Origin: Saprospiraceae bacterium
Lineage (GTDB): Bacteria > Bacteroidota > Bacteroidia > Chitinophagales > Saprospiraceae
Assembly: GCA_022844565.1 (NCBI GenBank)
Contig: JALHLK010000032.1
Coordinates: 1 to 57,714 of the forward strand
DNA: 57,714 nucleotides
Reading direction: 5' to 3'
Under the pieces are notes generated by a model that had not been told where the DNA came from, did not search any database, and saw only the letters and a list, made by a program, of their open reading frames with translations. Position numbers and translations under genes: made by a program. Shown here piece after piece: positions 1-57,714 of this stretch. The first letter of the stretch is position 1. Each line of letters opens with the position of its first letter.

Positions 1-116
1 TTCACAAATCCACCTAAAGAAATCGCCGTACACGTAAGTACATACGGTGGTGTGAGAGGACGACAAAGGTTATACTTTTTCTTACTGAAATCTATTACCT
101 TTGTCTCCTACTTAAT
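1..116 (+). mobile_element. 3' end of a group II intron (domains V and VI)
   Basis: Domain V can be folded at 22-51: a 9-bp lower helix (AUCGCCGUA with UACGGUGGU) carrying a CGC catalytic triad, a CA bulge on the 3' side and a GUAA tetraloop. The upper helix is two base pairs shorter than in well-known introns. Domain VI follows at 53-114: GACAAAGGU at 62-70 pairs with ACCUUUGUC at 97-105, the base is closed by UGAG with CUUA, and one unpaired A at 110 is the likely branch point. A110 is seven nucleotides from an AU 3' end at 116. The reverse-transcriptase part and the 5' end lie outside the window. Family assignment is from structure; exact splice site and activity are inference. Confidence 0.75.
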
Positions 117-150
117 TTTGAAAAAGCTGGTGTATTGCTTATTTGCATGG

Positions 151-494
151 TTAAACCCAGATTTGGATTTATGGGCAAGCTCATAAAGAAGGCTTTTGCT
201 AACTTTTATGTTGAAATTTTTGCTATTGAATATCAACTAATTACATTAAGTTAGATGGAATTAAGCATTAGAAATGAACTGCAAGAAAATTATGCTTCAT
301 ATTAGTTTCAGTACTCAATTTTCCGTCCTTTATGAATTGTGAACGATAAGAATAGAAATAGCTGAAATCCAGTTGGTTCCAGTTCGCAACTAAATTGATA
401 TTTCGGATATCAATTTTTAACGCTGCTCATGTGCTTCACTACTATTTTGCCAAATTTCCTTTCGAATAAAGTCTAATACTTAATCTGGGTTAAA
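151..494 (-). repeat. Mosaic hairpin repeat, copy A (inverted orientation)
   Basis: The ends are TTAAACCCAGATT and AATCTGGGTTAAA, an imperfect inverted pair. The part from about 261 to 494 is the reverse complement of copies B and C, including the hairpin AAATTGATATCCGAAATATCAATTT-like segment at 391-416. The part from 151 to 260 is unique to this copy, so the element is longer (about 344 bp). Apart from the intron end, the repeat and one promoter, nothing else is seen in the first 558 bases. Confidence 0.8.
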
Positions 495-520
495 AGAGTC
501 CTATAATGTAAATATTTTAT

Positions 521-528
521 TATTTTTG
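521..528 (+). promoter_or_regulatory. Putative -7 element, TATTTTTG
   Basis: Exact match to the Bacteroidota -7 consensus TAnnTTTG, about 30 nt upstream of the TTG start at 559. No clear -33 TTTG at proper spacing was found. Confidence 0.4.
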
Positions 529-558
529 ATCATTTGAATTAAATTACTACACCATAAA

Positions 559-1506
559 TTGAATACAATTCAAACCTTCAGTATCGATCATCTTAAAGAA
601 TTAAGTGATAAGTACCAAAAATTATTAACAGCCAATACAAGGAAAGCTTATTTGGAAAGCTACATTAAAATGTTAACATTTGAAATTGAAAATATTGAAG
701 TACAGCTACAAGCTGAGATGAAGATATTAAAAAAGAAAAGTCGATTTCTTACTGTTAAAAAGGTCATTAAAGGGGCATTCGATATAGATCGCGATATTTC
801 ACAAATCGAATCAAGTATTACATCAAAAGTCCGTTTAATAAATGAAAAAAATAAAGAAATTGATTTAGACCAATACGAAAAAAATGTAATTGAGGAATTG
901 ATTATCCAACGAGAGCAAATAATTGAGGAATATGCCGCGTACTTTGACTTATGCCTTGATAATTTTCAATCTAATGACCCAAAAACACATAGTGAATTGT
1001 TAAACTTTGACGCAAGAATTAAAGAGCTTAACACACGTTTATTGCAATCAAATGAAGTGTTTGAATCCTTGACTATTTTGAAGAATCAAATGGATGACTT
1101 ATATCCTCTTCTCGCATATTTAGCTTATGGATATAGTGAATCAAATGAGATGAATATAAGTCATTATGGATCAGCTAAAAAAATGACAAGGTTATCTAAT
1201 GAAATCCAACAGTCCATCAAAAAGGTATGGTCAAATGTCAACTTTTCGCATTGTGCAATTTATAAAATTGAGAAAGAAAAAGTTTTACACGGCTTACAAT
1301 ACCTTATCACCCTTAACGAGTCTGAGTTTTTCTTAAAAACCAAAAATGCATACCAATCCATAGATATTATTCTTAATGTATTGAGAGTAAGGCTAAATAA
1401 TGATTTTAAAAGCGTTAAGTCTGATATTGAAGTCTTAGGTAAGAAACTAAAAAACAATCATGAACAAAAGAAACAATGGTTTAAGCGACTTTATGATTTG
1501 GCATAG
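559..1506 (+). CDS. Hypothetical coiled-coil protein
   Basis: I do not recognise this 315-residue protein. It is hydrophilic, has no signal peptide or membrane segment, and is rich in Glu, Lys, Ile and Leu in long heptad-like stretches (roughly residues 30-130 and 270-310), so coiled coils are likely. The start is TTG because the frame is open only from 538 and the first in-frame ATG is at residue 38. Either TTG is used or the 5' end was lost when repeat copy A came to lie just upstream. A -7 promoter element at 521 favours use of TTG. The gene stands alone between repeat A and the copper monooxygenase-like gene. A cytoplasmic structural or scaffold role is possible but is not shown by any motif. 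Confidence 0.6.
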   Translation: MNTIQTFSIDHLKELSDKYQKLLTANTRKAYLESYIKMLTFEIENIEVQLQAEMKILKKKSRFLTVKKVIKGAFDIDRDISQIESSITSKVRLINEKNKEIDLDQYEKNVIEELIIQREQIIEEYAAYFDLCLDNFQSNDPKTHSELLNFDARIKELNTRLLQSNEVFESLTILKNQMDDLYPLLAYLAYGYSESNEMNISHYGSAKKMTRLSNEIQQSIKKVWSNVNFSHCAIYKIEKEKVLHGLQYLITLNESEFFLKTKNAYQSIDIILNVLRVRLNNDFKSVKSDIEVLGKKLKNNHEQKKQWFKRLYDLA

Positions 1507-1609
1507 TCGTTTTTTTTGTGATAGTCGTGATTTCATGGATCGAAAATCTATTAGATCAAAATTGTTGGAATTTTTGTATTTTAACTCCTATAAATTATTA
1601 ATCATTATA

Positions 1610-1617
1610 TATCTTTG
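1610..1617 (+). promoter_or_regulatory. Putative -7 element, TATCTTTG
   Basis: Exact TAnnTTTG match 26 nt before the ATG at 1643. It supports starting the downstream gene at 1643 and not at an upstream in-frame codon. Confidence 0.5.
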
Positions 1618-1642
1618 TCGAGAATACTATAAAGGATTAAAA

Positions 1643-3223
1643 ATGAATAGACTATTTGTCATTTTACTGGCTATGTTTTGCACTTCAATGGTTTACAGTC
1701 AAGTCACTTTTACAAAAGACGTAGCTAAAATTATTTATAATAAATGCACAAGTTGCCATAGGCAAGGTGAAATTGGACCCTTCAGTTTAATGAATTATCA
1801 AGATACAAAACAAAGGGCAGCTTCTATAAAACGAGTAACAATTTCTAAGTTTATGCCACCTTGGAAGCCTGATCCATCTTTTAGTCGTCATTTGGGTGAA
1901 AATTTTTTGACAGATGAAGAAATTAAAAAAATATCGGATTGGGTAGATAGTGGGTCTCCATACGGCAATGCAACAGAAGAACCCCCAATTCCAAATTTCC
2001 CAACTGGAAGTGCTTTAGGAAAGCCTGACTTGGTTTTATCGTTTTCAAAAAAGCATATTCATAAAGGCGATAATAAAGATAAGTATAGATATTTTGTTTT
2101 ACCTAGTGGTTTACTTGAAGATAAGGTCGTAAAAGCGGTAGAGGTTAGGCCTGGTAATGCTAAGATTGTACACCATGCGTTGATTTTTCAAGACACAACA
2201 GGGCAAGCAAAATTGTATGATTCAAGAACGCCAGAATATGGTTTTGAAGGTACATCAGGATTTTCTACTGAGCAGGTTATCTTTTTTACCCAATATCCAG
2301 GTTATGCCCCGGGTCAAAAAGCACTTTATTTTCCAGATGGTATAGGTCAAAAATTAAATAAAGGTGCAGATGTGGTAATACAAGTGCATTATGCTCCGAT
2401 AAGCAAAGAAGAAAGCGATTCTACCACAATCAATATCTTTTTTGCAGATAAAACAGAAAAGGTAAATAGATTTGTACAAGATTATATCTTATTACCATTT
2501 AATTTAGTCACGGGAGCATTTTCTTTTATCATACAACCCAATACTGTTCCAACCTTTGAAGGGCGCCTGACATTAACTGAAGACAGGTCTATTATGGGCA
2601 TTTTTCCTCACATGCATTTATTAGGAAAGAAGTGGGAGGTTTGGTTAGAAAGACCAGATGGATCTAAAGAAAATCTAGTTAGAATCAATGATTGGGATTT
2701 CAATTGGCAGAGCAACTACTATTTCAAAAGATATGTTCCTGCTCCAAAAGGCAGTGTGATCGTCGCAAAGGCAACGTATGACAATACAACTAAAAACCCA
2801 TATAATCCCTTTTCGCCACCACGAAGGGTTTCATGGGGTCAAAATACAACAGATGAAATGTACTATTTACCAATACTAAGTGTACCATATAAAGCGGGTG
2901 ATGAGAATATTGTATTTCAAGATGTCTCGACAAGTGTTGAAGAATTTAACGAAGTACAAACTTCCATCTTAGGTATAACACCCAATCCTTCATCTTCAGA
3001 ATATTCTTATTTAAGCTTCAATCTTCATCAGGGTCAAGACGTAAATATTTCTGTGTTCGACACAAAAGGACAGTTGATAAGAACAATCAAAAAACAAGAA
3101 TACTATAGTCAAGGGCAGCATAGTGTGCCTATCCATACAGAAACACTTCCTTTAGGTTCTTATGTTGTGAGACTAAATGCAAATGGGGTCAGTTATACTT
3201 CTAATTTAATTGTTGTGAGATAA
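1643..3223 (+). CDS. Secreted cytochrome c / copper type II monooxygenase-like protein with T9SS sorting domain
   Basis: The 526-residue protein starts at the ATG that gives a clean signal peptide (residues 1-20, ending YSQ); the frame is open further upstream but lacks signal character. A small c-type heme domain follows with CTSCH at 35-39 and a likely distal Met in MPPW at 71-74. Residues about 150-430 resemble the two-domain PHM/DBH copper fold: HH at 177-178, H in QVHY at 249, HMH at 323-325 and the Met of TTDEM at 406 match the two copper sites. Residues about 444-526 are a type A T9SS C-terminal domain (ITPNPSS start, final VVR). Known relatives fuse a heme domain to this fold; the substrate is unknown. 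The protein is probably exported to the cell surface, with the heme feeding electrons to copper, which is inference. Confidence 0.85.
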   Translation: MNRLFVILLAMFCTSMVYSQVTFTKDVAKIIYNKCTSCHRQGEIGPFSLMNYQDTKQRAASIKRVTISKFMPPWKPDPSFSRHLGENFLTDEEIKKISDWVDSGSPYGNATEEPPIPNFPTGSALGKPDLVLSFSKKHIHKGDNKDKYRYFVLPSGLLEDKVVKAVEVRPGNAKIVHHALIFQDTTGQAKLYDSRTPEYGFEGTSGFSTEQVIFFTQYPGYAPGQKALYFPDGIGQKLNKGADVVIQVHYAPISKEESDSTTINIFFADKTEKVNRFVQDYILLPFNLVTGAFSFIIQPNTVPTFEGRLTLTEDRSIMGIFPHMHLLGKKWEVWLERPDGSKENLVRINDWDFNWQSNYYFKRYVPAPKGSVIVAKATYDNTTKNPYNPFSPPRRVSWGQNTTDEMYYLPILSVPYKAGDENIVFQDVSTSVEEFNEVQTSILGITPNPSSSEYSYLSFNLHQGQDVNISVFDTKGQLIRTIKKQEYYSQGQHSVPIHTETLPLGSYVVRLNANGVSYTSNLIVVR

Positions 3224-3228
3224 AGGGA

Positions 3229-3256
3229 GGATCATCAAATACATTATGGATGACCC
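3229..3256 (+). terminator. Weak terminator-like hairpin
   Basis: GGATCATC and GATGACCC form an 8-bp stem with one mismatch a few bases after the stop of the copper monooxygenase-like gene. The downstream T-tract is poor, so the call is tentative. Confidence 0.35.
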
Positions 3257-3388
3257 ATTCTATTAAATTTAAACTGTACGATTTGACCAATTGAGAAGTG
3301 GTTATACAATCAACTTATAAGGAGATAGATCTTAATAGAGGATAACCTTGAATTGGGCTTTTCATCAGCCTTGTCGATTTCCGTTTTA

Positions 3389-3695
3389 TTTAAACCCAGA
3401 TTACGCATTGGACTTTATTCGAAAGGAAATTAGGCAAAATAGTAGTGAAGCACATGAGCAGCGTAAAAAATTGATATCCGAAATATCAATTTAGCTGCGA
3501 ACTAAAACCAACTGGATTTTAGTTTTTACAATAATTTTTGCAGCCTTAGCTGCATAGAGGACATGAAGGACGTTAAAAATTGACCGCAAGTCAATTTAGT
3601 CTTGAACTGTGGCGCTCCGTCACAGCTATTACAACTTTAAGTTAGGTAGTTTATATTTTCTTGCAGTTAATTTCTAATGCGTAATCTGGGTTAAA
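3389..3695 (+). repeat. Mosaic hairpin repeat, copy B
   Basis: Perfect 15-bp terminal inverted repeats CCCAGATTACGCATT lie at 3395-3409 and 3676-3690. Inside are four hairpins: AAATTGATAT/ATATCAATTT at 3468-3492, GCAGC/GCTGC at 3540-3553, AAATTGAC/GTCAATTT at 3577-3597, and CTGTGGCG/CGTCACAG at 3607-3625. GCAGC (3458-3462) and GCTGC (3494-3498) enclose the first hairpin. The element fills most of the 575-bp gap between the copper monooxygenase-like gene and the VOC gene and has no coding potential. Confidence 0.85.
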
Positions 3696-3707
3696 GGAAT
3701 TTGGACT

Positions 3708-3715
3708 TATCTTTG
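3708..3715 (+). promoter_or_regulatory. Putative -7 element, TATCTTTG
   Basis: Exact TAnnTTTG match 13 nt outside repeat copy B and about 84 nt upstream of the VOC gene. Confidence 0.4.
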
Positions 3716-3798
3716 GTCGCTAATCGTGGGAGATAACAAAGATTTTTTTTGAAATAGGAAAATAGGAATTTGAGAATTTGAAAACTAAATTAATATAA

Positions 3799-4221
3799 AT
3801 GATACAATCTATTGTTCACATCGCTTTAGTCGTAAAGGATTATGATGAAGCCATAGAATTTTATACTAAAAAATTGAATTTTGAATTATTAGAAGACATT
3901 TATCAAGAACAACAAAATAAGAGATGGGTTGTAGTATCGCCAATTGGATCAAAAGGTACAACCATTTTACTTGCTAGAGCTTCAAACCCAGAGCAAGAAA
4001 AGTACGTAGGAAATCAAACTGGAGGAAGGGTTTTTCTTTTTTTGAATACGGATGATTTTTGGAGAGACTATAATGATATGGTGTCTAAAGGGATTGTATT
4101 TGTAAGGGAACCTAAAAAAGAAGATTATGGGCTTGTTGCTGTGTTTGAAGATTTATATGGAAACTTATGGGATCTTTTGGAATTGAACCCTTCCCACCCC
4201 ATCGCAAAAAGGTTGAAATAA
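3799..4221 (+). CDS. VOC (glyoxalase/bleomycin resistance) family protein
   Basis: This 140-residue protein has the single-module length of the vicinal oxygen chelate superfamily. It opens with the typical first strand and helix (IVHIALVVKDYDEAIEFYTK) and ends with the usual FEDLYGNLWDLLEL strand, whose Glu is a common metal ligand; His7 is the likely first ligand. Family members are metal-dependent lyases, dioxygenases or drug-binding proteins and the substrate cannot be read here. It is likely cytoplasmic and active as a dimer. It is monocistronic, convergent with the penicillin acylase gene, and separated from it by only 38 bp. Confidence 0.85.
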   Translation: MIQSIVHIALVVKDYDEAIEFYTKKLNFELLEDIYQEQQNKRWVVVSPIGSKGTTILLARASNPEQEKYVGNQTGGRVFLFLNTDDFWRDYNDMVSKGIVFVREPKKEDYGLVAVFEDLYGNLWDLLELNPSHPIAKRLK

Positions 4222-4259
4222 AATGGATGTTAAGAGCTGCTATAGTTTATCTTCACCCA

Positions 4260-6632
4260 CTATTTTGGCTTAAACATCACTAAAGTCGAAGTCTTGACTA
4301 TCTCTTCTTGATTCATCAACATTTTTCTGAACGCTCCCTTAGCGTAAAGCAATGCCTGATCCTTGTAATGTTTGCTCATGACATTGCCTGACTGGCCTCC
4401 AGGGAGAATACTCATAGAGTTTTCTATATCTGAAAAATCAATAATTCTACGAGTGGAAGGCCCAGCTGTAACATCAAGCTTTTCGGTACCACCATATGAA
4501 AAGGCAAGATTATTGATAACTTCCGATGATCCCTGAGCTGGGTGAGGGCCAACGTTGAAATATTTTCTAAATAAAGCAACTTGACCAAGTGGATGATTTA
4601 ATTCCAAAGTATGAAGATTTTTCCATGCCCAATTAGTAGTCTTATCACTGTATTTAGATTTTAAGTCTTTGATGGTTTGTTTAAAAGATGAAATAATGAT
4701 GTCAGATCTGGATTCCTTATTCGTTGTTGCTATATTATCGCTCCAAGGTGAACTTTCATTTTTTAACTGAAATTCTATAGCTTGTTTTATATGATGAGTC
4801 GTAATTAAAACGCCATAGGCTTCTTTACCAATTTCATCTTCATAAGTATTCCTCAGATAGTTGCGCAGAAACATATAAAAAATACTCGGTGCTGGATCTT
4901 CAGCTTTGTGATCTCCTTTCCATGTAGAGATGACCTTAAGTGATTCTTTTTCGATGGGATCTAGAAGACTTGCATTTTCTAAAGTTTTTACAATAGTTGG
5001 TAAGACCTCTGTAGCCATAATTGAAATATCATCATTGATCATGGTTTTATAATCTTCTATTGTCCATTCATTTTTCTGTGTCAACAATTCATTGATGCGT
5101 CTAGCTCTGTCTTTTGGCAGATAGTAACCTGGTAGTTTAATCTCTTGGTCCGTTGCTGGTTGATTATTGGCTGAATAAACATAGCTGCTTGGTGGATTGA
5201 TGGATTTGGGGTTTTGACTAAAGGGTATAAATGTTCTTTTATCATCTTTTCCGTTTGAACCATTCATGATCATGGTTGTATTAAGGCTATCAGCATAATT
5301 ATATAGTTTTGCAGACGCAATCCAACCAATGTTCCCATCATCATCACCATACATAATATTTAATCCGGGTGATTTGATTTTTTCGCAAGCCGAAAGATAA
5401 TCTTTTAGTGATTTCATATGGGAGATACCATGTACCGCATGCAGTAATTGGTTAGTTTCCTGCGTATGAATCCAATACATTGCAATAGGAGATAAATCTT
5501 TAGTACTTGTCAAAACTTCATTTACAAGTGGTCCCATATGCGTGTTCTCAATATTTAGGTTGATGTTTTCTGCATCTTTTACTTTGATAACTTTTTGAGT
5601 CTTTATAATAGGTAATACCGTATCACCATACATATATGCATTTTCATTTTCTTTTTTTATGGTAAAGAAGTCGACATCATCATTCTCGAGCATGGTCATA
5701 CCATAGGCATATTTTCGGTTATGGCCTAAGGTGGGAAATGGCGTACCAGGGATGTAGTACCCATATATTTCATAATCTTTTACCTTTATATGAGCTTCAT
5801 ACCAAGTACCAGGTTGGCTGTAGCCTATATGTGGATCATTTGCAAAAAGCACCTTCTTATTCTTAGTTTTTTCTGGCCCAACCACCCAACTGTTACTACC
5901 TATAAAAGCTGGGATATTTGATGATTGGAGTATTTTATTAACTTTTACCGACAAGTCACCAATATTTTCTGGAAGATGGGAAGGTATTTTTTCAGTATTG
6001 AAATCATTATATATTCCGAGGTCCTTCAAATATTCAGTGCCATACTTATTGTAAATCTGCGTCATCAACGGGTCTGTTTTATGTGCCATGGCAAAACTAA
6101 AAGCCATATACCCATAAATATTAAAGATATCTTTTATGGTAAATTGAGTTTTTTCTATGCCAAGAATGGTAAATTCTATAGGGGTTTTACCATTTGCTAT
6201 GTATTCATTTATGCCGTCGACATAGGCTTGTGTTAGGATTACCACAGGATCATTTTTGTCTAAAGATTCCACGGTTTTTTGAGAATGATCGTCAATACCC
6301 AAGGTTGCAAAAAGTTTGTCATTGTCTATCATGACATCTCCAAATATTTCTGATAACCTTCCCGGTGCGATACGTCTTACCAGTTCTATCTGCCATAGGC
6401 GCTCTTGAGCATGTACATATCCCAATGCCATCATCGCATCCTTTTCATTTTCGGCTTCGATGTGGGGAATGCCAAAATTGTCAAAATAGGTCTTCGTTTC
6501 CGAGCTTAGACCTTTTATCGTTTTCTCCCCTTCATAAACAGGTTTTAGACTATTTAGGAAAAAATATAATGAAATGCCCAGTAAGGCAAGAATAGTAAAC
6601 AAGCTAATGAGTATTCTTTTCATCCAAATCAT
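4260..6632 (-). CDS. Penicillin acylase family Ntn hydrolase
   Basis: The 790-residue product matches the full length of the penicillin acylase/acyl-homoserine-lactone acylase family. Residues 1-27 form a signal anchor. The A-chain shows the conserved FGIPHIEAENEKDAMMALGY stretch (53-72) and ERLWQIELVRR. The autoproteolysis site is G245-S246-N-S-W, with Ser246 as predicted N-terminal nucleophile of the B-chain, followed by NDPHIGY. The family cleaves amide bonds of beta-lactams, N-acyl amino acids or acyl-homoserine lactones in the periplasm; specificity cannot be told. A second Met at residue 4 could be the start. The gene is monocistronic with its own -7 element. Confidence 0.9.
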   Translation of the reverse strand: MIWMKRILISLFTILALLGISLYFFLNSLKPVYEGEKTIKGLSSETKTYFDNFGIPHIEAENEKDAMMALGYVHAQERLWQIELVRRIAPGRLSEIFGDVMIDNDKLFATLGIDDHSQKTVESLDKNDPVVILTQAYVDGINEYIANGKTPIEFTILGIEKTQFTIKDIFNIYGYMAFSFAMAHKTDPLMTQIYNKYGTEYLKDLGIYNDFNTEKIPSHLPENIGDLSVKVNKILQSSNIPAFIGSNSWVVGPEKTKNKKVLFANDPHIGYSQPGTWYEAHIKVKDYEIYGYYIPGTPFPTLGHNRKYAYGMTMLENDDVDFFTIKKENENAYMYGDTVLPIIKTQKVIKVKDAENINLNIENTHMGPLVNEVLTSTKDLSPIAMYWIHTQETNQLLHAVHGISHMKSLKDYLSACEKIKSPGLNIMYGDDDGNIGWIASAKLYNYADSLNTTMIMNGSNGKDDKRTFIPFSQNPKSINPPSSYVYSANNQPATDQEIKLPGYYLPKDRARRINELLTQKNEWTIEDYKTMINDDISIMATEVLPTIVKTLENASLLDPIEKESLKVISTWKGDHKAEDPAPSIFYMFLRNYLRNTYEDEIGKEAYGVLITTHHIKQAIEFQLKNESSPWSDNIATTNKESRSDIIISSFKQTIKDLKSKYSDKTTNWAWKNLHTLELNHPLGQVALFRKYFNVGPHPAQGSSEVINNLAFSYGGTEKLDVTAGPSTRRIIDFSDIENSMSILPGGQSGNVMSKHYKDQALLYAKGAFRKMLMNQEEIVKTSTLVMFKPK

Positions 6633-6668
6633 AATATAGAAAGTAAAGTGTGTGCTTTAATTAATTTT

Positions 6669-6676
6669 CAAAGGTA
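6669..6676 (-). promoter_or_regulatory. Putative -7 element (TACCTTTG on the minus strand)
   Basis: Exact TAnnTTTG match on the minus strand about 37 nt before the penicillin acylase start. Confidence 0.5.
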
Positions 6677-6753
6677 AATGATAGTTAACTTAATATTTAA
6701 TGAAAAAGGGAATAAATAATTTTATTTTTGAAAGATTTTTGAAATAGAATAGC

Positions 6754-7164
6754 ATGGTAACAAAAAGGAGCATTACACATTTGTCGTATGAAATTATAGG
6801 GTTTGCGATCAAGGTCCATAAAGAGCTTGGTCCAGGACTTTTAGAAAGTGTGTATGAAAAGTGTTTAAAATATGAATTAGAGAAAAATGGCTTTAAAGTA
6901 GAACAACAAGTCTCAGTGCCAATTGTGTAAGATAATATAGATTTTCAAACTGATTTGAGGTTGGACTTATTAGTTGAAAATTTAGTTATTGTGGAACTAA
7001 AAGCAATTGAAGTGATCCATCCTGTTCATGAGGCTGTATTATTATCTTATATGAAAATGCTAAAAAAGCCTCAAGGACTTCTTATCAATTTCCATACGGA
7101 TAAAATTACTAAATCTATGAAGCCTTTTGTAAATGAGTTTTATTCAATTTTGCCTGATGAATAG
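6754..7164 (+). pseudogene. GxxExxY family gene interrupted by a nonsense codon
   Basis: From the ATG the frame encodes MVTKRSITHLSYEIIGFAIK, then the signature GLLESVY, the mark of the GxxExxY (TIGR04256) family. A TAA at 6928-6930 (codon 59) interrupts it, and the same frame then continues with DNIDFQTDLRLDLLVEN and a normal C-terminus to 7164. Family members often have a Tyr where the stop sits, so a single-base change (TAT or TAC to TAA) explains it. Intact members are about 125-135 residues and have a PD-(D/E)xK-like core of unknown role. The second part has no convincing start of its own, so the gene is probably dead unless the stop is suppressed. Confidence 0.8.
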
Positions 7165-7172
7165 GGGTGTTT

Positions 7173-7403
7173 TAAACCATTAAGAAATTAAGGGACATTA
7201 AGGAAGTCAGGTCTTAATGCAATTGAATAACTTAATGGTTTAATAAAAATGAACTATGAACCATTAAGAAATCAAGGGACAATAAGAAATTCAGGTCTTA
7301 ATAAACTTAATACCTTAATGGTTTAATAAAAATGAACCATTAAGAAATTAAAGGCATTAAGGAAGTTAAGTCTTAATGCAGCTTAATACCTTAATGGTTT
7401 AAT
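7173..7403. repeat. Three tandem nested palindromes (CCATTAAG units)
   Basis: Three units of about 70 bp (about 7173-7243, 7259-7325 and 7335-7403) each start with AACCATTAAG and end with its complement CTTAATGGTT. Units 1 and 3 contain an inner pair CATTAAG / CTTAATG, giving a cruciform or long hairpin with two stacked stems. They fill the gap between the convergent GxxExxY pseudogene and the M1/permease gene and could act as a bidirectional terminator. Confidence 0.8.
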
Positions 7404-7413
7404 TAAAAAAACA

Positions 7414-10400
7414 CTATTGCATAAACAACTTCCTGATTTTATGATGGTCTGATGGATCAACTACACCAAGTATCTCATTTACCAAATCAGTTGAAATAGG
7501 TTTTGGATTGGGATATTTGTGTTTGATTAGGAAGTTTTTAAGTGCTTCATTTACCTTATCTTCACCAATCATCTCACTTAAATGGTACATAGCCACGGCA
7601 CCTTTGGAGTAAGAGATATGTGTATCTTCTGATGTGGCTTTGATAAGAGGTTTATCTCCGTTAAATCCTTTTACATTCTCAAATATTCCTTTATGGATTG
7701 CGAGGTGTTTTTCTGCAATTTGCTTTCCGTACATTTTTTTCAAAAGCATGACTTCGGTGTACATAGCAAGTGTTTCGGTGAGCATGACATCACCTTCTCT
7801 ATAATCTGGATCTATTTGACTATTGCCCCACCATATATGAGCAAGCTCGTGACCAGCTAGTTCGTTGATGACGTCTTGTTGTTGATCGGCCTCGATATTG
7901 GAGTGGAAAATCATATTTTCTATCATGTATATCGAGGTGGGATAGGCAGTAGCAGCAAACCCGCTGGTAAAACTAGAAATTTCTGCAAAGCGGATGGTCT
8001 TAAATGGATAAGGACCAAAATTGTTTTGACAATAATCCATTGTGATTTTTGCATTTTTAAGTAAATGATCTACATTTTGAGGATGATCAGGATGGTAGTA
8101 AATTTCATATTTTATGCCATGATAAGTTTCTCTTTTTACAGCATATTTAGCCGAGGATACACCAAATCGGAAGGGAATTGCCGCTACCTGAAATTGATAA
8201 TAATTTCTATTTTTTGCTTTCCATTCTTTGGTGAGTTCACCAATACCAACAACAGTTTGGTCAAGCTCAGTAGAAACCGTCATGTCAAGAGTAATAAAAT
8301 CATCTAACGAGTCTTTTGGTGCTTCTAATGTTTTTAATTTCGTTTTCTCTCTTAATTTATATTGATTTCTCAGTTCGATATCTTCTAATTCTTTGGATGC
8401 GATATAGCCTATGGCAGGATAAAACCGACTTATTCTCATAAAACTCCCATTATCTACAATAGCGTTAAATGACTGGTGGCCATTTACTGGTATCCAATGA
8501 TAAAACATTTCAAATTCGAAATTCATTTTTTCGCCTGGCAACAAGGACTCTTGGAGGTAAATGGTTTTAAATTGCTCATTTATTTCAATTTTTTCATTTT
8601 TATAAAGTAGAAACGCTTTTTTAATTTCAAAACCATCAGCAAAATTAAATAGCAATGAGTCTATTTCAAACTTGGTTTTATTTTCAAGAATATAACTTCC
8701 TTCGATGCGGTATGAATGATTAGAAGGAAATAAATCTATTGTGGTTTTCAAGTCCGTAATCGTAGGTTCGGCTATATTTTGATAACTTCGGAATCTTTTT
8801 TCATAATCAACAGCTTGCTCTATTTCTAAATTTTCATCTGTTGGTAAATAGCCTTCAAGAATCTTATTTGCAGTCCATGCCGTACCAATGACGAAAGCTG
8901 CTGCAGGTACCCAAAAAACTAATCTTTTTAAACTGGATTTGTCTTGAAGAGTCAAAAACCACGCAAAAGCTACCACAAGAAATCCAAAAAAGAGGCGAAT
9001 TAAAAAAGCTTGTTCATAAATGCCAAAACCATTCATGTCACTATAATCAAAACTAATATTATATAAAAATCTTGTCAAGGGATAAGTGTTGATTACCCTG
9101 CTAAGAGAAGTGGTAAATAGTATCAAAGTTAAGATCGATATGCCTAAAGCTATGTATCGATGGTTAACAATTTTATTGATTAACAGACAAATACTACTCA
9201 CTAATATGAGGGGTAGGGTAGTTAATAAAACAATCCTACTGTAGACATTCCACTCTATGTTGTAATTCTTGTACATCAATTGGAAGGTAAGTCCTTCTAA
9301 GAGCATGATAAATGAAAAGAAAATAGAAATAATGATCAAAGTTATAAATACTCCACCAGTTTTTAGTTTGTATTTGGGTGTACTTTTTTCGATAAGATGG
9401 AAATTTGAATTTTCGCTTTTCCAATACAAATCATTAGCATAAAATGCCATGATAAGCGCTGCTAAAAAGTAAAAATTTTGAATTATGGTCGATGTCATTA
9501 AACCAGAGCTTGCAAATTTTTGGGGAAGCCGTACTCCTTTTTCGATCTCGGCATATATTTCCATTCCAACAGCAAATAATAAACTTAGGACAATGATTAT
9601 AAATGGGATGCTTTTTACGATGTATTTACTATAAATTTTTAAATAAGAAGAAAGTACCTCTGTATAATTTTTTTCATTCGTAAAGGTTTCTGCAAAAAAA
9701 AGTGCCTCTTTTTTTGGTTTTAGGACATCTGGGTCTACAACCTTCGATTTTTTTTGTTTTTTAGATATGCTATACCAATTAATAGCAAGTAAAATCATCA
9801 TAATAGAAATGATAACTATTCCCAGACGGTTTATAAGTAGATAACCAGAAAGACTTAGTAATTCAGTATTTTTTTGGTCTACAGTAAGTGTGGAATTGGT
9901 GTAAAAAAAAGCGGAAATCCCAAAAGGATCAACGATGGATGATATAATCTGTGCATTTTTTGATTGGGGTAAGTTATTGGCCATAAATGGAGAATTTGAA
10001 AACAACAAAGCTGCCATATAGATGATATAGAGCACTAATCCCGATACATAAACCATCATTTTACTTTTGGAAGCCCAAGCCACCAATATTGTTACACTTA
10101 AAACAAAGAGTGTATTAATCACAGTAAATGTTATAAAAGGCAAGACGTAATTAAAAATATTAAATCCTACTTTATTGAGATCACTTGTTTCCATCTCTCT
10201 CCCTACGAAAAAACCTATACTTAGCAAAAATATAAACACACTACTCAGTATAAAAATGGAAATAATCCTGCTCCAAAGAAATGATTTAGTGGTAATCGGC
10301 AATGAAAAAAATATTAAATTGAAATTACTATCCATTTCTCTCAAAGCCATTTTTCCTGTGAAAAGCGTGCTGAAAAAGATGGATGCTAAACTCAGAAATG

Positions 10401-10569
10401 CAACTATAAAACCTATTTGGTACGGGGAATCATAGGCTAAATTGTCTCCTAAAGTAAAACCAGCTTCACCACCTGCCAATACACCAAATGCCAATAAGAA
10501 TACCATAATTATTAAATTGACCTTTCCTTTGCCAAAAGTAGTAAGATCAAAAAAGATTAACTTTTTCAT
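7414..10569 (-). CDS. ABC-2 permease fused to an M1-family aminopeptidase
   Basis: The 1051-residue protein has many membrane segments in residues 1-575, arranged as two ABC-2-like halves (about 10-270 and 310-575). A long extracytoplasmic part follows, ending in an M1 (gluzincin) peptidase. The zinc motif is HELAH at 907-911 with the third ligand likely Glu932 (LTETLAMY); the spacer is 20 residues, not the usual 18. A canonical GAMEN exopeptidase motif is not seen; FAATAYPTS occupies that region. Such fusions are known in Bacteroidota next to an ABC ATPase. The substrate is unknown; coupling of transport to peptide trimming outside the membrane is inference. It sits 4 bp downstream of the ATPase gene, as an operon. 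Confidence 0.9.
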   Translation of the reverse strand: MKKLIFFDLTTFGKGKVNLIIMVFLLAFGVLAGGEAGFTLGDNLAYDSPYQIGFIVAFLSLASIFFSTLFTGKMALREMDSNFNLIFFSLPITTKSFLWSRIISIFILSSVFIFLLSIGFFVGREMETSDLNKVGFNIFNYVLPFITFTVINTLFVLSVTILVAWASKSKMMVYVSGLVLYIIYMAALLFSNSPFMANNLPQSKNAQIISSIVDPFGISAFFYTNSTLTVDQKNTELLSLSGYLLINRLGIVIISIMMILLAINWYSISKKQKKSKVVDPDVLKPKKEALFFAETFTNEKNYTEVLSSYLKIYSKYIVKSIPFIIIVLSLLFAVGMEIYAEIEKGVRLPQKFASSGLMTSTIIQNFYFLAALIMAFYANDLYWKSENSNFHLIEKSTPKYKLKTGGVFITLIIISIFFSFIMLLEGLTFQLMYKNYNIEWNVYSRIVLLTTLPLILVSSICLLINKIVNHRYIALGISILTLILFTTSLSRVINTYPLTRFLYNISFDYSDMNGFGIYEQAFLIRLFFGFLVVAFAWFLTLQDKSSLKRLVFWVPAAAFVIGTAWTANKILEGYLPTDENLEIEQAVDYEKRFRSYQNIAEPTITDLKTTIDLFPSNHSYRIEGSYILENKTKFEIDSLLFNFADGFEIKKAFLLYKNEKIEINEQFKTIYLQESLLPGEKMNFEFEMFYHWIPVNGHQSFNAIVDNGSFMRISRFYPAIGYIASKELEDIELRNQYKLREKTKLKTLEAPKDSLDDFITLDMTVSTELDQTVVGIGELTKEWKAKNRNYYQFQVAAIPFRFGVSSAKYAVKRETYHGIKYEIYYHPDHPQNVDHLLKNAKITMDYCQNNFGPYPFKTIRFAEISSFTSGFAATAYPTSIYMIENMIFHSNIEADQQQDVINELAGHELAHIWWGNSQIDPDYREGDVMLTETLAMYTEVMLLKKMYGKQIAEKHLAIHKGIFENVKGFNGDKPLIKATSEDTHISYSKGAVAMYHLSEMIGEDKVNEALKNFLIKHKYPNPKPISTDLVNEILGVVDPSDHHKIRKLFMQ

Positions 10570-10573
10570 ATTT

Positions 10574-11449
10574 TTAAAATTCTTTTTTGGTTAATAAAGA
10601 GAAATATGCATCTTCCAATGTAGGAAATATAGGAGTAAACCCGGTGATAGGATTGTTAGAGATTATTTTTATATGTGGCAGACCTTCTACAAATTGAGTG
10701 CTTATAACATGATGGTTTGATTTGTAAAATTCGACTTGATCTTTTGGAATATCCTTCTGAAATAACTTGCCATCCAGTTGACCAATGAAATGAGAAGGCT
10801 TGCCAAATGCCACAATTTCTCCTTTGTCCATGACAGACATTTGTGAGCACAGATTTCTGATATCTTCTACCAAATGTGTGGAAAGAATCACAATCCTATC
10901 AGCTCCTAATTCCGCAATCATTCCATAAAATCGATGTTTTTCTTCAGGATCAAGACCAGCAGTTGGTTCATCTAAAATGATCATTTTTGGATTACTTAAC
11001 AACGCCTGTGCGACCCCAAATCGTTGTCGCATTCCCCCTGAGAAAGTTGCAACCTCTTTATCTTTATGAGATAGCAAATTTACTTGGTCTAATAAATTGA
11101 GTACCTGCTGTCTTCTCATTTGCTTATCAGTGACTCCTTTGAGAATAGCCAAATGGTCTAATAAATTATAAGTAGACACTTTTGGGTAAACTCCAAAATC
11201 CTGCGGGAGAAAGCCAGATTGACGCTTGATAATCATTGGATTTTTTAAAATGTTTTCTCCATTAAAGAAGATTTCTCCTGAATCTGCATCTTGCAACCCG
11301 ACTAAAGTACGCATGAGACTTGATTTGCCAGCACCGTTTGGACCTAGAAGTCCGAAGATGCCATTTTCGATTTCTAGGTTTACATTGTGAAGCGCTCGAA
11401 CTCCGTTTTTGTAAGTTTTTGTAAGATTATTGATTTGTAAATTATTCAT
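10574..11449 (-). CDS. ABC transporter ATP-binding protein
   Basis: This 291-residue ATPase has Walker A GPNGAGKS at 36-43, the ABC signature FSGGM at 136-140, Walker B MIILDEP at 156-162 and the switch His at 192. The C-terminal about 80 residues are a variable extension common in ABC-2 exporters. It drives the membrane-embedded permease/M1 peptidase encoded 4 bp downstream. The pair forms a two-gene unit starting here; no TAnnTTTG element was recognised upstream, where 80 bp separate it from the HTH gene. Confidence 0.95.
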   Translation of the reverse strand: MNNLQINNLTKTYKNGVRALHNVNLEIENGIFGLLGPNGAGKSSLMRTLVGLQDADSGEIFFNGENILKNPMIIKRQSGFLPQDFGVYPKVSTYNLLDHLAILKGVTDKQMRRQQVLNLLDQVNLLSHKDKEVATFSGGMRQRFGVAQALLSNPKMIILDEPTAGLDPEEKHRFYGMIAELGADRIVILSTHLVEDIRNLCSQMSVMDKGEIVAFGKPSHFIGQLDGKLFQKDIPKDQVEFYKSNHHVISTQFVEGLPHIKIISNNPITGFTPIFPTLEDAYFSLLTKKEF

Positions 11450-11529
11450 TATTTTTAATTTTTTGACATGAAAATGACAGGCCCAAGTATTTGAGCAAAT
11501 GATTTATTGGGGAAAATTATTACTACATA

Positions 11530-11742
11530 TTAAGTTTCTTCCTCTACATATTCTAACACATCGCCAGGTTGGCATTTGAGTGTTTTGCAGATGGCCTCTA
11601 GGGTATCAAATCGAATACCTTTGGCCTTTCCGGTCTTTAGGATGGATAGATTAGCAGGAGTAATGTCCAATATTTCTGCCAATTCTTTAGACTGCATTTT
11701 GCGCTTGGCAAGCATTACGTCGACGTTTACTATTATTGGCAT
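11530..11742 (-). CDS. Small HTH transcriptional regulator (Cro/C1-type, YozG-like)
   Basis: The 70-residue protein is almost only a helix-turn-helix: LAKRKMQSKELAEILDITPA, then LSILKTGKAKGIRFDTLEAI and an acidic tail ending YVEEET. The ATG at 11740-11742 was chosen because the frame upstream is antisense-like and overlaps the DUF2975 gene. It starts 1 bp after that gene's stop, so the two are co-transcribed and translationally coupled. HTH proteins of this type are regularly found beside DUF2975 membrane proteins; the pair likely forms a self-regulating membrane sensor unit, which is inference. Confidence 0.9.
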   Translation of the reverse strand: MPIIVNVDVMLAKRKMQSKELAEILDITPANLSILKTGKAKGIRFDTLEAICKTLKCQPGDVLEYVEEET

Positions 11743-11743
11743 A

Positions 11744-12262
11744 TTATATAAATAAGTCTTGTTCTTTTTGTAATAATAACCCTTGTCTAAATATGGCGGC
11801 CATGAAAAATGCAAATACCCCCAAGAAAAAATGAACCACAGCCAGCCATTCAAGGCCCTCTTCAATCTTTCCTGCAAATATGGACGCAAGTAAAATTAAA
11901 GAAAAGGGTATGATGATATTCCCTAAGAAAAAATAGTTGAGCTGATCTACCCCATATTGAGTAAAAAGCTTAGCTCCTCTAAATACATTAAAAATATTAC
12001 TCAACACTAAAAAGAAGAAACCATAGGCACCTATTGGCAATAAAAAGTTAAAAAGCTTATATCCCCAATTATTTTCTCCGACTAAAAAAGGTTTATCTGT
12101 AAATGGGAAACATATTGCAAAGTTATTACCACCTTTTTTAGTGATATAACTCCACTCCGTAAGTAGAACAATAAGGGAATACAAAGCGATGCATAGATAC
12201 ATCACAGCTAATATTCGCGTGATATAAAACAAGACAGTTGATACTATTTTTACATTTTTCAT
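11744..12262 (-). CDS. DUF2975 family membrane protein
   Basis: The 172-residue protein has four predicted membrane segments (about 7-33, 69-90, 106-128 and 138-160) with the family arrangement in which the loop after segment 2 carries NVFRGAKLFTQYGVDQL. Its function is unknown. It is the first gene of a pair with the small HTH regulator, with a -7 element about 25 nt upstream. It is divergent from the AraC gene, so the 209-bp gap may hold shared control sites. Confidence 0.85.
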   Translation of the reverse strand: MKNVKIVSTVLFYITRILAVMYLCIALYSLIVLLTEWSYITKKGGNNFAICFPFTDKPFLVGENNWGYKLFNFLLPIGAYGFFFLVLSNIFNVFRGAKLFTQYGVDQLNYFFLGNIIIPFSLILLASIFAGKIEEGLEWLAVVHFFLGVFAFFMAAIFRQGLLLQKEQDLFI

Positions 12263-12286
12263 CCTTCTAAATTTGATTTATTACTG

Positions 12287-12294
12287 CAAATGTA
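12287..12294 (-). promoter_or_regulatory. Putative -7 element (TACATTTG on the minus strand)
   Basis: Exact TAnnTTTG match on the minus strand, about 25 nt before the DUF2975 start; it would drive the DUF2975/HTH pair. Confidence 0.5.
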
Positions 12295-12471
12295 TAATTA
12301 ATTATCGTAAAACAATAATTAGTTATAAAAAATTAACAAAATATTTAACTTTTTAGTTGATATGGACAGAAAAGTAAATGATTGATAAGTTACCCTGCTA
12401 TTTATCATTAAATAACAAATCAGAATATCTTAGCGTTTTTTGTAAAACCAAAAAAGCTAATAGAGCTGTTT

Positions 12472-13347
12472 ATGAAATTATTCGAATTTTCAAAAAATAA
12501 ATATGGGGTGGAACTGCTCATGGATATTGGATCTTATGCAGATATTTCTAATTATTTTTTTGAAAACGAAATTCACTACACAGATTTTTACGAAATTATA
12601 TTTTTTAATTCAGGCAACGGATATCTTATCCTTGACCAACAAAGGATTGATGTAAAGGAAAACACGGTGATTTTTATTTCTCCATTCCAAAAAAGGAGAT
12701 GGTATGTTGACTCTACAAAAATCGATTGCTATTTCCTGTTGTTTCAAGATGATTTTCTATCTAGTTTCTTTGCTGACAAGCTTTTTACTTACCGATTACA
12801 GTATTTTTACAATAAATTTAATCCTTTGACCATCAATGTAGAAGCACAGTTAAAAAACCAATTAACAGATATTTTTCAAGAATTGATATCAGAATTAAAA
12901 CAATATAAGTCAGACAGTGAGCACATCATCAGGTCATTAATTTATTTTATTTTGATAAAACTGAATAGGGTTTATGCATCGATTTACCAACTATCTAGTG
13001 AGACAGAGACAAATAACATCGCATTTGGATTTAAGCAACTATTACAATCCAAGGTTTTAATCCATAGAGACATAGCATATTATGCACAAAATCTAGGTGT
13101 AAGTCGTATAACCCTCACTAAGAACATTAAAGATCAATTTGGTATTACCCCAAGTCAAATGATTGATGAATTTTTACTTTTTGAAATTAAATCAAGATTA
13201 ATGTATACCACTTCCATTGTCAAGGAGATTGCTGATGTTCTTAATTTTTCTGAACCAAATCACTTAACAAGATATTTTAAAAGACATACTGGAATGACCC
13301 CTGTTGAATTTAGAACTACTTATCAAAATGGTATTAATTTGTCATAA
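12472..13347 (+). CDS. AraC family transcriptional regulator
   Basis: The 291-residue protein has an N-terminal cupin-like sensor domain (about 30-110, with HYTDFYEIIFFNSGNGYLIL and the following strands). The C-terminal double helix-turn-helix spans about 190-285; YAQNLGVSRITLTKNIKDQF is the first HTH and the HTGMTPVEFR end is the family signature. It is a cytoplasmic DNA-binding protein. It lies 70 bp upstream of the phosphodiesterase on the same strand, but that gene has its own -7 element, so co-regulation is likely rather than a strict operon. Confidence 0.95.
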   Translation: MKLFEFSKNKYGVELLMDIGSYADISNYFFENEIHYTDFYEIIFFNSGNGYLILDQQRIDVKENTVIFISPFQKRRWYVDSTKIDCYFLLFQDDFLSSFFADKLFTYRLQYFYNKFNPLTINVEAQLKNQLTDIFQELISELKQYKSDSEHIIRSLIYFILIKLNRVYASIYQLSSETETNNIAFGFKQLLQSKVLIHRDIAYYAQNLGVSRITLTKNIKDQFGITPSQMIDEFLLFEIKSRLMYTTSIVKEIADVLNFSEPNHLTRYFKRHTGMTPVEFRTTYQNGINLS

Positions 13348-13377
13348 TTTGGTAGGTATCGGAATTTCAAGAAAAGA

Positions 13378-13385
13378 TAATTTTG
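13378..13385 (+). promoter_or_regulatory. Putative -7 element, TAATTTTG
   Basis: Exact TAnnTTTG match 32 nt before the phosphodiesterase ATG. Confidence 0.5.
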
Positions 13386-13417
13386 CATTTTAAATTGTCT
13401 AATTTCTGAATACAAAT

Positions 13418-15331
13418 ATGACCTATCTTAACACAAAGTATGTAAAATGCAGATCCATCTACTTTATTTTATTCCTATGTCTTACAAATTGCCTTGTTTC
13501 TTATGGTCAAAAGAATAGGGTAGTCATAATTTCGGTTGATGGGGCTCCGGACTACCTTGTTGACGATCTCTTAAAGAGAGCTGTACTTTCCAAAAATGGA
13601 ACTTTTGCGCGTATGAAAAAATTTGGCACTCATGCAGAGACCTTATTGCCGATAAATGTTGCATCAACTGGCCCATCTCATATCTCTATTTTTACGGGAG
13701 CTAATCCGTCAGAAACAGGTATAGTCGGGAATTCTTTTCGCAAGCGTGATCAAAAATGGGGCACTCCTTTTCCAAATGCATTCCGCCAACATTTTGACAC
13801 TGAAACCATTTTCCAAGCTGCTATGAGACAAGGTAAAAAGGTCATTACGATTGGGGGAGTAGGACTTGACAATACGCATGTAGAGAGAAAAACAGATTAC
13901 ATGCACATGTACCCAATTATATCTGGTCCTTCTTTAGTTATTGATCTTATTGGTACGGATACAATCATAAATATTAATAATACAGCGTCTTATCGCAAAC
14001 TTAAACCATCTAACGATACCCCTTCACAGCCCTTTTTGCGTATTTCAGGCCATGAGAATATACCTTTGTCTTTTTACATGGTTGATACATTAATTTCTGT
14101 GGCTAATATACTACATACAGTTACACAAATCAAGGTTGACAATGATGGTAATGTCAAGAATGGTTTTCTAACCACAATATCACCAAATGAATGGGTAGGT
14201 CTGCCCATTGACAGTCAAGGAAAGCTATACAATACCTCATTTAAGCTACTGAAGAGTGACGCATCAAAAGACCAATACACCATCTATCTGACCGCACCAG
14301 CCGAAGTATATGGTCATCCAGCTGGGTTTTTAGAACAATTGCAATCTCATTCTGGATTATGGCCTGGAGAACCTGATAATCTTAAAGCAACATCTGGTTT
14401 GGTGTCTGAAGAATTTTGGTTTGAACAGACAGAAAGACTAGCTCAACATTCAAAAGAACTGATCATCACTGGAATGAAAGAAAAAGACTGGGATTTGCTA
14501 TTTGGGTATTTTTCAACTTTAGACGATGTGCTACACCGATATACGCTCACCAATCCAAGACAAATTGACTATAAAGCAGAAAACGGAGAAAGACCAAAGA
14601 GATATGCACTTATTGTAGAAAATTGGTTTAAAAAAATGGATCAGTATCTTTTAGAAATTATGGCTGCGGCACCTGAAGGAACAAATTTTGTGATTTTTTC
14701 TGACCATGGTATGATACCCATACATACCACCATGCTGCTCAATAACTATTTAGAAAGATCAGGTTTCATGGTTTCTCAAAATGAAATCACCAGTGTCACA
14801 AGTGGGACATCAGCCCATATTTATGTTAACAAGGAAGTAATCACTCCATCAAAATTACCAGAATATTTGGAAAGACTGAAAGCAAAGTTGATCGATTTAA
14901 AGGATTCTGTAAGTGGATTGCCTATTTTTGAACTTGTGGCAAATCACACTGATCAAAAAACCTATGGATTGTATCATCCAGATTATTCTGGAGATATTTT
15001 TGTCAGTTGTTCCGTTGGATTTTCTATTTCACACAGATATTTGCCTGACATTCATTATCTTGTACGCAATTCATTTGACCCTGCAATGTTTGCTCAAGTG
15101 TCCCAAGCCACTCAAAATTTTCTATTAAATGGCACAATGAATGAAACAGGTCGAGGTGTACACGGCAATTTAGCAAATATGAGAGAAGGCCAAGCAGTAT
15201 TTTATGCTATTGGTCCACAAGTTCCAAAGAGAAAAATTAAATTGATGGATTCATTGCAAATTGCACCAACGGTGGCTAAAATTTCAGGTATAAAACCACC
15301 AGAAAGAGCACTTTTGAAAAGCGTCATTTAA
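13418..15331 (+). CDS. Secreted alkaline phosphatase superfamily phosphodiesterase (nucleotide pyrophosphatase-like)
   Basis: The 637-residue protein has a signal peptide (about 1-31, ending SYGQ). The alkaline phosphatase fold shows the first metal Asp in ISVDGAPDY (D41), the nucleophile in ASTGPSHISIFTG (T84, replacing the TFPNH of NPP enzymes), then TLDDVLHRY, FSDHGM and GRGVHGN, which supply the remaining Asp/His zinc ligands. This is the type I phosphodiesterase/nucleotide pyrophosphatase family, cleaving phosphodiesters or phosphate monoesters in the periplasm. Spacing between motifs is long, as in the Bacteroidota group. The substrate is not evident. Confidence 0.9.
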   Translation: MTYLNTKYVKCRSIYFILFLCLTNCLVSYGQKNRVVIISVDGAPDYLVDDLLKRAVLSKNGTFARMKKFGTHAETLLPINVASTGPSHISIFTGANPSETGIVGNSFRKRDQKWGTPFPNAFRQHFDTETIFQAAMRQGKKVITIGGVGLDNTHVERKTDYMHMYPIISGPSLVIDLIGTDTIININNTASYRKLKPSNDTPSQPFLRISGHENIPLSFYMVDTLISVANILHTVTQIKVDNDGNVKNGFLTTISPNEWVGLPIDSQGKLYNTSFKLLKSDASKDQYTIYLTAPAEVYGHPAGFLEQLQSHSGLWPGEPDNLKATSGLVSEEFWFEQTERLAQHSKELIITGMKEKDWDLLFGYFSTLDDVLHRYTLTNPRQIDYKAENGERPKRYALIVENWFKKMDQYLLEIMAAAPEGTNFVIFSDHGMIPIHTTMLLNNYLERSGFMVSQNEITSVTSGTSAHIYVNKEVITPSKLPEYLERLKAKLIDLKDSVSGLPIFELVANHTDQKTYGLYHPDYSGDIFVSCSVGFSISHRYLPDIHYLVRNSFDPAMFAQVSQATQNFLLNGTMNETGRGVHGNLANMREGQAVFYAIGPQVPKRKIKLMDSLQIAPTVAKISGIKPPERALLKSVI

Positions 15332-15470
15332 TTTGAGATAAATCGAAGACTTTATTGGTTTTTGTCGATTAAATTTATTGACTGAAAAGAAAAAAGATAA
15401 TTTTGTTATTTTGAGAGATCATAAAGTGTATTTCTTTTCTTTCAATAAAATAAACATTTATATAAAATTT

Positions 15471-16979
15471 ATGAAACGATTTTTTAAAAGTATACTCAAA
15501 TTTACTGCAGTTTTAATTTTATCAGGTATTGTATTATTAACAATTGGAGTATTTATTCCAGTTAAAACCTACAAGCAAAAGTCCCAAAAAACAAGTGATT
15601 TTTTAGTTTCAAATTGTCATATAGTAGATGTATTGAATGATACTATTCTTGAAAATAGAAATATATTGGTTTTGAAGGGTAGGATTGTGTCGATTGATTG
15701 TGTAAAAATAAATATTCCTAAAGGTGTACAAGTCATTGATGCTAAAGAAAAATATTTGATGCCATCTCTTTGGGATATGCACATGCATACGCTGTCACTT
15801 TCTCCTCAATTGCATTTTCCACTTTTGATAGCTCATGGTGTAACTGGAGTAAGAGATATGGGAGATGGAGATTCTTGGATTTCTGATATTGATGACACCT
15901 CGGAGCGAGATAGGTCAAAATGGGAAAAACAAGAAAAGAGCGAAAAACTACTTATGCCTAGGATATATGAATCCACAAGTTTTCATGTAGAAGAATTGGA
16001 CGATATTTCTGAAGAAAATTATAAGACTTTAACACATGAGTTAGTGACAAAATTGAAGTCAAGAAATGAATCTTTTGTCAAAGTGCAATTAGATGGTGCT
16101 GATCTTCCACCTTACATGTTTTATGAATTACAAAATCAATCAAGAATAGCTAATATTCCAATTTTGGGCCACCTTTCGCCCAATGTGGATATTGAAAAAG
16201 TGCTGAATAATAGTTTCAAAAGTATAGAACATGCATGGGCTTTGATTCCACATTGCATAAAGGTAAAAAAAGAATTTGAAAAAGATATCGATCAAAAAAA
16301 GTACGATCTAGGAAATCAAGATCCTGTCATTTCGAAGCGTGTGATGCAAATGATTGCAAAGTCAGGTACTTATTATTGCCCGACACATGTCACATCCAAT
16401 AGAAAGGAATTTATGGTTTATGACCCCAATTTTAGTAGAAGCTCCAATAAAAAGTACACTGAAAACACGCAATTATTTTTTTGGAAATTAGCAAATTGGT
16501 TGCATAGAAAAGGTTATGACCAAAAGACTGATGTACCAATTCTAAAACAATATTATGATCGAGGACTAGAGATCACTAAATTGGCTCATGAGAGTGGTGT
16601 CAAAATTCTCGCTGGTACTGATGCGATAGATAGAAATGTATACTATGGTATCAGTCTTCATGAAGAGCTACAAGAGATGGTAAAAGTTGGTCTCACAAAT
16701 GCAGAAGCTTTAAAAACAGCTACTTATAATGCAGCAGAGTACTATGGACTTACTAATGATTATGGAAGTATCGCAGTAGGTAAAAAAGCAGATTTTTTAC
16801 TGTTAAATGGAAATCCACTTGAGCAAATTGAAAATACACAAACTATTTCATCGGTCTTTTATAATGAAAGAATGTATGAAAAAAATGACTTAGAGAATAT
16901 GAAATCTTTTGTAAGTAATCATGCAAAAAGTTTTGGCATCACCTGCAAGTTTATATGGAATATGATAAAGAGAAGTTGA
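15471..16979 (+). CDS. Membrane-anchored or secreted amidohydrolase
   Basis: From the ATG at 15471 the product has 502 residues and an N-terminal membrane segment (about 8-28); a TTG 93 bp upstream in frame would only add a non-signal extension. Metal-dependent hydrolase features are HMH in WDMHMHTLSLS, Lys in FVKVQLDGAD as candidate carboxylated Lys, His in ILGHLSP, His in EHAWALIPH, and Asp in ILAGTDA. The C-terminus shows the typical LKTATYNAAEYYGL and VGKKADFLLLNGNP. It belongs with imidazolonepropionase-like or Xaa-Pro dipeptidase amidohydrolases. It follows the phosphodiesterase by about 140 bp, a separate transcription unit being possible. Confidence 0.85.
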   Translation: MKRFFKSILKFTAVLILSGIVLLTIGVFIPVKTYKQKSQKTSDFLVSNCHIVDVLNDTILENRNILVLKGRIVSIDCVKINIPKGVQVIDAKEKYLMPSLWDMHMHTLSLSPQLHFPLLIAHGVTGVRDMGDGDSWISDIDDTSERDRSKWEKQEKSEKLLMPRIYESTSFHVEELDDISEENYKTLTHELVTKLKSRNESFVKVQLDGADLPPYMFYELQNQSRIANIPILGHLSPNVDIEKVLNNSFKSIEHAWALIPHCIKVKKEFEKDIDQKKYDLGNQDPVISKRVMQMIAKSGTYYCPTHVTSNRKEFMVYDPNFSRSSNKKYTENTQLFFWKLANWLHRKGYDQKTDVPILKQYYDRGLEITKLAHESGVKILAGTDAIDRNVYYGISLHEELQEMVKVGLTNAEALKTATYNAAEYYGLTNDYGSIAVGKKADFLLLNGNPLEQIENTQTISSVFYNERMYEKNDLENMKSFVSNHAKSFGITCKFIWNMIKRS

Positions 16980-17122
16980 TCAAACAAAATTTATAAAAAA
17001 GAGGCAATTTAGTCTATAATTTTTGAAAATATTTTGATATCGAATTACTATTACAAAACCAACAAAACCAACAAAACCAACCAAATTGTATTTAATATCG
17101 TCTAATTCAATAAAACAAAAAT

Positions 17123-17722
17123 ATGAAACCCATCACAAGTGTTTTTGATACTTTTTTCGAAGCAATAGAGACTTTAGTAACATTCAACTCTAAAGATAGG
17201 GATTTATGCAAAAAATACTTCAAACCCTGCCATTTTTACAAAGGTGATATCATGGTAAAAGAAGGTGAAACTGCTACTCATTTTAATTTCGTGATTGAAG
17301 GATTGCTAAGGAAATATATGTACGACGAGAATGGTGTAGAGATCACTACAGACTTCTCACATACGCCTGGCGTCTTCAATTGTTACGATGAGTTTATTAG
17401 CCAAAAACCGTCAAAAGAATATATAGAAGCCTTGACTGACGGTATCTTGTTGAGCATAAATCATCGTCATTTTACCACGATGATGAATGAAAGTGATGCT
17501 GCAAAACAATACACCATAAAGCTCATGCAAATTATGCTTAAAAATAGTCAAGATAGAGTATACGATATGGGATATCGAAGTGCTACCGAACGCTATTTAA
17601 AATTTACACATGAAAATCCTTATATCATCGACAATGCTCATCTCATGCACATTTCCACTTATCTAGGTGTGAGACCCCAAAGCTTGAGTCGGATTAGGAG
17701 TAAGAAGATGAAGGTGGTGTGA
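17123..17722 (+). CDS. Crp/Fnr-family regulator (first of a tandem pair)
   Basis: The 199-residue protein has a cyclic-nucleotide-binding-like beta-roll (about 20-115; FKPCHFYKGDIMVKEGETAT, then FVIEGLLRKYMYDENG). A short C-terminal HTH is recognisable by MHISTYLGVRPQSLSRIRS. The residues for cAMP binding are not conserved, as is usual in Bacteroidota members. The C-terminus is slightly shortened, ending KKMKVV. A related gene follows by 20 bp, suggesting an old tandem duplication. Confidence 0.9.
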   Translation: MKPITSVFDTFFEAIETLVTFNSKDRDLCKKYFKPCHFYKGDIMVKEGETATHFNFVIEGLLRKYMYDENGVEITTDFSHTPGVFNCYDEFISQKPSKEYIEALTDGILLSINHRHFTTMMNESDAAKQYTIKLMQIMLKNSQDRVYDMGYRSATERYLKFTHENPYIIDNAHLMHISTYLGVRPQSLSRIRSKKMKVV

Positions 17723-17742
17723 AATTGTTAAAAATGTAAGAT

Positions 17743-18321
17743 ATGCAAGTAGCTAAAATCTTAATGAAGTCATTCGAACCATTTTTTCAAGCACCCATCG
17801 AAGTGTGGCAGTCCTTTGTTGATAAAGGTACTTTGATTAATACCTCAAAAGATGAAATTATCAAAAGTGCAGGCAAAATAGAGCGGTACTTTTATTTCAT
17901 AATCGAAGGCAGTGGGGGAATCCTATTATGGAATAATAACAATTATGTATGCATAGATTTATGTTATGATCACGAATTTTTTGGTGACTACATGTCCTTA
18001 CTTAGTAGTCAGCCTAGTCCTTTGGAAGTAATCACTTTCGAGCCTTCGATATTATTTAGAATAGGAAAATCTGAATTTGACATCTTGAGCAACAATACTG
18101 ATATCGGAGAAAAGATATCACGATATGCTGCAGAAGCCCTTTTTATACATAAACAAACCCAACAAATTGATATTCTTACTAATACACCAACGGATAGATA
18201 CAAGACATTACTCGATAGACAACCGCAGATCTTATTAAGAACACCTCAAAAATATATAGCTTCCTATTTAGGTATTACACCACAGAGTTTGAGTAGGATA
18301 AGGAAGGAGTTAATGGAGTGA
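17743..18321 (+). CDS. Crp/Fnr-family regulator (second of a tandem pair)
   Basis: The 192-residue protein has the same plan as its neighbour: beta-roll in residues about 15-110 (YFYFIIEGSGGILLW, then DHEFFGDYMSLLSSQPSPLE) and a C-terminal HTH with IASYLGITPQSLSRIRKEL. The two proteins are divergent except at the recognition helix, PQSLSRIR in both. They may therefore read similar DNA sites while sensing different signals, which is inference. They are co-directional with a short gap and probably co-transcribed. Confidence 0.9.
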   Translation: MQVAKILMKSFEPFFQAPIEVWQSFVDKGTLINTSKDEIIKSAGKIERYFYFIIEGSGGILLWNNNNYVCIDLCYDHEFFGDYMSLLSSQPSPLEVITFEPSILFRIGKSEFDILSNNTDIGEKISRYAAEALFIHKQTQQIDILTNTPTDRYKTLLDRQPQILLRTPQKYIASYLGITPQSLSRIRKELME

Positions 18322-18444
18322 GGACGAGACTTTGAAGGTTTTGATATCAATTTTATTAATGAGCAAAATGTAATGTACGAACTTACCTTTCGGTAATTAA
18401 TCTTATTCCATTTAATACGACCTTTGCACCATAAATCAAAAATT

Positions 18445-19140
18445 ATGGATCAAAATAGAGTATTGTTAGGCATCGCTATCCCTTCGACTTTTATCGTATT
18501 ATTCCTTCTAAGCAGCTTTTACAGCAGCACCATCAGTTTCAGTCCATTTGAATCTAGTATGGTAAATCGTATATTTATTCAACAATGTATGGGATTGTTA
18601 TTAGCCGTATTTGGCATAATTATTACGCTTTATATTGCTCCTGAAAGTAAAAAGTGGTTGCAAATTGGTAATTTAAATGCTTTGGCAGAACCTATCAAAT
18701 GGCTGGGTATCAAAGAGGGCGACAACTGGTATAAAACGGGTGGTGGGTTTTTGATCACTCTAAGTATTGTAACAGGTGGGTTTATGTATATGGGTCTCCA
18801 TAATCAATTGGATTGGACGAAGTGGGTACAGATGGTTCCTTTTATTTTAGTATTCTCGTTGACTAATTCCTTTATTGAGGAAATAATTACACGGTATATG
18901 GTAGTGGGACTTTTAGAAGGCTTTATGACTACAAAGCATATCATGATTGCAGCTGGTCTAATTTTTGGTTTGGTGCATTATTTTGGTAATCCTGGTGGAC
19001 CCTTTGGTGTGATGATGGCAGGATTTTTAGGTTGGTTTTTGGCAAAGTCAGTTTTGGAGACTCAGGGTATTGCTTTGGCTTGGACTGTTCATTTTGTGTT
19101 GGATGTCATTATATTTAGTATGATTTTGATTATGAAATAG
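18445..19140 (+). CDS. CPBP family intramembrane metalloprotease
   Basis: From the ATG at 18445 the product has 231 residues; a TTG seven codons upstream is less likely. There are about six to seven membrane segments. The Abi/CPBP signatures are present: EEIITR with Glu145, Glu146 and Arg150, then FGLVHYF with His178, and HFVLD with His216 and Asp220. The family includes type II CAAX prenyl endopeptidases and proteins linked to bacteriocin self-immunity. Adjacent genes give no clear partner, so the substrate is unknown. Confidence 0.9.
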   Translation: MDQNRVLLGIAIPSTFIVLFLLSSFYSSTISFSPFESSMVNRIFIQQCMGLLLAVFGIIITLYIAPESKKWLQIGNLNALAEPIKWLGIKEGDNWYKTGGGFLITLSIVTGGFMYMGLHNQLDWTKWVQMVPFILVFSLTNSFIEEIITRYMVVGLLEGFMTTKHIMIAAGLIFGLVHYFGNPGGPFGVMMAGFLGWFLAKSVLETQGIALAWTVHFVLDVIIFSMILIMK

Positions 19141-19274
19141 TCACTTCAAGCAACTCGTGTGGTAATTTATTTTTAATTTTTTTAAAAAATATTGGGTAGA
19201 TAATAAGGGTATTTTCTTATTAAGTTTTCTTATATGAAAAGAGAAAATTCATTTATTAAATCAAATTTACACTT

Positions 19275-20297
19275 ATGTCAAAATTTTTCATTTTGTTTTT
19301 ATCCATCTCATGTGTACTTGCTTGTACAGACGACAGAGAAATACTTGAACCAGGTAATCTCGTGCCCAAAACCGTAATGGAAGACCCAACGATTTCATCT
19401 ATCACTATAAATGGGGCTAAACTCCACGCTCAAGCATTTGGTCCTGAAAATGGAACACTTATTATTGTTTTGCATGGAGGACCTGGAGCATATTTTCAAT
19501 ACCTTTTGAATGTTTCTTCTTTGGCTAACAAGGGTTATAGAGTGGTATTTTATGACCAGATAGGGTCTGGTCTGTCTCAACGGTTTCCATATGCCTATTA
19601 CTCTAAATTTGGAAAAGATGCTGTAGATAAGGTTTTTTATGATGAATTAAATGGAGTAATCAAATATTTTAAAAAAAGGATAGACCAAAAAGTTGTCTTG
19701 TTAGGGGACTCTTGGGGAGGAATTATGGCAGCTGGTTTTGTAGGAAAATATCCAAACGCTGTCGATGGAATCATCGTGGGTGAACCCGGAGGATTAACTT
19801 GGGCGGATATTTCTGAATATATTACAGAATCACAAGCTTTTAAGTTTTTTGGAGAAACACTCAATGATGTAACTTTTGCTGATCAATTCATTACCGCAAA
19901 AAATGATGAACATGAAGTCCTTGATTATAAATTTGGCTTGATCTCAGCAAAAAATAATATTGTCGGAGAAAGAGTGCCTGATATAGGAAATTTAAAGGTT
20001 CATTATAGAAACGGTAGGGTGGGTTCAGTGATCCAATCAGCAATGTTTGAACTAGGTGAGAAGTATAATATTGATTTTTCAGAAGGGTTAGATCAATTTC
20101 AAAACAAAACTTTGTACATATACAGTAGTGAAAATACGGTACATAATGATGAATGGGCCAAAAAAATATCTTCCTCTTTCAAAAACAAAGAAATATTTAA
20201 AGTTCAGGGTGTCGGCCATTCTGGCTATTTTGATCAACAAAAAACATGGAAAATTATTACCGAACCAAAAGTCCTTGAATTTCTGAAATCTATTTAA
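19275..20297 (+). CDS. Alpha/beta hydrolase lipoprotein (proline iminopeptidase-like)
   Basis: The 340-residue protein has a lipoprotein signal with lipobox VLAC (Cys17). The oxyanion region HGGPG (67-71) is typical of proline iminopeptidases. The nucleophile elbow is GDSWGG with Ser146, and the catalytic His lies near residue 327 in GVGHSGYF. It is probably anchored in the outer or inner membrane facing the periplasm. It is followed by a small outer membrane protein gene 9 bp downstream, so the two are likely one operon. The peptidase assignment is by motif only; an esterase is possible. Confidence 0.85.
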   Translation: MSKFFILFLSISCVLACTDDREILEPGNLVPKTVMEDPTISSITINGAKLHAQAFGPENGTLIIVLHGGPGAYFQYLLNVSSLANKGYRVVFYDQIGSGLSQRFPYAYYSKFGKDAVDKVFYDELNGVIKYFKKRIDQKVVLLGDSWGGIMAAGFVGKYPNAVDGIIVGEPGGLTWADISEYITESQAFKFFGETLNDVTFADQFITAKNDEHEVLDYKFGLISAKNNIVGERVPDIGNLKVHYRNGRVGSVIQSAMFELGEKYNIDFSEGLDQFQNKTLYIYSSENTVHNDEWAKKISSSFKNKEIFKVQGVGHSGYFDQQKTWKIITEPKVLEFLKSI

Positions 20298-20306
20298 TAA
20301 CACATT

Positions 20307-20993
20307 ATGAAAAATAATTATATGAAACCATTAAGAAAAGCTTTACTTGTTGCTTTCTATTTTATTAGCATCTCAACAAACTTCTCTCAAACATTGAATT
20401 GGCATAATTTAGAAAATAGAAAACATGTTTTACATGGAGAATTTGGACTTGATTTTTCTGTCTCCTACGGTTTGGGATACAGTCGTCAATTAAAAACCAA
20501 AATTCCATTTGTATTAAATGGATTTTTTTACAAACCTGCTGGTGAAATAGTTTTTGATGATTTCAAAACTAAAATTGGAGGGCAGGCTTTATGGCTAAAT
20601 CAGCAATCTTGGAAGGGTTCGGTAGGTATCCATGGTATTTACAGGAAAAATACCAATGATTTTGTGACATTGCAAAATTTTGGTAGTGAGACTTCTGCCA
20701 CATTCGGTTATTATAAAAATGGGTGGTTTCTAGCAGGGGAGGTAGGATTTGACAAAGCCATTGTTACCCATTTTAATCATAGTAATGAATACAAAGAAGG
20801 TGTCTACGAAAATGTAAAAGACGGATGGTATGAACCTGCAACTGGGGGTAATTTACAATACGGGTTTCAAGCAGGAATATCTTTCCAACCAATTGATTTT
20901 ACAATAAAAATTGGAAAAGTCATATCTCAGGACTTTAAAACCAAGCCTACATTACCTTTTTATTTGGGACTTGGGCTTAATTGTAGTCTTTGA
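20307..20993 (+). CDS. Putative outer membrane beta-barrel protein
   Basis: The 228-residue protein has a signal peptide (about 1-28, ending TNFSQ) and then alternating strands with many aromatic and glycine residues (GEFGLDFSVSYGLGYSRQ, FLAGEVGFDKA, YGFQAGISFQ, FYLGLGLNCSL). This suits a small 8- to 10-strand barrel. No family is recognised. It lies 9 bp after the alpha/beta hydrolase lipoprotein gene, so the two probably act together at the cell envelope. A second Met at residue 6 is an alternative start. Confidence 0.65.
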   Translation: MKNNYMKPLRKALLVAFYFISISTNFSQTLNWHNLENRKHVLHGEFGLDFSVSYGLGYSRQLKTKIPFVLNGFFYKPAGEIVFDDFKTKIGGQALWLNQQSWKGSVGIHGIYRKNTNDFVTLQNFGSETSATFGYYKNGWFLAGEVGFDKAIVTHFNHSNEYKEGVYENVKDGWYEPATGGNLQYGFQAGISFQPIDFTIKIGKVISQDFKTKPTLPFYLGLGLNCSL

Positions 20994-21002
20994 TAAAATA
21001 GA

Positions 21003-21019
21003 TATAATTAGTAATTATA
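21003..21019. other. Perfect palindrome TATAATTA-g-TAATTATA
   Basis: A 17-bp perfect palindrome with 8-bp arms lies just after the outer membrane protein gene. It may be a weak terminator or an operator for the following operon. Confidence 0.3.
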
Positions 21020-21065
21020 CAAAAGGATGGGATTTTTTAAGAACATAGTGGTTTAAATTTCCAAC

Positions 21066-21073
21066 TATATTTG
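21066..21073 (+). promoter_or_regulatory. Possible -7 element, TATATTTG
   Basis: Exact TAnnTTTG match in the gap before the DUF6326/DUF4386 pair. It is about 157 nt from the start codon, so support is weak. Confidence 0.25.
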
Positions 21074-21229
21074 TAACAAATACGTCATTAAATTTACTCT
21101 TTGATAAAAACCAAACTTTTAGTTTATAGCTTGCAGATTAGTTTTATCTATAATTAACAGTGATTTATATAAAAAGTGTAAGGGTTAAAAATTATTGAAT
21201 TATAATTGAATTATAAATTATTTTGAAAT

Positions 21230-21664
21230 ATGATGAATACTATACATACAACTAAAAATTTGCTAAATACCCCCATTGATATCAAAATCCAATTGGCTTT
21301 TATGTGGACATCTCTCTTGTTCTGTTACATATATTGTGACTACTTTAATCTATATCCACCTGGTAAAATGGAAGAAATGATGACAGGGAAGCATATGTTG
21401 CATCATCCATGGAAACTTTTTGCAGCTTCTGTCCTAATGGCAGTGCCTTCGTTGATGATTTTCTTATCGGTTTCACTTGCTGCTAAATGGAGTAAAATTT
21501 TCAATATCTCTTTTGGTTTATTTTATGCTTTATTTCTTGGTTTGATTTTGTTTTCATTAGATTTGGATTGGTATAAGTTTTATGTATTTTTTGCTATGGT
21601 CGAAATAGTGCTCGCTTTCTTAATATTTTATAAAGCTTACCATTGGCCTAAAACAAATAAGTAA
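21230..21664 (+). CDS. DUF6326-like small membrane protein
   Basis: The 144-residue protein has four predicted membrane segments (about 20-40, 65-85, 92-112 and 118-136) and the loop motif YFNLYPPGKMEEMMTG, which I associate with DUF6326. The function is unknown. Two Met codons stand at the start. It is followed by the DUF4386 gene 10 bp downstream, as an operon. Confidence 0.65.
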   Translation: MMNTIHTTKNLLNTPIDIKIQLAFMWTSLLFCYIYCDYFNLYPPGKMEEMMTGKHMLHHPWKLFAASVLMAVPSLMIFLSVSLAAKWSKIFNISFGLFYALFLGLILFSLDLDWYKFYVFFAMVEIVLAFLIFYKAYHWPKTNK

Positions 21665-21674
21665 ATTAAAGAAA

Positions 21675-22361
21675 ATGAATGAATTAAAGAAATGGACTCT
21701 TTTAGCAGGGATTTGTTATCTGGTTATTGTCCTCACAGGTATTCTAAGTCTTATGTACATTCCAAATCAACTCATCGAATGGAAAGATCCAGAGGCAACA
21801 TTTAGTAATATTTCTACCCATCTTGGTCTCTTTAGATGGGGTATTGTAGCAAGTATCATTTGCTATTTAGCGTATTTGATATTGCCTCTTTTGCTTTATA
21901 AAATATTATCTCCAGTTAATAAAAAGGTCGCCTTGATTATGGTCATTTTGGTAGGAGTTAGTATACCTATCACCATGATAAATCTTTCCAATAAATTAGA
22001 TATTGTAGACCTACTTACCAATCCAGTACTTGGCAGTTTATATTCAAAGGAGGAAATGATCAAAGAAGTTTTTTTTCTTCTCAATAAATATGAAAGTGGA
22101 ATTACAATGGCTTCTTTGTTTTGGGGCCTTTGGCTTATGCCATTTGGATATTTAGTATTTAAATCTGGATTTTTGCCCAAATTATTAGGTATCCTACTAA
22201 TGTTGGGTTGTTTGGGATATTGTATTAATATTTTTGGGAGTATATTGATTCAAGACTATGGCAAATTGGGAATTTCCAAGTGGGTATCTTTACCAGCATC
22301 TCTTGGTGAGATAGGCATTTGCTTGGGCATGTTAATATTTGGAAGTAGGAAAAATAAATAA
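21675..22361 (+). CDS. DUF4386 family membrane protein
   Basis: The 228-residue protein has about six membrane segments. The family pattern is visible: an N-terminal LLAGICYLVIVLTGI, NISTHLGLFRWGIVASI, and an ASLFWGLWLMPFGYLVFKSG segment near residue 150-170. Function is not established for the family. It is second in a pair with the small membrane gene upstream and has no visible catalytic motif. Confidence 0.8.
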   Translation: MNELKKWTLLAGICYLVIVLTGILSLMYIPNQLIEWKDPEATFSNISTHLGLFRWGIVASIICYLAYLILPLLLYKILSPVNKKVALIMVILVGVSIPITMINLSNKLDIVDLLTNPVLGSLYSKEEMIKEVFFLLNKYESGITMASLFWGLWLMPFGYLVFKSGFLPKLLGILLMLGCLGYCINIFGSILIQDYGKLGISKWVSLPASLGEIGICLGMLIFGSRKNK

Positions 22362-22466
22362 TAAATATTCAACCAAGCTCAAAATTATATATAGACCTTG
22401 ATCGTTTTTTATTTTGATCTAGAAAAACATATTCTTCATTATAATTATAAAATACAAATCTAAAGA

Positions 22467-23405
22467 ATGAATCGATACCCTTTACTTATCTTAACATTGA
22501 TTATTTTATTAAATTGTAAAAATCAGAGTAATTTAGTAAATGACGCTGTACACATTAACAATGATTTAAGAGCAAAGATTAATCAGATATTATTAAATAA
22601 AAAAGCAACAGTTGGCATTTCAATTATTGGTAACAATGGAAAAGACACAATATCTTTTCACGGTGACAGCAGATTTCCAATGCAAAGTGTCTTTAAATTC
22701 CACATCGCTCTAGCCGTTTTATCTGAGATTGATAAAGGCAATTTGTCTTTAAATCAAGAAATAGTAGTTAGTAAGGAAGATTTATTACCAAAAGATTTTT
22801 GGAGTCCGCTAAGAGACGAAAATCCTAATGGAGGCAGTTTTACGATTGAAAAGTTAATTCAATATTCTGTTTCTCAAAGTGATAATACTGCTTGCGATGT
22901 CTTAATAAAACTGATTGGAACACCTAAAACTGTCGAAGAATATTTTAAGAAGAATACTATCCAAGATCTGCAAATAACTTTTAATGAAAAAGATATGCAA
23001 GCAAAGTGGGAAAATATGTTTCAAAATTGGACAACCCCTAAAGCTGCAAGTCAGACAATGAAAATATTTTATGAAAATGAAGACAATTTACTCTCAAAAA
23101 GCAGTTTTGACTTTTTTTGGAAAACCAATAAAGAAACAACAACGGGTGCTAAGCGCATAAAAGGAAAACTGCCCGAAGGCACCATTGTGGCTCACAAAAC
23201 AGGTTGGTCCGGTACAAATAAAGAGACTGGCATCACAGCAGCGGTAAATAATATAGGCATCGTTTTTTTGCCAAATGGCCAACACTTTTTCATCAGTGTT
23301 TTTGTGTCAGAATCAAAAGAGGATTTTGATACAAACGAGAGAATTATTGCTGACATTGCAAAAGTGAGTTATGACTATTTCAATGGACAAAAATCTAATA
23401 ATTAG
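22467..23405 (+). CDS. Class A beta-lactamase, subclass A2-like, predicted lipoprotein
   Basis: The 312-residue protein carries a lipoprotein signal (lipobox LLNC, Cys17). Serine beta-lactamase motifs are all present: SVFK (Ser74-Lys77), SDN (138-140), and HKTG (Lys244). The likely general base is Glu174 in NEKDMQAKW, followed by FQNWTTP, a layout like PER-type enzymes of subclass A2. The enzyme would hydrolyse beta-lactams in the periplasm while membrane-tethered. The spectrum cannot be read from sequence. It is monocistronic and convergent with the LytTR regulator, with no mobile element near it, so it appears to be a resident gene. Confidence 0.9.
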   Translation: MNRYPLLILTLIILLNCKNQSNLVNDAVHINNDLRAKINQILLNKKATVGISIIGNNGKDTISFHGDSRFPMQSVFKFHIALAVLSEIDKGNLSLNQEIVVSKEDLLPKDFWSPLRDENPNGGSFTIEKLIQYSVSQSDNTACDVLIKLIGTPKTVEEYFKKNTIQDLQITFNEKDMQAKWENMFQNWTTPKAASQTMKIFYENEDNLLSKSSFDFFWKTNKETTTGAKRIKGKLPEGTIVAHKTGWSGTNKETGITAAVNNIGIVFLPNGQHFFISVFVSESKEDFDTNERIIADIAKVSYDYFNGQKSNN

Positions 23406-23457
23406 TTCCATGCTCTTGAGTTTAATTAATTGATTATTAAAATTATTGTGTAAATGA

Positions 23458-24231
23458 TTATCTATCAATCCACTTTTTAAAGGAAGGGGCTTTCTCTCTG
23501 CTAATGTCAAATTCCAATTTAAGAGGTGGTTTTAAAGTTAATGTGAGTTTTTGGTTTTCGTGAGGTTTGACACTTTGTATAGCATTGATATTAATAATAG
23601 ATTGACGGTTAGATCTATAAAACAATCTAGGGTCAAGTAACTCTTCTACCTCTTCTAGTGTAGCAAAATCAAGCATATATTTATCACCTGAAAATGTGTA
23701 AATATAATTTATACTGTCTCGGTAAAAACAAGCAATATCTCTGACAGCTACGGGGATCCATTTTTTCAGATGACTGACAATAAATTGTTCTTTGTACTTA
23801 TTTTTGAGGGAATCTGGATTAGAGATGAGGCTTATTAAATTGTGAAAATCTTGAGGATATTCTGCCTTGCTTGTGATAATCTCTCTTGATTTATCTATGG
23901 CTTTTTTTAGATCTTCATTGTCAACTGGTTTGAGAAGATAATCTATCCCATTAACCTTAAAGGCTTGTATAGCATACTCATCATAAGCTGTTGTAAAAAT
24001 GACAGGGCACTTAAGATTGTATCTTTTAAATATTTCAAAACTAATGCCGTCACTAAGCTGAATATCAGCAAAAATAAGATCAGGCTCAGCATTTTCCATA
24101 AACCATTTAAAAGCTGTCTTAAGACTTGGTAAGAATTGAATGATTTCTACATCTGGTGCTATATCAGAAATCTTGAATTGTAACTCTTTTGCGATAAGCT
24201 GCTCGTCTTCGATGATTACTGCTTTTATCAT
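23458..24231 (-). CDS. LytTR-family response regulator
   Basis: The 257-residue protein has a receiver domain with acidic residues IIEDEQ at 6-11, the phosphoacceptor Asp56 in IFADIQLSDG and the Lys in DYLLKPVD. The C-terminal LytTR DNA-binding domain spans about 155-255 (FYRDSINYIYTFSGDKYML, then FYRSNRQSIININAI). It lies 12 bp downstream of the propeller kinase gene and forms a two-component system with it. Confidence 0.95.
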   Translation of the reverse strand: MIKAVIIEDEQLIAKELQFKISDIAPDVEIIQFLPSLKTAFKWFMENAEPDLIFADIQLSDGISFEIFKRYNLKCPVIFTTAYDEYAIQAFKVNGIDYLLKPVDNEDLKKAIDKSREIITSKAEYPQDFHNLISLISNPDSLKNKYKEQFIVSHLKKWIPVAVRDIACFYRDSINYIYTFSGDKYMLDFATLEEVEELLDPRLFYRSNRQSIININAIQSVKPHENQKLTLTLKPPLKLEFDISREKAPSFKKWIDR

Positions 24232-24243
24232 GATATCTTATTT

Positions 24244-27200
24244 TTAGATTAAAGGAATTTTTACGGTATAATAATCTTCAGTTTCATTAATGATAACTTG
24301 CCTAGGACTGAGATATTTGTATAACGAAATCATACTATTTTGTCCTTGTTTGTTGCTCGTTTCAACATAACCTTTCGGTTGGAAATTATTTTGGACCACC
24401 AAATAATCATCTTCTATGTACATGTAGATAATGAGTGGACTATCTGGATCTGCTATGTTGTGCTTGATTGCGTTTTCTACAAGATTTTGAAGTGTTACTG
24501 GGGCTATTTTGTGAGAGTGAAACTCTTCGGGAATATTGATATCTATCATAAGACCTTGACCAAATCTAGTTTTTTGTAACTGAATATACATACCTACAAA
24601 CTTGAGTTCTTCTCCCAATACCACAGTCTCGTTTTCTTTATTTTTTAGAATATAGCGATACACTTTACTCATTTTATCTAAAAAATCACCTGCCTGGCGT
24701 TGATCAATTCTGATGAGACTGCTTAGGGAAGTAAGTGAATTAAAAAGGAAATGTGGATTGAGATGTTGTTTTAAATTTTCGTACATGACCGTGGCTTTTT
24801 CTTTTTCTAAAAGCTGCGCCTTGCTTTCAAGGATCATTACTTGATCCTTTTGTTGCATCCTCATCCGATAAAAAATTGTAAATAAAGCAAAGGTTGCCAA
24901 TACAGAAAGTATCAAAAACCACCAAGTTTTGTAGTATGGTGTGGCAATATTAATTATTAGAATTGTTTCGCCTGTCTGCCAACTCTTATCTTTTGCTACC
25001 GCTTTTACCTTGAAAGTGAATGTCCCAGAAGAAAGGCTGTTGTAGTTTGCTTCAAAGTTAAGCGTTGTGGTACTCCAGTCTTTTTCTACACCCTCCAATT
25101 TATAAACCATATCATACGGTGCTGTCAAATTGTCTGTTAGCATTCCAAATTTTAATCTCAAGCTGTTTTCTTTAGAGGAGAGGTTTAATGTATTATTCTC
25201 GAAAAAATTTACACCTTTACCGTTTATTGATATCATACTGATCAAAGGTTTATCTTTTACTACGGGAGGCTTTATATTTTGTGTAAAAAACTCTACTATG
25301 TCCCCAGCGACGCTGCTAATAATATTTCCATTGTGTAGCGGAGCCATGTAATTTACATAACCGTTGTTATTGGCACTAAAGGGAAGTGTAAAATTGAAAA
25401 AGCTATTTAACGAAGGGTTGTAAACAGAAAACTGATTGAAACAAGCGCTCCATATTTTATTATCACTATCCTCAGCCAGTGCCATAATGTGATCCATCAC
25501 CAGTCCATCAACTTGTTTGTATTGTTTACTAATATTTTGTGAGGGGTTATAGTAAATCAGCCCATCTCCTTTTTTTGACATCCACAAATCACCATTCATA
25601 TCCATAATCATGCTTGTAAAATAACCATCGTCAGCTTCTGTACTGTCTTGATAGGTCATCTTGATCGGTTTTAATTTATTTCCATCTGAGTAGGTAAGCC
25701 AGTTCCAGCCATTTAACATCCATACCTTACCATTGCTGTCTGTAATGGGTACTCCCAAATAATAGGGATTTCCTTTTTTGATAAAAGGGGATTCAAAAAC
25801 TAGGCTATCTAGTCGACCATTATGTAAATCCCAACGTAATAGTTTGTCGCCTGAAGCAGAATAGAGGATTTGATTTTTGTAAATAGCTGCATCACTAAGA
25901 CGCCAATTGTGGAATGGTTTAGGAAGTACGAGTGGAGAAAATTTGTTTTTACCCTTTCTCACCCAAGCTCCGTTATTAGAGAAAAGTAATATACTGTCTT
26001 GCAAAAATATCATTCTAAAAACTTGGGATGGAGTCTTGTTATCTTTATTTGGAGTTAACTTATTCAAATCATAGGTAATGGATTTTAAAGTAATCGGATT
26101 ATAATTTGATAATATATTTCCACTATATCCGATCCACCATGTCTTGTCTTTTGGATTTTCTGTTACAAAATTTACGGTCTGGGTTTCTGTAATATTGGAT
26201 TGTGATGACAATTGATGCACTTTATAAAATGACCGTGCCGTATTACATTTTGAAACACCTCCCACCGTACCAAACCACAATGTCCCATCTGCTTCATGCA
26301 TGGCGTCCCAAAAAAAATCACCTGCTATAGTAGAAGCATCATTTTTATTATGCCCTATCTTTTTTACAGTATTTCCATTGCGATAATCAATCAAAAGTAA
26401 CTCATAACTCCAAGTAGAAAGCCATAACATATGATCATTGTCTTCAAACAAGGTTGCTACCTCACCCATTTTTTCTAGGTCTTTTAAATAGATAGCTTGT
26501 TTTATTTTTTTGGTATATGGGTCAAAGGCAATAATTTTATTAGCGTCATTGTCTACATACCAGTAATGTCCAAATCTAGTTTCACAAAGTGCTGCTGCCC
26601 CACCTCTGTTTGAAGGGCTAGATTGGTCACAGTTTTCCATTACAAAACCAAACCGAGCTGCTGCTTTGTCGTAATATATGAGTCCTTGTTTTGTCGCCAA
26701 ATAAATAGTCTTGCCATCAGGACTATCCTCTAGACCATTTTTCCGAGTTCGAAAGGTCTGAAAATCATTTTTTCTAGGTGCAATTTGAAAACGGTCTTCT
26801 TCAATATTAAAATAGCATAAATTAATGTGGTTGGCTACCCATATCACCCCATTTTTATCACAAATTATGTTTTGTGTACTTACCCAACCAAAATTTGAAG
26901 GCACAGCATAATTTTTAAAATTGCCAGTTTTGGGGTTTAAGCAAAATACATCATTATCCGTGGCTCCCCAGATGTTACCATGTTTGTCTTCTGCAAGATC
27001 GTGTACTGAATTGTTTGGTAATGTGTTTTTTCCATAACCGCTGTGAAAAGTGTAAAAATGTGCACCATCATATTTATTTAGACCATTATAAGTCCCTATC
27101 CACAACATACCCTTTCTATCCTTTAAAAAGGAATTGACTAGATTGTAGCTCAATCCTTCTTTTTGGGTAATGTGATGAAATACGAGATCAGGCTTAATAG

Positions 27201-27318
27201 CATTTCTATAGGCTTTATTGTCAAGTTTATTCGTATAATTAGTAAACTGACCTATTGCTATTCTTTGAAAAAGCAATAAAAAAAATATAATTTTTAATAC
27301 ACTATTCATCTGCCTCAC
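24244..27318 (-). CDS. Two-component propeller sensor kinase (Reg_prop, Y_Y_Y, LytS-type His kinase)
   Basis: The 1024-residue protein has a signal peptide (about 1-23). The periplasmic part is a tandem of two-component-regulator propeller repeats (for example KDRKGMLWIGTYNGLNKYD, EDKHGNIWGATDNDV), expected to build 7-bladed propellers. A Y_Y_Y domain follows (about 690-780), then one membrane segment near 795-815, and a LytS-type kinase with the phosphoacceptor His856 in LNPHFLFNS and an ATP-binding end with LVENAIKHN. Related sensors often respond to polysaccharide fragments, but no carbohydrate genes are near. Its partner is the LytTR regulator just downstream. Confidence 0.95.
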   Translation of the reverse strand: MRQMNSVLKIIFFLLLFQRIAIGQFTNYTNKLDNKAYRNAIKPDLVFHHITQKEGLSYNLVNSFLKDRKGMLWIGTYNGLNKYDGAHFYTFHSGYGKNTLPNNSVHDLAEDKHGNIWGATDNDVFCLNPKTGNFKNYAVPSNFGWVSTQNIICDKNGVIWVANHINLCYFNIEEDRFQIAPRKNDFQTFRTRKNGLEDSPDGKTIYLATKQGLIYYDKAAARFGFVMENCDQSSPSNRGGAAALCETRFGHYWYVDNDANKIIAFDPYTKKIKQAIYLKDLEKMGEVATLFEDNDHMLWLSTWSYELLLIDYRNGNTVKKIGHNKNDASTIAGDFFWDAMHEADGTLWFGTVGGVSKCNTARSFYKVHQLSSQSNITETQTVNFVTENPKDKTWWIGYSGNILSNYNPITLKSITYDLNKLTPNKDNKTPSQVFRMIFLQDSILLFSNNGAWVRKGKNKFSPLVLPKPFHNWRLSDAAIYKNQILYSASGDKLLRWDLHNGRLDSLVFESPFIKKGNPYYLGVPITDSNGKVWMLNGWNWLTYSDGNKLKPIKMTYQDSTEADDGYFTSMIMDMNGDLWMSKKGDGLIYYNPSQNISKQYKQVDGLVMDHIMALAEDSDNKIWSACFNQFSVYNPSLNSFFNFTLPFSANNNGYVNYMAPLHNGNIISSVAGDIVEFFTQNIKPPVVKDKPLISMISINGKGVNFFENNTLNLSSKENSLRLKFGMLTDNLTAPYDMVYKLEGVEKDWSTTTLNFEANYNSLSSGTFTFKVKAVAKDKSWQTGETILIINIATPYYKTWWFLILSVLATFALFTIFYRMRMQQKDQVMILESKAQLLEKEKATVMYENLKQHLNPHFLFNSLTSLSSLIRIDQRQAGDFLDKMSKVYRYILKNKENETVVLGEELKFVGMYIQLQKTRFGQGLMIDINIPEEFHSHKIAPVTLQNLVENAIKHNIADPDSPLIIYMYIEDDYLVVQNNFQPKGYVETSNKQGQNSMISLYKYLSPRQVIINETEDYYTVKIPLI

Positions 27319-27624
27319 AAGATATATTTTCTTATGAATACCTACGATAATTTAGAAACGAAACGTAGTAAACTTTTATTAAAGTGAGGGTAAAAAGGAC
27401 TGAAATATGGTACATCGATTATGAAATAGTTGGATTTTGATAAATTAAATCTTACAGCAGGAATTGTTTTTTAAGCTTCCTTTTGAAATAAATGATGTTT
27501 AAAAAATTGAATTCAAAAATATTTCTATTAAAAAGTTTTCTTCTTGTTGGTTTATTATATTTTGTAATGTGTTAAAATTAAAATAAGCTAAATACTGATT
27601 GAATTCTTTAATAAACACATAAAG
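27319..27624. other. Intergenic stretch, no gene recognised
   Basis: About 306 very AT-rich bases sit between the divergent kinase and the small plus-strand genes. No open frame with coding character, hairpin or exact -7 element was recognised on either strand. Confidence 0.4.
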
Positions 27625-27735
27625 ATGTCTTTTTGGGCATGGATGGGAGATTACGCCATTTATGTTTTATACAATTTATATTCTTATTATGATGGTTTGA
27701 AATATGTCGTCAATAAAGAGTTTTATGATAATTAG
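27625..27735 (+). CDS. Short hypothetical ORF (36 residues)
   Basis: ATG start and TAG stop enclose a 36-residue peptide rich in Tyr and Trp (MSFWAWMGDYAIYVLYNLYS and onward). It lies 12 bp upstream of a second small ORF in the same direction and belongs to the same run of genes. It may be a real micro-protein or the 5' remnant of a larger gene. No family was recognised. Confidence 0.35.
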   Translation: MSFWAWMGDYAIYVLYNLYSYYDGLKYVVNKEFYDN

Positions 27736-27747
27736 TTTTTAGAAAAA

Positions 27748-27921
27748 ATGATTTATGTAGTTGTAATGGTAGCTGCAGGGGCTGTTTTTAAAATTTGGGG
27801 AAAAACGCGAATAGCTAATCTAATATTGGGTGTACCAGCTTTAATTATTATTTTTGAATTTTTACTAATGATGGGTGTTTGGCTTTTTTTAGCATTGGCT
27901 TTTATTATATTTGTAAAATAA
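27748..27921 (+). CDS. Small hydrophobic membrane protein (57 residues)
   Basis: The peptide starts MIYVVVMVAAGAVFKIWG and has two membrane segments (about 2-16 and 25-55) split by the basic KIWGKTR. It lies 7 bp upstream of the DUF3592-like gene, indicating an operon. Tiny two-segment proteins of this kind are often overlooked by annotation. Function unknown. Confidence 0.5.
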   Translation: MIYVVVMVAAGAVFKIWGKTRIANLILGVPALIIIFEFLLMMGVWLFLALAFIIFVK

Positions 27922-27928
27922 AATTAAA

Positions 27929-28375
27929 ATGAACATAATTTTAAACATTATTAATACAATAGGACCTTTATTATCACTAATTGGAACTTATTGCTTGATA
28001 CTTTCATACTCCAAAAGCAATGAAATTGAGCATGCAATTACTAAAGGAAAAATCGCCGATGGAGTGGTGATAAAAATGCGTGAAGACCCAGACCATTCTC
28101 CAGCGGATTTGGCCTATAGAGGTGTGGCACCCGTGGTGGAGTTTAGAACTGTAAATGGTTTCTTCCAGCACTTTTCTTTGACCTACAAGAAAAACAGCCC
28201 TTTTGAAGTAGGGAAAGCTGTAAAAATTTATTATTATCATTATAAATCCAGAATGGAAATGGCACTTGAAGATGACGAAACAGGCACGCTTCCAAAAACC
28301 TTATTAAAATGGGGCATAATTTTTTGTGCTATTGGATATCCGATCGTCTTGTATAAAATGAGAGGATTATTTTAA
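27929..28375 (+). CDS. DUF3592-like membrane protein
   Basis: The 148-residue protein has a membrane segment at about 7-28, a soluble beta-rich part (about 40-110, with ITKGKIADGVVIKMRED, VVEFRTVNG and FEVGKAVKIYYY), and a second membrane segment at about 125-142. This is the DUF3592 arrangement. Members are frequently found among polymorphic-toxin immunity genes, though their role is unproven. It is in line with the following accessory genes. Confidence 0.7.
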   Translation: MNIILNIINTIGPLLSLIGTYCLILSYSKSNEIEHAITKGKIADGVVIKMREDPDHSPADLAYRGVAPVVEFRTVNGFFQHFSLTYKKNSPFEVGKAVKIYYYHYKSRMEMALEDDETGTLPKTLLKWGIIFCAIGYPIVLYKMRGLF

Positions 28376-28468
28376 GGGGTAGATTGTTTCTTTATTTGTA
28401 AAATTTGCTTTCAAATGAGACAAATAATAGACTTTACATACCTTGCATTGAAATAATAAAAAAGATAG

Positions 28469-29254
28469 ATGGATCAGTTTTTTGGAGTTATTGAGATTTT
28501 AACGGTAGAAAATATTTTTCCAACCGATGTACACGATCAGGGTACTGAAAAAGTGATGTTGATGGATGATGTCAGGTTTGTACATTATCCTGATTGCCAG
28601 CAGATGAGCTTGTGGTTACCAGAATATTTTATGGAATATCATAATGTAATTATACAAAATATAGTGGACAATGTGGTGATTTTTGATCAGAAGGTAGAGC
28701 ACATCATCAATGGTAGTATAAAGATATTGTTAGATACCTTATTTATTTGCCCAGGAACTTACGAGTTGATAATCAACAAAAAGAGTGGGGTGGTCCATAT
28801 TGTTCGATTTAAAAAGTACCCAGAAGGCCAGTTAATTTCAATACCAGAAATCACTCCGTCAATACCTTTTGATTTAGACAGTGAACCGATTGTATATAGA
28901 GATGGATTTGGCAATGTATTACCTAATGAAGATCTGTTGTTAAGGCAAGCTATTATTGACAAAACTATAAATAAAATTACGCGTAGATTGGAGTATATCA
29001 GTCAAGGAAGAGGCGGTGAAGTCATCTATCTCGAAGGTAACAAAAGCATCAAGTTCTACATGGAAATGGGTGGTGGCAATTGTGTGTTTTACCTAGATAT
29101 TCCATCGATATCAGCATGGGAAAAAACTACCAATTTTCCGCTGTCAGAGAGAGAAGATATCATCAATTATGTCGCCGAACAAACGCGGCGAGATCAAGCA
29201 TCATCATGTACTTATAAGATTTCGGATACGGAGATTACGTACTTTAGAAAGTAA
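28469..29254 (+). CDS. Hypothetical protein with GGG(N/D)C C-terminal domain
   Basis: No family is recognised for this 261-residue protein. The N-terminal part (1-160) is beta-rich and lacks a signal peptide. The C-terminal about 90 residues (about 172-261) contain KFYMEMGGGNCVFYLDIP, then SEREDIINYVAEQTRRD and a final YKISDTEITYF. The same domain makes up most of the 119-residue protein encoded at 32086, sharing FYME-GGG-C-F-IPS. The two are paralogues within 3 kb. The protein is probably cytoplasmic. Its place among lipoproteins and DKNYY-like genes suggests an immunity-type accessory role, which is inference. Confidence 0.7.
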   Translation: MDQFFGVIEILTVENIFPTDVHDQGTEKVMLMDDVRFVHYPDCQQMSLWLPEYFMEYHNVIIQNIVDNVVIFDQKVEHIINGSIKILLDTLFICPGTYELIINKKSGVVHIVRFKKYPEGQLISIPEITPSIPFDLDSEPIVYRDGFGNVLPNEDLLLRQAIIDKTINKITRRLEYISQGRGGEVIYLEGNKSIKFYMEMGGGNCVFYLDIPSISAWEKTTNFPLSEREDIINYVAEQTRRDQASSCTYKISDTEITYFRK

Positions 29255-29447
29255 AAGTACTTAGAAATTATTATCCGACTTTTCATAAATGGCATGTCGC
29301 TCGCATGAAATCGTCTTTTGATCAAAACGACTCATACTTTATTTCCTACGCTTCATTTTATCAATTGTTTGGCTAATGTAAAAGTATTTTATAAGTATCT
29401 AGATAGTAGTCACCTTTGTGTTATTAATTTATAAAAACTTTAAAATC

Positions 29448-30200
29448 ATGAATAAATTATTTATCATTTTTATTTCATTTATTGCTTTATTCAGTTGTCA
29501 AAAAGATGCTAATTTAAACCCAGCTGCTATCAAAAGTCTGGCGAAAGTCACTTATGTATGGGATAATGGTACACCAGACATTCAAGAATTTACCTATGAT
29601 CCACAAGGAAGGTTAGCAGTAGTTAAAGACAATGATCAAACTGCCACTTTTAATTACGTTTCACCATTATCATTAGTCGTAACAGCAAAGAAAAATATAT
29701 CCAACACTCCGTATCGAACCTTTAACTGTACTTTAAATAGTAAAGGATATATAACAAAAATAAGCATGATAAACCCTGACGGTACACTTCACTACACGTA
29801 CAATTATACATATAATACAGAGGATTATATTATTAAAACGGAAGGTATACCACCAACAGGTATTGGGTTTGCTACGGAATATGTCATTCAAAACGGTAAC
29901 GTCATTTCTTCAAAGAACTTTAATGGAAACGTGTTGGGTTATTCAGGACAATACACCTTTGACAACCGTTTAGAGAATAAGACTGGGTTTGGTCACACTG
30001 GATATTGGTATTCTAACAGACTCTTTGGGAAAGGGCTTAAAAATATGTTAGTGGATTACAAATCAGTTTCACCTACTAACACGATCACTTGGCATACTCA
30101 ATATAAATATGAGTTAGATAAAGACGGATATCCCTTGACTTCAACTACGGTAAACGTTTTGGATAAAAAACAAGGAATAGAAACATATATTTATAAGTAA
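29448..30200 (+). CDS. Hypothetical lipoprotein with YD-like repeats
   Basis: The ATG at 29448 gives a lipoprotein signal with lipobox LFSC (Cys near residue 17); an upstream GTG in frame would bury it. The 250-residue product contains beta-strand repeats of the form EFTYDPQGRLAVVKD, YNYTYNTEDYIIKTEG and YKYELDKDGYPLTSTT, similar to the YD/RHS-type repeats of Bacteroidota DUF4595-like lipoproteins. It is likely surface- or periplasm-facing, with no enzymatic motif. Confidence 0.75.
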   Translation: MNKLFIIFISFIALFSCQKDANLNPAAIKSLAKVTYVWDNGTPDIQEFTYDPQGRLAVVKDNDQTATFNYVSPLSLVVTAKKNISNTPYRTFNCTLNSKGYITKISMINPDGTLHYTYNYTYNTEDYIIKTEGIPPTGIGFATEYVIQNGNVISSKNFNGNVLGYSGQYTFDNRLENKTGFGHTGYWYSNRLFGKGLKNMLVDYKSVSPTNTITWHTQYKYELDKDGYPLTSTTVNVLDKKQGIETYIYK

Positions 30201-30270
30201 GTTTTAGAATGTATTACGACCTATTCTTATGTATAAATATTAGCAGAGTTTAATTTCATTACAGCAATAA

Positions 30271-30549
30271 CATTTATCCAATTCCACGTTTATCGAGATT
30301 CCTGATTTGATATCCAAGTTCGAACATCTAGAAGAAATTTCCATCATCGATTGTCCGGATTTTTCGGTCATGCATAGTGACTTCAGCAAACTCAAATCAC
30401 TTAGGAAGATATACTTTGACAATGTTCCGTCGCATCGGTCTTTGCCTGTAAAACTTCATAAACTTTCGGATATAAATGAAATATATCTTTCTGAATATGA
30501 AAAAATCGATCAAGTGCCCGATCTTTGGATTAGAATAATGAATAACTGA
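30271..30549 (+). pseudogene. Leucine-rich-repeat protein fragment lacking a 5' end
   Basis: An open frame after the stop at 30268 encodes leucine-rich-like repeats (FEHLEEISIIDCPDFSVM, then FSKLKSLRKIYFDN, LHKLSDINEIYLSEYEKIDQ) with about 23-residue periodicity. It has no signal peptide and no good start codon, and looks like the 3' remnant of a larger LRR gene. The frame ends 7 bp before the next lipoprotein gene. An internal TTG or ATG could still make a short product. Confidence 0.5.
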
Positions 30550-30556
30550 TATAACC

Positions 30557-30988
30557 ATGCAAGGAAGATTTATAGGCACATTATTTGGATTTTTTATTAT
30601 GATCTTGCTTTTTTTGTCATGCGGAACATCCAAGAATACGTCAAATAATGAGCAAAAAATGAAGGAACTAAAATTGAATAATGCAGAAATTCAAGGGATC
30701 GTTTCTACTGATGTTATGGGTGAAACCTATTACCAATTGAATTTCACTCATAAAGGTAAATTGCGTCATGCTGTATTTTATTACCAACAACATTCAGGTG
30801 TAATTGAAGAAAATATGATGAATCAGAAGCGTAAGGTAATATTGACTGCAAAACGTCATGAACTCCCAAGGTCTGTATATCCTTTACTGACTCAAGGATA
30901 TATCGTAGTCCAGTTTACTTGGTTGGGGTTGGAGACTTACCAAATAGTTAAGGATTTTACAATATTGGAGTCTGTAGTTCAGAAATGA
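30557..30988 (+). CDS. Small hypothetical lipoprotein
   Basis: The 143-residue protein has a lipoprotein signal (MILLFLSC, Cys near residue 22), a Ser/Asn/Lys-rich linker and a compact beta-rich domain (about 45-135; ETYYQLNFTHKGKLRHAVFY, then YIVVQFTWLGLETYQIVKDF). No family was recognised. It forms part of a same-strand run with short gaps, together with the membrane protein and DKNYY-like lipoproteins that follow. Confidence 0.7.
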   Translation: MQGRFIGTLFGFFIMILLFLSCGTSKNTSNNEQKMKELKLNNAEIQGIVSTDVMGETYYQLNFTHKGKLRHAVFYYQQHSGVIEENMMNQKRKVILTAKRHELPRSVYPLLTQGYIVVQFTWLGLETYQIVKDFTILESVVQK

Positions 30989-31014
30989 AATTTTAAAATA
31001 AAAATGCTCTGTCA

Positions 31015-31386
31015 ATGAAAATTATAAAAATACTAATAGGTCCTGAGCTTTATTGGTTAGTACTGTATATTTTATCTATTATATTGGCTTGGGCAAACAA
31101 AAAATATAGCTATGTCTATGATGGCATCATCGAAAATGTGTGGTTTTATGTTCCACTATTATCAACGATGATATTTGTTTTGTATTGGATACCTTTTGTG
31201 GGGAAAAACTGGCTCTTGGCCCGCATATGGATATCTGGTATCATTATGGGCCATTTGGTATTCGAGACCACTATGAAAGCTTATAGCAGTCAAGGACCTG
31301 GTATCGGTATGGGTTACCTGGCAGGCATGCTTTTTCTTTTTTTCATATTGGTTGTTGGCAGTGTTGTAGTAAAAATTGTTTTTTAA
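31015..31386 (+). CDS. Small integral membrane protein
   Basis: The 123-residue protein has four membrane segments (about 9-25, 42-61, 70-85 and 97-120). No conserved motif was recognised. It is 26 bp after the lipoprotein gene and 18 bp before the next lipoprotein gene, so it is likely co-transcribed with them. Confidence 0.7.
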   Translation: MKIIKILIGPELYWLVLYILSIILAWANKKYSYVYDGIIENVWFYVPLLSTMIFVLYWIPFVGKNWLLARIWISGIIMGHLVFETTMKAYSSQGPGIGMGYLAGMLFLFFILVVGSVVVKIVF

Positions 31387-31404
31387 TCATTTAAATAAAA
31401 TACA

Positions 31405-32043
31405 ATGAAAATATTCATCATTATCATATTGTCATTTCTACTCATTTTTTTTATTTCCTCATGCGAAACAGGTTATGTCAAAAAAGGATACAACTGGGTT
31501 TGGGTGACCAATGACGAAAATTTTGGTAGTAGAGACCATTGGATAGAAGGGATAGACAGCGAGAGTTTTATGGTGTCAAAACAGAATGAAAATTTCGGAA
31601 CAGATCGATACTCAGCCTACTTCCAAGGAAGAAAAGTAAACCATGCCATATCTGATGGTTTTATCCCTTTGACAAACGATGCTTATGGATACGCTAAAGA
31701 TAAATTTCATGCTTTTCTGGATACCGAAGTCATTTTAAAAGCAGATCCCAATACTTTTGAAGTACTTGGTTTTCCGTACTCCAAAGATAAAAATGATGTG
31801 TATAATGGCACCATACCGATGAACCTAAGCAAAAGTGAAGTCGCTGCATTCAGGGTGACCAATGAAGACAAAGTAATGGGAGGTATGAAGACTACGACAC
31901 TATTATCAGAGTTTTTAAGATTTAGTCCGGAATATGGATGGATAGATAGTTTATATCCGGATGTAAAATGGGTCATTACGGATAGGTGGGGTACAGGTGA
32001 AGCTTTGGGTAAAAAATTTAAAGGACTAGAAGAAATCAAATGA
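31405..32043 (+). CDS. DKNYY-like lipoprotein
   Basis: The 212-residue protein has a lipobox ISSC (Cys about residue 22). Its body shows short repeats of the DKNYY type: YAKDKFHAFLDTEVILKADP followed by FEVLGFPYSKDKNDVYNGT, in which an aromatic-Ala/Ser-Lys-Asp-Lys core precedes an aromatic strand and a buried Asp-Pro turn. DKNYY repeats are frequent in immunity proteins of polymorphic toxin loci. The C-terminus is distinct (WITDRWGTGEALGKKFKGLE). It is envelope-anchored and has no catalytic motif. Confidence 0.75.
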   Translation: MKIFIIIILSFLLIFFISSCETGYVKKGYNWVWVTNDENFGSRDHWIEGIDSESFMVSKQNENFGTDRYSAYFQGRKVNHAISDGFIPLTNDAYGYAKDKFHAFLDTEVILKADPNTFEVLGFPYSKDKNDVYNGTIPMNLSKSEVAAFRVTNEDKVMGGMKTTTLLSEFLRFSPEYGWIDSLYPDVKWVITDRWGTGEALGKKFKGLEEIK

Positions 32044-32085
32044 AAAATAAACCATGATAGTTAGTAAATATTTAAAGTAATTAAA

Positions 32086-32445
32086 ATGGGAAATACTTAT
32101 ATATTCTGGTCAGTACTCCAGCGTTTTTTTGTTCAAAAACCAGAAAAAGAGGAGTCAAAAAACCCTAAGAGAATGACCTTCGAAAACAATGGTCGGTCGG
32201 GTTATGCCATATTTTGGGATGGAGATAAAGCTACCAAGTTTTATATGGAATTAGGGGGAGGTGACTGTATGTTTTTTGTGAATATCCCTTCACAAAATGA
32301 TTGGTCATCACATACAAGGTATTCATTAAATCAAAGAGATGAAATTCTTAAGTTTATTGCTGAAGAATCACTCCGTCTTCAATCCAATAGTCCAGAATCT
32401 TATTACAAAATAGAAGAAGAATGGATCAGTTTTTTTCAAAAATAA
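32086..32445 (+). CDS. Small protein consisting of the GGG(N/D)C domain
   Basis: This 119-residue protein carries the domain found at the C-terminus of the 261-residue protein encoded at 28469: KFYMELGGGDCMFFVNIPSQ, then LNQRDEILKFIAEES and YYKIEEEWISFF. The first about 30 residues are unrelated. No signal peptide is evident. It sits between the two DKNYY-like lipoprotein genes with gaps of 42 and 12 bp. A free-standing and a fused version in one cluster suggests a modular function, perhaps immunity. Confidence 0.7.
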   Translation: MGNTYIFWSVLQRFFVQKPEKEESKNPKRMTFENNGRSGYAIFWDGDKATKFYMELGGGDCMFFVNIPSQNDWSSHTRYSLNQRDEILKFIAEESLRLQSNSPESYYKIEEEWISFFQK

Positions 32446-32457
32446 GAATAATACTAT

Positions 32458-33522
32458 ATGAATATTATTAAATTTATTTTTTACTTTATTGGGTTACTTA
32501 CAGTTTGGTTTTTTGCCTCCTGCAAAAGCAGTAATGACAAAGATAAAACTGTTACAAAAACTTCTGATAAAATGGATAATGGTTTTGTTCGAAAAAATGA
32601 TACGATATGGTTTTATGATATAGTGCTTAATAATGTAGACCCTAATACTTTTAAAATAGTAGATGACTACTTTTTTAAAGATAAAAACCATGTCTATTTT
32701 TATGAAACTTACAGGTTAGGTAAAGATTTTTTTACTAGCAAAAGAAAAAGATTTCTTCTATTAGAAAAAGCAGATCCAGCCAGTTTTATAAGTTTGGATT
32801 ATGGATATGCCAAGGACAAATCTACAGCATGGTACAACAATAGCGCTTTTGAGGTTGATGATTTAGAAAGTCTAGTGGTGATTAATCAACATTTTTTAAG
32901 GGACAACAAAACAGCCTATTTAGATAGGAAACGGATTAAAGAAAGCGATGGAATAAGCTTTGAACTGATCTCTGAACATTATGCCCAAGACTTAAAAAGG
33001 TATTATTATTACCTGCCTTTTGACGATACGTATGTTATCAATCCTATCCTTTGTCATTACGAGTCCTTCGAGGTGATAGATTACCAATATGCTAAAGATA
33101 ATACAAATGTATTTTTTGAAGGTGATAAATTGCAAGAAGCTGAAAGCAAAACTTTTATGATGATTTCTCATGGATATGCCAAGGATACTTTTCATGTCTT
33201 TTTTAGAGACAAGATCTTAGAAAATGCAGATCCCTTTTCATTTACACCTTTCAAAGAAAATGAAAATTCCCTAGGAGAAACTGTGTACGCAAAAGATAAA
33301 AACGGTATTTATGTCAATGACAAACTTTTTATTGAAACCGATGTAGTTTCCTTCAAAATCCTGAATGAAAAATACACTTTGGATAAAAATGGGGTATATT
33401 ACCATATGAAAAAGGTTAAAAATGCAGACCCTTTATCTTTCAAAGTTTTTCCTCATTTTATGGGGGATGCAGATGCCGAGGATAAAAACCACCGATTTGG
33501 CGAAGGAAAGGTGGTAGAATAA
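32458..33522 (+). CDS. DKNYY domain lipoprotein
   Basis: The 354-residue protein has a lipobox FASC (Cys near residue 22) and about seven or eight tandem DKNYY units, seen as DDYFFKDKNHVYFYET, YGYAKDKSTAWYNN, HFLRDNKTAYLDRK, YQYAKDNTNVFFEGD, HGYAKDTFHVFFRDK, VYAKDKNGIYVND and EKYTLDKNGVYYHMKK. These form a repeat-rich beta structure outside the membrane. The family is common among immunity genes. The frame continues after the stop codon (see 33523). Confidence 0.85.
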   Translation: MNIIKFIFYFIGLLTVWFFASCKSSNDKDKTVTKTSDKMDNGFVRKNDTIWFYDIVLNNVDPNTFKIVDDYFFKDKNHVYFYETYRLGKDFFTSKRKRFLLLEKADPASFISLDYGYAKDKSTAWYNNSAFEVDDLESLVVINQHFLRDNKTAYLDRKRIKESDGISFELISEHYAQDLKRYYYYLPFDDTYVINPILCHYESFEVIDYQYAKDNTNVFFEGDKLQEAESKTFMMISHGYAKDTFHVFFRDKILENADPFSFTPFKENENSLGETVYAKDKNGIYVNDKLFIETDVVSFKILNEKYTLDKNGVYYHMKKVKNADPLSFKVFPHFMGDADAEDKNHRFGEGKVVE

Positions 33523-33651
33523 AAATTTGTTTTCCAAAATCTAAGTGTTTTAGAAGATGCCCTGAAGTACCTAAATAATGAGGATATAGAAGACAAAAAG
33601 CGAGAACTACTTCCAGGGATTGAACAATTTAGACAATGGTTTGATCAGTAA
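33523..33651 (+). pseudogene. In-frame coding remnant directly after the DKNYY stop
   Basis: The frame that ends the DKNYY gene continues with 42 codons of plausible protein (KFVFQNLSVLEDALKYLNNE, then an Asp/Lys-rich helix ending QFRQWFDQ) and a second TAA. It has no start codon. A further short frame at 33653-33715 (MRMQDIYDKLKMSERLLLDI) follows. Both look like helical 3' remnants of deleted genes, not parts of the beta-rich DKNYY protein. Stop readthrough is an alternative. Confidence 0.4.
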
Positions 33652-33711
33652 GATGAGGATGCAGGATATTTATGATAAGTTAAAAATGAGTGAACGGTTG
33701 CTTTTAGATAT

Positions 33712-34368
33712 TTAAGTATGAATGAGCATTCGTTCTATTGCTTTAAGAACTTCCTCTCTGTTTTTAGCAAATTTGATAAAATCCGGAAGTTTCTCTACCA
33801 TAGTCATCTTAAATTTGTCAGTTGTACGTTCACGAAGTGTAGCTTTAACATAGTTTTTAATCTCTGTTAGATGCCTAAGATTATATGCCCAGAGATTATT
33901 GCCTTTAACAGTGTCCTGATACCAAAGAGGTAGGCCGAAAGCTGGGTCTACAATACCTGACTCATGATATTTTTCGACATAGGATTCCCAATTTTGGCTG
34001 ACCATGTTGATCGTTTTACAGTACTTACATGTTAGATTGACATAGGATGGGATGGTTTTATAGCCCTCAATGGTTGATAAATTTAAAAACTCCAAACATT
34101 GGTGACATTTGGCTTTGCCAGCTGGTTTATAGCGTACAAGATCTGTTGCCTTTTCAGAATAATGACAAGAATTACACTTTAGAATAGCATTTTTGTAATC
34201 AAAAGGTAGTGGCACAGAAATTTCAGCACTACCTTCACATTTAGGACAATGTACCAAAAAAGAATTCATAAGATCGTAAAGTCTTACTGGGTCGGCTTGA
34301 TATCTCTCCATATTTATTATATTTTGGATTTGTTTCTGATGTTTATCTTCGAATTTGTATTTCGTCAC
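33712..34368 (-). CDS. Zinc-ribbon hypothetical protein
   Basis: The 218-residue protein has two predicted zinc ribbons: Cys pairs 41/44 with 65/68 (CPKC, CNSC) and 88/91 with 114/117 (CHQC, CKYC). The C-terminal about 80 residues are helical and basic. There is no signal peptide, so it is cytoplasmic. A nucleic-acid or protein-binding role is likely from the fold, but no family was recognised. The 3' end overlaps the last bases of the plus-strand remnant, and its 5' side faces repeat copy C. Confidence 0.75.
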   Translation of the reverse strand: MTKYKFEDKHQKQIQNIINMERYQADPVRLYDLMNSFLVHCPKCEGSAEISVPLPFDYKNAILKCNSCHYSEKATDLVRYKPAGKAKCHQCLEFLNLSTIEGYKTIPSYVNLTCKYCKTINMVSQNWESYVEKYHESGIVDPAFGLPLWYQDTVKGNNLWAYNLRHLTEIKNYVKATLRERTTDKFKMTMVEKLPDFIKFAKNREEVLKAIERMLIHT

Positions 34369-34394
34369 TTTGCCATTGATTCACTGATTTAGTT

Positions 34395-34514
34395 ATGGTA
34401 AACTGGATTACCCAAATCTCAATGGTTTTAATAACTATTATTTATATTCCTATTTTTGTCTATTTGATTATTAAACCCATATTACGCATTGGACTTTATT
34501 CGAAAGGAAATTAG
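34395..34514 (+). pseudogene. Membrane ORF running into repeat copy C
   Basis: An ATG-initiated frame encodes MVNWITQISMVLITIIYIPI plus a hydrophobic continuation, then reads into the repeat (KPILRIGLYSKGN) and stops at 34512-34514. The membrane segment ends where the repeat begins, so the repeat may have truncated a membrane protein gene. A chance open frame is possible. Confidence 0.3.
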
Positions 34515-34718
34515 GCAAAATAGTAGTGAAGCACATGAGCTGCGTAAAAAATTGATATCCGAAATATCAATTTAGCAGCGAACTAAAACCAACTGGATTT
34601 TAGCTTCTCCAATAATTTTTGCAGCCTTAGCTGCATAGAGGACGGAAAATTGAGTACTGAAACTAATATGAAGCATAATTTTCTTGAAGTTAATTTCCAA
34701 TGCGTAATATGGGTTAAA
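34471..34718 (+). repeat. Mosaic hairpin repeat, copy C
   Basis: Perfect 18-bp terminal inverted repeats CCCATATTACGCATTGGA lie at 34476-34493 and 34696-34713. Internal hairpins are AAATTGATAT/ATATCAATTT at 34549-34573, enclosed by GCTGC (34539-34543) and GCAGC (34575-34579), and GCAGC/GCTGC at 34621-34634. The central part matches copy B, while the right part (about 34640-34690) matches copy A and not B. The right end overlaps the stop codon of the next minus-strand gene. Confidence 0.85.
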
Positions 34719-35010
34719 TCTTCCCTTGCAATTTGGCAAGAACTAGGTATCCGATGGTCACTATTATGTAAGGTAACCAAGAGATTAACACCCATTTTAT
34801 TCCTCCAAGGTAATTAGAACTCAACTCACCTACTTGAAATGATTTGTACAATATATACAATACTAACAACGAAGCAATAGCGAACACTTGTTTCATGAAA
34901 TATGGATTATTACCAGATACTTTAAAGATGGCATCATAGATATAATTAAAAGCCAGATAGCCAGTACCAGCTAGGAGACAATAAAATGTAAGTTGTTGTA
35001 AAAATTTCAT
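34714..35010 (-). CDS. Small membrane protein ending inside repeat copy C
   Basis: From the ATG at 35010 the product has 98 residues and three membrane segments (about 5-28, 38-55 and 70-92). The longer frame to 35073 overlaps the previous gene and is unlikely. The stop codon TAA (34714-34716 on the minus strand) lies in the terminal repeat of copy C, so the original C-terminus may have been replaced. It starts 1 bp after the upstream gene and belongs to a four-gene minus-strand operon. Confidence 0.65.
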   Translation of the reverse strand: MKFLQQLTFYCLLAGTGYLAFNYIYDAIFKVSGNNPYFMKQVFAIASLLVLYILYKSFQVGELSSNYLGGIKWVLISWLPYIIVTIGYLVLAKLQGKI

Positions 35011-35011
35011 A

Positions 35012-35314
35012 CTACTGCCAATGTAGAGGTCCGTTAAAAAATAATAATCCAATAATAACCCAAGCCAAAGCAATCACAAACGCTGTAACTAGTATGATCA
35101 TTCCTTTCGTAAAATTTGCATTTAAATACCCATAGTGATAAGCTAAATATAGCCCAATTGCTAAAATAATGCCTCCACCCAGTAAAATTAATGCTTCGGA
35201 TAATTTTTTGTAAGGATCAAGGATTAAATCAAAGCTACTAAAAATACTAAAAAGAACAAGTAAGATGCTTACACCATACAATATAAAAAATACCGCCTTC
35301 GACAAAACTACCAT
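35012..35314 (-). CDS. Small membrane protein
   Basis: The 100-residue protein has three membrane segments (about 5-28, 40-60 and 70-92). No family was recognised. It overlaps no gene, with gaps of 1 and 18 bp to its neighbours in the minus-strand operon. Its general size and topology resemble the genes on both sides, which may be distant paralogues. Confidence 0.65.
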   Translation of the reverse strand: MVVLSKAVFFILYGVSILLVLFSIFSSFDLILDPYKKLSEALILLGGGIILAIGLYLAYHYGYLNANFTKGMIILVTAFVIALAWVIIGLLFFNGPLHWQ

Positions 35315-35332
35315 TTTAATGATTTTATTGAT

Positions 35333-35650
35333 TTAATTCCACTTTCCACCAGAAGAAAACACTAATAAAATTGCCCACAATATATAAAGAATGATCGCTA
35401 AAACAGGGATGTAAAATAAAATCTTAAATAATAGCCCAATACTTGGCAAAGTATAAATTCTGTATCCCAAAAATGTTAACGCGCATAATGTTAAACCGCC
35501 AAGTAGGTAAATCATTGGCATTTTAAATGATTCTTCGTGTCCTAAATGTACATTGGCAAAATATACAAAAAGATTCATGATTGCCATGTACATAACATAA
35601 GCAGCAGTTAGTCCATACAAAATCGTGGTAATAAGCGTTGTTGTATTCAT
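35333..35650 (-). CDS. Small membrane protein
   Basis: The 105-residue protein has three membrane segments (about 7-30, 45-65 and 75-98). No motif or family was recognised. It lies 13 bp downstream of the DUF3828-like secreted protein gene and is probably co-transcribed with it. Confidence 0.65.
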   Translation of the reverse strand: MNTTTLITTILYGLTAAYVMYMAIMNLFVYFANVHLGHEESFKMPMIYLLGGLTLCALTFLGYRIYTLPSIGLLFKILFYIPVLAIILYILWAILLVFSSGGKWN

Positions 35651-35663
35651 AATTATACTTTTT

Positions 35664-36245
35664 TTAATCTGGTTCTTTTAATGATATGTAATCGATATGC
35701 CACTTTTTATTGATCTTTTTGAGTTCCACTACGTATTTCCAATCATCCCATTGAGTATATCCAATTACTTCTCTAGTATTTTGGCTCATAGTACGTGATG
35801 TGTAGGTTAGCATTTTTAAATTTTTGAGGACAAGCTCTGGTTCTTGACTATGCAACACAAAGTCCATATCAAATCCTTCAGGAGGACCCTCTGATTGATG
35901 ATTTGTTATAAAATATTCAGCTTTGGAATTAAAATATTGCATCCACATTGTCACATAATTATCTGAAATGCAGCCACTGCTTTTAAGCTGTTGAAGATAG
36001 GCTCTGCATGCTGGTAGACTGACTTGGAAATTAGCGGAACTGTCTGTATAGATCAAAGTATGAAGATTGATCTCGCGATAATTCGATTTATACCATTCAA
36101 AGAACCCCGCGACACATTCAATAGCTTTTTTGTCTTCATTATTGTCTCCTTTACCAGTTGAAAAATCATTTATACTGACACCTGAAATATTAACGGAATT
36201 TAGACTTATAAATAGAATGAAAACTTTATGAATTAAATACATCAT
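35664..36245 (-). CDS. Secreted DUF3828-like protein
   Basis: The 193-residue protein has an N-terminal signal (about 1-22) and a helical then beta-rich domain with AIECVAGFFEWYKSNYREIN, LPACRAYLQQLKSSG and a final KINKKWHIDYISLKEPD. This resembles DUF3828/YbjP-type proteins. The function is unknown. It is the first gene of the minus-strand operon, which has a -7 element just upstream. Two ATG codons stand at the start. Confidence 0.65.
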   Translation of the reverse strand: MMYLIHKVFILFISLNSVNISGVSINDFSTGKGDNNEDKKAIECVAGFFEWYKSNYREINLHTLIYTDSSANFQVSLPACRAYLQQLKSSGCISDNYVTMWMQYFNSKAEYFITNHQSEGPPEGFDMDFVLHSQEPELVLKNLKMLTYTSRTMSQNTREVIGYTQWDDWKYVVELKKINKKWHIDYISLKEPD

Positions 36246-36261
36246 TTGAATCTTAAAAACC

Positions 36262-36269
36262 CAAAACTA
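36262..36269 (-). promoter_or_regulatory. Putative -7 element (TAGTTTTG on the minus strand)
   Basis: Exact TAnnTTTG match on the minus strand about 17 nt before the DUF3828-like start; it would drive the four-gene operon. Confidence 0.45.
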
Positions 36270-36787
36270 AAAAAGAAATCTATTTGAAAGTAAGTTTTTT
36301 ATATCAATAGGATAATTTTTCACTTAAGACGTTTTAATTATAGAATAAAGCAAATGAAACAGTTTTTTGTATGGTTAGCATAAATCTTTCTTTATAATCT
36401 TTATGTCTTAATCTAAGTGGGTAAATGATTATGAAGTCAACAAAATTTGGTATTTTTTAATAGATATTGCATAGCTTTCAAAACTTATTTTAAATTGTCA
36501 ATACTGCTCTGAGCAAAGGAGAAACGAATTAAAAAATTGTCCTAAAAAACAAGTAAAATTTAGGTAACCGTACTTTTGATACAAACCGAAATGAACAAAT
36601 TTACTTTTTTATTCAAATAGAGATATGTTTTAGAACGCAAATTTCACTTGAATTGGTAAAATCTACGGTATCTACCATTCTAAAACTATTAATACTGCAA
36701 GAGGCAAGACATTCCCCATTTTCCTTCATTCATTTGATATTTTCCGTCACTCATTGTTTAGTTGTTTTTACCAAATATAATGTGCCA
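36270..36787. other. Long intergenic stretch without a recognised gene
   Basis: More than 500 AT-rich bases lie between two divergent promoters. I see no open frame with coding character, no repeat copy and no RNA gene. The size exceeds what two promoters need, so an unrecognised small RNA or upstream control sites are possible. Confidence 0.4.
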
Positions 36788-36795
36788 TAACTTTG
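36788..36795 (+). promoter_or_regulatory. Putative -7 element, TAACTTTG
   Basis: Exact TAnnTTTG match 36 nt upstream of the start at 36831. Confidence 0.5.
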
Positions 36796-36830
36796 TGCTA
36801 TTATTAACTTATTAAAACAAAAATTCAAGA

Positions 36831-37571
36831 ATGAACAAAGAATTGGTATTTTTAAGAACATTTGCAGTAGTATGTGCAATTGGGGTTGTATTTATTTCAA
36901 TGTCTGCTTTTCAGAACAAAAAGAATCAAAAGTTTACGGAAATTGACGTAGAACGTATTAATGTGGTGGAGAAAGATGGTACTGTAAAAATGATCATCAC
37001 CAATGTGGATAGATTTCCCACAGGTACCGCTAAGATCAATGGCAGACCCACCAATGAAACCCGAAAAAAGCGATCTGGCATGTTGTTTTTCAATGAAGAT
37101 GGCATAGAGTGTGGTGGATTTATTTATGATGGTCAAAAAAATAAAAATGGACATAGCTCTGGACTGTCTTTAACTTACGATCAGTATGATGGAGACCAGG
37201 TAGTGCAATTGAAGACGGAGGATTATAGCGAAGGCAATAAAAGGATGGTCAGTAGTGGATTGATGTTCAATGATCGACCTTCTAAAGAATCTCAAATAAA
37301 GACAGGGCAAATCATGAAGGAATTGGAGGCCTTAGGTAAAAAAGACCCTGCTGCTGCTGATGTAAAATATAAAGAATATGAAGCTCAAGGCTTAGTAGGT
37401 GGGGCACCTCGAATGTTGATAGGAAAATCAAGAAGTGAAAGCAATGGACTTTTTCTTTTTGACAATAAGGGTATGCCTAAAGCCATGTTTTACGTTGACA
37501 AAAACAACAATGCTAAACTAGAGTTTTTTGATGAAAAAGGTGGAATTATCGCTTCGTTTCCTCAAAAATAA
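36831..37571 (+). CDS. Hypothetical exported or membrane-anchored protein
   Basis: The 246-residue protein has a single N-terminal membrane segment (about 10-27). A hydrophilic domain follows with repeated beta-hairpin motifs ending in phrases such as RSGMLFFNEDGIECGGFIYD, SNGLFLFDNKGMPKAMFYVD and AKLEFFDEKGGIIASFP. The repeated pattern F-D/N-x-x-G suggests a beta-helix or blade-like fold. No family is recognised. It stands alone and is closed by a strong terminator hairpin just downstream. Confidence 0.7.
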   Translation: MNKELVFLRTFAVVCAIGVVFISMSAFQNKKNQKFTEIDVERINVVEKDGTVKMIITNVDRFPTGTAKINGRPTNETRKKRSGMLFFNEDGIECGGFIYDGQKNKNGHSSGLSLTYDQYDGDQVVQLKTEDYSEGNKRMVSSGLMFNDRPSKESQIKTGQIMKELEALGKKDPAAADVKYKEYEAQGLVGGAPRMLIGKSRSESNGLFLFDNKGMPKAMFYVDKNNNAKLEFFDEKGGIIASFPQK

Positions 37572-37584
37572 AATAATGGTTGCG

Positions 37585-37621
37585 ACAAAAGTAGCTTCTT
37601 AGTGAAAGGAGCTACTTTTGT
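37585..37621. terminator. Strong terminator hairpin overlapping a promoter element
   Basis: ACAAAAGTAGCT and AGCTACTTTTGT form a perfect 12-bp stem with a 13-nt loop, just after the stop at 37571. The right arm contains TACTTTTG (37613-37620), an exact -7 element about 23 nt upstream of the kinase start at 37643. One site may thus end one gene and start the next. Confidence 0.65.
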
Positions 37622-37642
37622 GTCCAATATTATTGAATAAAA

Positions 37643-38674
37643 ATGAAAAATACCTGGAATAAGCTATGCGCTCATAGATACTTCATTGTATTTATTACCG
37701 TTTTTGCATACGTGGAGTCTGTTTATTCGCGCATTTCATTTTGGGATGCTATTGATAGATATACCTTCACGCCTGACGCGGCTATTGCTGTTTTAATTCA
37801 GACGTCATTGCTATATTTGATATTGCTTTTTTTCTTGAGAAGGTGGCAAAAATTAGAATTCCTCAATACCAAGGAATTAATAAAAATAGGCGTAATCTCC
37901 ATCTTTTTGTATCTAGTCCTGTTAAAAGTTATCGGATTATTGATCTCATTTGGCTTTGATACCATAGAGCGCAATTTTAACAAAGAGACTTTCCTTCTAT
38001 CGATGCTTATGGATTTTTTAGGGGCATTTATTTACGGTAGTTTTTTTCTCACTTACTATTATTTTAATAAAAGTAAAAATTATCAAACACAACTTGTGAA
38101 TTACAGCGAAGCACTTTCAGAAAGTAAAATCCATCAGTTAAAGTCTCAAATGAATCCACATTTTTTATTTAACAATCTAAATATCCTCGACCAATTAATT
38201 GATGAGGATAAACATAAGGCATCAGATTTTCTAAACGAGTTTAGTGAAATATATCGTTACGTTTTACGTGCTTCAGATCAAAAACTTATTGCTATCTCAG
38301 AAGAATTGGACTTCGCAAAAAGGTATTTTAAACTTATCGAATATAAATACGGTAAATCATATCAGTTCGAGATTAAAGCTAATGCTCTACATGGCTTCAT
38401 CCCTCCAATGACACTCCAATTATTAATAGAAAATGTAGTAAAACACAATCTCGGTACTGGGGAGGAACCAATAGTAATCTCCATAAATTTTCTTCAAAAA
38501 ATCGTCGTATCGAATAATATAAACAAAAAAAACACCTCGTTACCAACTTCAGGTAAAGCTTTAAATAATCTAAAAGAGCAGTACAAATTACTCAGTGATC
38601 AAAGTATAGAAATAAAAGAGTCAAATAACCTATTTATCGTAGAAATTCCAATAATAAAATCAAGTCAAATATGA
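37643..38674 (+). CDS. LytS-type sensor histidine kinase
   Basis: The 343-residue protein has four membrane segments (about 14-30, 45-65, 83-105 and 120-142) and a cytoplasmic kinase with the phosphoacceptor His173 in LKSQMNPHFLFNNLN. The ATP-binding end shows LIENVVKHN but lacks a clear glycine-rich G2 box, usual in this family. It overlaps the response regulator gene by 4 bp (ATGA), so the two are translationally coupled. Confidence 0.9.
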   Translation: MKNTWNKLCAHRYFIVFITVFAYVESVYSRISFWDAIDRYTFTPDAAIAVLIQTSLLYLILLFFLRRWQKLEFLNTKELIKIGVISIFLYLVLLKVIGLLISFGFDTIERNFNKETFLLSMLMDFLGAFIYGSFFLTYYYFNKSKNYQTQLVNYSEALSESKIHQLKSQMNPHFLFNNLNILDQLIDEDKHKASDFLNEFSEIYRYVLRASDQKLIAISEELDFAKRYFKLIEYKYGKSYQFEIKANALHGFIPPMTLQLLIENVVKHNLGTGEEPIVISINFLQKIVVSNNINKKNTSLPTSGKALNNLKEQYKLLSDQSIEIKESNNLFIVEIPIIKSSQI

Positions 38675-39438
38675 TAAAAATTGTCATAATAGAAGACGAA
38701 ATCCCTGCAAGGAAAAAGCTAAGGAGATATATTGAATCGATGGAAGAAGCTATTGATATCATTGCTGAAATTGATACTGTATCCAAGGCCATCGAATTTT
38801 TAAATCACAATACACCCGATATAATCTTTTCTGATATTGAGCTATTGGATGGTAAAGCTTTTGAGATATATCATCAAGTACGATTGACATGCCCAATCAT
38901 ATTTATCACAGCATACGATCAGTTTTGGATGGATGCCTTCGATACCAATGGTATTGACTACTTGCTCAAACCATTTTCCTTAGATCGATTTCAAAAAGCT
39001 TGGAATAAATGGCGATTATTGAGCTCAAGTTCCAGTGAAAATGAAACATTAATCAATAAATTAACTAAAATTATTGAGCAAAACACAACACCAAAATCTT
39101 ATAAAAAGCGCTTCACAATTCAAAATCAACAATCCATTTATTTTTTAGAAATTCAGAATGTCACTTACTTCGATGCCAATGAAGGTTTAGTCTTCGCACA
39201 TGATGTAAATGGTAAAAGGCACGTACTTACTGAGTCCACACTTAAGGAATTAGAAATTCATCTCGATCCATCCGAATTTTTTAAAATCAACCGTAGTGAA
39301 ATCGTTCAAAAACTATTTATAGAAAAAATAGAAAGATATTCTAAAAATACCTTATCGGTAAAATTAAAGGGCTTGCAGAGGTTTTTGGTGACGAGTCAGA
39401 GTTGTACGGGGGAGTTTAGGAGGTGGATTTCGGATTGA
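38671..39438 (+). CDS. LytTR-family response regulator
   Basis: The 255-residue protein has a receiver domain with IIEDE at 6-10, the phosphoacceptor Asp55 in IIFSDIELLDG and the Lys in DYLLKPFS, and a C-terminal LytTR domain (about 155-255). It forms a two-component pair with the kinase that overlaps its start. It is a paralogue of the LytTR regulator at 23458. Confidence 0.95.
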   Translation: MIKIVIIEDEIPARKKLRRYIESMEEAIDIIAEIDTVSKAIEFLNHNTPDIIFSDIELLDGKAFEIYHQVRLTCPIIFITAYDQFWMDAFDTNGIDYLLKPFSLDRFQKAWNKWRLLSSSSSENETLINKLTKIIEQNTTPKSYKKRFTIQNQQSIYFLEIQNVTYFDANEGLVFAHDVNGKRHVLTESTLKELEIHLDPSEFFKINRSEIVQKLFIEKIERYSKNTLSVKLKGLQRFLVTSQSCTGEFRRWISD

Positions 39439-39622
39439 TTTAAGAACTAGAACTTTTGTTAGATCGAAATTAGGACTTACACTCTACTTTCTTTTTACAA
39501 TAAATCGATAAAATTAAAACAGCAAAGGAAATCTTGACAAAAAAGATTCTAACTAAAGTCTTATCCTTGGGAACCAAAAATATATTTTTCACGTTAGCAT
39601 CTGATATTATCAATTTCATTCA

Positions 39623-39820
39623 ATGGATATCGCAATACAAAAAGCAGAATTAATAGAATGGATAGGTTCTCTTACTGATGAGGCTATCATAAAAGATATT
39701 ATGGCTGTGAAAACAAAAAAAGAATTTGATTTTGAAAAAGAATGGGCAAAGAGTGTTAGTATGGAAAATGCTCTTGAAAGATCAAAACACTTTATTTCTG
39801 CACTGCCTTGGAAAAAGTAG
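39623..39820 (+). CDS. Small antitoxin-like protein
   Basis: The 65-residue protein is helical and charged (IQKAELIEWIGSLTDEAIIK, then KEFDFEKEWAKSVSMENALE). Bacteroidota often encode proteins of this size and type directly before RelE/ParE toxins. Its 3' end overlaps by 13 nt a short frame with a ParE-like beginning (39808), so I read it as the antitoxin of a type II module whose toxin has decayed. A link to a known antitoxin family is not proven. Confidence 0.6.
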   Translation: MDIAIQKAELIEWIGSLTDEAIIKDIMAVKTKKEFDFEKEWAKSVSMENALERSKHFISALPWKK

Positions 39821-39909
39821 AAATTTTAATATCGAACGAAGTAATCGACCATCTTAATAAACTAATCCTTACCCTGTTTTTAAAGGATTGCAACCTGGGT
39901 TACTTATAA
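39808..39909 (+). pseudogene. Truncated RelE/ParE-like toxin remnant
   Basis: A TTG-started frame overlapping the preceding antitoxin-like gene encodes 33 residues: EKVEILISNEVIDHLNKLIL, then TLFLKDCNLGYL and a stop. The opening strand and helix resemble the start of ParE/RelE-type toxins in Bacteroidota, which are about 95-105 residues. The C-terminal core, including the catalytic region, is absent, so the toxin is inactive. Confidence 0.45.
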
Positions 39910-40102
39910 TTTATATCTTAGATTCCTTCCGGGTATTTTCTAAAGTCGCAATACATTAAAATCAGCCTAATCAAAACCACAAACTACTCCATATCCATTT
40001 TTAATTGACCTTACTTTATAAAAATCCACATAGAACCCAAGAGTTTCATTTGTAAATATTATTTTTACTCTATTTTAAAGAATAAAGTGAATTCAAATTA
40101 AA

Positions 40103-41098
40103 ATGAGTAAAAGCGAATCTATTAAACTGACCATCTTACTTGCTATCTTTTTCATATGCTGTACAGAGAAAGCGTTTAGTCAAAGTTCAAAAAATAGTGA
40201 TCTAATTAAAGTTTTGATCATTGATGGGCAAAACAACCACGAACATTGGCCTAAAATCACATTTATGATGAAGCAATACCTAGAGGAATCAGGTAAATTT
40301 ACAGTGGATGTAAAGCGAACACGCTATACGTGGAAAGGGGAGGATTTTATTCAAAAATTTAAAATAGAAGACATAGAAGAAACTAAACCACTTCCTAAGT
40401 CTGAACCTGACCCAAATTATAGACCCAACTTTAAGGCTTATGATGCGGTGATCTGTAATTTTGGCTGGCAAGCAGCACCTTGGAGTGACGAAACACAGCA
40501 AGACTTGGAAAAGTACATGAAAGAAGGTGGTGGATTGGTAATCGTTCATGCAGCCAATAACTCATTTCCAAATTGGCCTGCATACAATAAAATGATTGGT
40601 CTTGGAGGTTGGGGTGATCGAAGCGAAAAAGATGGACCTTATGTGTATTACAACCAAGAAGGAAAATTGGTACGAGATATGACTCCTGGAAGAGCGGGGA
40701 GTCATGGAGCCCAAACTGAGTTTTTGATTACCTCAAGAAATCAAAAGCACCCCATCACCAAAGGTATGCCAAAGATGTGGATGCATACTATGGATGAAAT
40801 ATATTGTAAACTGCGTGGACCTGCGGAAAATATGACAGTATTGGCTACCGCATTTTCACCTAAAAATGATAAAGGTACAGATATGAATGAACCAATGATG
40901 ATGACGGTGAATTTTGGGAAAGGAAGGATTTTTCACACGGCACTTGGACATGCGGACTATTCAGTAGAATGTGTAGGTTTTATAACATATCTTCTAAGAG
41001 GTACACAATGGGCCGCTACCGGTAAAGTGAACATACCAGCTCCGGTAGATTTTCCTACAGAAAGTAAAATTAGTTTGAGAAAATTTGCAGAAAAATAG
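40103..41098 (+). CDS. ThuA domain protein, secreted
   Basis: The 331-residue protein has a signal peptide (about 1-26, ending AFSQ). The ThuA (trehalose utilisation, glutamine-amidotransferase-like) domain is seen as IKVLIIDGQNNHEHWPKI, YDAVICNFG, YMKEGGGLVIVHAANNSF, HPITKGMP and GRIFHTALGHADYS near the C-terminus. It lacks an amidotransferase Cys, as usual. Members act on sugars or are coupled to keto-sugar enzymes, but no partner genes are near. It is monocistronic. Confidence 0.9.
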   Translation: MSKSESIKLTILLAIFFICCTEKAFSQSSKNSDLIKVLIIDGQNNHEHWPKITFMMKQYLEESGKFTVDVKRTRYTWKGEDFIQKFKIEDIEETKPLPKSEPDPNYRPNFKAYDAVICNFGWQAAPWSDETQQDLEKYMKEGGGLVIVHAANNSFPNWPAYNKMIGLGGWGDRSEKDGPYVYYNQEGKLVRDMTPGRAGSHGAQTEFLITSRNQKHPITKGMPKMWMHTMDEIYCKLRGPAENMTVLATAFSPKNDKGTDMNEPMMMTVNFGKGRIFHTALGHADYSVECVGFITYLLRGTQWAATGKVNIPAPVDFPTESKISLRKFAEK

Positions 41099-41173
41099 GT
41101 TGATTATCAAAGGTTGGAGTGTCATTGAAAAGCGGGTCATTTTGATAATAAGTATTTTAAAGTCGCCAATTAT

Positions 41174-41197
41174 AAATACTTAAAAAATTAAGTATTT
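41174..41197. terminator. Bidirectional terminator hairpin
   Basis: AAATACTTAA and TTAAGTATTT form a perfect 10-bp stem with an AAAA loop and T-runs on both strands, between the convergent ThuA and TonB-dependent receptor genes. Confidence 0.65.
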
Positions 41198-41285
41198 TTC
41201 TCATTGACAAATTTCGAATTAGCAAGTTAAAAGGTTAATAGGCTTTCAAAGTTTTTTCAACTAAATTCGTCTAATAGCCCCAGAT

Positions 41286-41309
41286 TATAATTGGGCCCAA
41301 ACAATTATA
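41286..41309. other. Second hairpin in the convergent gap
   Basis: TATAATTG and CAATTATA form an 8-bp stem with an 8-nt loop including GGCCC. It may serve as terminator for the minus-strand receptor. The remaining part of this 304-bp gap shows no gene. Confidence 0.35.
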
Positions 41310-41402
41310 CTCTTTTCCAAGGGGCCTAATTTTAAAATTACAAAGTTTTATTTTGAATTAGGGGTTCCTTTGTTTAAATTAATGATTTAATTGATAAATA
41401 GA

Positions 41403-43739
41403 CTAAAATTCAATTTTATATGATAGATTTGGTAGAATTACTTTCTCAATATCTTTATCAATTGTTTTATCTCTAAAGTTATATTCATAGCCGTAAAAGT
41501 CTTCTTGACCGGTGATGTTGATTATTTTTAGTGACCATTCTCGGGACGATTTTGCTTTATTTTTTCTGTAAGAAATGGTCAAATTTGAAGTCAAAACCCC
41601 ATCAGCTTGCAATGAAAATGAATTGGTTTCATCGTAGACTACTTGTTTATTTTCAAGAGAAGCTTTAAGGTTTACAGGAGAGTATCTATTGCCTCCTTGA
41701 GAAGTGATACGTGCATTTACACTCAATACATGTTGTTTATTTGATCCAAGTTTCCATTCTTTGCCTATTAAAAAATTGGCAACATGATTTCGATTAAATC
41801 TAGCATTTCTCCACACTCCATCTCCTCCTGTATATTCTGATTCAAAGATAGAACCTGTAATTAGGAAATAAAAACCATTAGTTATATGCTTTTGTAGCGT
41901 AAGATCCACCCCATAATTTCTTCCTTTTCCCTTATTAACCAATTTTTCTGCAAAAAACCAATCAGTCAGCATATTGATCATAGAAAAAGAAGTATTTTCT
42001 ATGACAGGTACATCTCTCAGGTCTTGGAAATAGGGTTCTATTCTTAAGTGTAGATTTTTATTAATATTCCAATCGTATGCAAAAACAAGATGAAGCGCTC
42101 TAGTGAAATCAAGCTCTTTATTGACTGCTTTTTCTCCCGTGACTAAAGAGTTGTTTAAATAGAAATTGATATTTTCTAATCTACTATGCTCGCCACAAGC
42201 AATCGCTAGCTGATGGTTTTCGTTCACTTGATATTTAAAACCTAATCTTGGTTCTATGGTGTAGTGATCGTTAAGTGTAAAATATTGACCATTAAAACCC
42301 AAGTTCATAACCAAAAAAGAAGATATATTATAAGAAGATTGAGTGAAAGCAGAAAAGAGTATGCTTTTCCCATCGGCGTCTGCTAAATTCGTTGGTGCTA
42401 GTCCAATCTTTGGTGCTTTATCTAATTCAAGATCATAGTTCAATTGAGTAACACTTAATCCACTTCTATTGGAGTGTTTTGCACTGAATTTATGATTGAG
42501 TTGAGTAGTCAAAACGCTATTCCAATTGATGTAGTTGATGTTACTAAAAGGAACTAACTGTGTTTTTTCGTTTAGAGCTTTAGATGTCCATTTTGTGTGA
42601 TTTATTGTTGAAGCAATATTTGTCTTAAGATATGTATTTTTGCTTAATATAATTAGATGCCCCAACCCTAAAGAACCTGTATTTTGTGTAATGACGTCTT
42701 CTTGTCTATCATCGGCATGAATCCAATCAAGTGTGTCTTTTTTTGGAGAGGATTTAGCAGCATCTCTTAAACCTAAGCCCCAAAAAGTGAAGGTTCCAGC
42801 TTTATTGCTAGGAAAATTCATTTTAAATGAGAGATCTTGATATTTTAAGCCTTGTGACTCTTCTAAAATTAAGGGTGCCACCAAGGCCAAAGTCGAATAT
42901 CTATAATTATACAAATAAGATGATTTTCCTCCCTTTTTAAACGGACCTTCTTGAGAATTCTCAATGCCTATCAATCCGATTTGAAAAGTCCGTTCGGTTT
43001 TTTCATTATTGCCTTTGCGCATAGATAAATCAAATACTCCCGAAAGGGCATTGTTGAATTCCGCTGGGAATGCTCCCGTATGAAAATCTGAATTGGCTAA
43101 CATTTGGCTACTTAGACCAGTCAGGATACCACCACCAAAGGCCCGTAAATCATTAAAGTGATTTGGATTGGGTATCTCTACCCCTTCCATTTTCCATTGT
43201 AAATATCTAGGTGAGTTGCCTCGCACGATTATACCATTGACACCCGAATTAGACGCAACGCCTGCAAAACTCGAAGCCAACCTAGCAGGATCATCAAATC
43301 CTCCTGCAAATCTCTTGGCCTCCTCTACAGTAAGCATTCTCGAACTCAAAGTCGACATCGTATTGATAGGCCTGTCTTTTTTGACTCCAGTAGAAATCAC
43401 CACTTCAGAAAGCTGATAATTTTGCTCTGCTAGACCCACTTCTAAAACAACTTGCTTAGACGAAGTCACTATAATTTCTTTGATAATTTTAGTTTCATAG
43501 CCTATTAGACTGACTTGTATGTCGTACCTTCCTACAGGTACTTTTTCTAATAAAAACTTGCCATCTGAATCTGTGATTGCACCAATCAAGGGATCGGTAT
43601 CTAAAATGGCAATACTCGAAAACTCCAGTTTCTGTTGTGAAAATTGGTCAAATACTGATCCTCTAATAGTTTGTAAAGGTTGTGCATGTATAAAAATGCT
43701 GGTAAATAACAGGTTAAAAATGAAAATGTTTCGTGTCAT
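41403..43739 (-). CDS. TonB-dependent outer membrane receptor
   Basis: From the ATG at 43739 the product has 778 residues with a signal peptide (about 1-20, ending HAQ). The order is a carboxypeptidase-like regulatory domain (about 24-100; IRGSVFDQFSQQKLEFSSIA, then GKFLLEKVPVGRYDIQVSLI), a plug (about 110-240) and a beta-barrel ending in Phe (LSYKIEF). There is no SusD gene beside it, so it is a stand-alone receptor whose ligand is unknown. The LuxR gene lies upstream on the same strand, 82 bp away. Confidence 0.9.
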   Translation of the reverse strand: MTRNIFIFNLLFTSIFIHAQPLQTIRGSVFDQFSQQKLEFSSIAILDTDPLIGAITDSDGKFLLEKVPVGRYDIQVSLIGYETKIIKEIIVTSSKQVVLEVGLAEQNYQLSEVVISTGVKKDRPINTMSTLSSRMLTVEEAKRFAGGFDDPARLASSFAGVASNSGVNGIIVRGNSPRYLQWKMEGVEIPNPNHFNDLRAFGGGILTGLSSQMLANSDFHTGAFPAEFNNALSGVFDLSMRKGNNEKTERTFQIGLIGIENSQEGPFKKGGKSSYLYNYRYSTLALVAPLILEESQGLKYQDLSFKMNFPSNKAGTFTFWGLGLRDAAKSSPKKDTLDWIHADDRQEDVITQNTGSLGLGHLIILSKNTYLKTNIASTINHTKWTSKALNEKTQLVPFSNINYINWNSVLTTQLNHKFSAKHSNRSGLSVTQLNYDLELDKAPKIGLAPTNLADADGKSILFSAFTQSSYNISSFLVMNLGFNGQYFTLNDHYTIEPRLGFKYQVNENHQLAIACGEHSRLENINFYLNNSLVTGEKAVNKELDFTRALHLVFAYDWNINKNLHLRIEPYFQDLRDVPVIENTSFSMINMLTDWFFAEKLVNKGKGRNYGVDLTLQKHITNGFYFLITGSIFESEYTGGDGVWRNARFNRNHVANFLIGKEWKLGSNKQHVLSVNARITSQGGNRYSPVNLKASLENKQVVYDETNSFSLQADGVLTSNLTISYRKNKAKSSREWSLKIINITGQEDFYGYEYNFRDKTIDKDIEKVILPNLSYKIEF

Positions 43740-43821
43740 AGTTTTATTAATTATTGAGGCACAAAGGTCTTTCAATAATCAAAATGACACAATACTGATT
43801 ATTCAGTATATTTAAACTCGT

Positions 43822-44601
43822 CTAACTTAAAAAACCAAATTTGGAAGCAAAAGCAATAGCCTCCATCGAGTTCTGGGCTCCTAATTTTTCTAAGAATCGC
43901 TGCCGATGCGTATTTACAGTGTGCACGCTAATATATAATTTATCCGCTATTTCTTTGCTCATAAAGCCCTCTTTTACCAACTTTAAAATCTCTATTTCTC
44001 TCTTAGTAAGATCAATTGATTGCGAACTTTCTACTATGTGATCCGTGAATTCTCCTGTTCTAAAATTTAGAATTTGGCTCTGCACTTCTTTCTCAATTTC
44101 TTGATTTGGCGAGACATCTAGCACACTCATGACTAACCATGCTTGACCTGAATTATCTAATTCCAAAATCTGATATTGATCGATCAACCTTACATATTTA
44201 TTTTCAGAATTTTCCATTCTAAATTCATAAACAACTTTATGATTTAGTTTTTCATCCTTCGAAAAACCATTGAATATTTTTAAGGAGCTTAAGCCCAATA
44301 TTGCAAGATTGTGCTTGTCTTCAGGACGTATGCGATCTTCAAAAAATTTATAATTTACAGCCTCAAAATCATTGAGCTCATAACCTAGAAAGTAACCATA
44401 GTTTTTTGAAAAATAAACTGTCTTTTTTTGATGATAATCAAATATCATAATGCTCGAATGTGATAGCCTTGATAGCAGCTCACACGATTCTATGTGTTTA
44501 TCTAGCTTTTGATAGTCAGCTTCTGAAACATTAAGATTCATCTGCAACATGTATTTGAAGACAAGCTCTTGTATGCTATTTTGACTCGTTTGTTGATCCA
44601 T
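43822..44601 (-). CDS. LuxR-type transcriptional regulator with PAS-like sensor
   Basis: The ATG at 44601 gives 259 residues; a -7 element lies about 35 nt upstream. The N-terminal part (about 40-170) has the PAS-like features DYHQKKTVYFSKNYGYFLGY and YRLIDQY-like strands. The C-terminal HTH (about 195-255) shows LTKREIEILKLVKEGFMSKE and ISVHTVNTHRQRFLEKLGA. It is cytoplasmic. It is placed to control the TonB-dependent receptor gene downstream, which is inference. Confidence 0.9.
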   Translation of the reverse strand: MDQQTSQNSIQELVFKYMLQMNLNVSEADYQKLDKHIESCELLSRLSHSSIMIFDYHQKKTVYFSKNYGYFLGYELNDFEAVNYKFFEDRIRPEDKHNLAILGLSSLKIFNGFSKDEKLNHKVVYEFRMENSENKYVRLIDQYQILELDNSGQAWLVMSVLDVSPNQEIEKEVQSQILNFRTGEFTDHIVESSQSIDLTKREIEILKLVKEGFMSKEIADKLYISVHTVNTHRQRFLEKLGAQNSMEAIAFASKFGFLS

Positions 44602-44634
44602 AAAAATTGATAGTTGAACAATTGTATAAAAATG

Positions 44635-44642
44635 CAAATTTA
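44635..44642 (-). promoter_or_regulatory. Putative -7 element (TAAATTTG on the minus strand)
   Basis: Exact TAnnTTTG match on the minus strand 34 nt before the LuxR start at 44601. Confidence 0.5.
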
Positions 44643-44733
44643 CAATCAAAAATCATTTTTAGTATAAAGGGGAGTTCTCAAATCTCTTTTTCGTAATGAA
44701 AAAAATACGAAATGTCAAAGAACAAGGCAAGAA

Positions 44734-44794
44734 GAGCGTAAAGAAATCGTCGCAAACGATTTTAGCTCTGAGCTGGCGCCTCCGTGCACCAGCT
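44734..44794 (+). repeat. Hairpin locus D, related to repeat copies A-C
   Basis: GAGC (44734-44737) and GCTC (44765-44768) enclose AAATCGT-CGCAA-ACGATTT (44744-44762). A second hairpin AGCTGG...CCAGCT follows at 44771-44794 with loop GCGCCTCCGTGCA. The GTAAA/TTTAG flanks and the CGCAA loop match copy B, and the second hairpin resembles the CTGTGGCG/CGTCACAG stem of copy B. The terminal inverted repeats are missing. Confidence 0.65.
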
Positions 44795-44806
44795 AAGTGA
44801 ATATTA

Positions 44807-44989
44807 TTATAGTTTTGCTACACTATATTGAGGACACTTTAAGGTACCATTCATTATAAATGCCTGTTCTTTACGGGCCTCTCCTTCCTTTATAAAATAT
44901 TCTTTTTTATTAAGCAGTCTTTTCTCAGTTGAATCGACTAGCTGATCAATTTCAACTTGAGATAAATAAGGTGATAAATACTCATTCAT
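44807..44989 (-). pseudogene. Truncated Crp/Fnr-like gene
   Basis: The 60-residue frame matches only the start of a Crp-like beta-roll (LLNKKEYFIKEGEARKEQAF, then IMNGTLK). Normal members are about 190 residues. The end CPQYSVAKL is foreign, and the frame stops 13 bp from hairpin locus D, so deletion or insertion at that locus probably removed the rest. The N-terminus looks normal. Confidence 0.65.
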
Positions 44990-45030
44990 TTGCTAATATT
45001 GTTCGTTTTTAGATATCAGAAAAGTTTTGT

Positions 45031-45414
45031 TTAATGATTTGTCGCGTTAGAATATTTATATTCTAAATAGGCAATAATCATTATTAAAATAATTTCTGCA
45101 ATATAATAAATATATCCAAACATTGTTATGCTCTCTCTATTTTGAAAGACTTCATAAATCGTGAGAAAACAATACAAAGTATTAGTTATGGATAAAATTT
45201 TGAGCATCATTTTCCAATTTAATGGTTTGATATAATAGATACTAGTAGAATAAAGAAATAAACAACTTGCTACTAAAATGAAATTTAGAACTATATTTCT
45301 TGGCATTCCAAAGAAATCATCAAATTTATATAAAATAAATAACCAAAAAATTGAATATAGGGCTCCAACAGCGTCAATTAAAAATATTCTATCCTTGTTT
45401 AATTTTAATTTCAT
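45031..45414 (-). CDS. Small four-segment membrane protein
   Basis: The 127-residue protein has four membrane segments (about 12-30, 40-60, 69-88 and 98-120) after a basic N-terminus (KLKLNKDR). No family was recognised. It has its own -7 element and stands alone between the truncated Crp gene and the AraC-type gene. Confidence 0.65.
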   Translation of the reverse strand: MKLKLNKDRIFLIDAVGALYSIFWLFILYKFDDFFGMPRNIVLNFILVASCLFLYSTSIYYIKPLNWKMMLKILSITNTLYCFLTIYEVFQNRESITMFGYIYYIAEIILIMIIAYLEYKYSNATNH

Positions 45415-45464
45415 GATTAATTATGTTCGAATTTTTATAAAAAGTAATAATGATTTTAGGAAGG

Positions 45465-45472
45465 CAAAAATA
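45465..45472 (-). promoter_or_regulatory. Putative -7 element (TATTTTTG on the minus strand)
   Basis: Exact TAnnTTTG match on the minus strand about 50 nt before the membrane protein start at 45414. Confidence 0.4.
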
Positions 45473-45654
45473 GACAAGGTTTATGTGTGTGACAATACTG
45501 AATTATCAGTATTAATTTACAATAATCAATAGATTTCAAAAAAGGTATTGAGACAACTTTAAAATTAGTAAGTATTAGATATGCATTAAACGACTAAAAA
45601 AATACTTCTGTCGAATTTAGTAAAGGTACGACCTCCCAAATGCGAGTAAGGAGC

Positions 45655-45662
45655 TATCTTTG
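45655..45662 (+). promoter_or_regulatory. Putative -7 element, TATCTTTG, nearly leaderless
   Basis: Exact TAnnTTTG match ending 9 nt before the ATG at 45672, so the transcript would have a leader of only a few bases. Confidence 0.5.
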
Positions 45663-45671
45663 CCCTTAACT

Positions 45672-46739
45672 ATGATCAAAGACATCACATTCTTCCTCAG
45701 CATGCTTGGATGGTTCAATGGTATCATCTTGGCTTGCTATTTTCTATTTTTTATCAAAGAAAAATCGGTGGTTAACCGTCTCTTTGGGTTATTGTTACTT
45801 TTGCTCAGTGTGAGAGTAGGAAAATCGGCAATATGGTGGTTTAATCCGGAGATGCCAATCATTTATGTTCAAATAGGACTGGGAGCTTGTTTTATGATAG
45901 GTCCTGTGCTGTATTTTTACGTTCAAGCTTATAAAAACAAGCTTGAGGTTGCCAATAAAGGTATGTACACCATCATAGGAGGGCATCTTCTTGTTACTAT
46001 TTTAGTACTCCTATTTTTAACTGGTAAAGAAGATTTAATCTATTGGAAAAAATTTATTGTTTACTTTATATATACCTATTGGTTTGTGCTTACATTGTTA
46101 AGTGGAGTCCCATTAAAGGACGAAATTAAACAGCTTTCCAATTGGACTCTGCTATCCAGTGATAAAAAGTGGATATTATCTATTTATTTTAGTTTCTTAT
46201 TATTGGTTTTTACCTATGTTTTGTCCTTTGTAGGTAAAACAGAAGTCTTGTACATAACTGGTCCTTTGATTTTTTCTTTGGTCATCTATCTAAATATTTT
46301 GCTTTTCATTTTTAGGAAAAACATCCAAGATTTGACAACAGCAGAGCCAAAATACAGTAATAAAATTGAGTCGAAAATAGCAGAAGAGGTGATGGAAAGG
46401 CTGAAAGAACTGATGAATAGGCAACATATTTACACCAACAGCGAATTAAAAATTAATGATTTGGCCACGTCTTTAAACATGTCGGTCCACCAGCTTTCTC
46501 AAGTACTCAATGACAATTATGATACCAGTTTCAACAATTATATCAATCAACTAAGGATCGAATATTCCAAAAAGCTTATTGAAGAAAAGGCAAATCAGTT
46601 TACCCTCGAGGCAATAGGAAGAGAATCAGGTTTTAATTCGAAAACAACTTTCTTTACCTTGTTTAAAAAAATCAATGGAATAACCCCAAAGGAGTATAAA
46701 GAAAGCATGAAAAACACCCACAGTCGTCCAAAATTATAA
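45672..46739 (+). CDS. Membrane-bound AraC-type regulator
   Basis: The 355-residue protein has seven predicted membrane segments in residues about 5-215 and a cytoplasmic C-terminal AraC double HTH (about 245-345; LNMSVHQLSQVLNDNYDTSF and FNSKTTFFTLFKKINGITPK). Such fusions are common in Bacteroidota and may sense envelope signals. The ATG is used; a TTG four codons upstream overlaps the promoter element. It is probably linked to the DJ-1/PfpI gene downstream. Confidence 0.9.
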   Translation: MIKDITFFLSMLGWFNGIILACYFLFFIKEKSVVNRLFGLLLLLLSVRVGKSAIWWFNPEMPIIYVQIGLGACFMIGPVLYFYVQAYKNKLEVANKGMYTIIGGHLLVTILVLLFLTGKEDLIYWKKFIVYFIYTYWFVLTLLSGVPLKDEIKQLSNWTLLSSDKKWILSIYFSFLLLVFTYVLSFVGKTEVLYITGPLIFSLVIYLNILLFIFRKNIQDLTTAEPKYSNKIESKIAEEVMERLKELMNRQHIYTNSELKINDLATSLNMSVHQLSQVLNDNYDTSFNNYINQLRIEYSKKLIEEKANQFTLEAIGRESGFNSKTTFFTLFKKINGITPKEYKESMKNTHSRPKL

Positions 46740-46818
46740 TATTGAACTTTTTAACTCCTCTAAAACACCTTTTTTAGATCAAAAATGATGGAGTTTTGCA
46801 GAAAAATTATTAAAAATT

Positions 46819-47958
46819 ATGCAAACATTAAAATCATTATTATTCGTTGCCATTACTATTTTTTCTTTCACATTAAATGGTCAAAAGGCAAAAATTTCTA
46901 GTAAAAAAGTATTAATCGTAGTCAGCAGTTATGGTAAAGGGACCATTCGACCAGGTTTTGAATTGGACGAACTTTCACAAGCCTACCATATTTTTAAAGA
47001 TCATGGGGTTGCTATTGATATTGCCAGTCCCCGAGGAGGTAAAGTAATACCCGATCGATTCAATGAAAAGAAAGCTTACAATGCCAGTTTTATAAAAAAT
47101 TTAGAAGCCACAAGTAAGTTGGACAATACATTGTCAACAGCTCAAGCATTTGCCAAAAATGATTACCACGCCATTTATATTGTTGGAGGTAAAGGAGCAA
47201 TGTTTGACCTGCCTTACGATCCTGCATTGCAAGACTTGATATTGGCCATGTATGAAAAAAGTAGAGTGGTTAGTGCCGTCTGTCATGGTTCTGCTGCCTT
47301 ATTGCACATCAAGTCAAATGATTCCACTTTTTTAGTGCAAAATAAAGCAATCACTGGTCTTTGCAATGAAGAAGAAACTAAATTTGGCAAGAAATGGATC
47401 AAGGAATTTCCATATTTATTAGAAACAAAGATGATAGAACGAGGCGCTAAATATCAAAGAGAAGAAATCATGCTCCCTTTTGTAATCAAAGATGGAAACA
47501 TCATCACCGGTCAAAATCCTTTTTCAACAACTCAATTGTCCGAAGAAATTTTGAGATCTTTAGGTATCGAACCCAAGCCAAGAATCTTATATACTGATGA
47601 GAAGAGCATGAATTTAGTAAAACGAGCCAGTAAGGGAGACTATGAATGGGCCAAAGAAGAATTGGAAAACTATAAAGAAAGCTATGATCTTGAGTTAATC
47701 GCAGTCTATGGATACTATGGCTTATTGTATGCTGGAGAGGACAAGGATGTGAACTGGAAAGCTTTAAAAATTTTAGATGTAGTAGCACCACATTACTTTA
47801 ATGAACGTATGCAGTTAGAGCGTGCAAAAGGGCTAGTAAAAGTCAGTGAATACGCAAAAGCAAGAATGCTTTTAAACGAATTAATTGATAAAAACTTGAT
47901 GAAAAATGAAGCTTTGGACGTTCTCAAAAATATTGATAAGTTGGCTTCAAATGATTAA
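46819..47958 (+). CDS. DJ-1/PfpI (type 1 glutamine amidotransferase-like) protein, secreted
   Basis: The 379-residue protein has a signal peptide (about 1-21, ending LNGQ). The DJ-1/PfpI domain (about 28-255) has the nucleophile Cys155 in SAVCHGSAAL, a likely supporting Glu in FELDE near residue 48, and YIVGGKGAMFDLP. The C-terminal about 110 residues are helical, TPR-like (LVKRASKGDYEWAKEELENY). Hsp31-like chaperone, glyoxalase or deglycase roles are possible. It overlaps the start of the short frame at 47951. Confidence 0.85.
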   Translation: MQTLKSLLFVAITIFSFTLNGQKAKISSKKVLIVVSSYGKGTIRPGFELDELSQAYHIFKDHGVAIDIASPRGGKVIPDRFNEKKAYNASFIKNLEATSKLDNTLSTAQAFAKNDYHAIYIVGGKGAMFDLPYDPALQDLILAMYEKSRVVSAVCHGSAALLHIKSNDSTFLVQNKAITGLCNEEETKFGKKWIKEFPYLLETKMIERGAKYQREEIMLPFVIKDGNIITGQNPFSTTQLSEEILRSLGIEPKPRILYTDEKSMNLVKRASKGDYEWAKEELENYKESYDLELIAVYGYYGLLYAGEDKDVNWKALKILDVVAPHYFNERMQLERAKGLVKVSEYAKARMLLNELIDKNLMKNEALDVLKNIDKLASND

Positions 47959-48070
47959 TAGAATTGCTATTGTATTTTTTATGGTTTTTGTAGGACATTT
48001 TGTTTTATTTTCTCAAACAAACAACTTAAAAGGTATTACCCTATGGAAAATCAAATTAATGAATAATTAA
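47951..48070 (+). pseudogene. Signal-peptide stub of a lost secreted protein
   Basis: The ATG overlaps the end of the DJ-1/PfpI gene. The 39-residue frame is almost only a signal peptide (MINRIAIVFFMVFVGHFVLF, then SQTNN) and ends ITLWKIKLMNN. The stub ends 11 bp before the next gene. A secreted protein gene has probably been deleted between signal peptide and next start. A genuine micro-protein is less likely. Confidence 0.45.
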
Positions 48071-48081
48071 AATTAGTCACG

Positions 48082-49254
48082 ATGAAAAAGTTAATTGTTT
48101 TACTCTTGCTGATTAGTATTGGTTTTGGTGTGGAAGGCCAAAATTTTCCTAATGACACCTTAAAAAATCTGGATCAATTTATTTTTGATGTAATGAATGA
48201 ATCAGGAATGCCGGGACTGGCAGCTGCAATCATTGTGGATAATCGGGTGGTCTTCCAGAAGGCGTATGGATATGCAGATATACGCTCAAAGCAACTATTT
48301 CGCACTGAAACAGTGCATGGTGTTGCTTCTATTACAAAAGCATTTACGGGCGTATGTGTAATGAAAGCTGTTGAAATGGGATTATTGTCATTGGATGAAG
48401 ACATCAATAAGTATTTACCGTTTAAAGTTATTAATCCATATTTTCCAGGGGAAGTGATTACTATTCGTCATCTGGCTACCCATACTTCAAGTATAGCAGA
48501 CAGAGAAAGTGTATATGCTGGAACCTATTATAAAGGAGGAGATCCCTCAGTAAAATTAGGTGATTTTTTAAAAGATTATTTTATGCTAGGAGGAAAAACA
48601 TATTCTTCTGACAATTTTTATAAACACAAACCTGGCGAATATCATGAATATTCAAATATAGCTGTTTCACTGGCAGGTTATATTGTTGAAGTGGTTTCAG
48701 GGCAGAGATTAGATAAATTTGCTTTTAAGCACATTCATAAGCCTTTGGATCTTAAAAATACTTCATGGTTTTTAAACTCAAACCATAAAATTAATCTTGC
48801 CAAACTGTATAAAAAAGAGCAAGAGTCTCTAGTGGAAATACCTTATTACGGTTCAATTACCTATCCTGATGGAGCAATAAGAACAAATATTAAAGAACTG
48901 ACAGTATTTTTTAATATGCTTTTAAATGGGGGTAAGCATGGTAGCAAAAGAATTCTTAAACACGAGTCTGTTTCTGAAATGTTTCGCCTTCAATTTACTG
49001 AAATGAAAAAACCAGAAAATCTTGATATTTCAAAAAGAAATGAGGGAGTTTTTTTAAAGACAAAATTTAATGCCACCAGAATTGGTTACGGGGGCAATGA
49101 TCCCGGAATAATAGCTGATATGTTAACAACACTTGACAAGCGGGTCTCAGTTATAATGTTTACCAATATTTCGGGAGAAAATCCCGAGGTATTGAGAGGG
49201 TATGGTATGATTTATACAAGATTATTTAAGGTTGGAGCTTCTATGCTTAAATAA
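48082..49254 (+). CDS. Serine hydrolase, class C beta-lactamase/DD-peptidase fold
   Basis: The 390-residue protein has a signal peptide (about 1-20, ending VEGQ). The serine motif SITK is at 83-86 and the Tyr motif YSN at 190-192. The third motif, normally HxG or KTG, appears as GYGGNDPG. The family contains esterases, D-aminopeptidases and beta-lactamase relatives, so beta-lactam hydrolysis should not be assumed. It is in the same direction as the DJ-1/PfpI gene. Confidence 0.85.
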   Translation: MKKLIVLLLLISIGFGVEGQNFPNDTLKNLDQFIFDVMNESGMPGLAAAIIVDNRVVFQKAYGYADIRSKQLFRTETVHGVASITKAFTGVCVMKAVEMGLLSLDEDINKYLPFKVINPYFPGEVITIRHLATHTSSIADRESVYAGTYYKGGDPSVKLGDFLKDYFMLGGKTYSSDNFYKHKPGEYHEYSNIAVSLAGYIVEVVSGQRLDKFAFKHIHKPLDLKNTSWFLNSNHKINLAKLYKKEQESLVEIPYYGSITYPDGAIRTNIKELTVFFNMLLNGGKHGSKRILKHESVSEMFRLQFTEMKKPENLDISKRNEGVFLKTKFNATRIGYGGNDPGIIADMLTTLDKRVSVIMFTNISGENPEVLRGYGMIYTRLFKVGASMLK

Positions 49255-49317
49255 AATTGTCAGTGCATCTGAAATATTTTGAAATTTAAAAATTATTAAT
49301 ATATATATATATATAAT

Positions 49318-49483
49318 ATGAACTTATATAAAAATTTACTTTTATTTTTTTTTTTCGCTTTCCTTAAATAACTCTTGGGCACATGAAATAAAATTGCCGA
49401 AAGAACAATTTTAATTACTATTAATAAAAAAAGCAGATATTATAGGCTTTATGGGTGTTTCTAACAAAATTTGTTATGAATAG
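49318..49483 (+). pseudogene. Decayed secreted-protein gene with poly-T frameshift
   Basis: An ATG after an (AT)n run (49299-49315) starts MNLYKNLLLFFFF. The 11-T run at 49345-49355 breaks the frame. Shifting gives SLSLNNSWAHEIKLPKEQF, a normal signal-peptide end and mature start, then a TAA and further open frame (LLLIKKADIIGFMGVSNKIC) to 49483. The rest of this 395-bp gap (49255-49649) shows nothing else. Confidence 0.35.
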
Positions 49484-49649
49484 AAGCACTTTAGTAGCTC
49501 TTGTCCAATTCTCAATTTTGGACAACTATTATCGTAAGTATCATCTTTTAGTATTCATTTAATCGATCTTTTCGTATAATTTATCTAATAATTCTAAAAA
49601 CATAATACATCGTATTGCGTGGTATTATTTTTTGTTGTTTATTTGCACT

Positions 49650-49973
49650 ATGAAAAGTGAATACATAAAAAATTGGGAAACACAATTTAAGAAGGGCGTA
49701 CTACCATTGTTTGTACTTTCTCTTATTGTTACAAAAGAAATGTATGGATACGAATTGATCTTAGAACTAAAATCGCAATATGATTTGGATGTGACAGAGA
49801 GTACCATGTATCCATTATTGATCAGAATGATGAAAGAAGGACTCCTCGAACATAAATGGGTAGAACAACAGTCTGGCATACCAAGAAAATACTACTCTAT
49901 AAAGGAGGAAGGACGCTCAGTATTGGAAGAAATGAGGGTAATGTTTCAAAACATAAATCTAAAGGTAAATTAA
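49650..49973 (+). CDS. PadR family transcriptional regulator
   Basis: The 107-residue protein is a PadR winged helix: GVLPLFVLSLIVTKEMYGYE, ESTMYPLLIRMMKEGLLEHK and GIPRKYYSIKEEGR. The ATG at 49650 is preferred over a TTG six codons upstream. Its stop (49971-49973) is immediately followed by the ATG of the HAAS gene, so the two are translationally coupled and form the usual PadR/HAAS unit. Confidence 0.95.
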   Translation: MKSEYIKNWETQFKKGVLPLFVLSLIVTKEMYGYELILELKSQYDLDVTESTMYPLLIRMMKEGLLEHKWVEQQSGIPRKYYSIKEEGRSVLEEMRVMFQNINLKVN

Positions 49974-50555
49974 ATGAAAGAATTAGAATTTAAAGACGGT
50001 TCTGCAAAAAGGATCTATCAAAGTTATATCGAGCGATGTTTACGGGTGCTTAAACCTCTTAATCAAGCCGCTCAAGTAGATGCAATAATGGACATCAATA
50101 GTTATATATATGAGTATATGGACCACAATAAAGACTTAAGTGAAATGACTTCTTTGCTAAACATCTTGGATAGGGTAGGGCCACCTGAAGAAACACTAAA
50201 GGAGGTGGTCGCTATGAAAAAAATTGATGAAGCTGTATCTACTTATAATGTCAAACATGTTTTTCAAGCCTTGTACTATAATGCGCGAAATGGTACTTTG
50301 TATTTTATTTTCGGTTTAACAGTTGTGTTATTTTTGACTTTTCCATTTACTATCTTTATGAAAATATTTTATCCAGAAGATGTTGGATTATTCATAGGAA
50401 ATGGAAGTTTTTTTATAGGTACATCTAATGATGATCCAGCAATAAAAGAACATTTAGGCAATTGGTTTATTCCCGTCATATTACTTATTTCCGTCGTGTT
50501 TTACTATTTACTTATTCAACTTCTAAAATTTATAAGAAAGAGCAAGCTCAAGTAA
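49974..50555 (+). CDS. HAAS-domain (DUF1700-like) membrane protein
   Basis: The 193-residue protein has an N-terminal helical HAAS-type domain (about 10-85; INSYIYEYMDHNKDLSEMTS, then RVGPPEETLKEVVAM) and two membrane segments (about 103-130 and 160-183). HAAS proteins pair with PadR regulators and control envelope functions. The gene starts directly at the stop of PadR. Confidence 0.85.
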   Translation: MKELEFKDGSAKRIYQSYIERCLRVLKPLNQAAQVDAIMDINSYIYEYMDHNKDLSEMTSLLNILDRVGPPEETLKEVVAMKKIDEAVSTYNVKHVFQALYYNARNGTLYFIFGLTVVLFLTFPFTIFMKIFYPEDVGLFIGNGSFFIGTSNDDPAIKEHLGNWFIPVILLISVVFYYLLIQLLKFIRKSKLK

Positions 50556-50601
50556 ATTTTTCAGTCTTACATTATTTTATTAATCTTTAAATTATTTTTT
50601 A

Positions 50602-52380
50602 ATGAGAACAACATTAATGGTGGTAGCATTATGCTATGCCTGTATTTCAACAGCCTTTACCCAGAAAAACCAAGTAAAAATTAACCCTCTTGACACCATG
50701 ATCCTAAGGGTATTAAATCAATGGAAGATACCAGGTGCTTCTGTTACTATTATAGATAAAAACAAAGTAATACTTGCTAAAGGATATGGATATAAAGACA
50801 AGGAAGCAAAGATGCCTATGTCAGAGAATACTTTACTACCTATTGGGAGTTGCACCAAAGCATTCACCATTGCACTTTTTGATAAATTAGTAGAAGAGGG
50901 AAAGCTTGACCTTGACAAATCGATTGATACTTATTTACCTGAATTGAAATTTAAAGACCAAGCTTTAAGTCATCAAATTACCATAAGAGACATGATCACC
51001 CACCGGACAGGTTTGCCTAGGCATGATTTTTCTTGGTATAGTGGTGCATTTTCGGATACAAAATCAATGGTAGCTGGAATAGCAAATTTAGAATTCACAG
51101 CCCCTTTGAGACAAAATTGGCAATACAATAACTTTATGTATGCTGCTTTGGGTATGTTGCTTGAAAAAATGTATAATAAGTCATGGTCTACATTAATACA
51201 AGAACAGATTTTTTTACCACTTTCAATGAATTCTTCAAATACAGAAATTGACAAGTATGTAAAAAGTGATGATTTTAGCCATGGTTATGTCAGAGATAGC
51301 AATGATCTAAAGAAAATTCCATTAATAAATCAAAATGCTATTCATGCAGCCGCACCTGCAGGAGCTATAAATTCGTCTGCAAAAGATATGGCAAGTTGGT
51401 TACTCATGTGGATAAACGGAGGTAAGTTTGATAAGAAATCCATTATTTCAGAAAATTTTTATAGAGATGCTATCTCAAGCCATATGGTGGTAAGAGCAGC
51501 ACTGCCAAAAAAAGATGATCATGATAGACATTTTTTTAATTATGGTCTTGGATGGTTTGTGTCAAGTTACAGAGGTCATTATGGAGTAGGACATGGAGGT
51601 AATATTGATGGTTTTACCTCCCTAATTTCTTTCTTACCCATGGATAGTATTGGCGTTTACATCACTGTCAATGAGGATGGATCAGCAGTTCCGAGTTTAT
51701 TGAATGATATGATTTTGGATAAATTAATTGGTGTTAAATTTACGGATTGGTCGTCAATCAGTTTTGCTAAAAATCAAACAACTCCTTCTCCATCAAATAG
51801 CGACCTCTCGCAAAAAAAGAATTTAAAAATAGAAAATCAACCTTTAGATTTTTATGTCGGAAAATACAAACACGCTGCATATGGCACAATTGAGCTTGTT
51901 AAAAAGGATACGACTTTGGTTGGAAAGTTTAATAAAGTCAATATCCACTTAACCCATAAAACTCAAGATCATTTCGTATTTTCATTTTCTGATCATCCTT
52001 TAAAATCTGTAAGTTTTCCTAGTACTTTTTTCATTAACTCTAATAGTCAAGTAGCAAAATTTGATGTTGTCTTTGAAGCAAGTCTACCCGCTATTTCTTT
52101 TGAGAAAATCAATGAAGAGTTGAATAAAGTAGATTTAGGGCAGTATACTGGAAACTTCAAAATTAGCAACATGACCCTTACTATAAAAGAGTTAGATGGC
52201 AAGTTGCAAGCCCAAATTCCAGGGCAACCGACTTATCAATTGAATTATAGCGCTCAAGATGAATTTCAAATCAATGGTTTAAGCGGCTACAGCCTTGTTT
52301 TTTTAAGAGAAAAGGAAAAAGTAGTTGCAGTAAATTTTGTCCAACCAAACGGAACATTTAAAGCGGAAAAGGTCGATTAA
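50602..52380 (+). CDS. Serine hydrolase with C-terminal DUF3471-like domain
   Basis: The 592-residue protein has a signal peptide (about 1-20, ending AFTQ). The beta-lactamase-fold part (about 25-400) has SCTK at 83-86, YNN at 175-177 and GHGGNIDGF as third motif. The C-terminal about 180 residues contain two lipocalin-like units (LDFYVGKYKHAAYGTIELVK and LGQYTGNFKISNMTLTIKEL), as in DUF3471. Peptidase or esterase activity in the periplasm is likely; the substrate is unknown. It follows the PadR/HAAS pair by 46 bp and may be its target. Confidence 0.85.
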   Translation: MRTTLMVVALCYACISTAFTQKNQVKINPLDTMILRVLNQWKIPGASVTIIDKNKVILAKGYGYKDKEAKMPMSENTLLPIGSCTKAFTIALFDKLVEEGKLDLDKSIDTYLPELKFKDQALSHQITIRDMITHRTGLPRHDFSWYSGAFSDTKSMVAGIANLEFTAPLRQNWQYNNFMYAALGMLLEKMYNKSWSTLIQEQIFLPLSMNSSNTEIDKYVKSDDFSHGYVRDSNDLKKIPLINQNAIHAAAPAGAINSSAKDMASWLLMWINGGKFDKKSIISENFYRDAISSHMVVRAALPKKDDHDRHFFNYGLGWFVSSYRGHYGVGHGGNIDGFTSLISFLPMDSIGVYITVNEDGSAVPSLLNDMILDKLIGVKFTDWSSISFAKNQTTPSPSNSDLSQKKNLKIENQPLDFYVGKYKHAAYGTIELVKKDTTLVGKFNKVNIHLTHKTQDHFVFSFSDHPLKSVSFPSTFFINSNSQVAKFDVVFEASLPAISFEKINEELNKVDLGQYTGNFKISNMTLTIKELDGKLQAQIPGQPTYQLNYSAQDEFQINGLSGYSLVFLREKEKVVAVNFVQPNGTFKAEKVD

Positions 52381-52644
52381 ACAATTTTTCAAGATGTTTA
52401 GGTATTAATAATATCCTACTAAATGATCGATATATGACGTTCAATTGCATAGCCCAAAAATCTAAAATCAGAGCATTTGTTCAGGTGACAAGAGGATTGG
52501 GCTTAATTGTCAATTAATTCATCGCCAATTTTCCTGCATTCATCTAATAATTTAATTGCTAATTAATGAAATTAACCTTTGTTAATCTCCTTAAGTTAAG
52601 TTTGGCTTTACTTTGTTTAAATTTTTTACATTAAACAACATATT

Positions 52645-53388
52645 ATGATTAATAAAATCCTTTTTTTAATTGCTTGCATTTGTTTGTCTTATAGTTCTAT
52701 TTTGGCAAATGACACGATTATGATAGACATTACCAAACTCAAAACTAACCAATTAATAGAAGGTAAGACGAATTACATTATCTATACTAAAAAAGATAAA
52801 CATGGCCCAGTTGGTGACCTGACATTTGTAGAGATGGAGGTAAAAAAAGAAAAAGGAGGTACCTATAAGATTAGTCAAAAATGGTCTGAGAAAGACACCT
52901 TAAGCCACATAGCTGAAACAGATTTGTCACCCAATTTAAAAACAATCCGACATACCACATGGTGGAAAAGAAATGGATACACTATGCAATTTGACTTCAT
53001 CAATCAAAAAGCAGAAATCATTGGTGAAGCTGGTGAAAAAGTAAAAGCTGATTTCGACAAGAATTTTAAAGCATCATTGCCAACAGATAATTTTATAAAT
53101 TGGCATTGTGATCTTCACTTTTTTGGATTGTTACCTTATGCAGAAGGAGCAATTTTCAAAGTCCTACTTTATGATCCGGGTTATAGTGTACCAAAATATG
53201 AAGTTTATCAAGTGAAATCTTCTGAAAATATCCAAGGGCTCGATTGTTGGGTTTTAGAATATACATTACCTCGCAATATGGGTTACCAGCGGTTTTGGAT
53301 TTCGAAGAAAGATCGAATTGTGGTCAAAGAAGAAGATAGTTTTAGAGGTGCTTATCGATTTAAGTTAAAAACTTTATTGCCGGAGTAA
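52645..53388 (+). CDS. Hypothetical secreted protein (DUF3108-like)
   Basis: The 247-residue protein has a signal peptide (about 1-21, ending ILAN) and a beta-rich body. The end YEVYQVKSSENIQGLDCWVL with FWISKKDRIVVKEEDSF recalls the DUF3108 C-terminal sheet. No catalytic motif. It is monocistronic, with a candidate TTTACTTTG box in the 264-bp upstream gap and nothing else recognised there. Confidence 0.6.
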   Translation: MINKILFLIACICLSYSSILANDTIMIDITKLKTNQLIEGKTNYIIYTKKDKHGPVGDLTFVEMEVKKEKGGTYKISQKWSEKDTLSHIAETDLSPNLKTIRHTTWWKRNGYTMQFDFINQKAEIIGEAGEKVKADFDKNFKASLPTDNFINWHCDLHFFGLLPYAEGAIFKVLLYDPGYSVPKYEVYQVKSSENIQGLDCWVLEYTLPRNMGYQRFWISKKDRIVVKEEDSFRGAYRFKLKTLLPE

Positions 53389-53422
53389 TATTTTCAAAAA
53401 AATACTATCATAATTCGAAAGT

Positions 53423-53430
53423 TACCTTTG
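53423..53430 (+). promoter_or_regulatory. Putative -7 element, TACCTTTG
   Basis: Exact TAnnTTTG match 60 nt before the start at 53490. Confidence 0.45.
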
Positions 53431-53489
53431 ATAATTCATCACTCAAAAACTTATTTTTTCTTTAATAACCGTTCTTAAAATAAAAAAAA

Positions 53490-54575
53490 ATGAAAAGAAG
53501 TAAAATTCATGTATATATTGCTTTTGTCGCATCTAACTTTATTAGCATAATGCTGACAAGTCAAAACTCCATATCCATGGTCCCTCAAAATTGGGAAATT
53601 TATCAAAACGCTAAAACTAATTTTGAAACTTTTGAAGGAATATCGATTGTAAAATTGGAAGGGAAAATGTTTGTTAAAGATGTAAATTTAACTCATGGTA
53701 CCATCGAAGTGGATGTCTACGCTCATTCAAAAAGAAGTTTTGCAGGAATCATTTTCAGGAAAAAAGATCACAACATGGAGGATTTTTACATACGTACCCA
53801 TAAAAGTGGACAGGTTGACGCTGTCCAATATACCCCTGTATACAACGGAGAATCCAATTGGCAACTATACAATGAATATCAAGCCCAATTGGTACTCAAA
53901 CAATCTGGCTGGAACAAATTAAAAGTAATATTTAAAGACAAAATTGCTGATATTTATGTGAATGATGTAAAAGTTTTGACAGTTGACGAGTTGAAATCAG
54001 AAAACACTTCTGGCTCAATTGGACTTTTTTCACTTTTTGAAAATCGATTTGCCAATTTTAAGTATAGTACTGACTCAAAAGAAATGACAACAGCTATTAA
54101 AAAAGATCTATCATCACTATCTAAAGGTCTAATAAAGCAATGGCAAATCACAGAAGCAATAGATCCCAAAAAAGACCCTGTAGATTTTAAAAATTTTGGT
54201 AAATTATCCTATAAAAAAGTTGAAACTGAGACCTCTGGTCTTTTGCCAATTTCTAAATTTATCACAAAGCCTAATTTTGGCAATTTTGAAGATAATTTAG
54301 AAGCTTACACCATTGCAAAATATGAATGGTCAGAAAATGCAAAAACCTTTAAAACTTTTTACTTTGATTACAGTGATAAAATCATAATATATCTCAATGG
54401 TGTTTTGATTTTTAAAGGAAATAATTCTTTTAGGTCAAAAGGTCCACAATTTATGGGGCATTTGGACATAGGGAGCAATAAGCTTATCTTGCCTTTAAAA
54501 AAGGGAAAGAATGTATTACACTGTGTAGTTATTGAGCAAGCCAACGGATGGGGACTGATCGGCAAATTTGAATAG
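53490..54575 (+). CDS. Secreted concanavalin-like (DUF1080/LamG-type) protein
   Basis: The 361-residue protein has a signal peptide (about 1-25). The first about 195 residues form a concanavalin-like sandwich: FVKDVNLTHGTIEVDVYAHS, FAGIIFRKKDHNMEDFYIRT, GWNKLKVIFKDKIADIYVND and GSIGLFSLFENRFANFKYS. This resembles DUF1080 (3-keto-disaccharide hydrolase-like) folds. The C-terminal part is another beta domain (FYFDYSDKIIIYLNGVLIFK). Sugar binding is possible; catalytic residues are not identified. Confidence 0.75.
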   Translation: MKRSKIHVYIAFVASNFISIMLTSQNSISMVPQNWEIYQNAKTNFETFEGISIVKLEGKMFVKDVNLTHGTIEVDVYAHSKRSFAGIIFRKKDHNMEDFYIRTHKSGQVDAVQYTPVYNGESNWQLYNEYQAQLVLKQSGWNKLKVIFKDKIADIYVNDVKVLTVDELKSENTSGSIGLFSLFENRFANFKYSTDSKEMTTAIKKDLSSLSKGLIKQWQITEAIDPKKDPVDFKNFGKLSYKKVETETSGLLPISKFITKPNFGNFEDNLEAYTIAKYEWSENAKTFKTFYFDYSDKIIIYLNGVLIFKGNNSFRSKGPQFMGHLDIGSNKLILPLKKGKNVLHCVVIEQANGWGLIGKFE

Positions 54576-54695
54576 CTATTGAAAATTTTTATAATGAATT
54601 AATGAAAAATGTATTATTTGCCTATCTTAATCTTACTCGGTTGAGCACCTTTTAGAATTTTACATAACGACAACTCTGAACTTGAAAATTAAATA

Positions 54696-55586
54696 ATGAT
54701 GAATACCAATGTAAAGTCTTGGCTGGAAGAAGGAAGTTTTTTTAATTATAAAAATCATAAAATCTTTTTTAGTCAAAAAGGTAGTGGTCCGCACATGCTG
54801 ATCATTCATGGTTACCCTTATAGTTCTTATGAGTGGGAGCATTGTATTAACCATTTTGCTCAATCACATACGGTTACCTCTTTCGACTTATTGGGAATGG
54901 GCTTTTCGGATAAACCTCATGATCATCAATATTCTTATGAAGAGCATACAGCAATAGTAAATGCTTTAATGGAAAAATTAGAGATCAAAGAGACACACAT
55001 TCTATCGCATGATCTTGGGGTCAGTGTGGTACAAGAATTAATAGCCCGAGATAAAGAAGGAAAGAATAGCTTTAAAATTATTTCCTCCGCATTTAGTAAC
55101 GGTAGCCTTTTTACCTCGGTTTACCGACCTCGATTGATACAAAGGTTGCTCTCCCAAACCCCTAAATTTATAGGCAAACAGCTTAGCAAATGGATAGGAA
55201 AGAATGCAGTAAATAAATCTGTAAAAGGATTATATGGTATAAACACCCAACCAAATGATGCTTTTTTGGACGAGCTTTGGGATGTCTTAAATTACAATAA
55301 TGGTAAAGACCTTAGCTATCTTATTGGTAGAATGATATTTGACAAAGTAAACTATCAGAATAGATGGATAGCAGCTATGCAAGAAACGATGATTCCGATG
55401 TGTTATATTTGCGGTCCATCCGATCCGAATTCTGGTAAACACATGGCTGAAGAATTTGTAAGGCTCCTCCCGAAGTCTGAGGTTTTATGGATGCAGGAGG
55501 AAATTGGACATTGGCCAATGGTAGAGGATCAAGCGTCTTTTATTAAAATATATTTGGATTGGATTAAGTCAGCAATTGAACGATAG
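54696..55586 (+). CDS. Alpha/beta hydrolase (haloalkane dehalogenase/epoxide hydrolase-like)
   Basis: The 296-residue protein has the oxyanion motif HGYP (38-41), the nucleophile region SHDLGVSV with Asp106, and the catalytic His in IGHWPMVED near 275. An Asp nucleophile is typical of haloalkane dehalogenases and epoxide hydrolases and excludes a Ser esterase. There is no signal peptide, so it is cytoplasmic. The DoxX-like gene follows 19 bp downstream, as an operon. Confidence 0.9.
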   Translation: MMNTNVKSWLEEGSFFNYKNHKIFFSQKGSGPHMLIIHGYPYSSYEWEHCINHFAQSHTVTSFDLLGMGFSDKPHDHQYSYEEHTAIVNALMEKLEIKETHILSHDLGVSVVQELIARDKEGKNSFKIISSAFSNGSLFTSVYRPRLIQRLLSQTPKFIGKQLSKWIGKNAVNKSVKGLYGINTQPNDAFLDELWDVLNYNNGKDLSYLIGRMIFDKVNYQNRWIAAMQETMIPMCYICGPSDPNSGKHMAEEFVRLLPKSEVLWMQEEIGHWPMVEDQASFIKIYLDWIKSAIER

Positions 55587-55605
55587 ATACTATAACTTAT
55601 AGAAA

Positions 55606-56283
55606 ATGAAAAACAACACTTTATTTGATGAAATATACATTTGGATTCGCTCCCAACCCTTACTTTATCGATTCACACTAGGTACAAGAATTCTCCTAGC
55701 CTTAGCCTTTATCCCTACTGGCCTTGTCAAAGTATTGGGTAGAAGATTTGCCACAAATTTAGATACCACAGATGGTGGGGTAGGAGCTTTTTTTGAAATT
55801 TTATATAGCTCGGGTTCATATTGGCAGTTTTTGGGATTGAGTCAGATGCTGGCGGGAATCTTGATCCTATGGCGTAAAACGAGTGCTATAGGATCGATCA
55901 TGTTTTTAGCCATTATTTCGAATATATTCTTTATCACCATTTCATATGATTTTAAAGGTACTTGGATAATCACAACATTATTGGTACTTGCTGCGTCGTG
56001 GTTGTGTATTTGGGATTGGGATAAAATCAGATACTTGATTGACGCTAAAGACAGTGTAGTCTTTCAGTTACCAGAACTTTCATTGCAGAAAGGTTTGGAA
56101 CAAGGTGTTTACATAGTTGGATTTATTGCAGGATTACTATTTTTTTCAATGATAAGAGGAATGGGATTGGGGATGACTAAGACAGTCACCATTATTTTAT
56201 TATGTGTTATTTTTGTTTGTTTTATGTTAGCAATAGGATTAGGTATAAAAAATAGACATAAAAATAATAGCCAAAAAGCATAG
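55606..56283 (+). CDS. DoxX-like membrane protein
   Basis: The 225-residue protein has six membrane segments. The DoxX-type pattern is visible in RILLALAFIPTGLVKVLGRR and SYWQFLGLSQMLAGILILWR. A C-terminal extension with two more segments (about 160-215) is additional. DoxX proteins accompany redox enzymes. It is co-transcribed with the alpha/beta hydrolase upstream. Confidence 0.8.
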   Translation: MKNNTLFDEIYIWIRSQPLLYRFTLGTRILLALAFIPTGLVKVLGRRFATNLDTTDGGVGAFFEILYSSGSYWQFLGLSQMLAGILILWRKTSAIGSIMFLAIISNIFFITISYDFKGTWIITTLLVLAASWLCIWDWDKIRYLIDAKDSVVFQLPELSLQKGLEQGVYIVGFIAGLLFFSMIRGMGLGMTKTVTIILLCVIFVCFMLAIGLGIKNRHKNNSQKA

Positions 56284-56562
56284 CTTATCTTCTGCCTTAT
56301 CGGTATCTCTTCTTAAATTGATTTTTGCAGAAATTGCTTTAATAAAATCTTTTTTAGAACCTAGGGAAACGCTTCAGCAGCTACATTCACTCATATCTTA
56401 ACTTTAGTTAATTACTCACTGATGCAAGTGACTTTACCTTTGTTGCAAAATTATTATTTGAACAAATCACATACGTATTATTCAATTTCAAATACTAAAT
56501 AAATTCGGGTTATTGTAAGAATAGGGTCTGTTTTGGAAAAATTAAGTAATTTGGAAATATAG
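56284..56562. other. Intergenic gap with one promoter-like element
   Basis: TACCTTTG (56435-56442) is an exact -7 element for the dehydrogenase gene, with a long leader of about 140 nt. No gene or repeat was recognised in the rest. Confidence 0.4.
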
Positions 56563-56573
56563 ATGAACATAAA

Positions 56574-56579
56574 AGGAGG
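56574..56579 (+). promoter_or_regulatory. Strong Shine-Dalgarno AGGAGG and overlapping 10-codon uORF
   Basis: A perfect AGGAGG lies 8 nt before the ATG at 56588, unusual here because nearly all other genes in the window lack one. It lies inside a tiny frame (ATG 56563 to TAA 56593-56595; MNIKGGKKNE) that overlaps the dehydrogenase start. Confidence 0.55.
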
Positions 56580-56587
56580 CAAAAAGA

Positions 56588-57514
56588 ATGAATAAAATGA
56601 AAATTATTAATTGCACGGCTTACGGTGGCCCAGAAGTGTTGAAATTGGATGAAGCAGTGAAGCCAGCACCAAAAGCAAATCAAATTTTAATCAAAATTAA
56701 GGCAACTGCCGTAAACTCGGGTGATGTGAGAGTCCGTGGGTTGAAAGCTAATCCCTTTACAAGAATAATCATGCGATTGATTTTTGGGTGGAATAAGCCT
56801 CGAAATCCGGTATTGGGTACTGTATATTCAGGTATTGTAGAAGCGGTTGGTGAAAAGGTTGATAATTTTAATGAAGGGGATGAAGTATTTGGTCTGACAG
56901 GATTTAATTTTGGTACATATGCCGAATATTTAGTAGCCAATAAAAAAAGTATTTTGACTACGAAGCCAAAAAACGCCTCTTTTGAGGAAGCGGCTGCCAT
57001 CCTTTTTGGTGGGCAAACTGCTCATTTCTTTTTGAAAAAGACTAAAGTGCCAGACCAAACGGGACTAAAGGTAATGATCTACGGAGCCACAAGTTCGGTA
57101 GGAGTAGCTGCACTAAAGATGTCCAAGTACTTTGGAGCTCAAGTCACCGCTGTGTGCAGCGATTACAATGTCTCATTGGTACAAAAATTGGGAGCTGACA
57201 AAATTGTATTTTACAATACATCTGATTTCACTACAGATTCTGGGCAATATGACGTCGTATTTGATACGGTAGGTAAAATCAAAAAGAGCCAATATGCGCA
57301 CTTATTGAAAAATGATGGACAGTTCCTCACTGTAGGTGGTACCACTTATGCTAATGAAAGCTTAAATCAGTTACTTTTTATTAAAAAGATTTTTGAGGAA
57401 GGCTGCTATGATGCGGTAATAGACAGAGTCTATGACATGAGCGAGATGGTACAAGCACATCAATATGTGGACAGCGAACGCAAAAAAGGAAATGTGGTAA
57501 TTAGGGTTTCATAA
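56588..57514 (+). CDS. NAD(P)-dependent alcohol dehydrogenase/quinone oxidoreductase family protein
   Basis: The 308-residue medium-chain reductase has a GroES-like N-terminal domain (about 10-125; AVNSGDVRVRGLKANPF, GTVYSGIVEAVGEKV) and a Rossmann domain with VMIYGATSSVGVAALK at about 158-173. The catalytic and structural zinc Cys ligands are missing, so it is a zinc-free quinone-oxidoreductase-type enzyme. It is cytoplasmic. ATG at 56588 is chosen over Met4 because of the strong Shine-Dalgarno at proper spacing. Confidence 0.9.
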   Translation: MNKMKIINCTAYGGPEVLKLDEAVKPAPKANQILIKIKATAVNSGDVRVRGLKANPFTRIIMRLIFGWNKPRNPVLGTVYSGIVEAVGEKVDNFNEGDEVFGLTGFNFGTYAEYLVANKKSILTTKPKNASFEEAAAILFGGQTAHFFLKKTKVPDQTGLKVMIYGATSSVGVAALKMSKYFGAQVTAVCSDYNVSLVQKLGADKIVFYNTSDFTTDSGQYDVVFDTVGKIKKSQYAHLLKNDGQFLTVGGTTYANESLNQLLFIKKIFEEGCYDAVIDRVYDMSEMVQAHQYVDSERKKGNVVIRVS

Positions 57515-57652
57515 ATATCAAGAGTTTTACCATTTGGCAATGCTTGCACTAGGAGGTTTATGGGTATTATTTTTGGAAGTATCGAATCTAAATACCTAGT
57601 GCTGCGTCTAATTAAAAAAATAAAAGAAGAAAAACATATATTGGATATTTAA
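57515..57652 (+). pseudogene. In-frame remnant after the dehydrogenase stop, possibly P450-like
   Basis: Directly after the dehydrogenase stop the same frame continues for 45 codons with RVLPFGNACTRRFMG and then IIFGSIESKYLVLRLIKK. The second half fits the end of a cytochrome P450 (G-x-x-F-A-x-x-E-x-K), but the heme motif is changed: one extra residue, and no Cys at the proper place. It is at most a dead 3' remnant; the P450 assignment is weak. Confidence 0.25.
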
Positions 57653-57671
57653 ATATTACAAATTAATATAA

Positions 57672-57714
57672 TATGTTTGTGGCTAAATATTAAAAATCAA
57701 AATCTATGTCACGA
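57672..57714 (+). promoter_or_regulatory. Putative promoter and possible start of a next gene
   Basis: TATGTTTG at 57672-57679 matches TAnnTTTG, and an ATG at 57706 lies 27 nt downstream. Only three codons (MSR) are inside the window, so the product cannot be named. Confidence 0.35.

What the first reader, a model, noticed from the sequence alone, without database searches (positions are those of the whole stretch)
3389..34718. Mosaic hairpin repeat family with terminal inverted repeats (copies A, B, C)
Three non-coding elements (151-494 inverted, 3389-3695, 34471-34718) share ends of the form TTAAACCCAkATTACGCATT and a central hairpin block. B and C share the centre. A and C share the right part, which B replaces by two extra hairpins. 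Such modular exchange with no coding content does not fit a simple insertion-sequence relic. It could be a non-autonomous palindromic element (MITE or REP-like) or a mobile structured RNA.
Basis: partly seen in the sequence, partly recalled or inferred. Interest (0 to 1): 0.72.

Follow-up and report, generated by a model that had tools for sequence, protein, structure and literature searches.

The report
Jumping hairpin DNA with swapped structured cassettes
The three repeats are copies of a short gene-less jumping DNA whose ends match a known family of jumping enzymes in other bacteria, whose hairpin shape is kept across many species, and which shares a small swappable folded cassette with other jumping DNAs of the same genus.

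Summary
A, B and C belong to a high-copy family of non-autonomous elements with inverted ends (CCCRNATTNNKCATTRGA) and a 5-bp, mostly TTWAA, target duplication. Of 79 elements collected from the own genome, 57 have identical duplications (23 expected on re-pairing flanks). The same ends occur in many Bacteroidota and some Campylobacterota, up to 306 ends in one genome, most often 160-179 bp apart. In Fulvivirga an uninterrupted IS1380-family (PF13701) transposase lies between such ends with a perfect duplication, so these are IS1380-type MITEs; no IS1380 transposase was found in the own genome.

Two further layers explain the mosaic. (1) The interior keeps one long hairpin across Bacteroidota with strong covariation and, mostly, strand-specific G:T wobbles, so a single strand (RNA or ssDNA) is probably selected. 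(2) The central block of B and C, and B's "extra hairpins", are copies of one unclassified two-hairpin motif (AUGA-P1-GUUAA-P2-A-P1'-GAA-P3-CUA). It also lies in elements with unrelated ends in this genus, and once more in the window (44729-44795). Copy A also carries an IS110-derived insert in one end, where an IS110 element sits here and in Flavobacterium davisii. Mobilisation, transcription and motif function are untested.

The parts
34471..34718 (+). Copy C: 238-bp MITE (34476-34713) with TTAAA duplication 34471-34475 / 34714-34718; one motif copy
3390..3695 (+). Copy B: 296-bp MITE (3395-3690) with TTAAA on both sides; two motif copies
151..494 (-). Copy A: 334-bp MITE (156-489) with TTAAA on both sides; one motif copy; IS110-derived insert in one end
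164..258 (+). IS110-derived insert (no long ORF) inside the terminal repeat of A, after CCCAGATT; 12 strong matches to this stretch in the own genome, 11 beginning TTWAACCC and one ATTAACCC
34535..34606 (+). Two-hairpin motif in C (75.3 bits)
3454..3525 (+). Two-hairpin motif, first copy in B (73 bits)
3563..3628 (+).
359..430 (-). Two-hairpin motif in A (74.8 bits)
44729..44795 (+). Two-hairpin motif with no recognised element ends around it (70 bits, E 5.5e-15); not used to build the model

Best explanation
A, B and C are MITEs: short DNA elements without genes that are cut and pasted in trans by an IS1380-family DDE transposase, which recognises the CCCRNATTNNKCATTRGA ends and inserts at TTWAA with a 5-bp duplication (ends and duplications shown; enzyme inferred from shared ends, never tested). 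The interior is not filler: it forms one long imperfect hairpin whose helices are kept by compensatory changes across Bacteroidota, mainly on one strand, so a single-stranded form (transcript or ssDNA) is probably selected (covariation shown, role inferred). In this genus the middle of the hairpin has been replaced, once or twice, by a 66-72-nt two-hairpin cassette that also sits in elements with unrelated ends; this exchange makes the mosaic (shown by comparison; how the cassette moves is not known). IS110-type elements use the ends of these MITEs as a landing site (same place in two genera shown; bridge-RNA guidance inferred from the IS110 family).
For: Copies and ends. Duplications, not required for collection: 57 of 79 own elements 5/5 and 17 of 79 4/5, shuffled 5/5 mean 23.0; of 22 sites that are not TTWAA, 9 are still identical on both sides, such as ATTAT, TTTAC, ATAAA. 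In 16 genomes chosen because they carry the pattern, ends with up to 2 mismatches number e.g. 306 in Labilibacter sediminis (control 0), 249 in F. davisii (3), 146 in a Nitratifractor MAG (0). Partner: L314 (Fulvivirga sp. M361), PF13701 ORF without stop in a 1402-bp element, TTAAA on both sides; L329 (one TAG in frame) TTTAA on both sides; L309 (Algoriphagus MSM8, frame interrupted; 322-aa piece PF13701 E 1.2e-29) duplication 4/5; Aquimarina transposase C-terminus next to a TTTAA-CCCGAATTATGCATTAGA end. Internal fold: 20 non-terminal pairs, 91.3% of cells paired (shuffled 68.4), covariation 0.667 (shuffled 0.236, slid at most 0.142). Strand: with pairs chosen by Watson-Crick pairing alone, G:T 71 against A:C 22, in favour in 20 of 24 rows, 2 against, 2 ties; Labilibacter copies 33 against 8. 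Motif: 47 instances, 0 in reversed control; covariation 0.568 (shuffled 0.200) on 22 rows and 0.472 (0.198) on 36 distinct rows from loci found by sequence similarity alone; hits outside the training set at window 44729 and L536. IS110.
Against: No IS1380 transposase in the own genome: 0 PF13701 matches; with profile A3 one match at E 0.039 over 53 residues without tblastn support. Yet own copies are close to each other (mean column identity 96% for the 16 in A2), so the enzyme was lost, lies in an assembly gap, or is another one. PF13701 was found in only 9 of 21 genomes, over the cut-off in 5; genomes rich in ends such as Labilibacter and Nitratifractor had none. No empty site was seen: the genes flanking B lie on different contigs in the genus relatives. 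Strand asymmetry is weak in one count: for the 16 pairs predicted on both strands G:T is 12 against A:C 9, and for the 19 pairs predicted from the other strand 12 against 15. Gene orientation shows no clear preference (upstream neighbour same strand 28 of 44). Palindrome correction during replication could make some compensatory changes without selection.
Confidence: 0.82

Rival explanations
1. The conserved interior is selected as an RNA made from the element (for example a regulatory or stability element), and the MITE is mainly a carrier of that RNA.
For: Covariation outside the ends; consensus energy on the chosen strand -28.9 against -8.2 on the other, -52.8 against -21.3 in Labilibacter; G:T above A:C in three sets, 71/22, 33/8 and 16/2; motif stems change while unpaired bases stay.
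Against: No transcript data; no Rfam match; no clear orientation bias to neighbouring genes; for pairs predicted on both strands the wobble excess is small (12 against 9); ssDNA would give the same asymmetry. I lowered this from 0.4 to 0.38 when adding the 12/9 count.
Confidence: 0.38
2. The inner two-hairpin motif is itself a minimal ssDNA element (a remnant of an IS200/IS605- or REP-like Y1 element: short tag, hairpin with internal loop, second tag, second hairpin, CAA) that inserted into the loops of MITEs.
For: AUGA and GAA directly before the two hairpins, a CAA often some nt after; present in hosts with unrelated ends; a copy in the window without recognised ends around it.
Against: No Y1-like ORF by a simple pattern in the held DNA of this genus, which is under a tenth of the own genome; with/without comparisons show replacement, not clean insertion. 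The likeness to IS200/IS605 ends is recalled, not tested.
Confidence: 0.25
3. The compensatory changes are made by quasi-palindrome correction (template switching within the hairpin) and not by selection.
For: Near-identical own copies differ by paired changes in the terminal stem, e.g. CCCATATT/AATATGGG and CCCAAATT/AATTTGGG; the small 12/9 wobble count for pairs predicted on both strands.
Against: It should be symmetric between strands, but G:T exceeds A:C about 3:1 or more in three sets; it does not explain conserved unpaired bases.
Confidence: 0.2
4. The elements are deletion derivatives of an IS110-type element.
For: A and 11 other places carry IS110-like end sequence; the C53 element has hairpin ends.
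Against: The IS110 part interrupts the terminal repeat after CCCAGATT while the TTAAA duplication stays outside (F. davisii L252; own copies); most own copies lack it; 5-bp duplications do not fit IS110, as recalled.
Confidence: 0.04

Closest known systems
IS1380 family (PF13701 transposase; e.g. ISEcp1, IS1247)
   Same: Ends begin CC (recalled for the family, seen here); 5-bp duplications (IS1247, IS1380 family: 5 bp in Table 2 of PMC3281130, passages seen); IS1380-type elements with these very ends and TTWAA duplications in Fulvivirga.
   Different: No transposase gene; long structured interior; partner not found in the own genome.
Bacterial MITEs (MITEPsy1; IS982-derived MITE of Cardinium; ERIC/RU and Correia elements)
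   Same: Short, gene-less, inverted ends, target duplication. Seen: passages of PMC3189936, abstract and section list of PMC9769881, start of the PMC2759123 abstract in a listing (RU-1 127 bp, RU-2 168 bp). ERIC and Correia are recalled.
   Different: MITEPsy1 is described as restricted to the P. syringae complex with more distant homologues; here length and internal fold are shared across Bacteroidota classes, and a cassette is shared between elements with unrelated ends.
REP / REPIN with RAYT
   Same: High-copy intergenic hairpins; 44-53-bp near-perfect palindromes with the same CCCRNATT ends also exist here.
   Different: These elements have 5-bp duplications and DDE-type ends. REPIN paper PMC3116915 seen in a search listing only.
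Mosaic non-autonomous transposons (TIMEs)
   Same: Mosaic elements built on miniature inverted-repeat elements (title and start of abstract of PMC4133298 in a listing).
   Different: TIMEs are Tn3-derived; the module here is a small structured motif.
Retrozymes
   Same: Non-autonomous mobile elements that carry a structured RNA (PMC4918200, title and start of abstract in a listing).
   Different: Plant retroelements with hammerhead ribozymes; our motif lacks the hammerhead CUG and NUH positions (recalled consensus) and has no Rfam match.
IS110 elements that target palindromic repeats
   Same: REPs as targets of IS elements (PMC1525189) and bridge RNAs of IS110 elements (PMC11208160), both seen as titles and abstract starts in a listing.
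   Different: The target here is the end of a MITE, the same place in two bacterial genera.

Membership tests
IS1380-type MITE | Terminal inverted repeats | tested here: met
IS1380-type MITE | Target-site duplication of IS1380 size (5 bp for IS1247) | tested here: met
   57 of 79 own elements 5/5, shuffled mean 23.0
IS1380-type MITE | No transposase gene inside | tested here: met
   No ORF of 80 aa or more lies within A, B or C; own elements paired are at most 395 bp. The one long copy (C24, 1747 bp) carries a 434-aa ORF without Pfam match
IS1380-type MITE | Same ends on an autonomous element | tested here: met
   Fulvivirga L314 (no stop, duplication 5/5) and L329 (one TAG, 5/5); Algoriphagus MSM8 L309 (interrupted, 4/5)
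IS1380-type MITE | Partner transposase in the same genome | tested here: not met
   Own genome: 0 PF13701 matches; one weak profile match, E 0.039, without tblastn support
IS1380-type MITE | Movement in trans | not testable with these tools
   Needs an assay
REP/RAYT system (for the whole element) | Insertion without target duplication | tested here: not met
   5-bp duplications
REP/RAYT system (for the inner motif) | Y1 (HUH) transposase gene nearby | tested here: inconclusive
   Pattern scan of held DNA only, 0 candidates; no whole-genome search was left
Known RNA family (Rfam 15) | Covariance-model match | tested here: not met
   Whole window at gathering cut-offs: 0; copy C with flanks, E<=1: 0; copy B with flanks, E<=2: 0; L345-L347, L351, L352, E<=2: one match, not at the motif
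Structured RNA (unclassified) | Covariation that supports the fold | tested here: met
   the instances were found with a rule that asks for pairing, those come from loci found by similarity but aligned to the model
Structured RNA (unclassified) | Transcription | not testable with these tools
   No expression data
IS110 element (C53) | DEDD transposase (PF01548, PF02371) | tested here: met
   L122 ORF, E 3.8e-25 and 5.2e-10

The most novel reading that the evidence does not exclude
The two-hairpin motif (AUGA-P1-GUUAA-P2-A-P1'-GAA-P3-CUA) is an undescribed mobile structured nucleic acid, working as RNA or ssDNA on one strand, that rides in and moves between otherwise unrelated MITEs. The MITE's own fold, conserved across the phylum, would be a platform for it. 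A half-matching copy in a Campylobacteraceae MITE of the same end type (L255, 24.3 bits, E 0.009; first hairpin only) hints that it crosses phyla.
Probability: 0.33. Interest if true: 0.8.

Novelty: new variant of a known kind. Interest (0 to 1): 0.62.

Why it matters
Bacterial MITEs are usually read as internally deleted insertion sequences. Here a MITE type found in many Bacteroidota and some Campylobacterota keeps its length and a largely strand-specific fold through compensatory change, so something inside it seems to be selected, and a folded cassette is shared between elements that different enzymes should move. That gives a concrete system for asking whether bacterial MITEs carry functional RNA or ssDNA, how modules pass between unrelated elements, and how IS110 elements come to use a mobile element's end as landing site. 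The cassette now has a covariance model (R1) and a test set.

Tried and rejected
Rfam identity of element and motif: no match; the sub-threshold AdoCbl-II match in L345 904-981 lies outside the motif. G054 match: lies in an rpsN-like gene by reading (L142), taken as chance. PF13701 in the own genome and the weak C62 match: rejected after tblastn. Hammerhead reading of the motif: AUGA and GAA recall the core, but CUG and the NUH triplet (recalled) are missing and Rfam is silent. Closing helix around the motif: mean duplex energy -3.4 against -2.9 for mismatched partners (sd 2.2), rejected. Short-peptide reading (ATG ... in some copies): several copies stop after 6 codons, while the stems covary; rejected by reading. 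Phages and plasmids: no match to B's second motif, E<=1. First motif scan had an offset error and found 0; corrected. A looser rule gave 46 hits, 40 of them beginning ATGA (37 own, 3 G004), and 2 in the reversed control, none with ATGA; its two hits outside the genus (L244, L318) lack ATGA and were not followed. Empty site of B: no synteny. Paper PMC5395568 on F. columnare: passages seen, nothing on this repeat.

Rows dropped: A1 uses 21 of the 43 elements of 158-200 nt scored, plus two own copies and G003; the rest align poorly or are lineage variants. A4 uses 22 of 38 distinct motif sequences. One search kept 44 own and 15 other elements that passed a score and orientation filter. One search covered 100 of the 112 GTDB-contig loci (L198-L296, L309); the other 12 (L297-L308) were. 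Of 31 regions found only by similarity to B's second motif, 24 fulfil the motif rule; 6 have small changes and 1 is cut by a contig end.

Not in print: nothing found (open-licence PMC only); subscription papers and ISfinder were not searched.
Full report
What is there. The direct TTAAA on both sides of CCCA...TGGG shows that the element proper is 238 bp in C (34476-34713), 296 bp in B (3395-3690) and 334 bp in A (156-489, minus strand). In the own genome (5.59 Mb, 102 contigs) one search lists 40 places with E of 4e-54 or less for copy C (40 of 108 candidates were scored); an end pattern with up to 3 mismatches matches 98 times against 2 for the reversed pattern. collected, by ends alone, 79 distinct elements from the held stretches of this genome: 28 of 230-239 bp, 16 of 170-179, 10 of 290-299, 7 of 50-59, the rest spread from 40 to 399; no two share a right end within a locus.

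Target duplication. Not requiring it, 57 of the 79 have identical 5-bp flanks and 17 more match in 4 of 5; shuffling the right flanks gives a mean of 23.0 identical and a maximum of 33 in 2000 trials. 57 left flanks are TTAAA or TTTAA (TTWAA); of the 22 others 9 still match exactly (e.g. ATTAT, TTTAC, ATAAA).

Spread. Viral contigs gave 3. Sixteen genomes chosen for carrying it were searched with up to 2 mismatches: Labilibacter sediminis 306 ends (control 0), Flavobacterium davisii 249 (3), a Nitratifractor MAG 146 (0), a Cytophagales MAG 140 (0), down to a Flavivirga with 5 (3). Of 55 elements paired in the contig loci, 27 are 160-169 bp and 5 are 170-179 bp long. In the own genus blast with copy C gave a copy in one of five relatives, G003 (172 bp, L141; 7 candidates scored per genome).

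Enzyme. In Fulvivirga sp. M361 an IS1380-family ORF without stop (PF13701) lies in a 1402-bp element with ends CCCGCATTATTCAATAGA / CCTTGATTATGCAATAGG and TTAAA on both sides (L314). L329 (one TAG in frame) has TTTAA on both sides; L333/L334 (one place, in pieces) has TTTAT on both sides; L322 (no stop) has matching ends but unlike flanks (ATTAA, TTTAT). Algoriphagus MSM8 L309 (1403 bp, frame interrupted; 322-aa piece PF13701 E 1.2e-29) has a 4/5 duplication. Algoriphagus algorifonticola has four copies without stops, each next to a contig end, so only one such end of each is seen. Among the 27 loci many weak PF13701 matches (e.g. L316-L319) show no such ends; L319 reads as another transposase family. 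In Aquimarina 745 a transposase C-terminus at a contig start is followed by a TTTAA-CCCGAATTATGCATTAGA end. PF13701 was found in 9 of 21 genomes, over the cut-off in 5; Labilibacter and Nitratifractor, rich in ends, had none. The own genome has none either, so for this species the enzyme is inferred.

Conserved interior. Alignment A1 holds 24 elements of 165-174 nt from Flavobacteriia, Cytophagia, Saprospiraceae and Bacteroidales, including two own copies and G003; mean column identity 68%. For 20 pairs outside the terminal repeat 91.3% of cells pair (shuffled 68.4%), 110 cells have changes on both sides (31.8), covariation is 0.667 (0.236); sliding the partners gives at most 0.142. Relatedness inflates the shuffle control; the slide control keeps it. 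The fold leans to one strand: consensus energy -28.9 against -8.2 kcal/mol on the complement; with pairs chosen by Watson-Crick pairing alone, G:T 71, A:C 22, other mismatches 121; G:T exceeds A:C in 20 of 24 rows, 2 against, 2 ties. Against this, the 16 pairs predicted on both strands, mostly terminal, give only 12 against 9, and the 19 pairs predicted from the complement 12 against 15. Twenty further copies from Labilibacter sediminis plus L278 give 33 against 8, and -52.8 against -21.3 kcal/mol. A DDE transposase that reads double-stranded ends does not ask for this. Orientation to neighbouring genes is not clearly biased (own: upstream same strand 28 of 44; downstream same 18, opposite 24); none of 59 elements lies inside a long ORF, and divergent gene pairs are the rarest setting (5 own).

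The cassette. The hairpin block shared by B and C, and B's two extra hairpins, have the same plan: AUGA, a 5-bp helix P1, GUUAA, a helix P2 (loop CGCAA in many), A, P1', GAA, a helix P3 of the form CU...AG, CUA. It was first seen by reading stretches found by blast with B's second motif. A scan by rule over 1.55 Mb of held DNA gave 47 instances and none in the reversed control. On 22 distinct sequences the 19 pairs are 97.1% paired (shuffled 77.9), covariation 0.568 (0.200; slid at most 0.114); G:T 16 against A:C 2. Because the rule asks for pairing and for GTWWA, A and GAACT, part of that is built in. As a check, 31 regions found by similarity alone: 24 fulfil the rule, 6 have small changes, 1 is cut off, and the eight most diverged (L084-L088, L345-L347) all fulfil it with other stem sequences; 36 distinct model-aligned rows from the 28 own loci give 96.8% paired and covariation 0.472 (0.198; slid at most 0.136).

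A covariance model finds the window copies and one not used to build it at 44729-44795 (70 bits), plus another in G004 (L536, 80.5 bits). It finds none in about 117 kb of G003 and 85 kb of G005 (best 17.4 bits, E 0.34), none in 80 viral loci, and one weak match in 100 GTDB-contig loci: L255, a Campylobacteraceae MAG, 24.3 bits, E 0.009, inside a 243-bp MITE of the same end type that is 80 nt longer than L214 and L234; only the first hairpin matches. The other 12 GTDB-contig loci gave none (its one strong hit, L381, is own DNA).

The cassette sits in elements with different ends: the family of B and C; the GGTCATTAG MITEs (L024, L351, L352); elements ending AGTGCTCCGTC (L085, L086, and by similarity L157, L197); an element ending GTAACTATTCAGG with an 8-bp direct repeat AAACTAAT (L087) and its relative L088; G004 elements ending ATACTTATCGGAAA (L345-L347). 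Only L087 has a long direct repeat, so the ends of the others rest on inverted repeats. With/without comparisons (own 172 against 238 and 296 bp; L350 against L352; L214 against L255) show replacement of part of the hairpin middle, not a clean insertion. In B and C and in the GGTCATTAG MITEs the cassette lies on the structured strand of the host MITE (by reading).

IS110. A's odd end is an insert of about 95 nt in the terminal repeat, after CCCAGATT. Twelve places in the own genome match it at E 2.1e-43 or better, 11 beginning TTWAACCC and one ATTAACCC. Its two ends resemble those of an IS110-type element (443-aa ORF; PF01548 3.8e-25, PF02371 5.2e-10) in contig C53, by weak blast matches (E 0.002 and 0.045) and reading. 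In F. davisii an IS110-type element, its frame interrupted, sits at the same place with the TTAAA duplication outside it. That the guide is a bridge RNA is inferred from the family (PMC11208160, listing only).

Verdict. The mosaic is explained by three layers: IS1380-type MITEs, a shared structured cassette, and IS110 landings. The first layer is a new family of a known kind. The conserved, mostly strand-specific fold and the shared cassette go beyond what I know of bacterial MITEs and are why I score it above an ordinary MITE. The function of the fold is not shown.

Noticed in passing
window 13-126: Another repeat: 11 places in the same-genus genome G004, three of them at contig starts; perhaps the end of an insertion sequence that breaks assemblies.
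   Followed up: no
window 7172-7407: Three copies of a 76-nt imperfect palindrome (ATGAACCATTAAGAAAT...) side by side; a different repeat family.
   Followed up: no
window 34714-34718: The right TTAAA duplication of copy C contains the stop codon of the minus-strand ORF 34714-35073: the element abuts the end of an ORF.
   Followed up: no
G000:C24:26874-28620 (L121): A 1747-bp version of the element carries a 434-aa ORF, without Pfam match, inserted in the first motif hairpin: a possible passenger gene.
   Followed up: partly
G000 C11, C13, C22, C26, C34, C51, C58, C62: Near-perfect 44-53-bp palindromes with the same CCCRNATT ends, several with TTWAA duplications; 53-bp candidates also in L217, L246, L251, the last two with weaker end matches.
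   Followed up: partly
L252, L204 (Flavobacterium davisii): IS110-type element (L252) and, by reading, an ORF-less derivative (L204) at the same place in the MITE end as in the own genome.
   Followed up: partly
L255:3427-3669 (Campylobacteraceae MAG): MITE of the same end type with an extra stretch of about 80 nt whose first hairpin fits the motif (GUGA-GACCC-GUUAA...A-GGGUC).
   Followed up: partly
L345 904-981 (G004): Sub-threshold AdoCbl-II riboswitch match (26 bits, cut-off 36.5).
   Followed up: no
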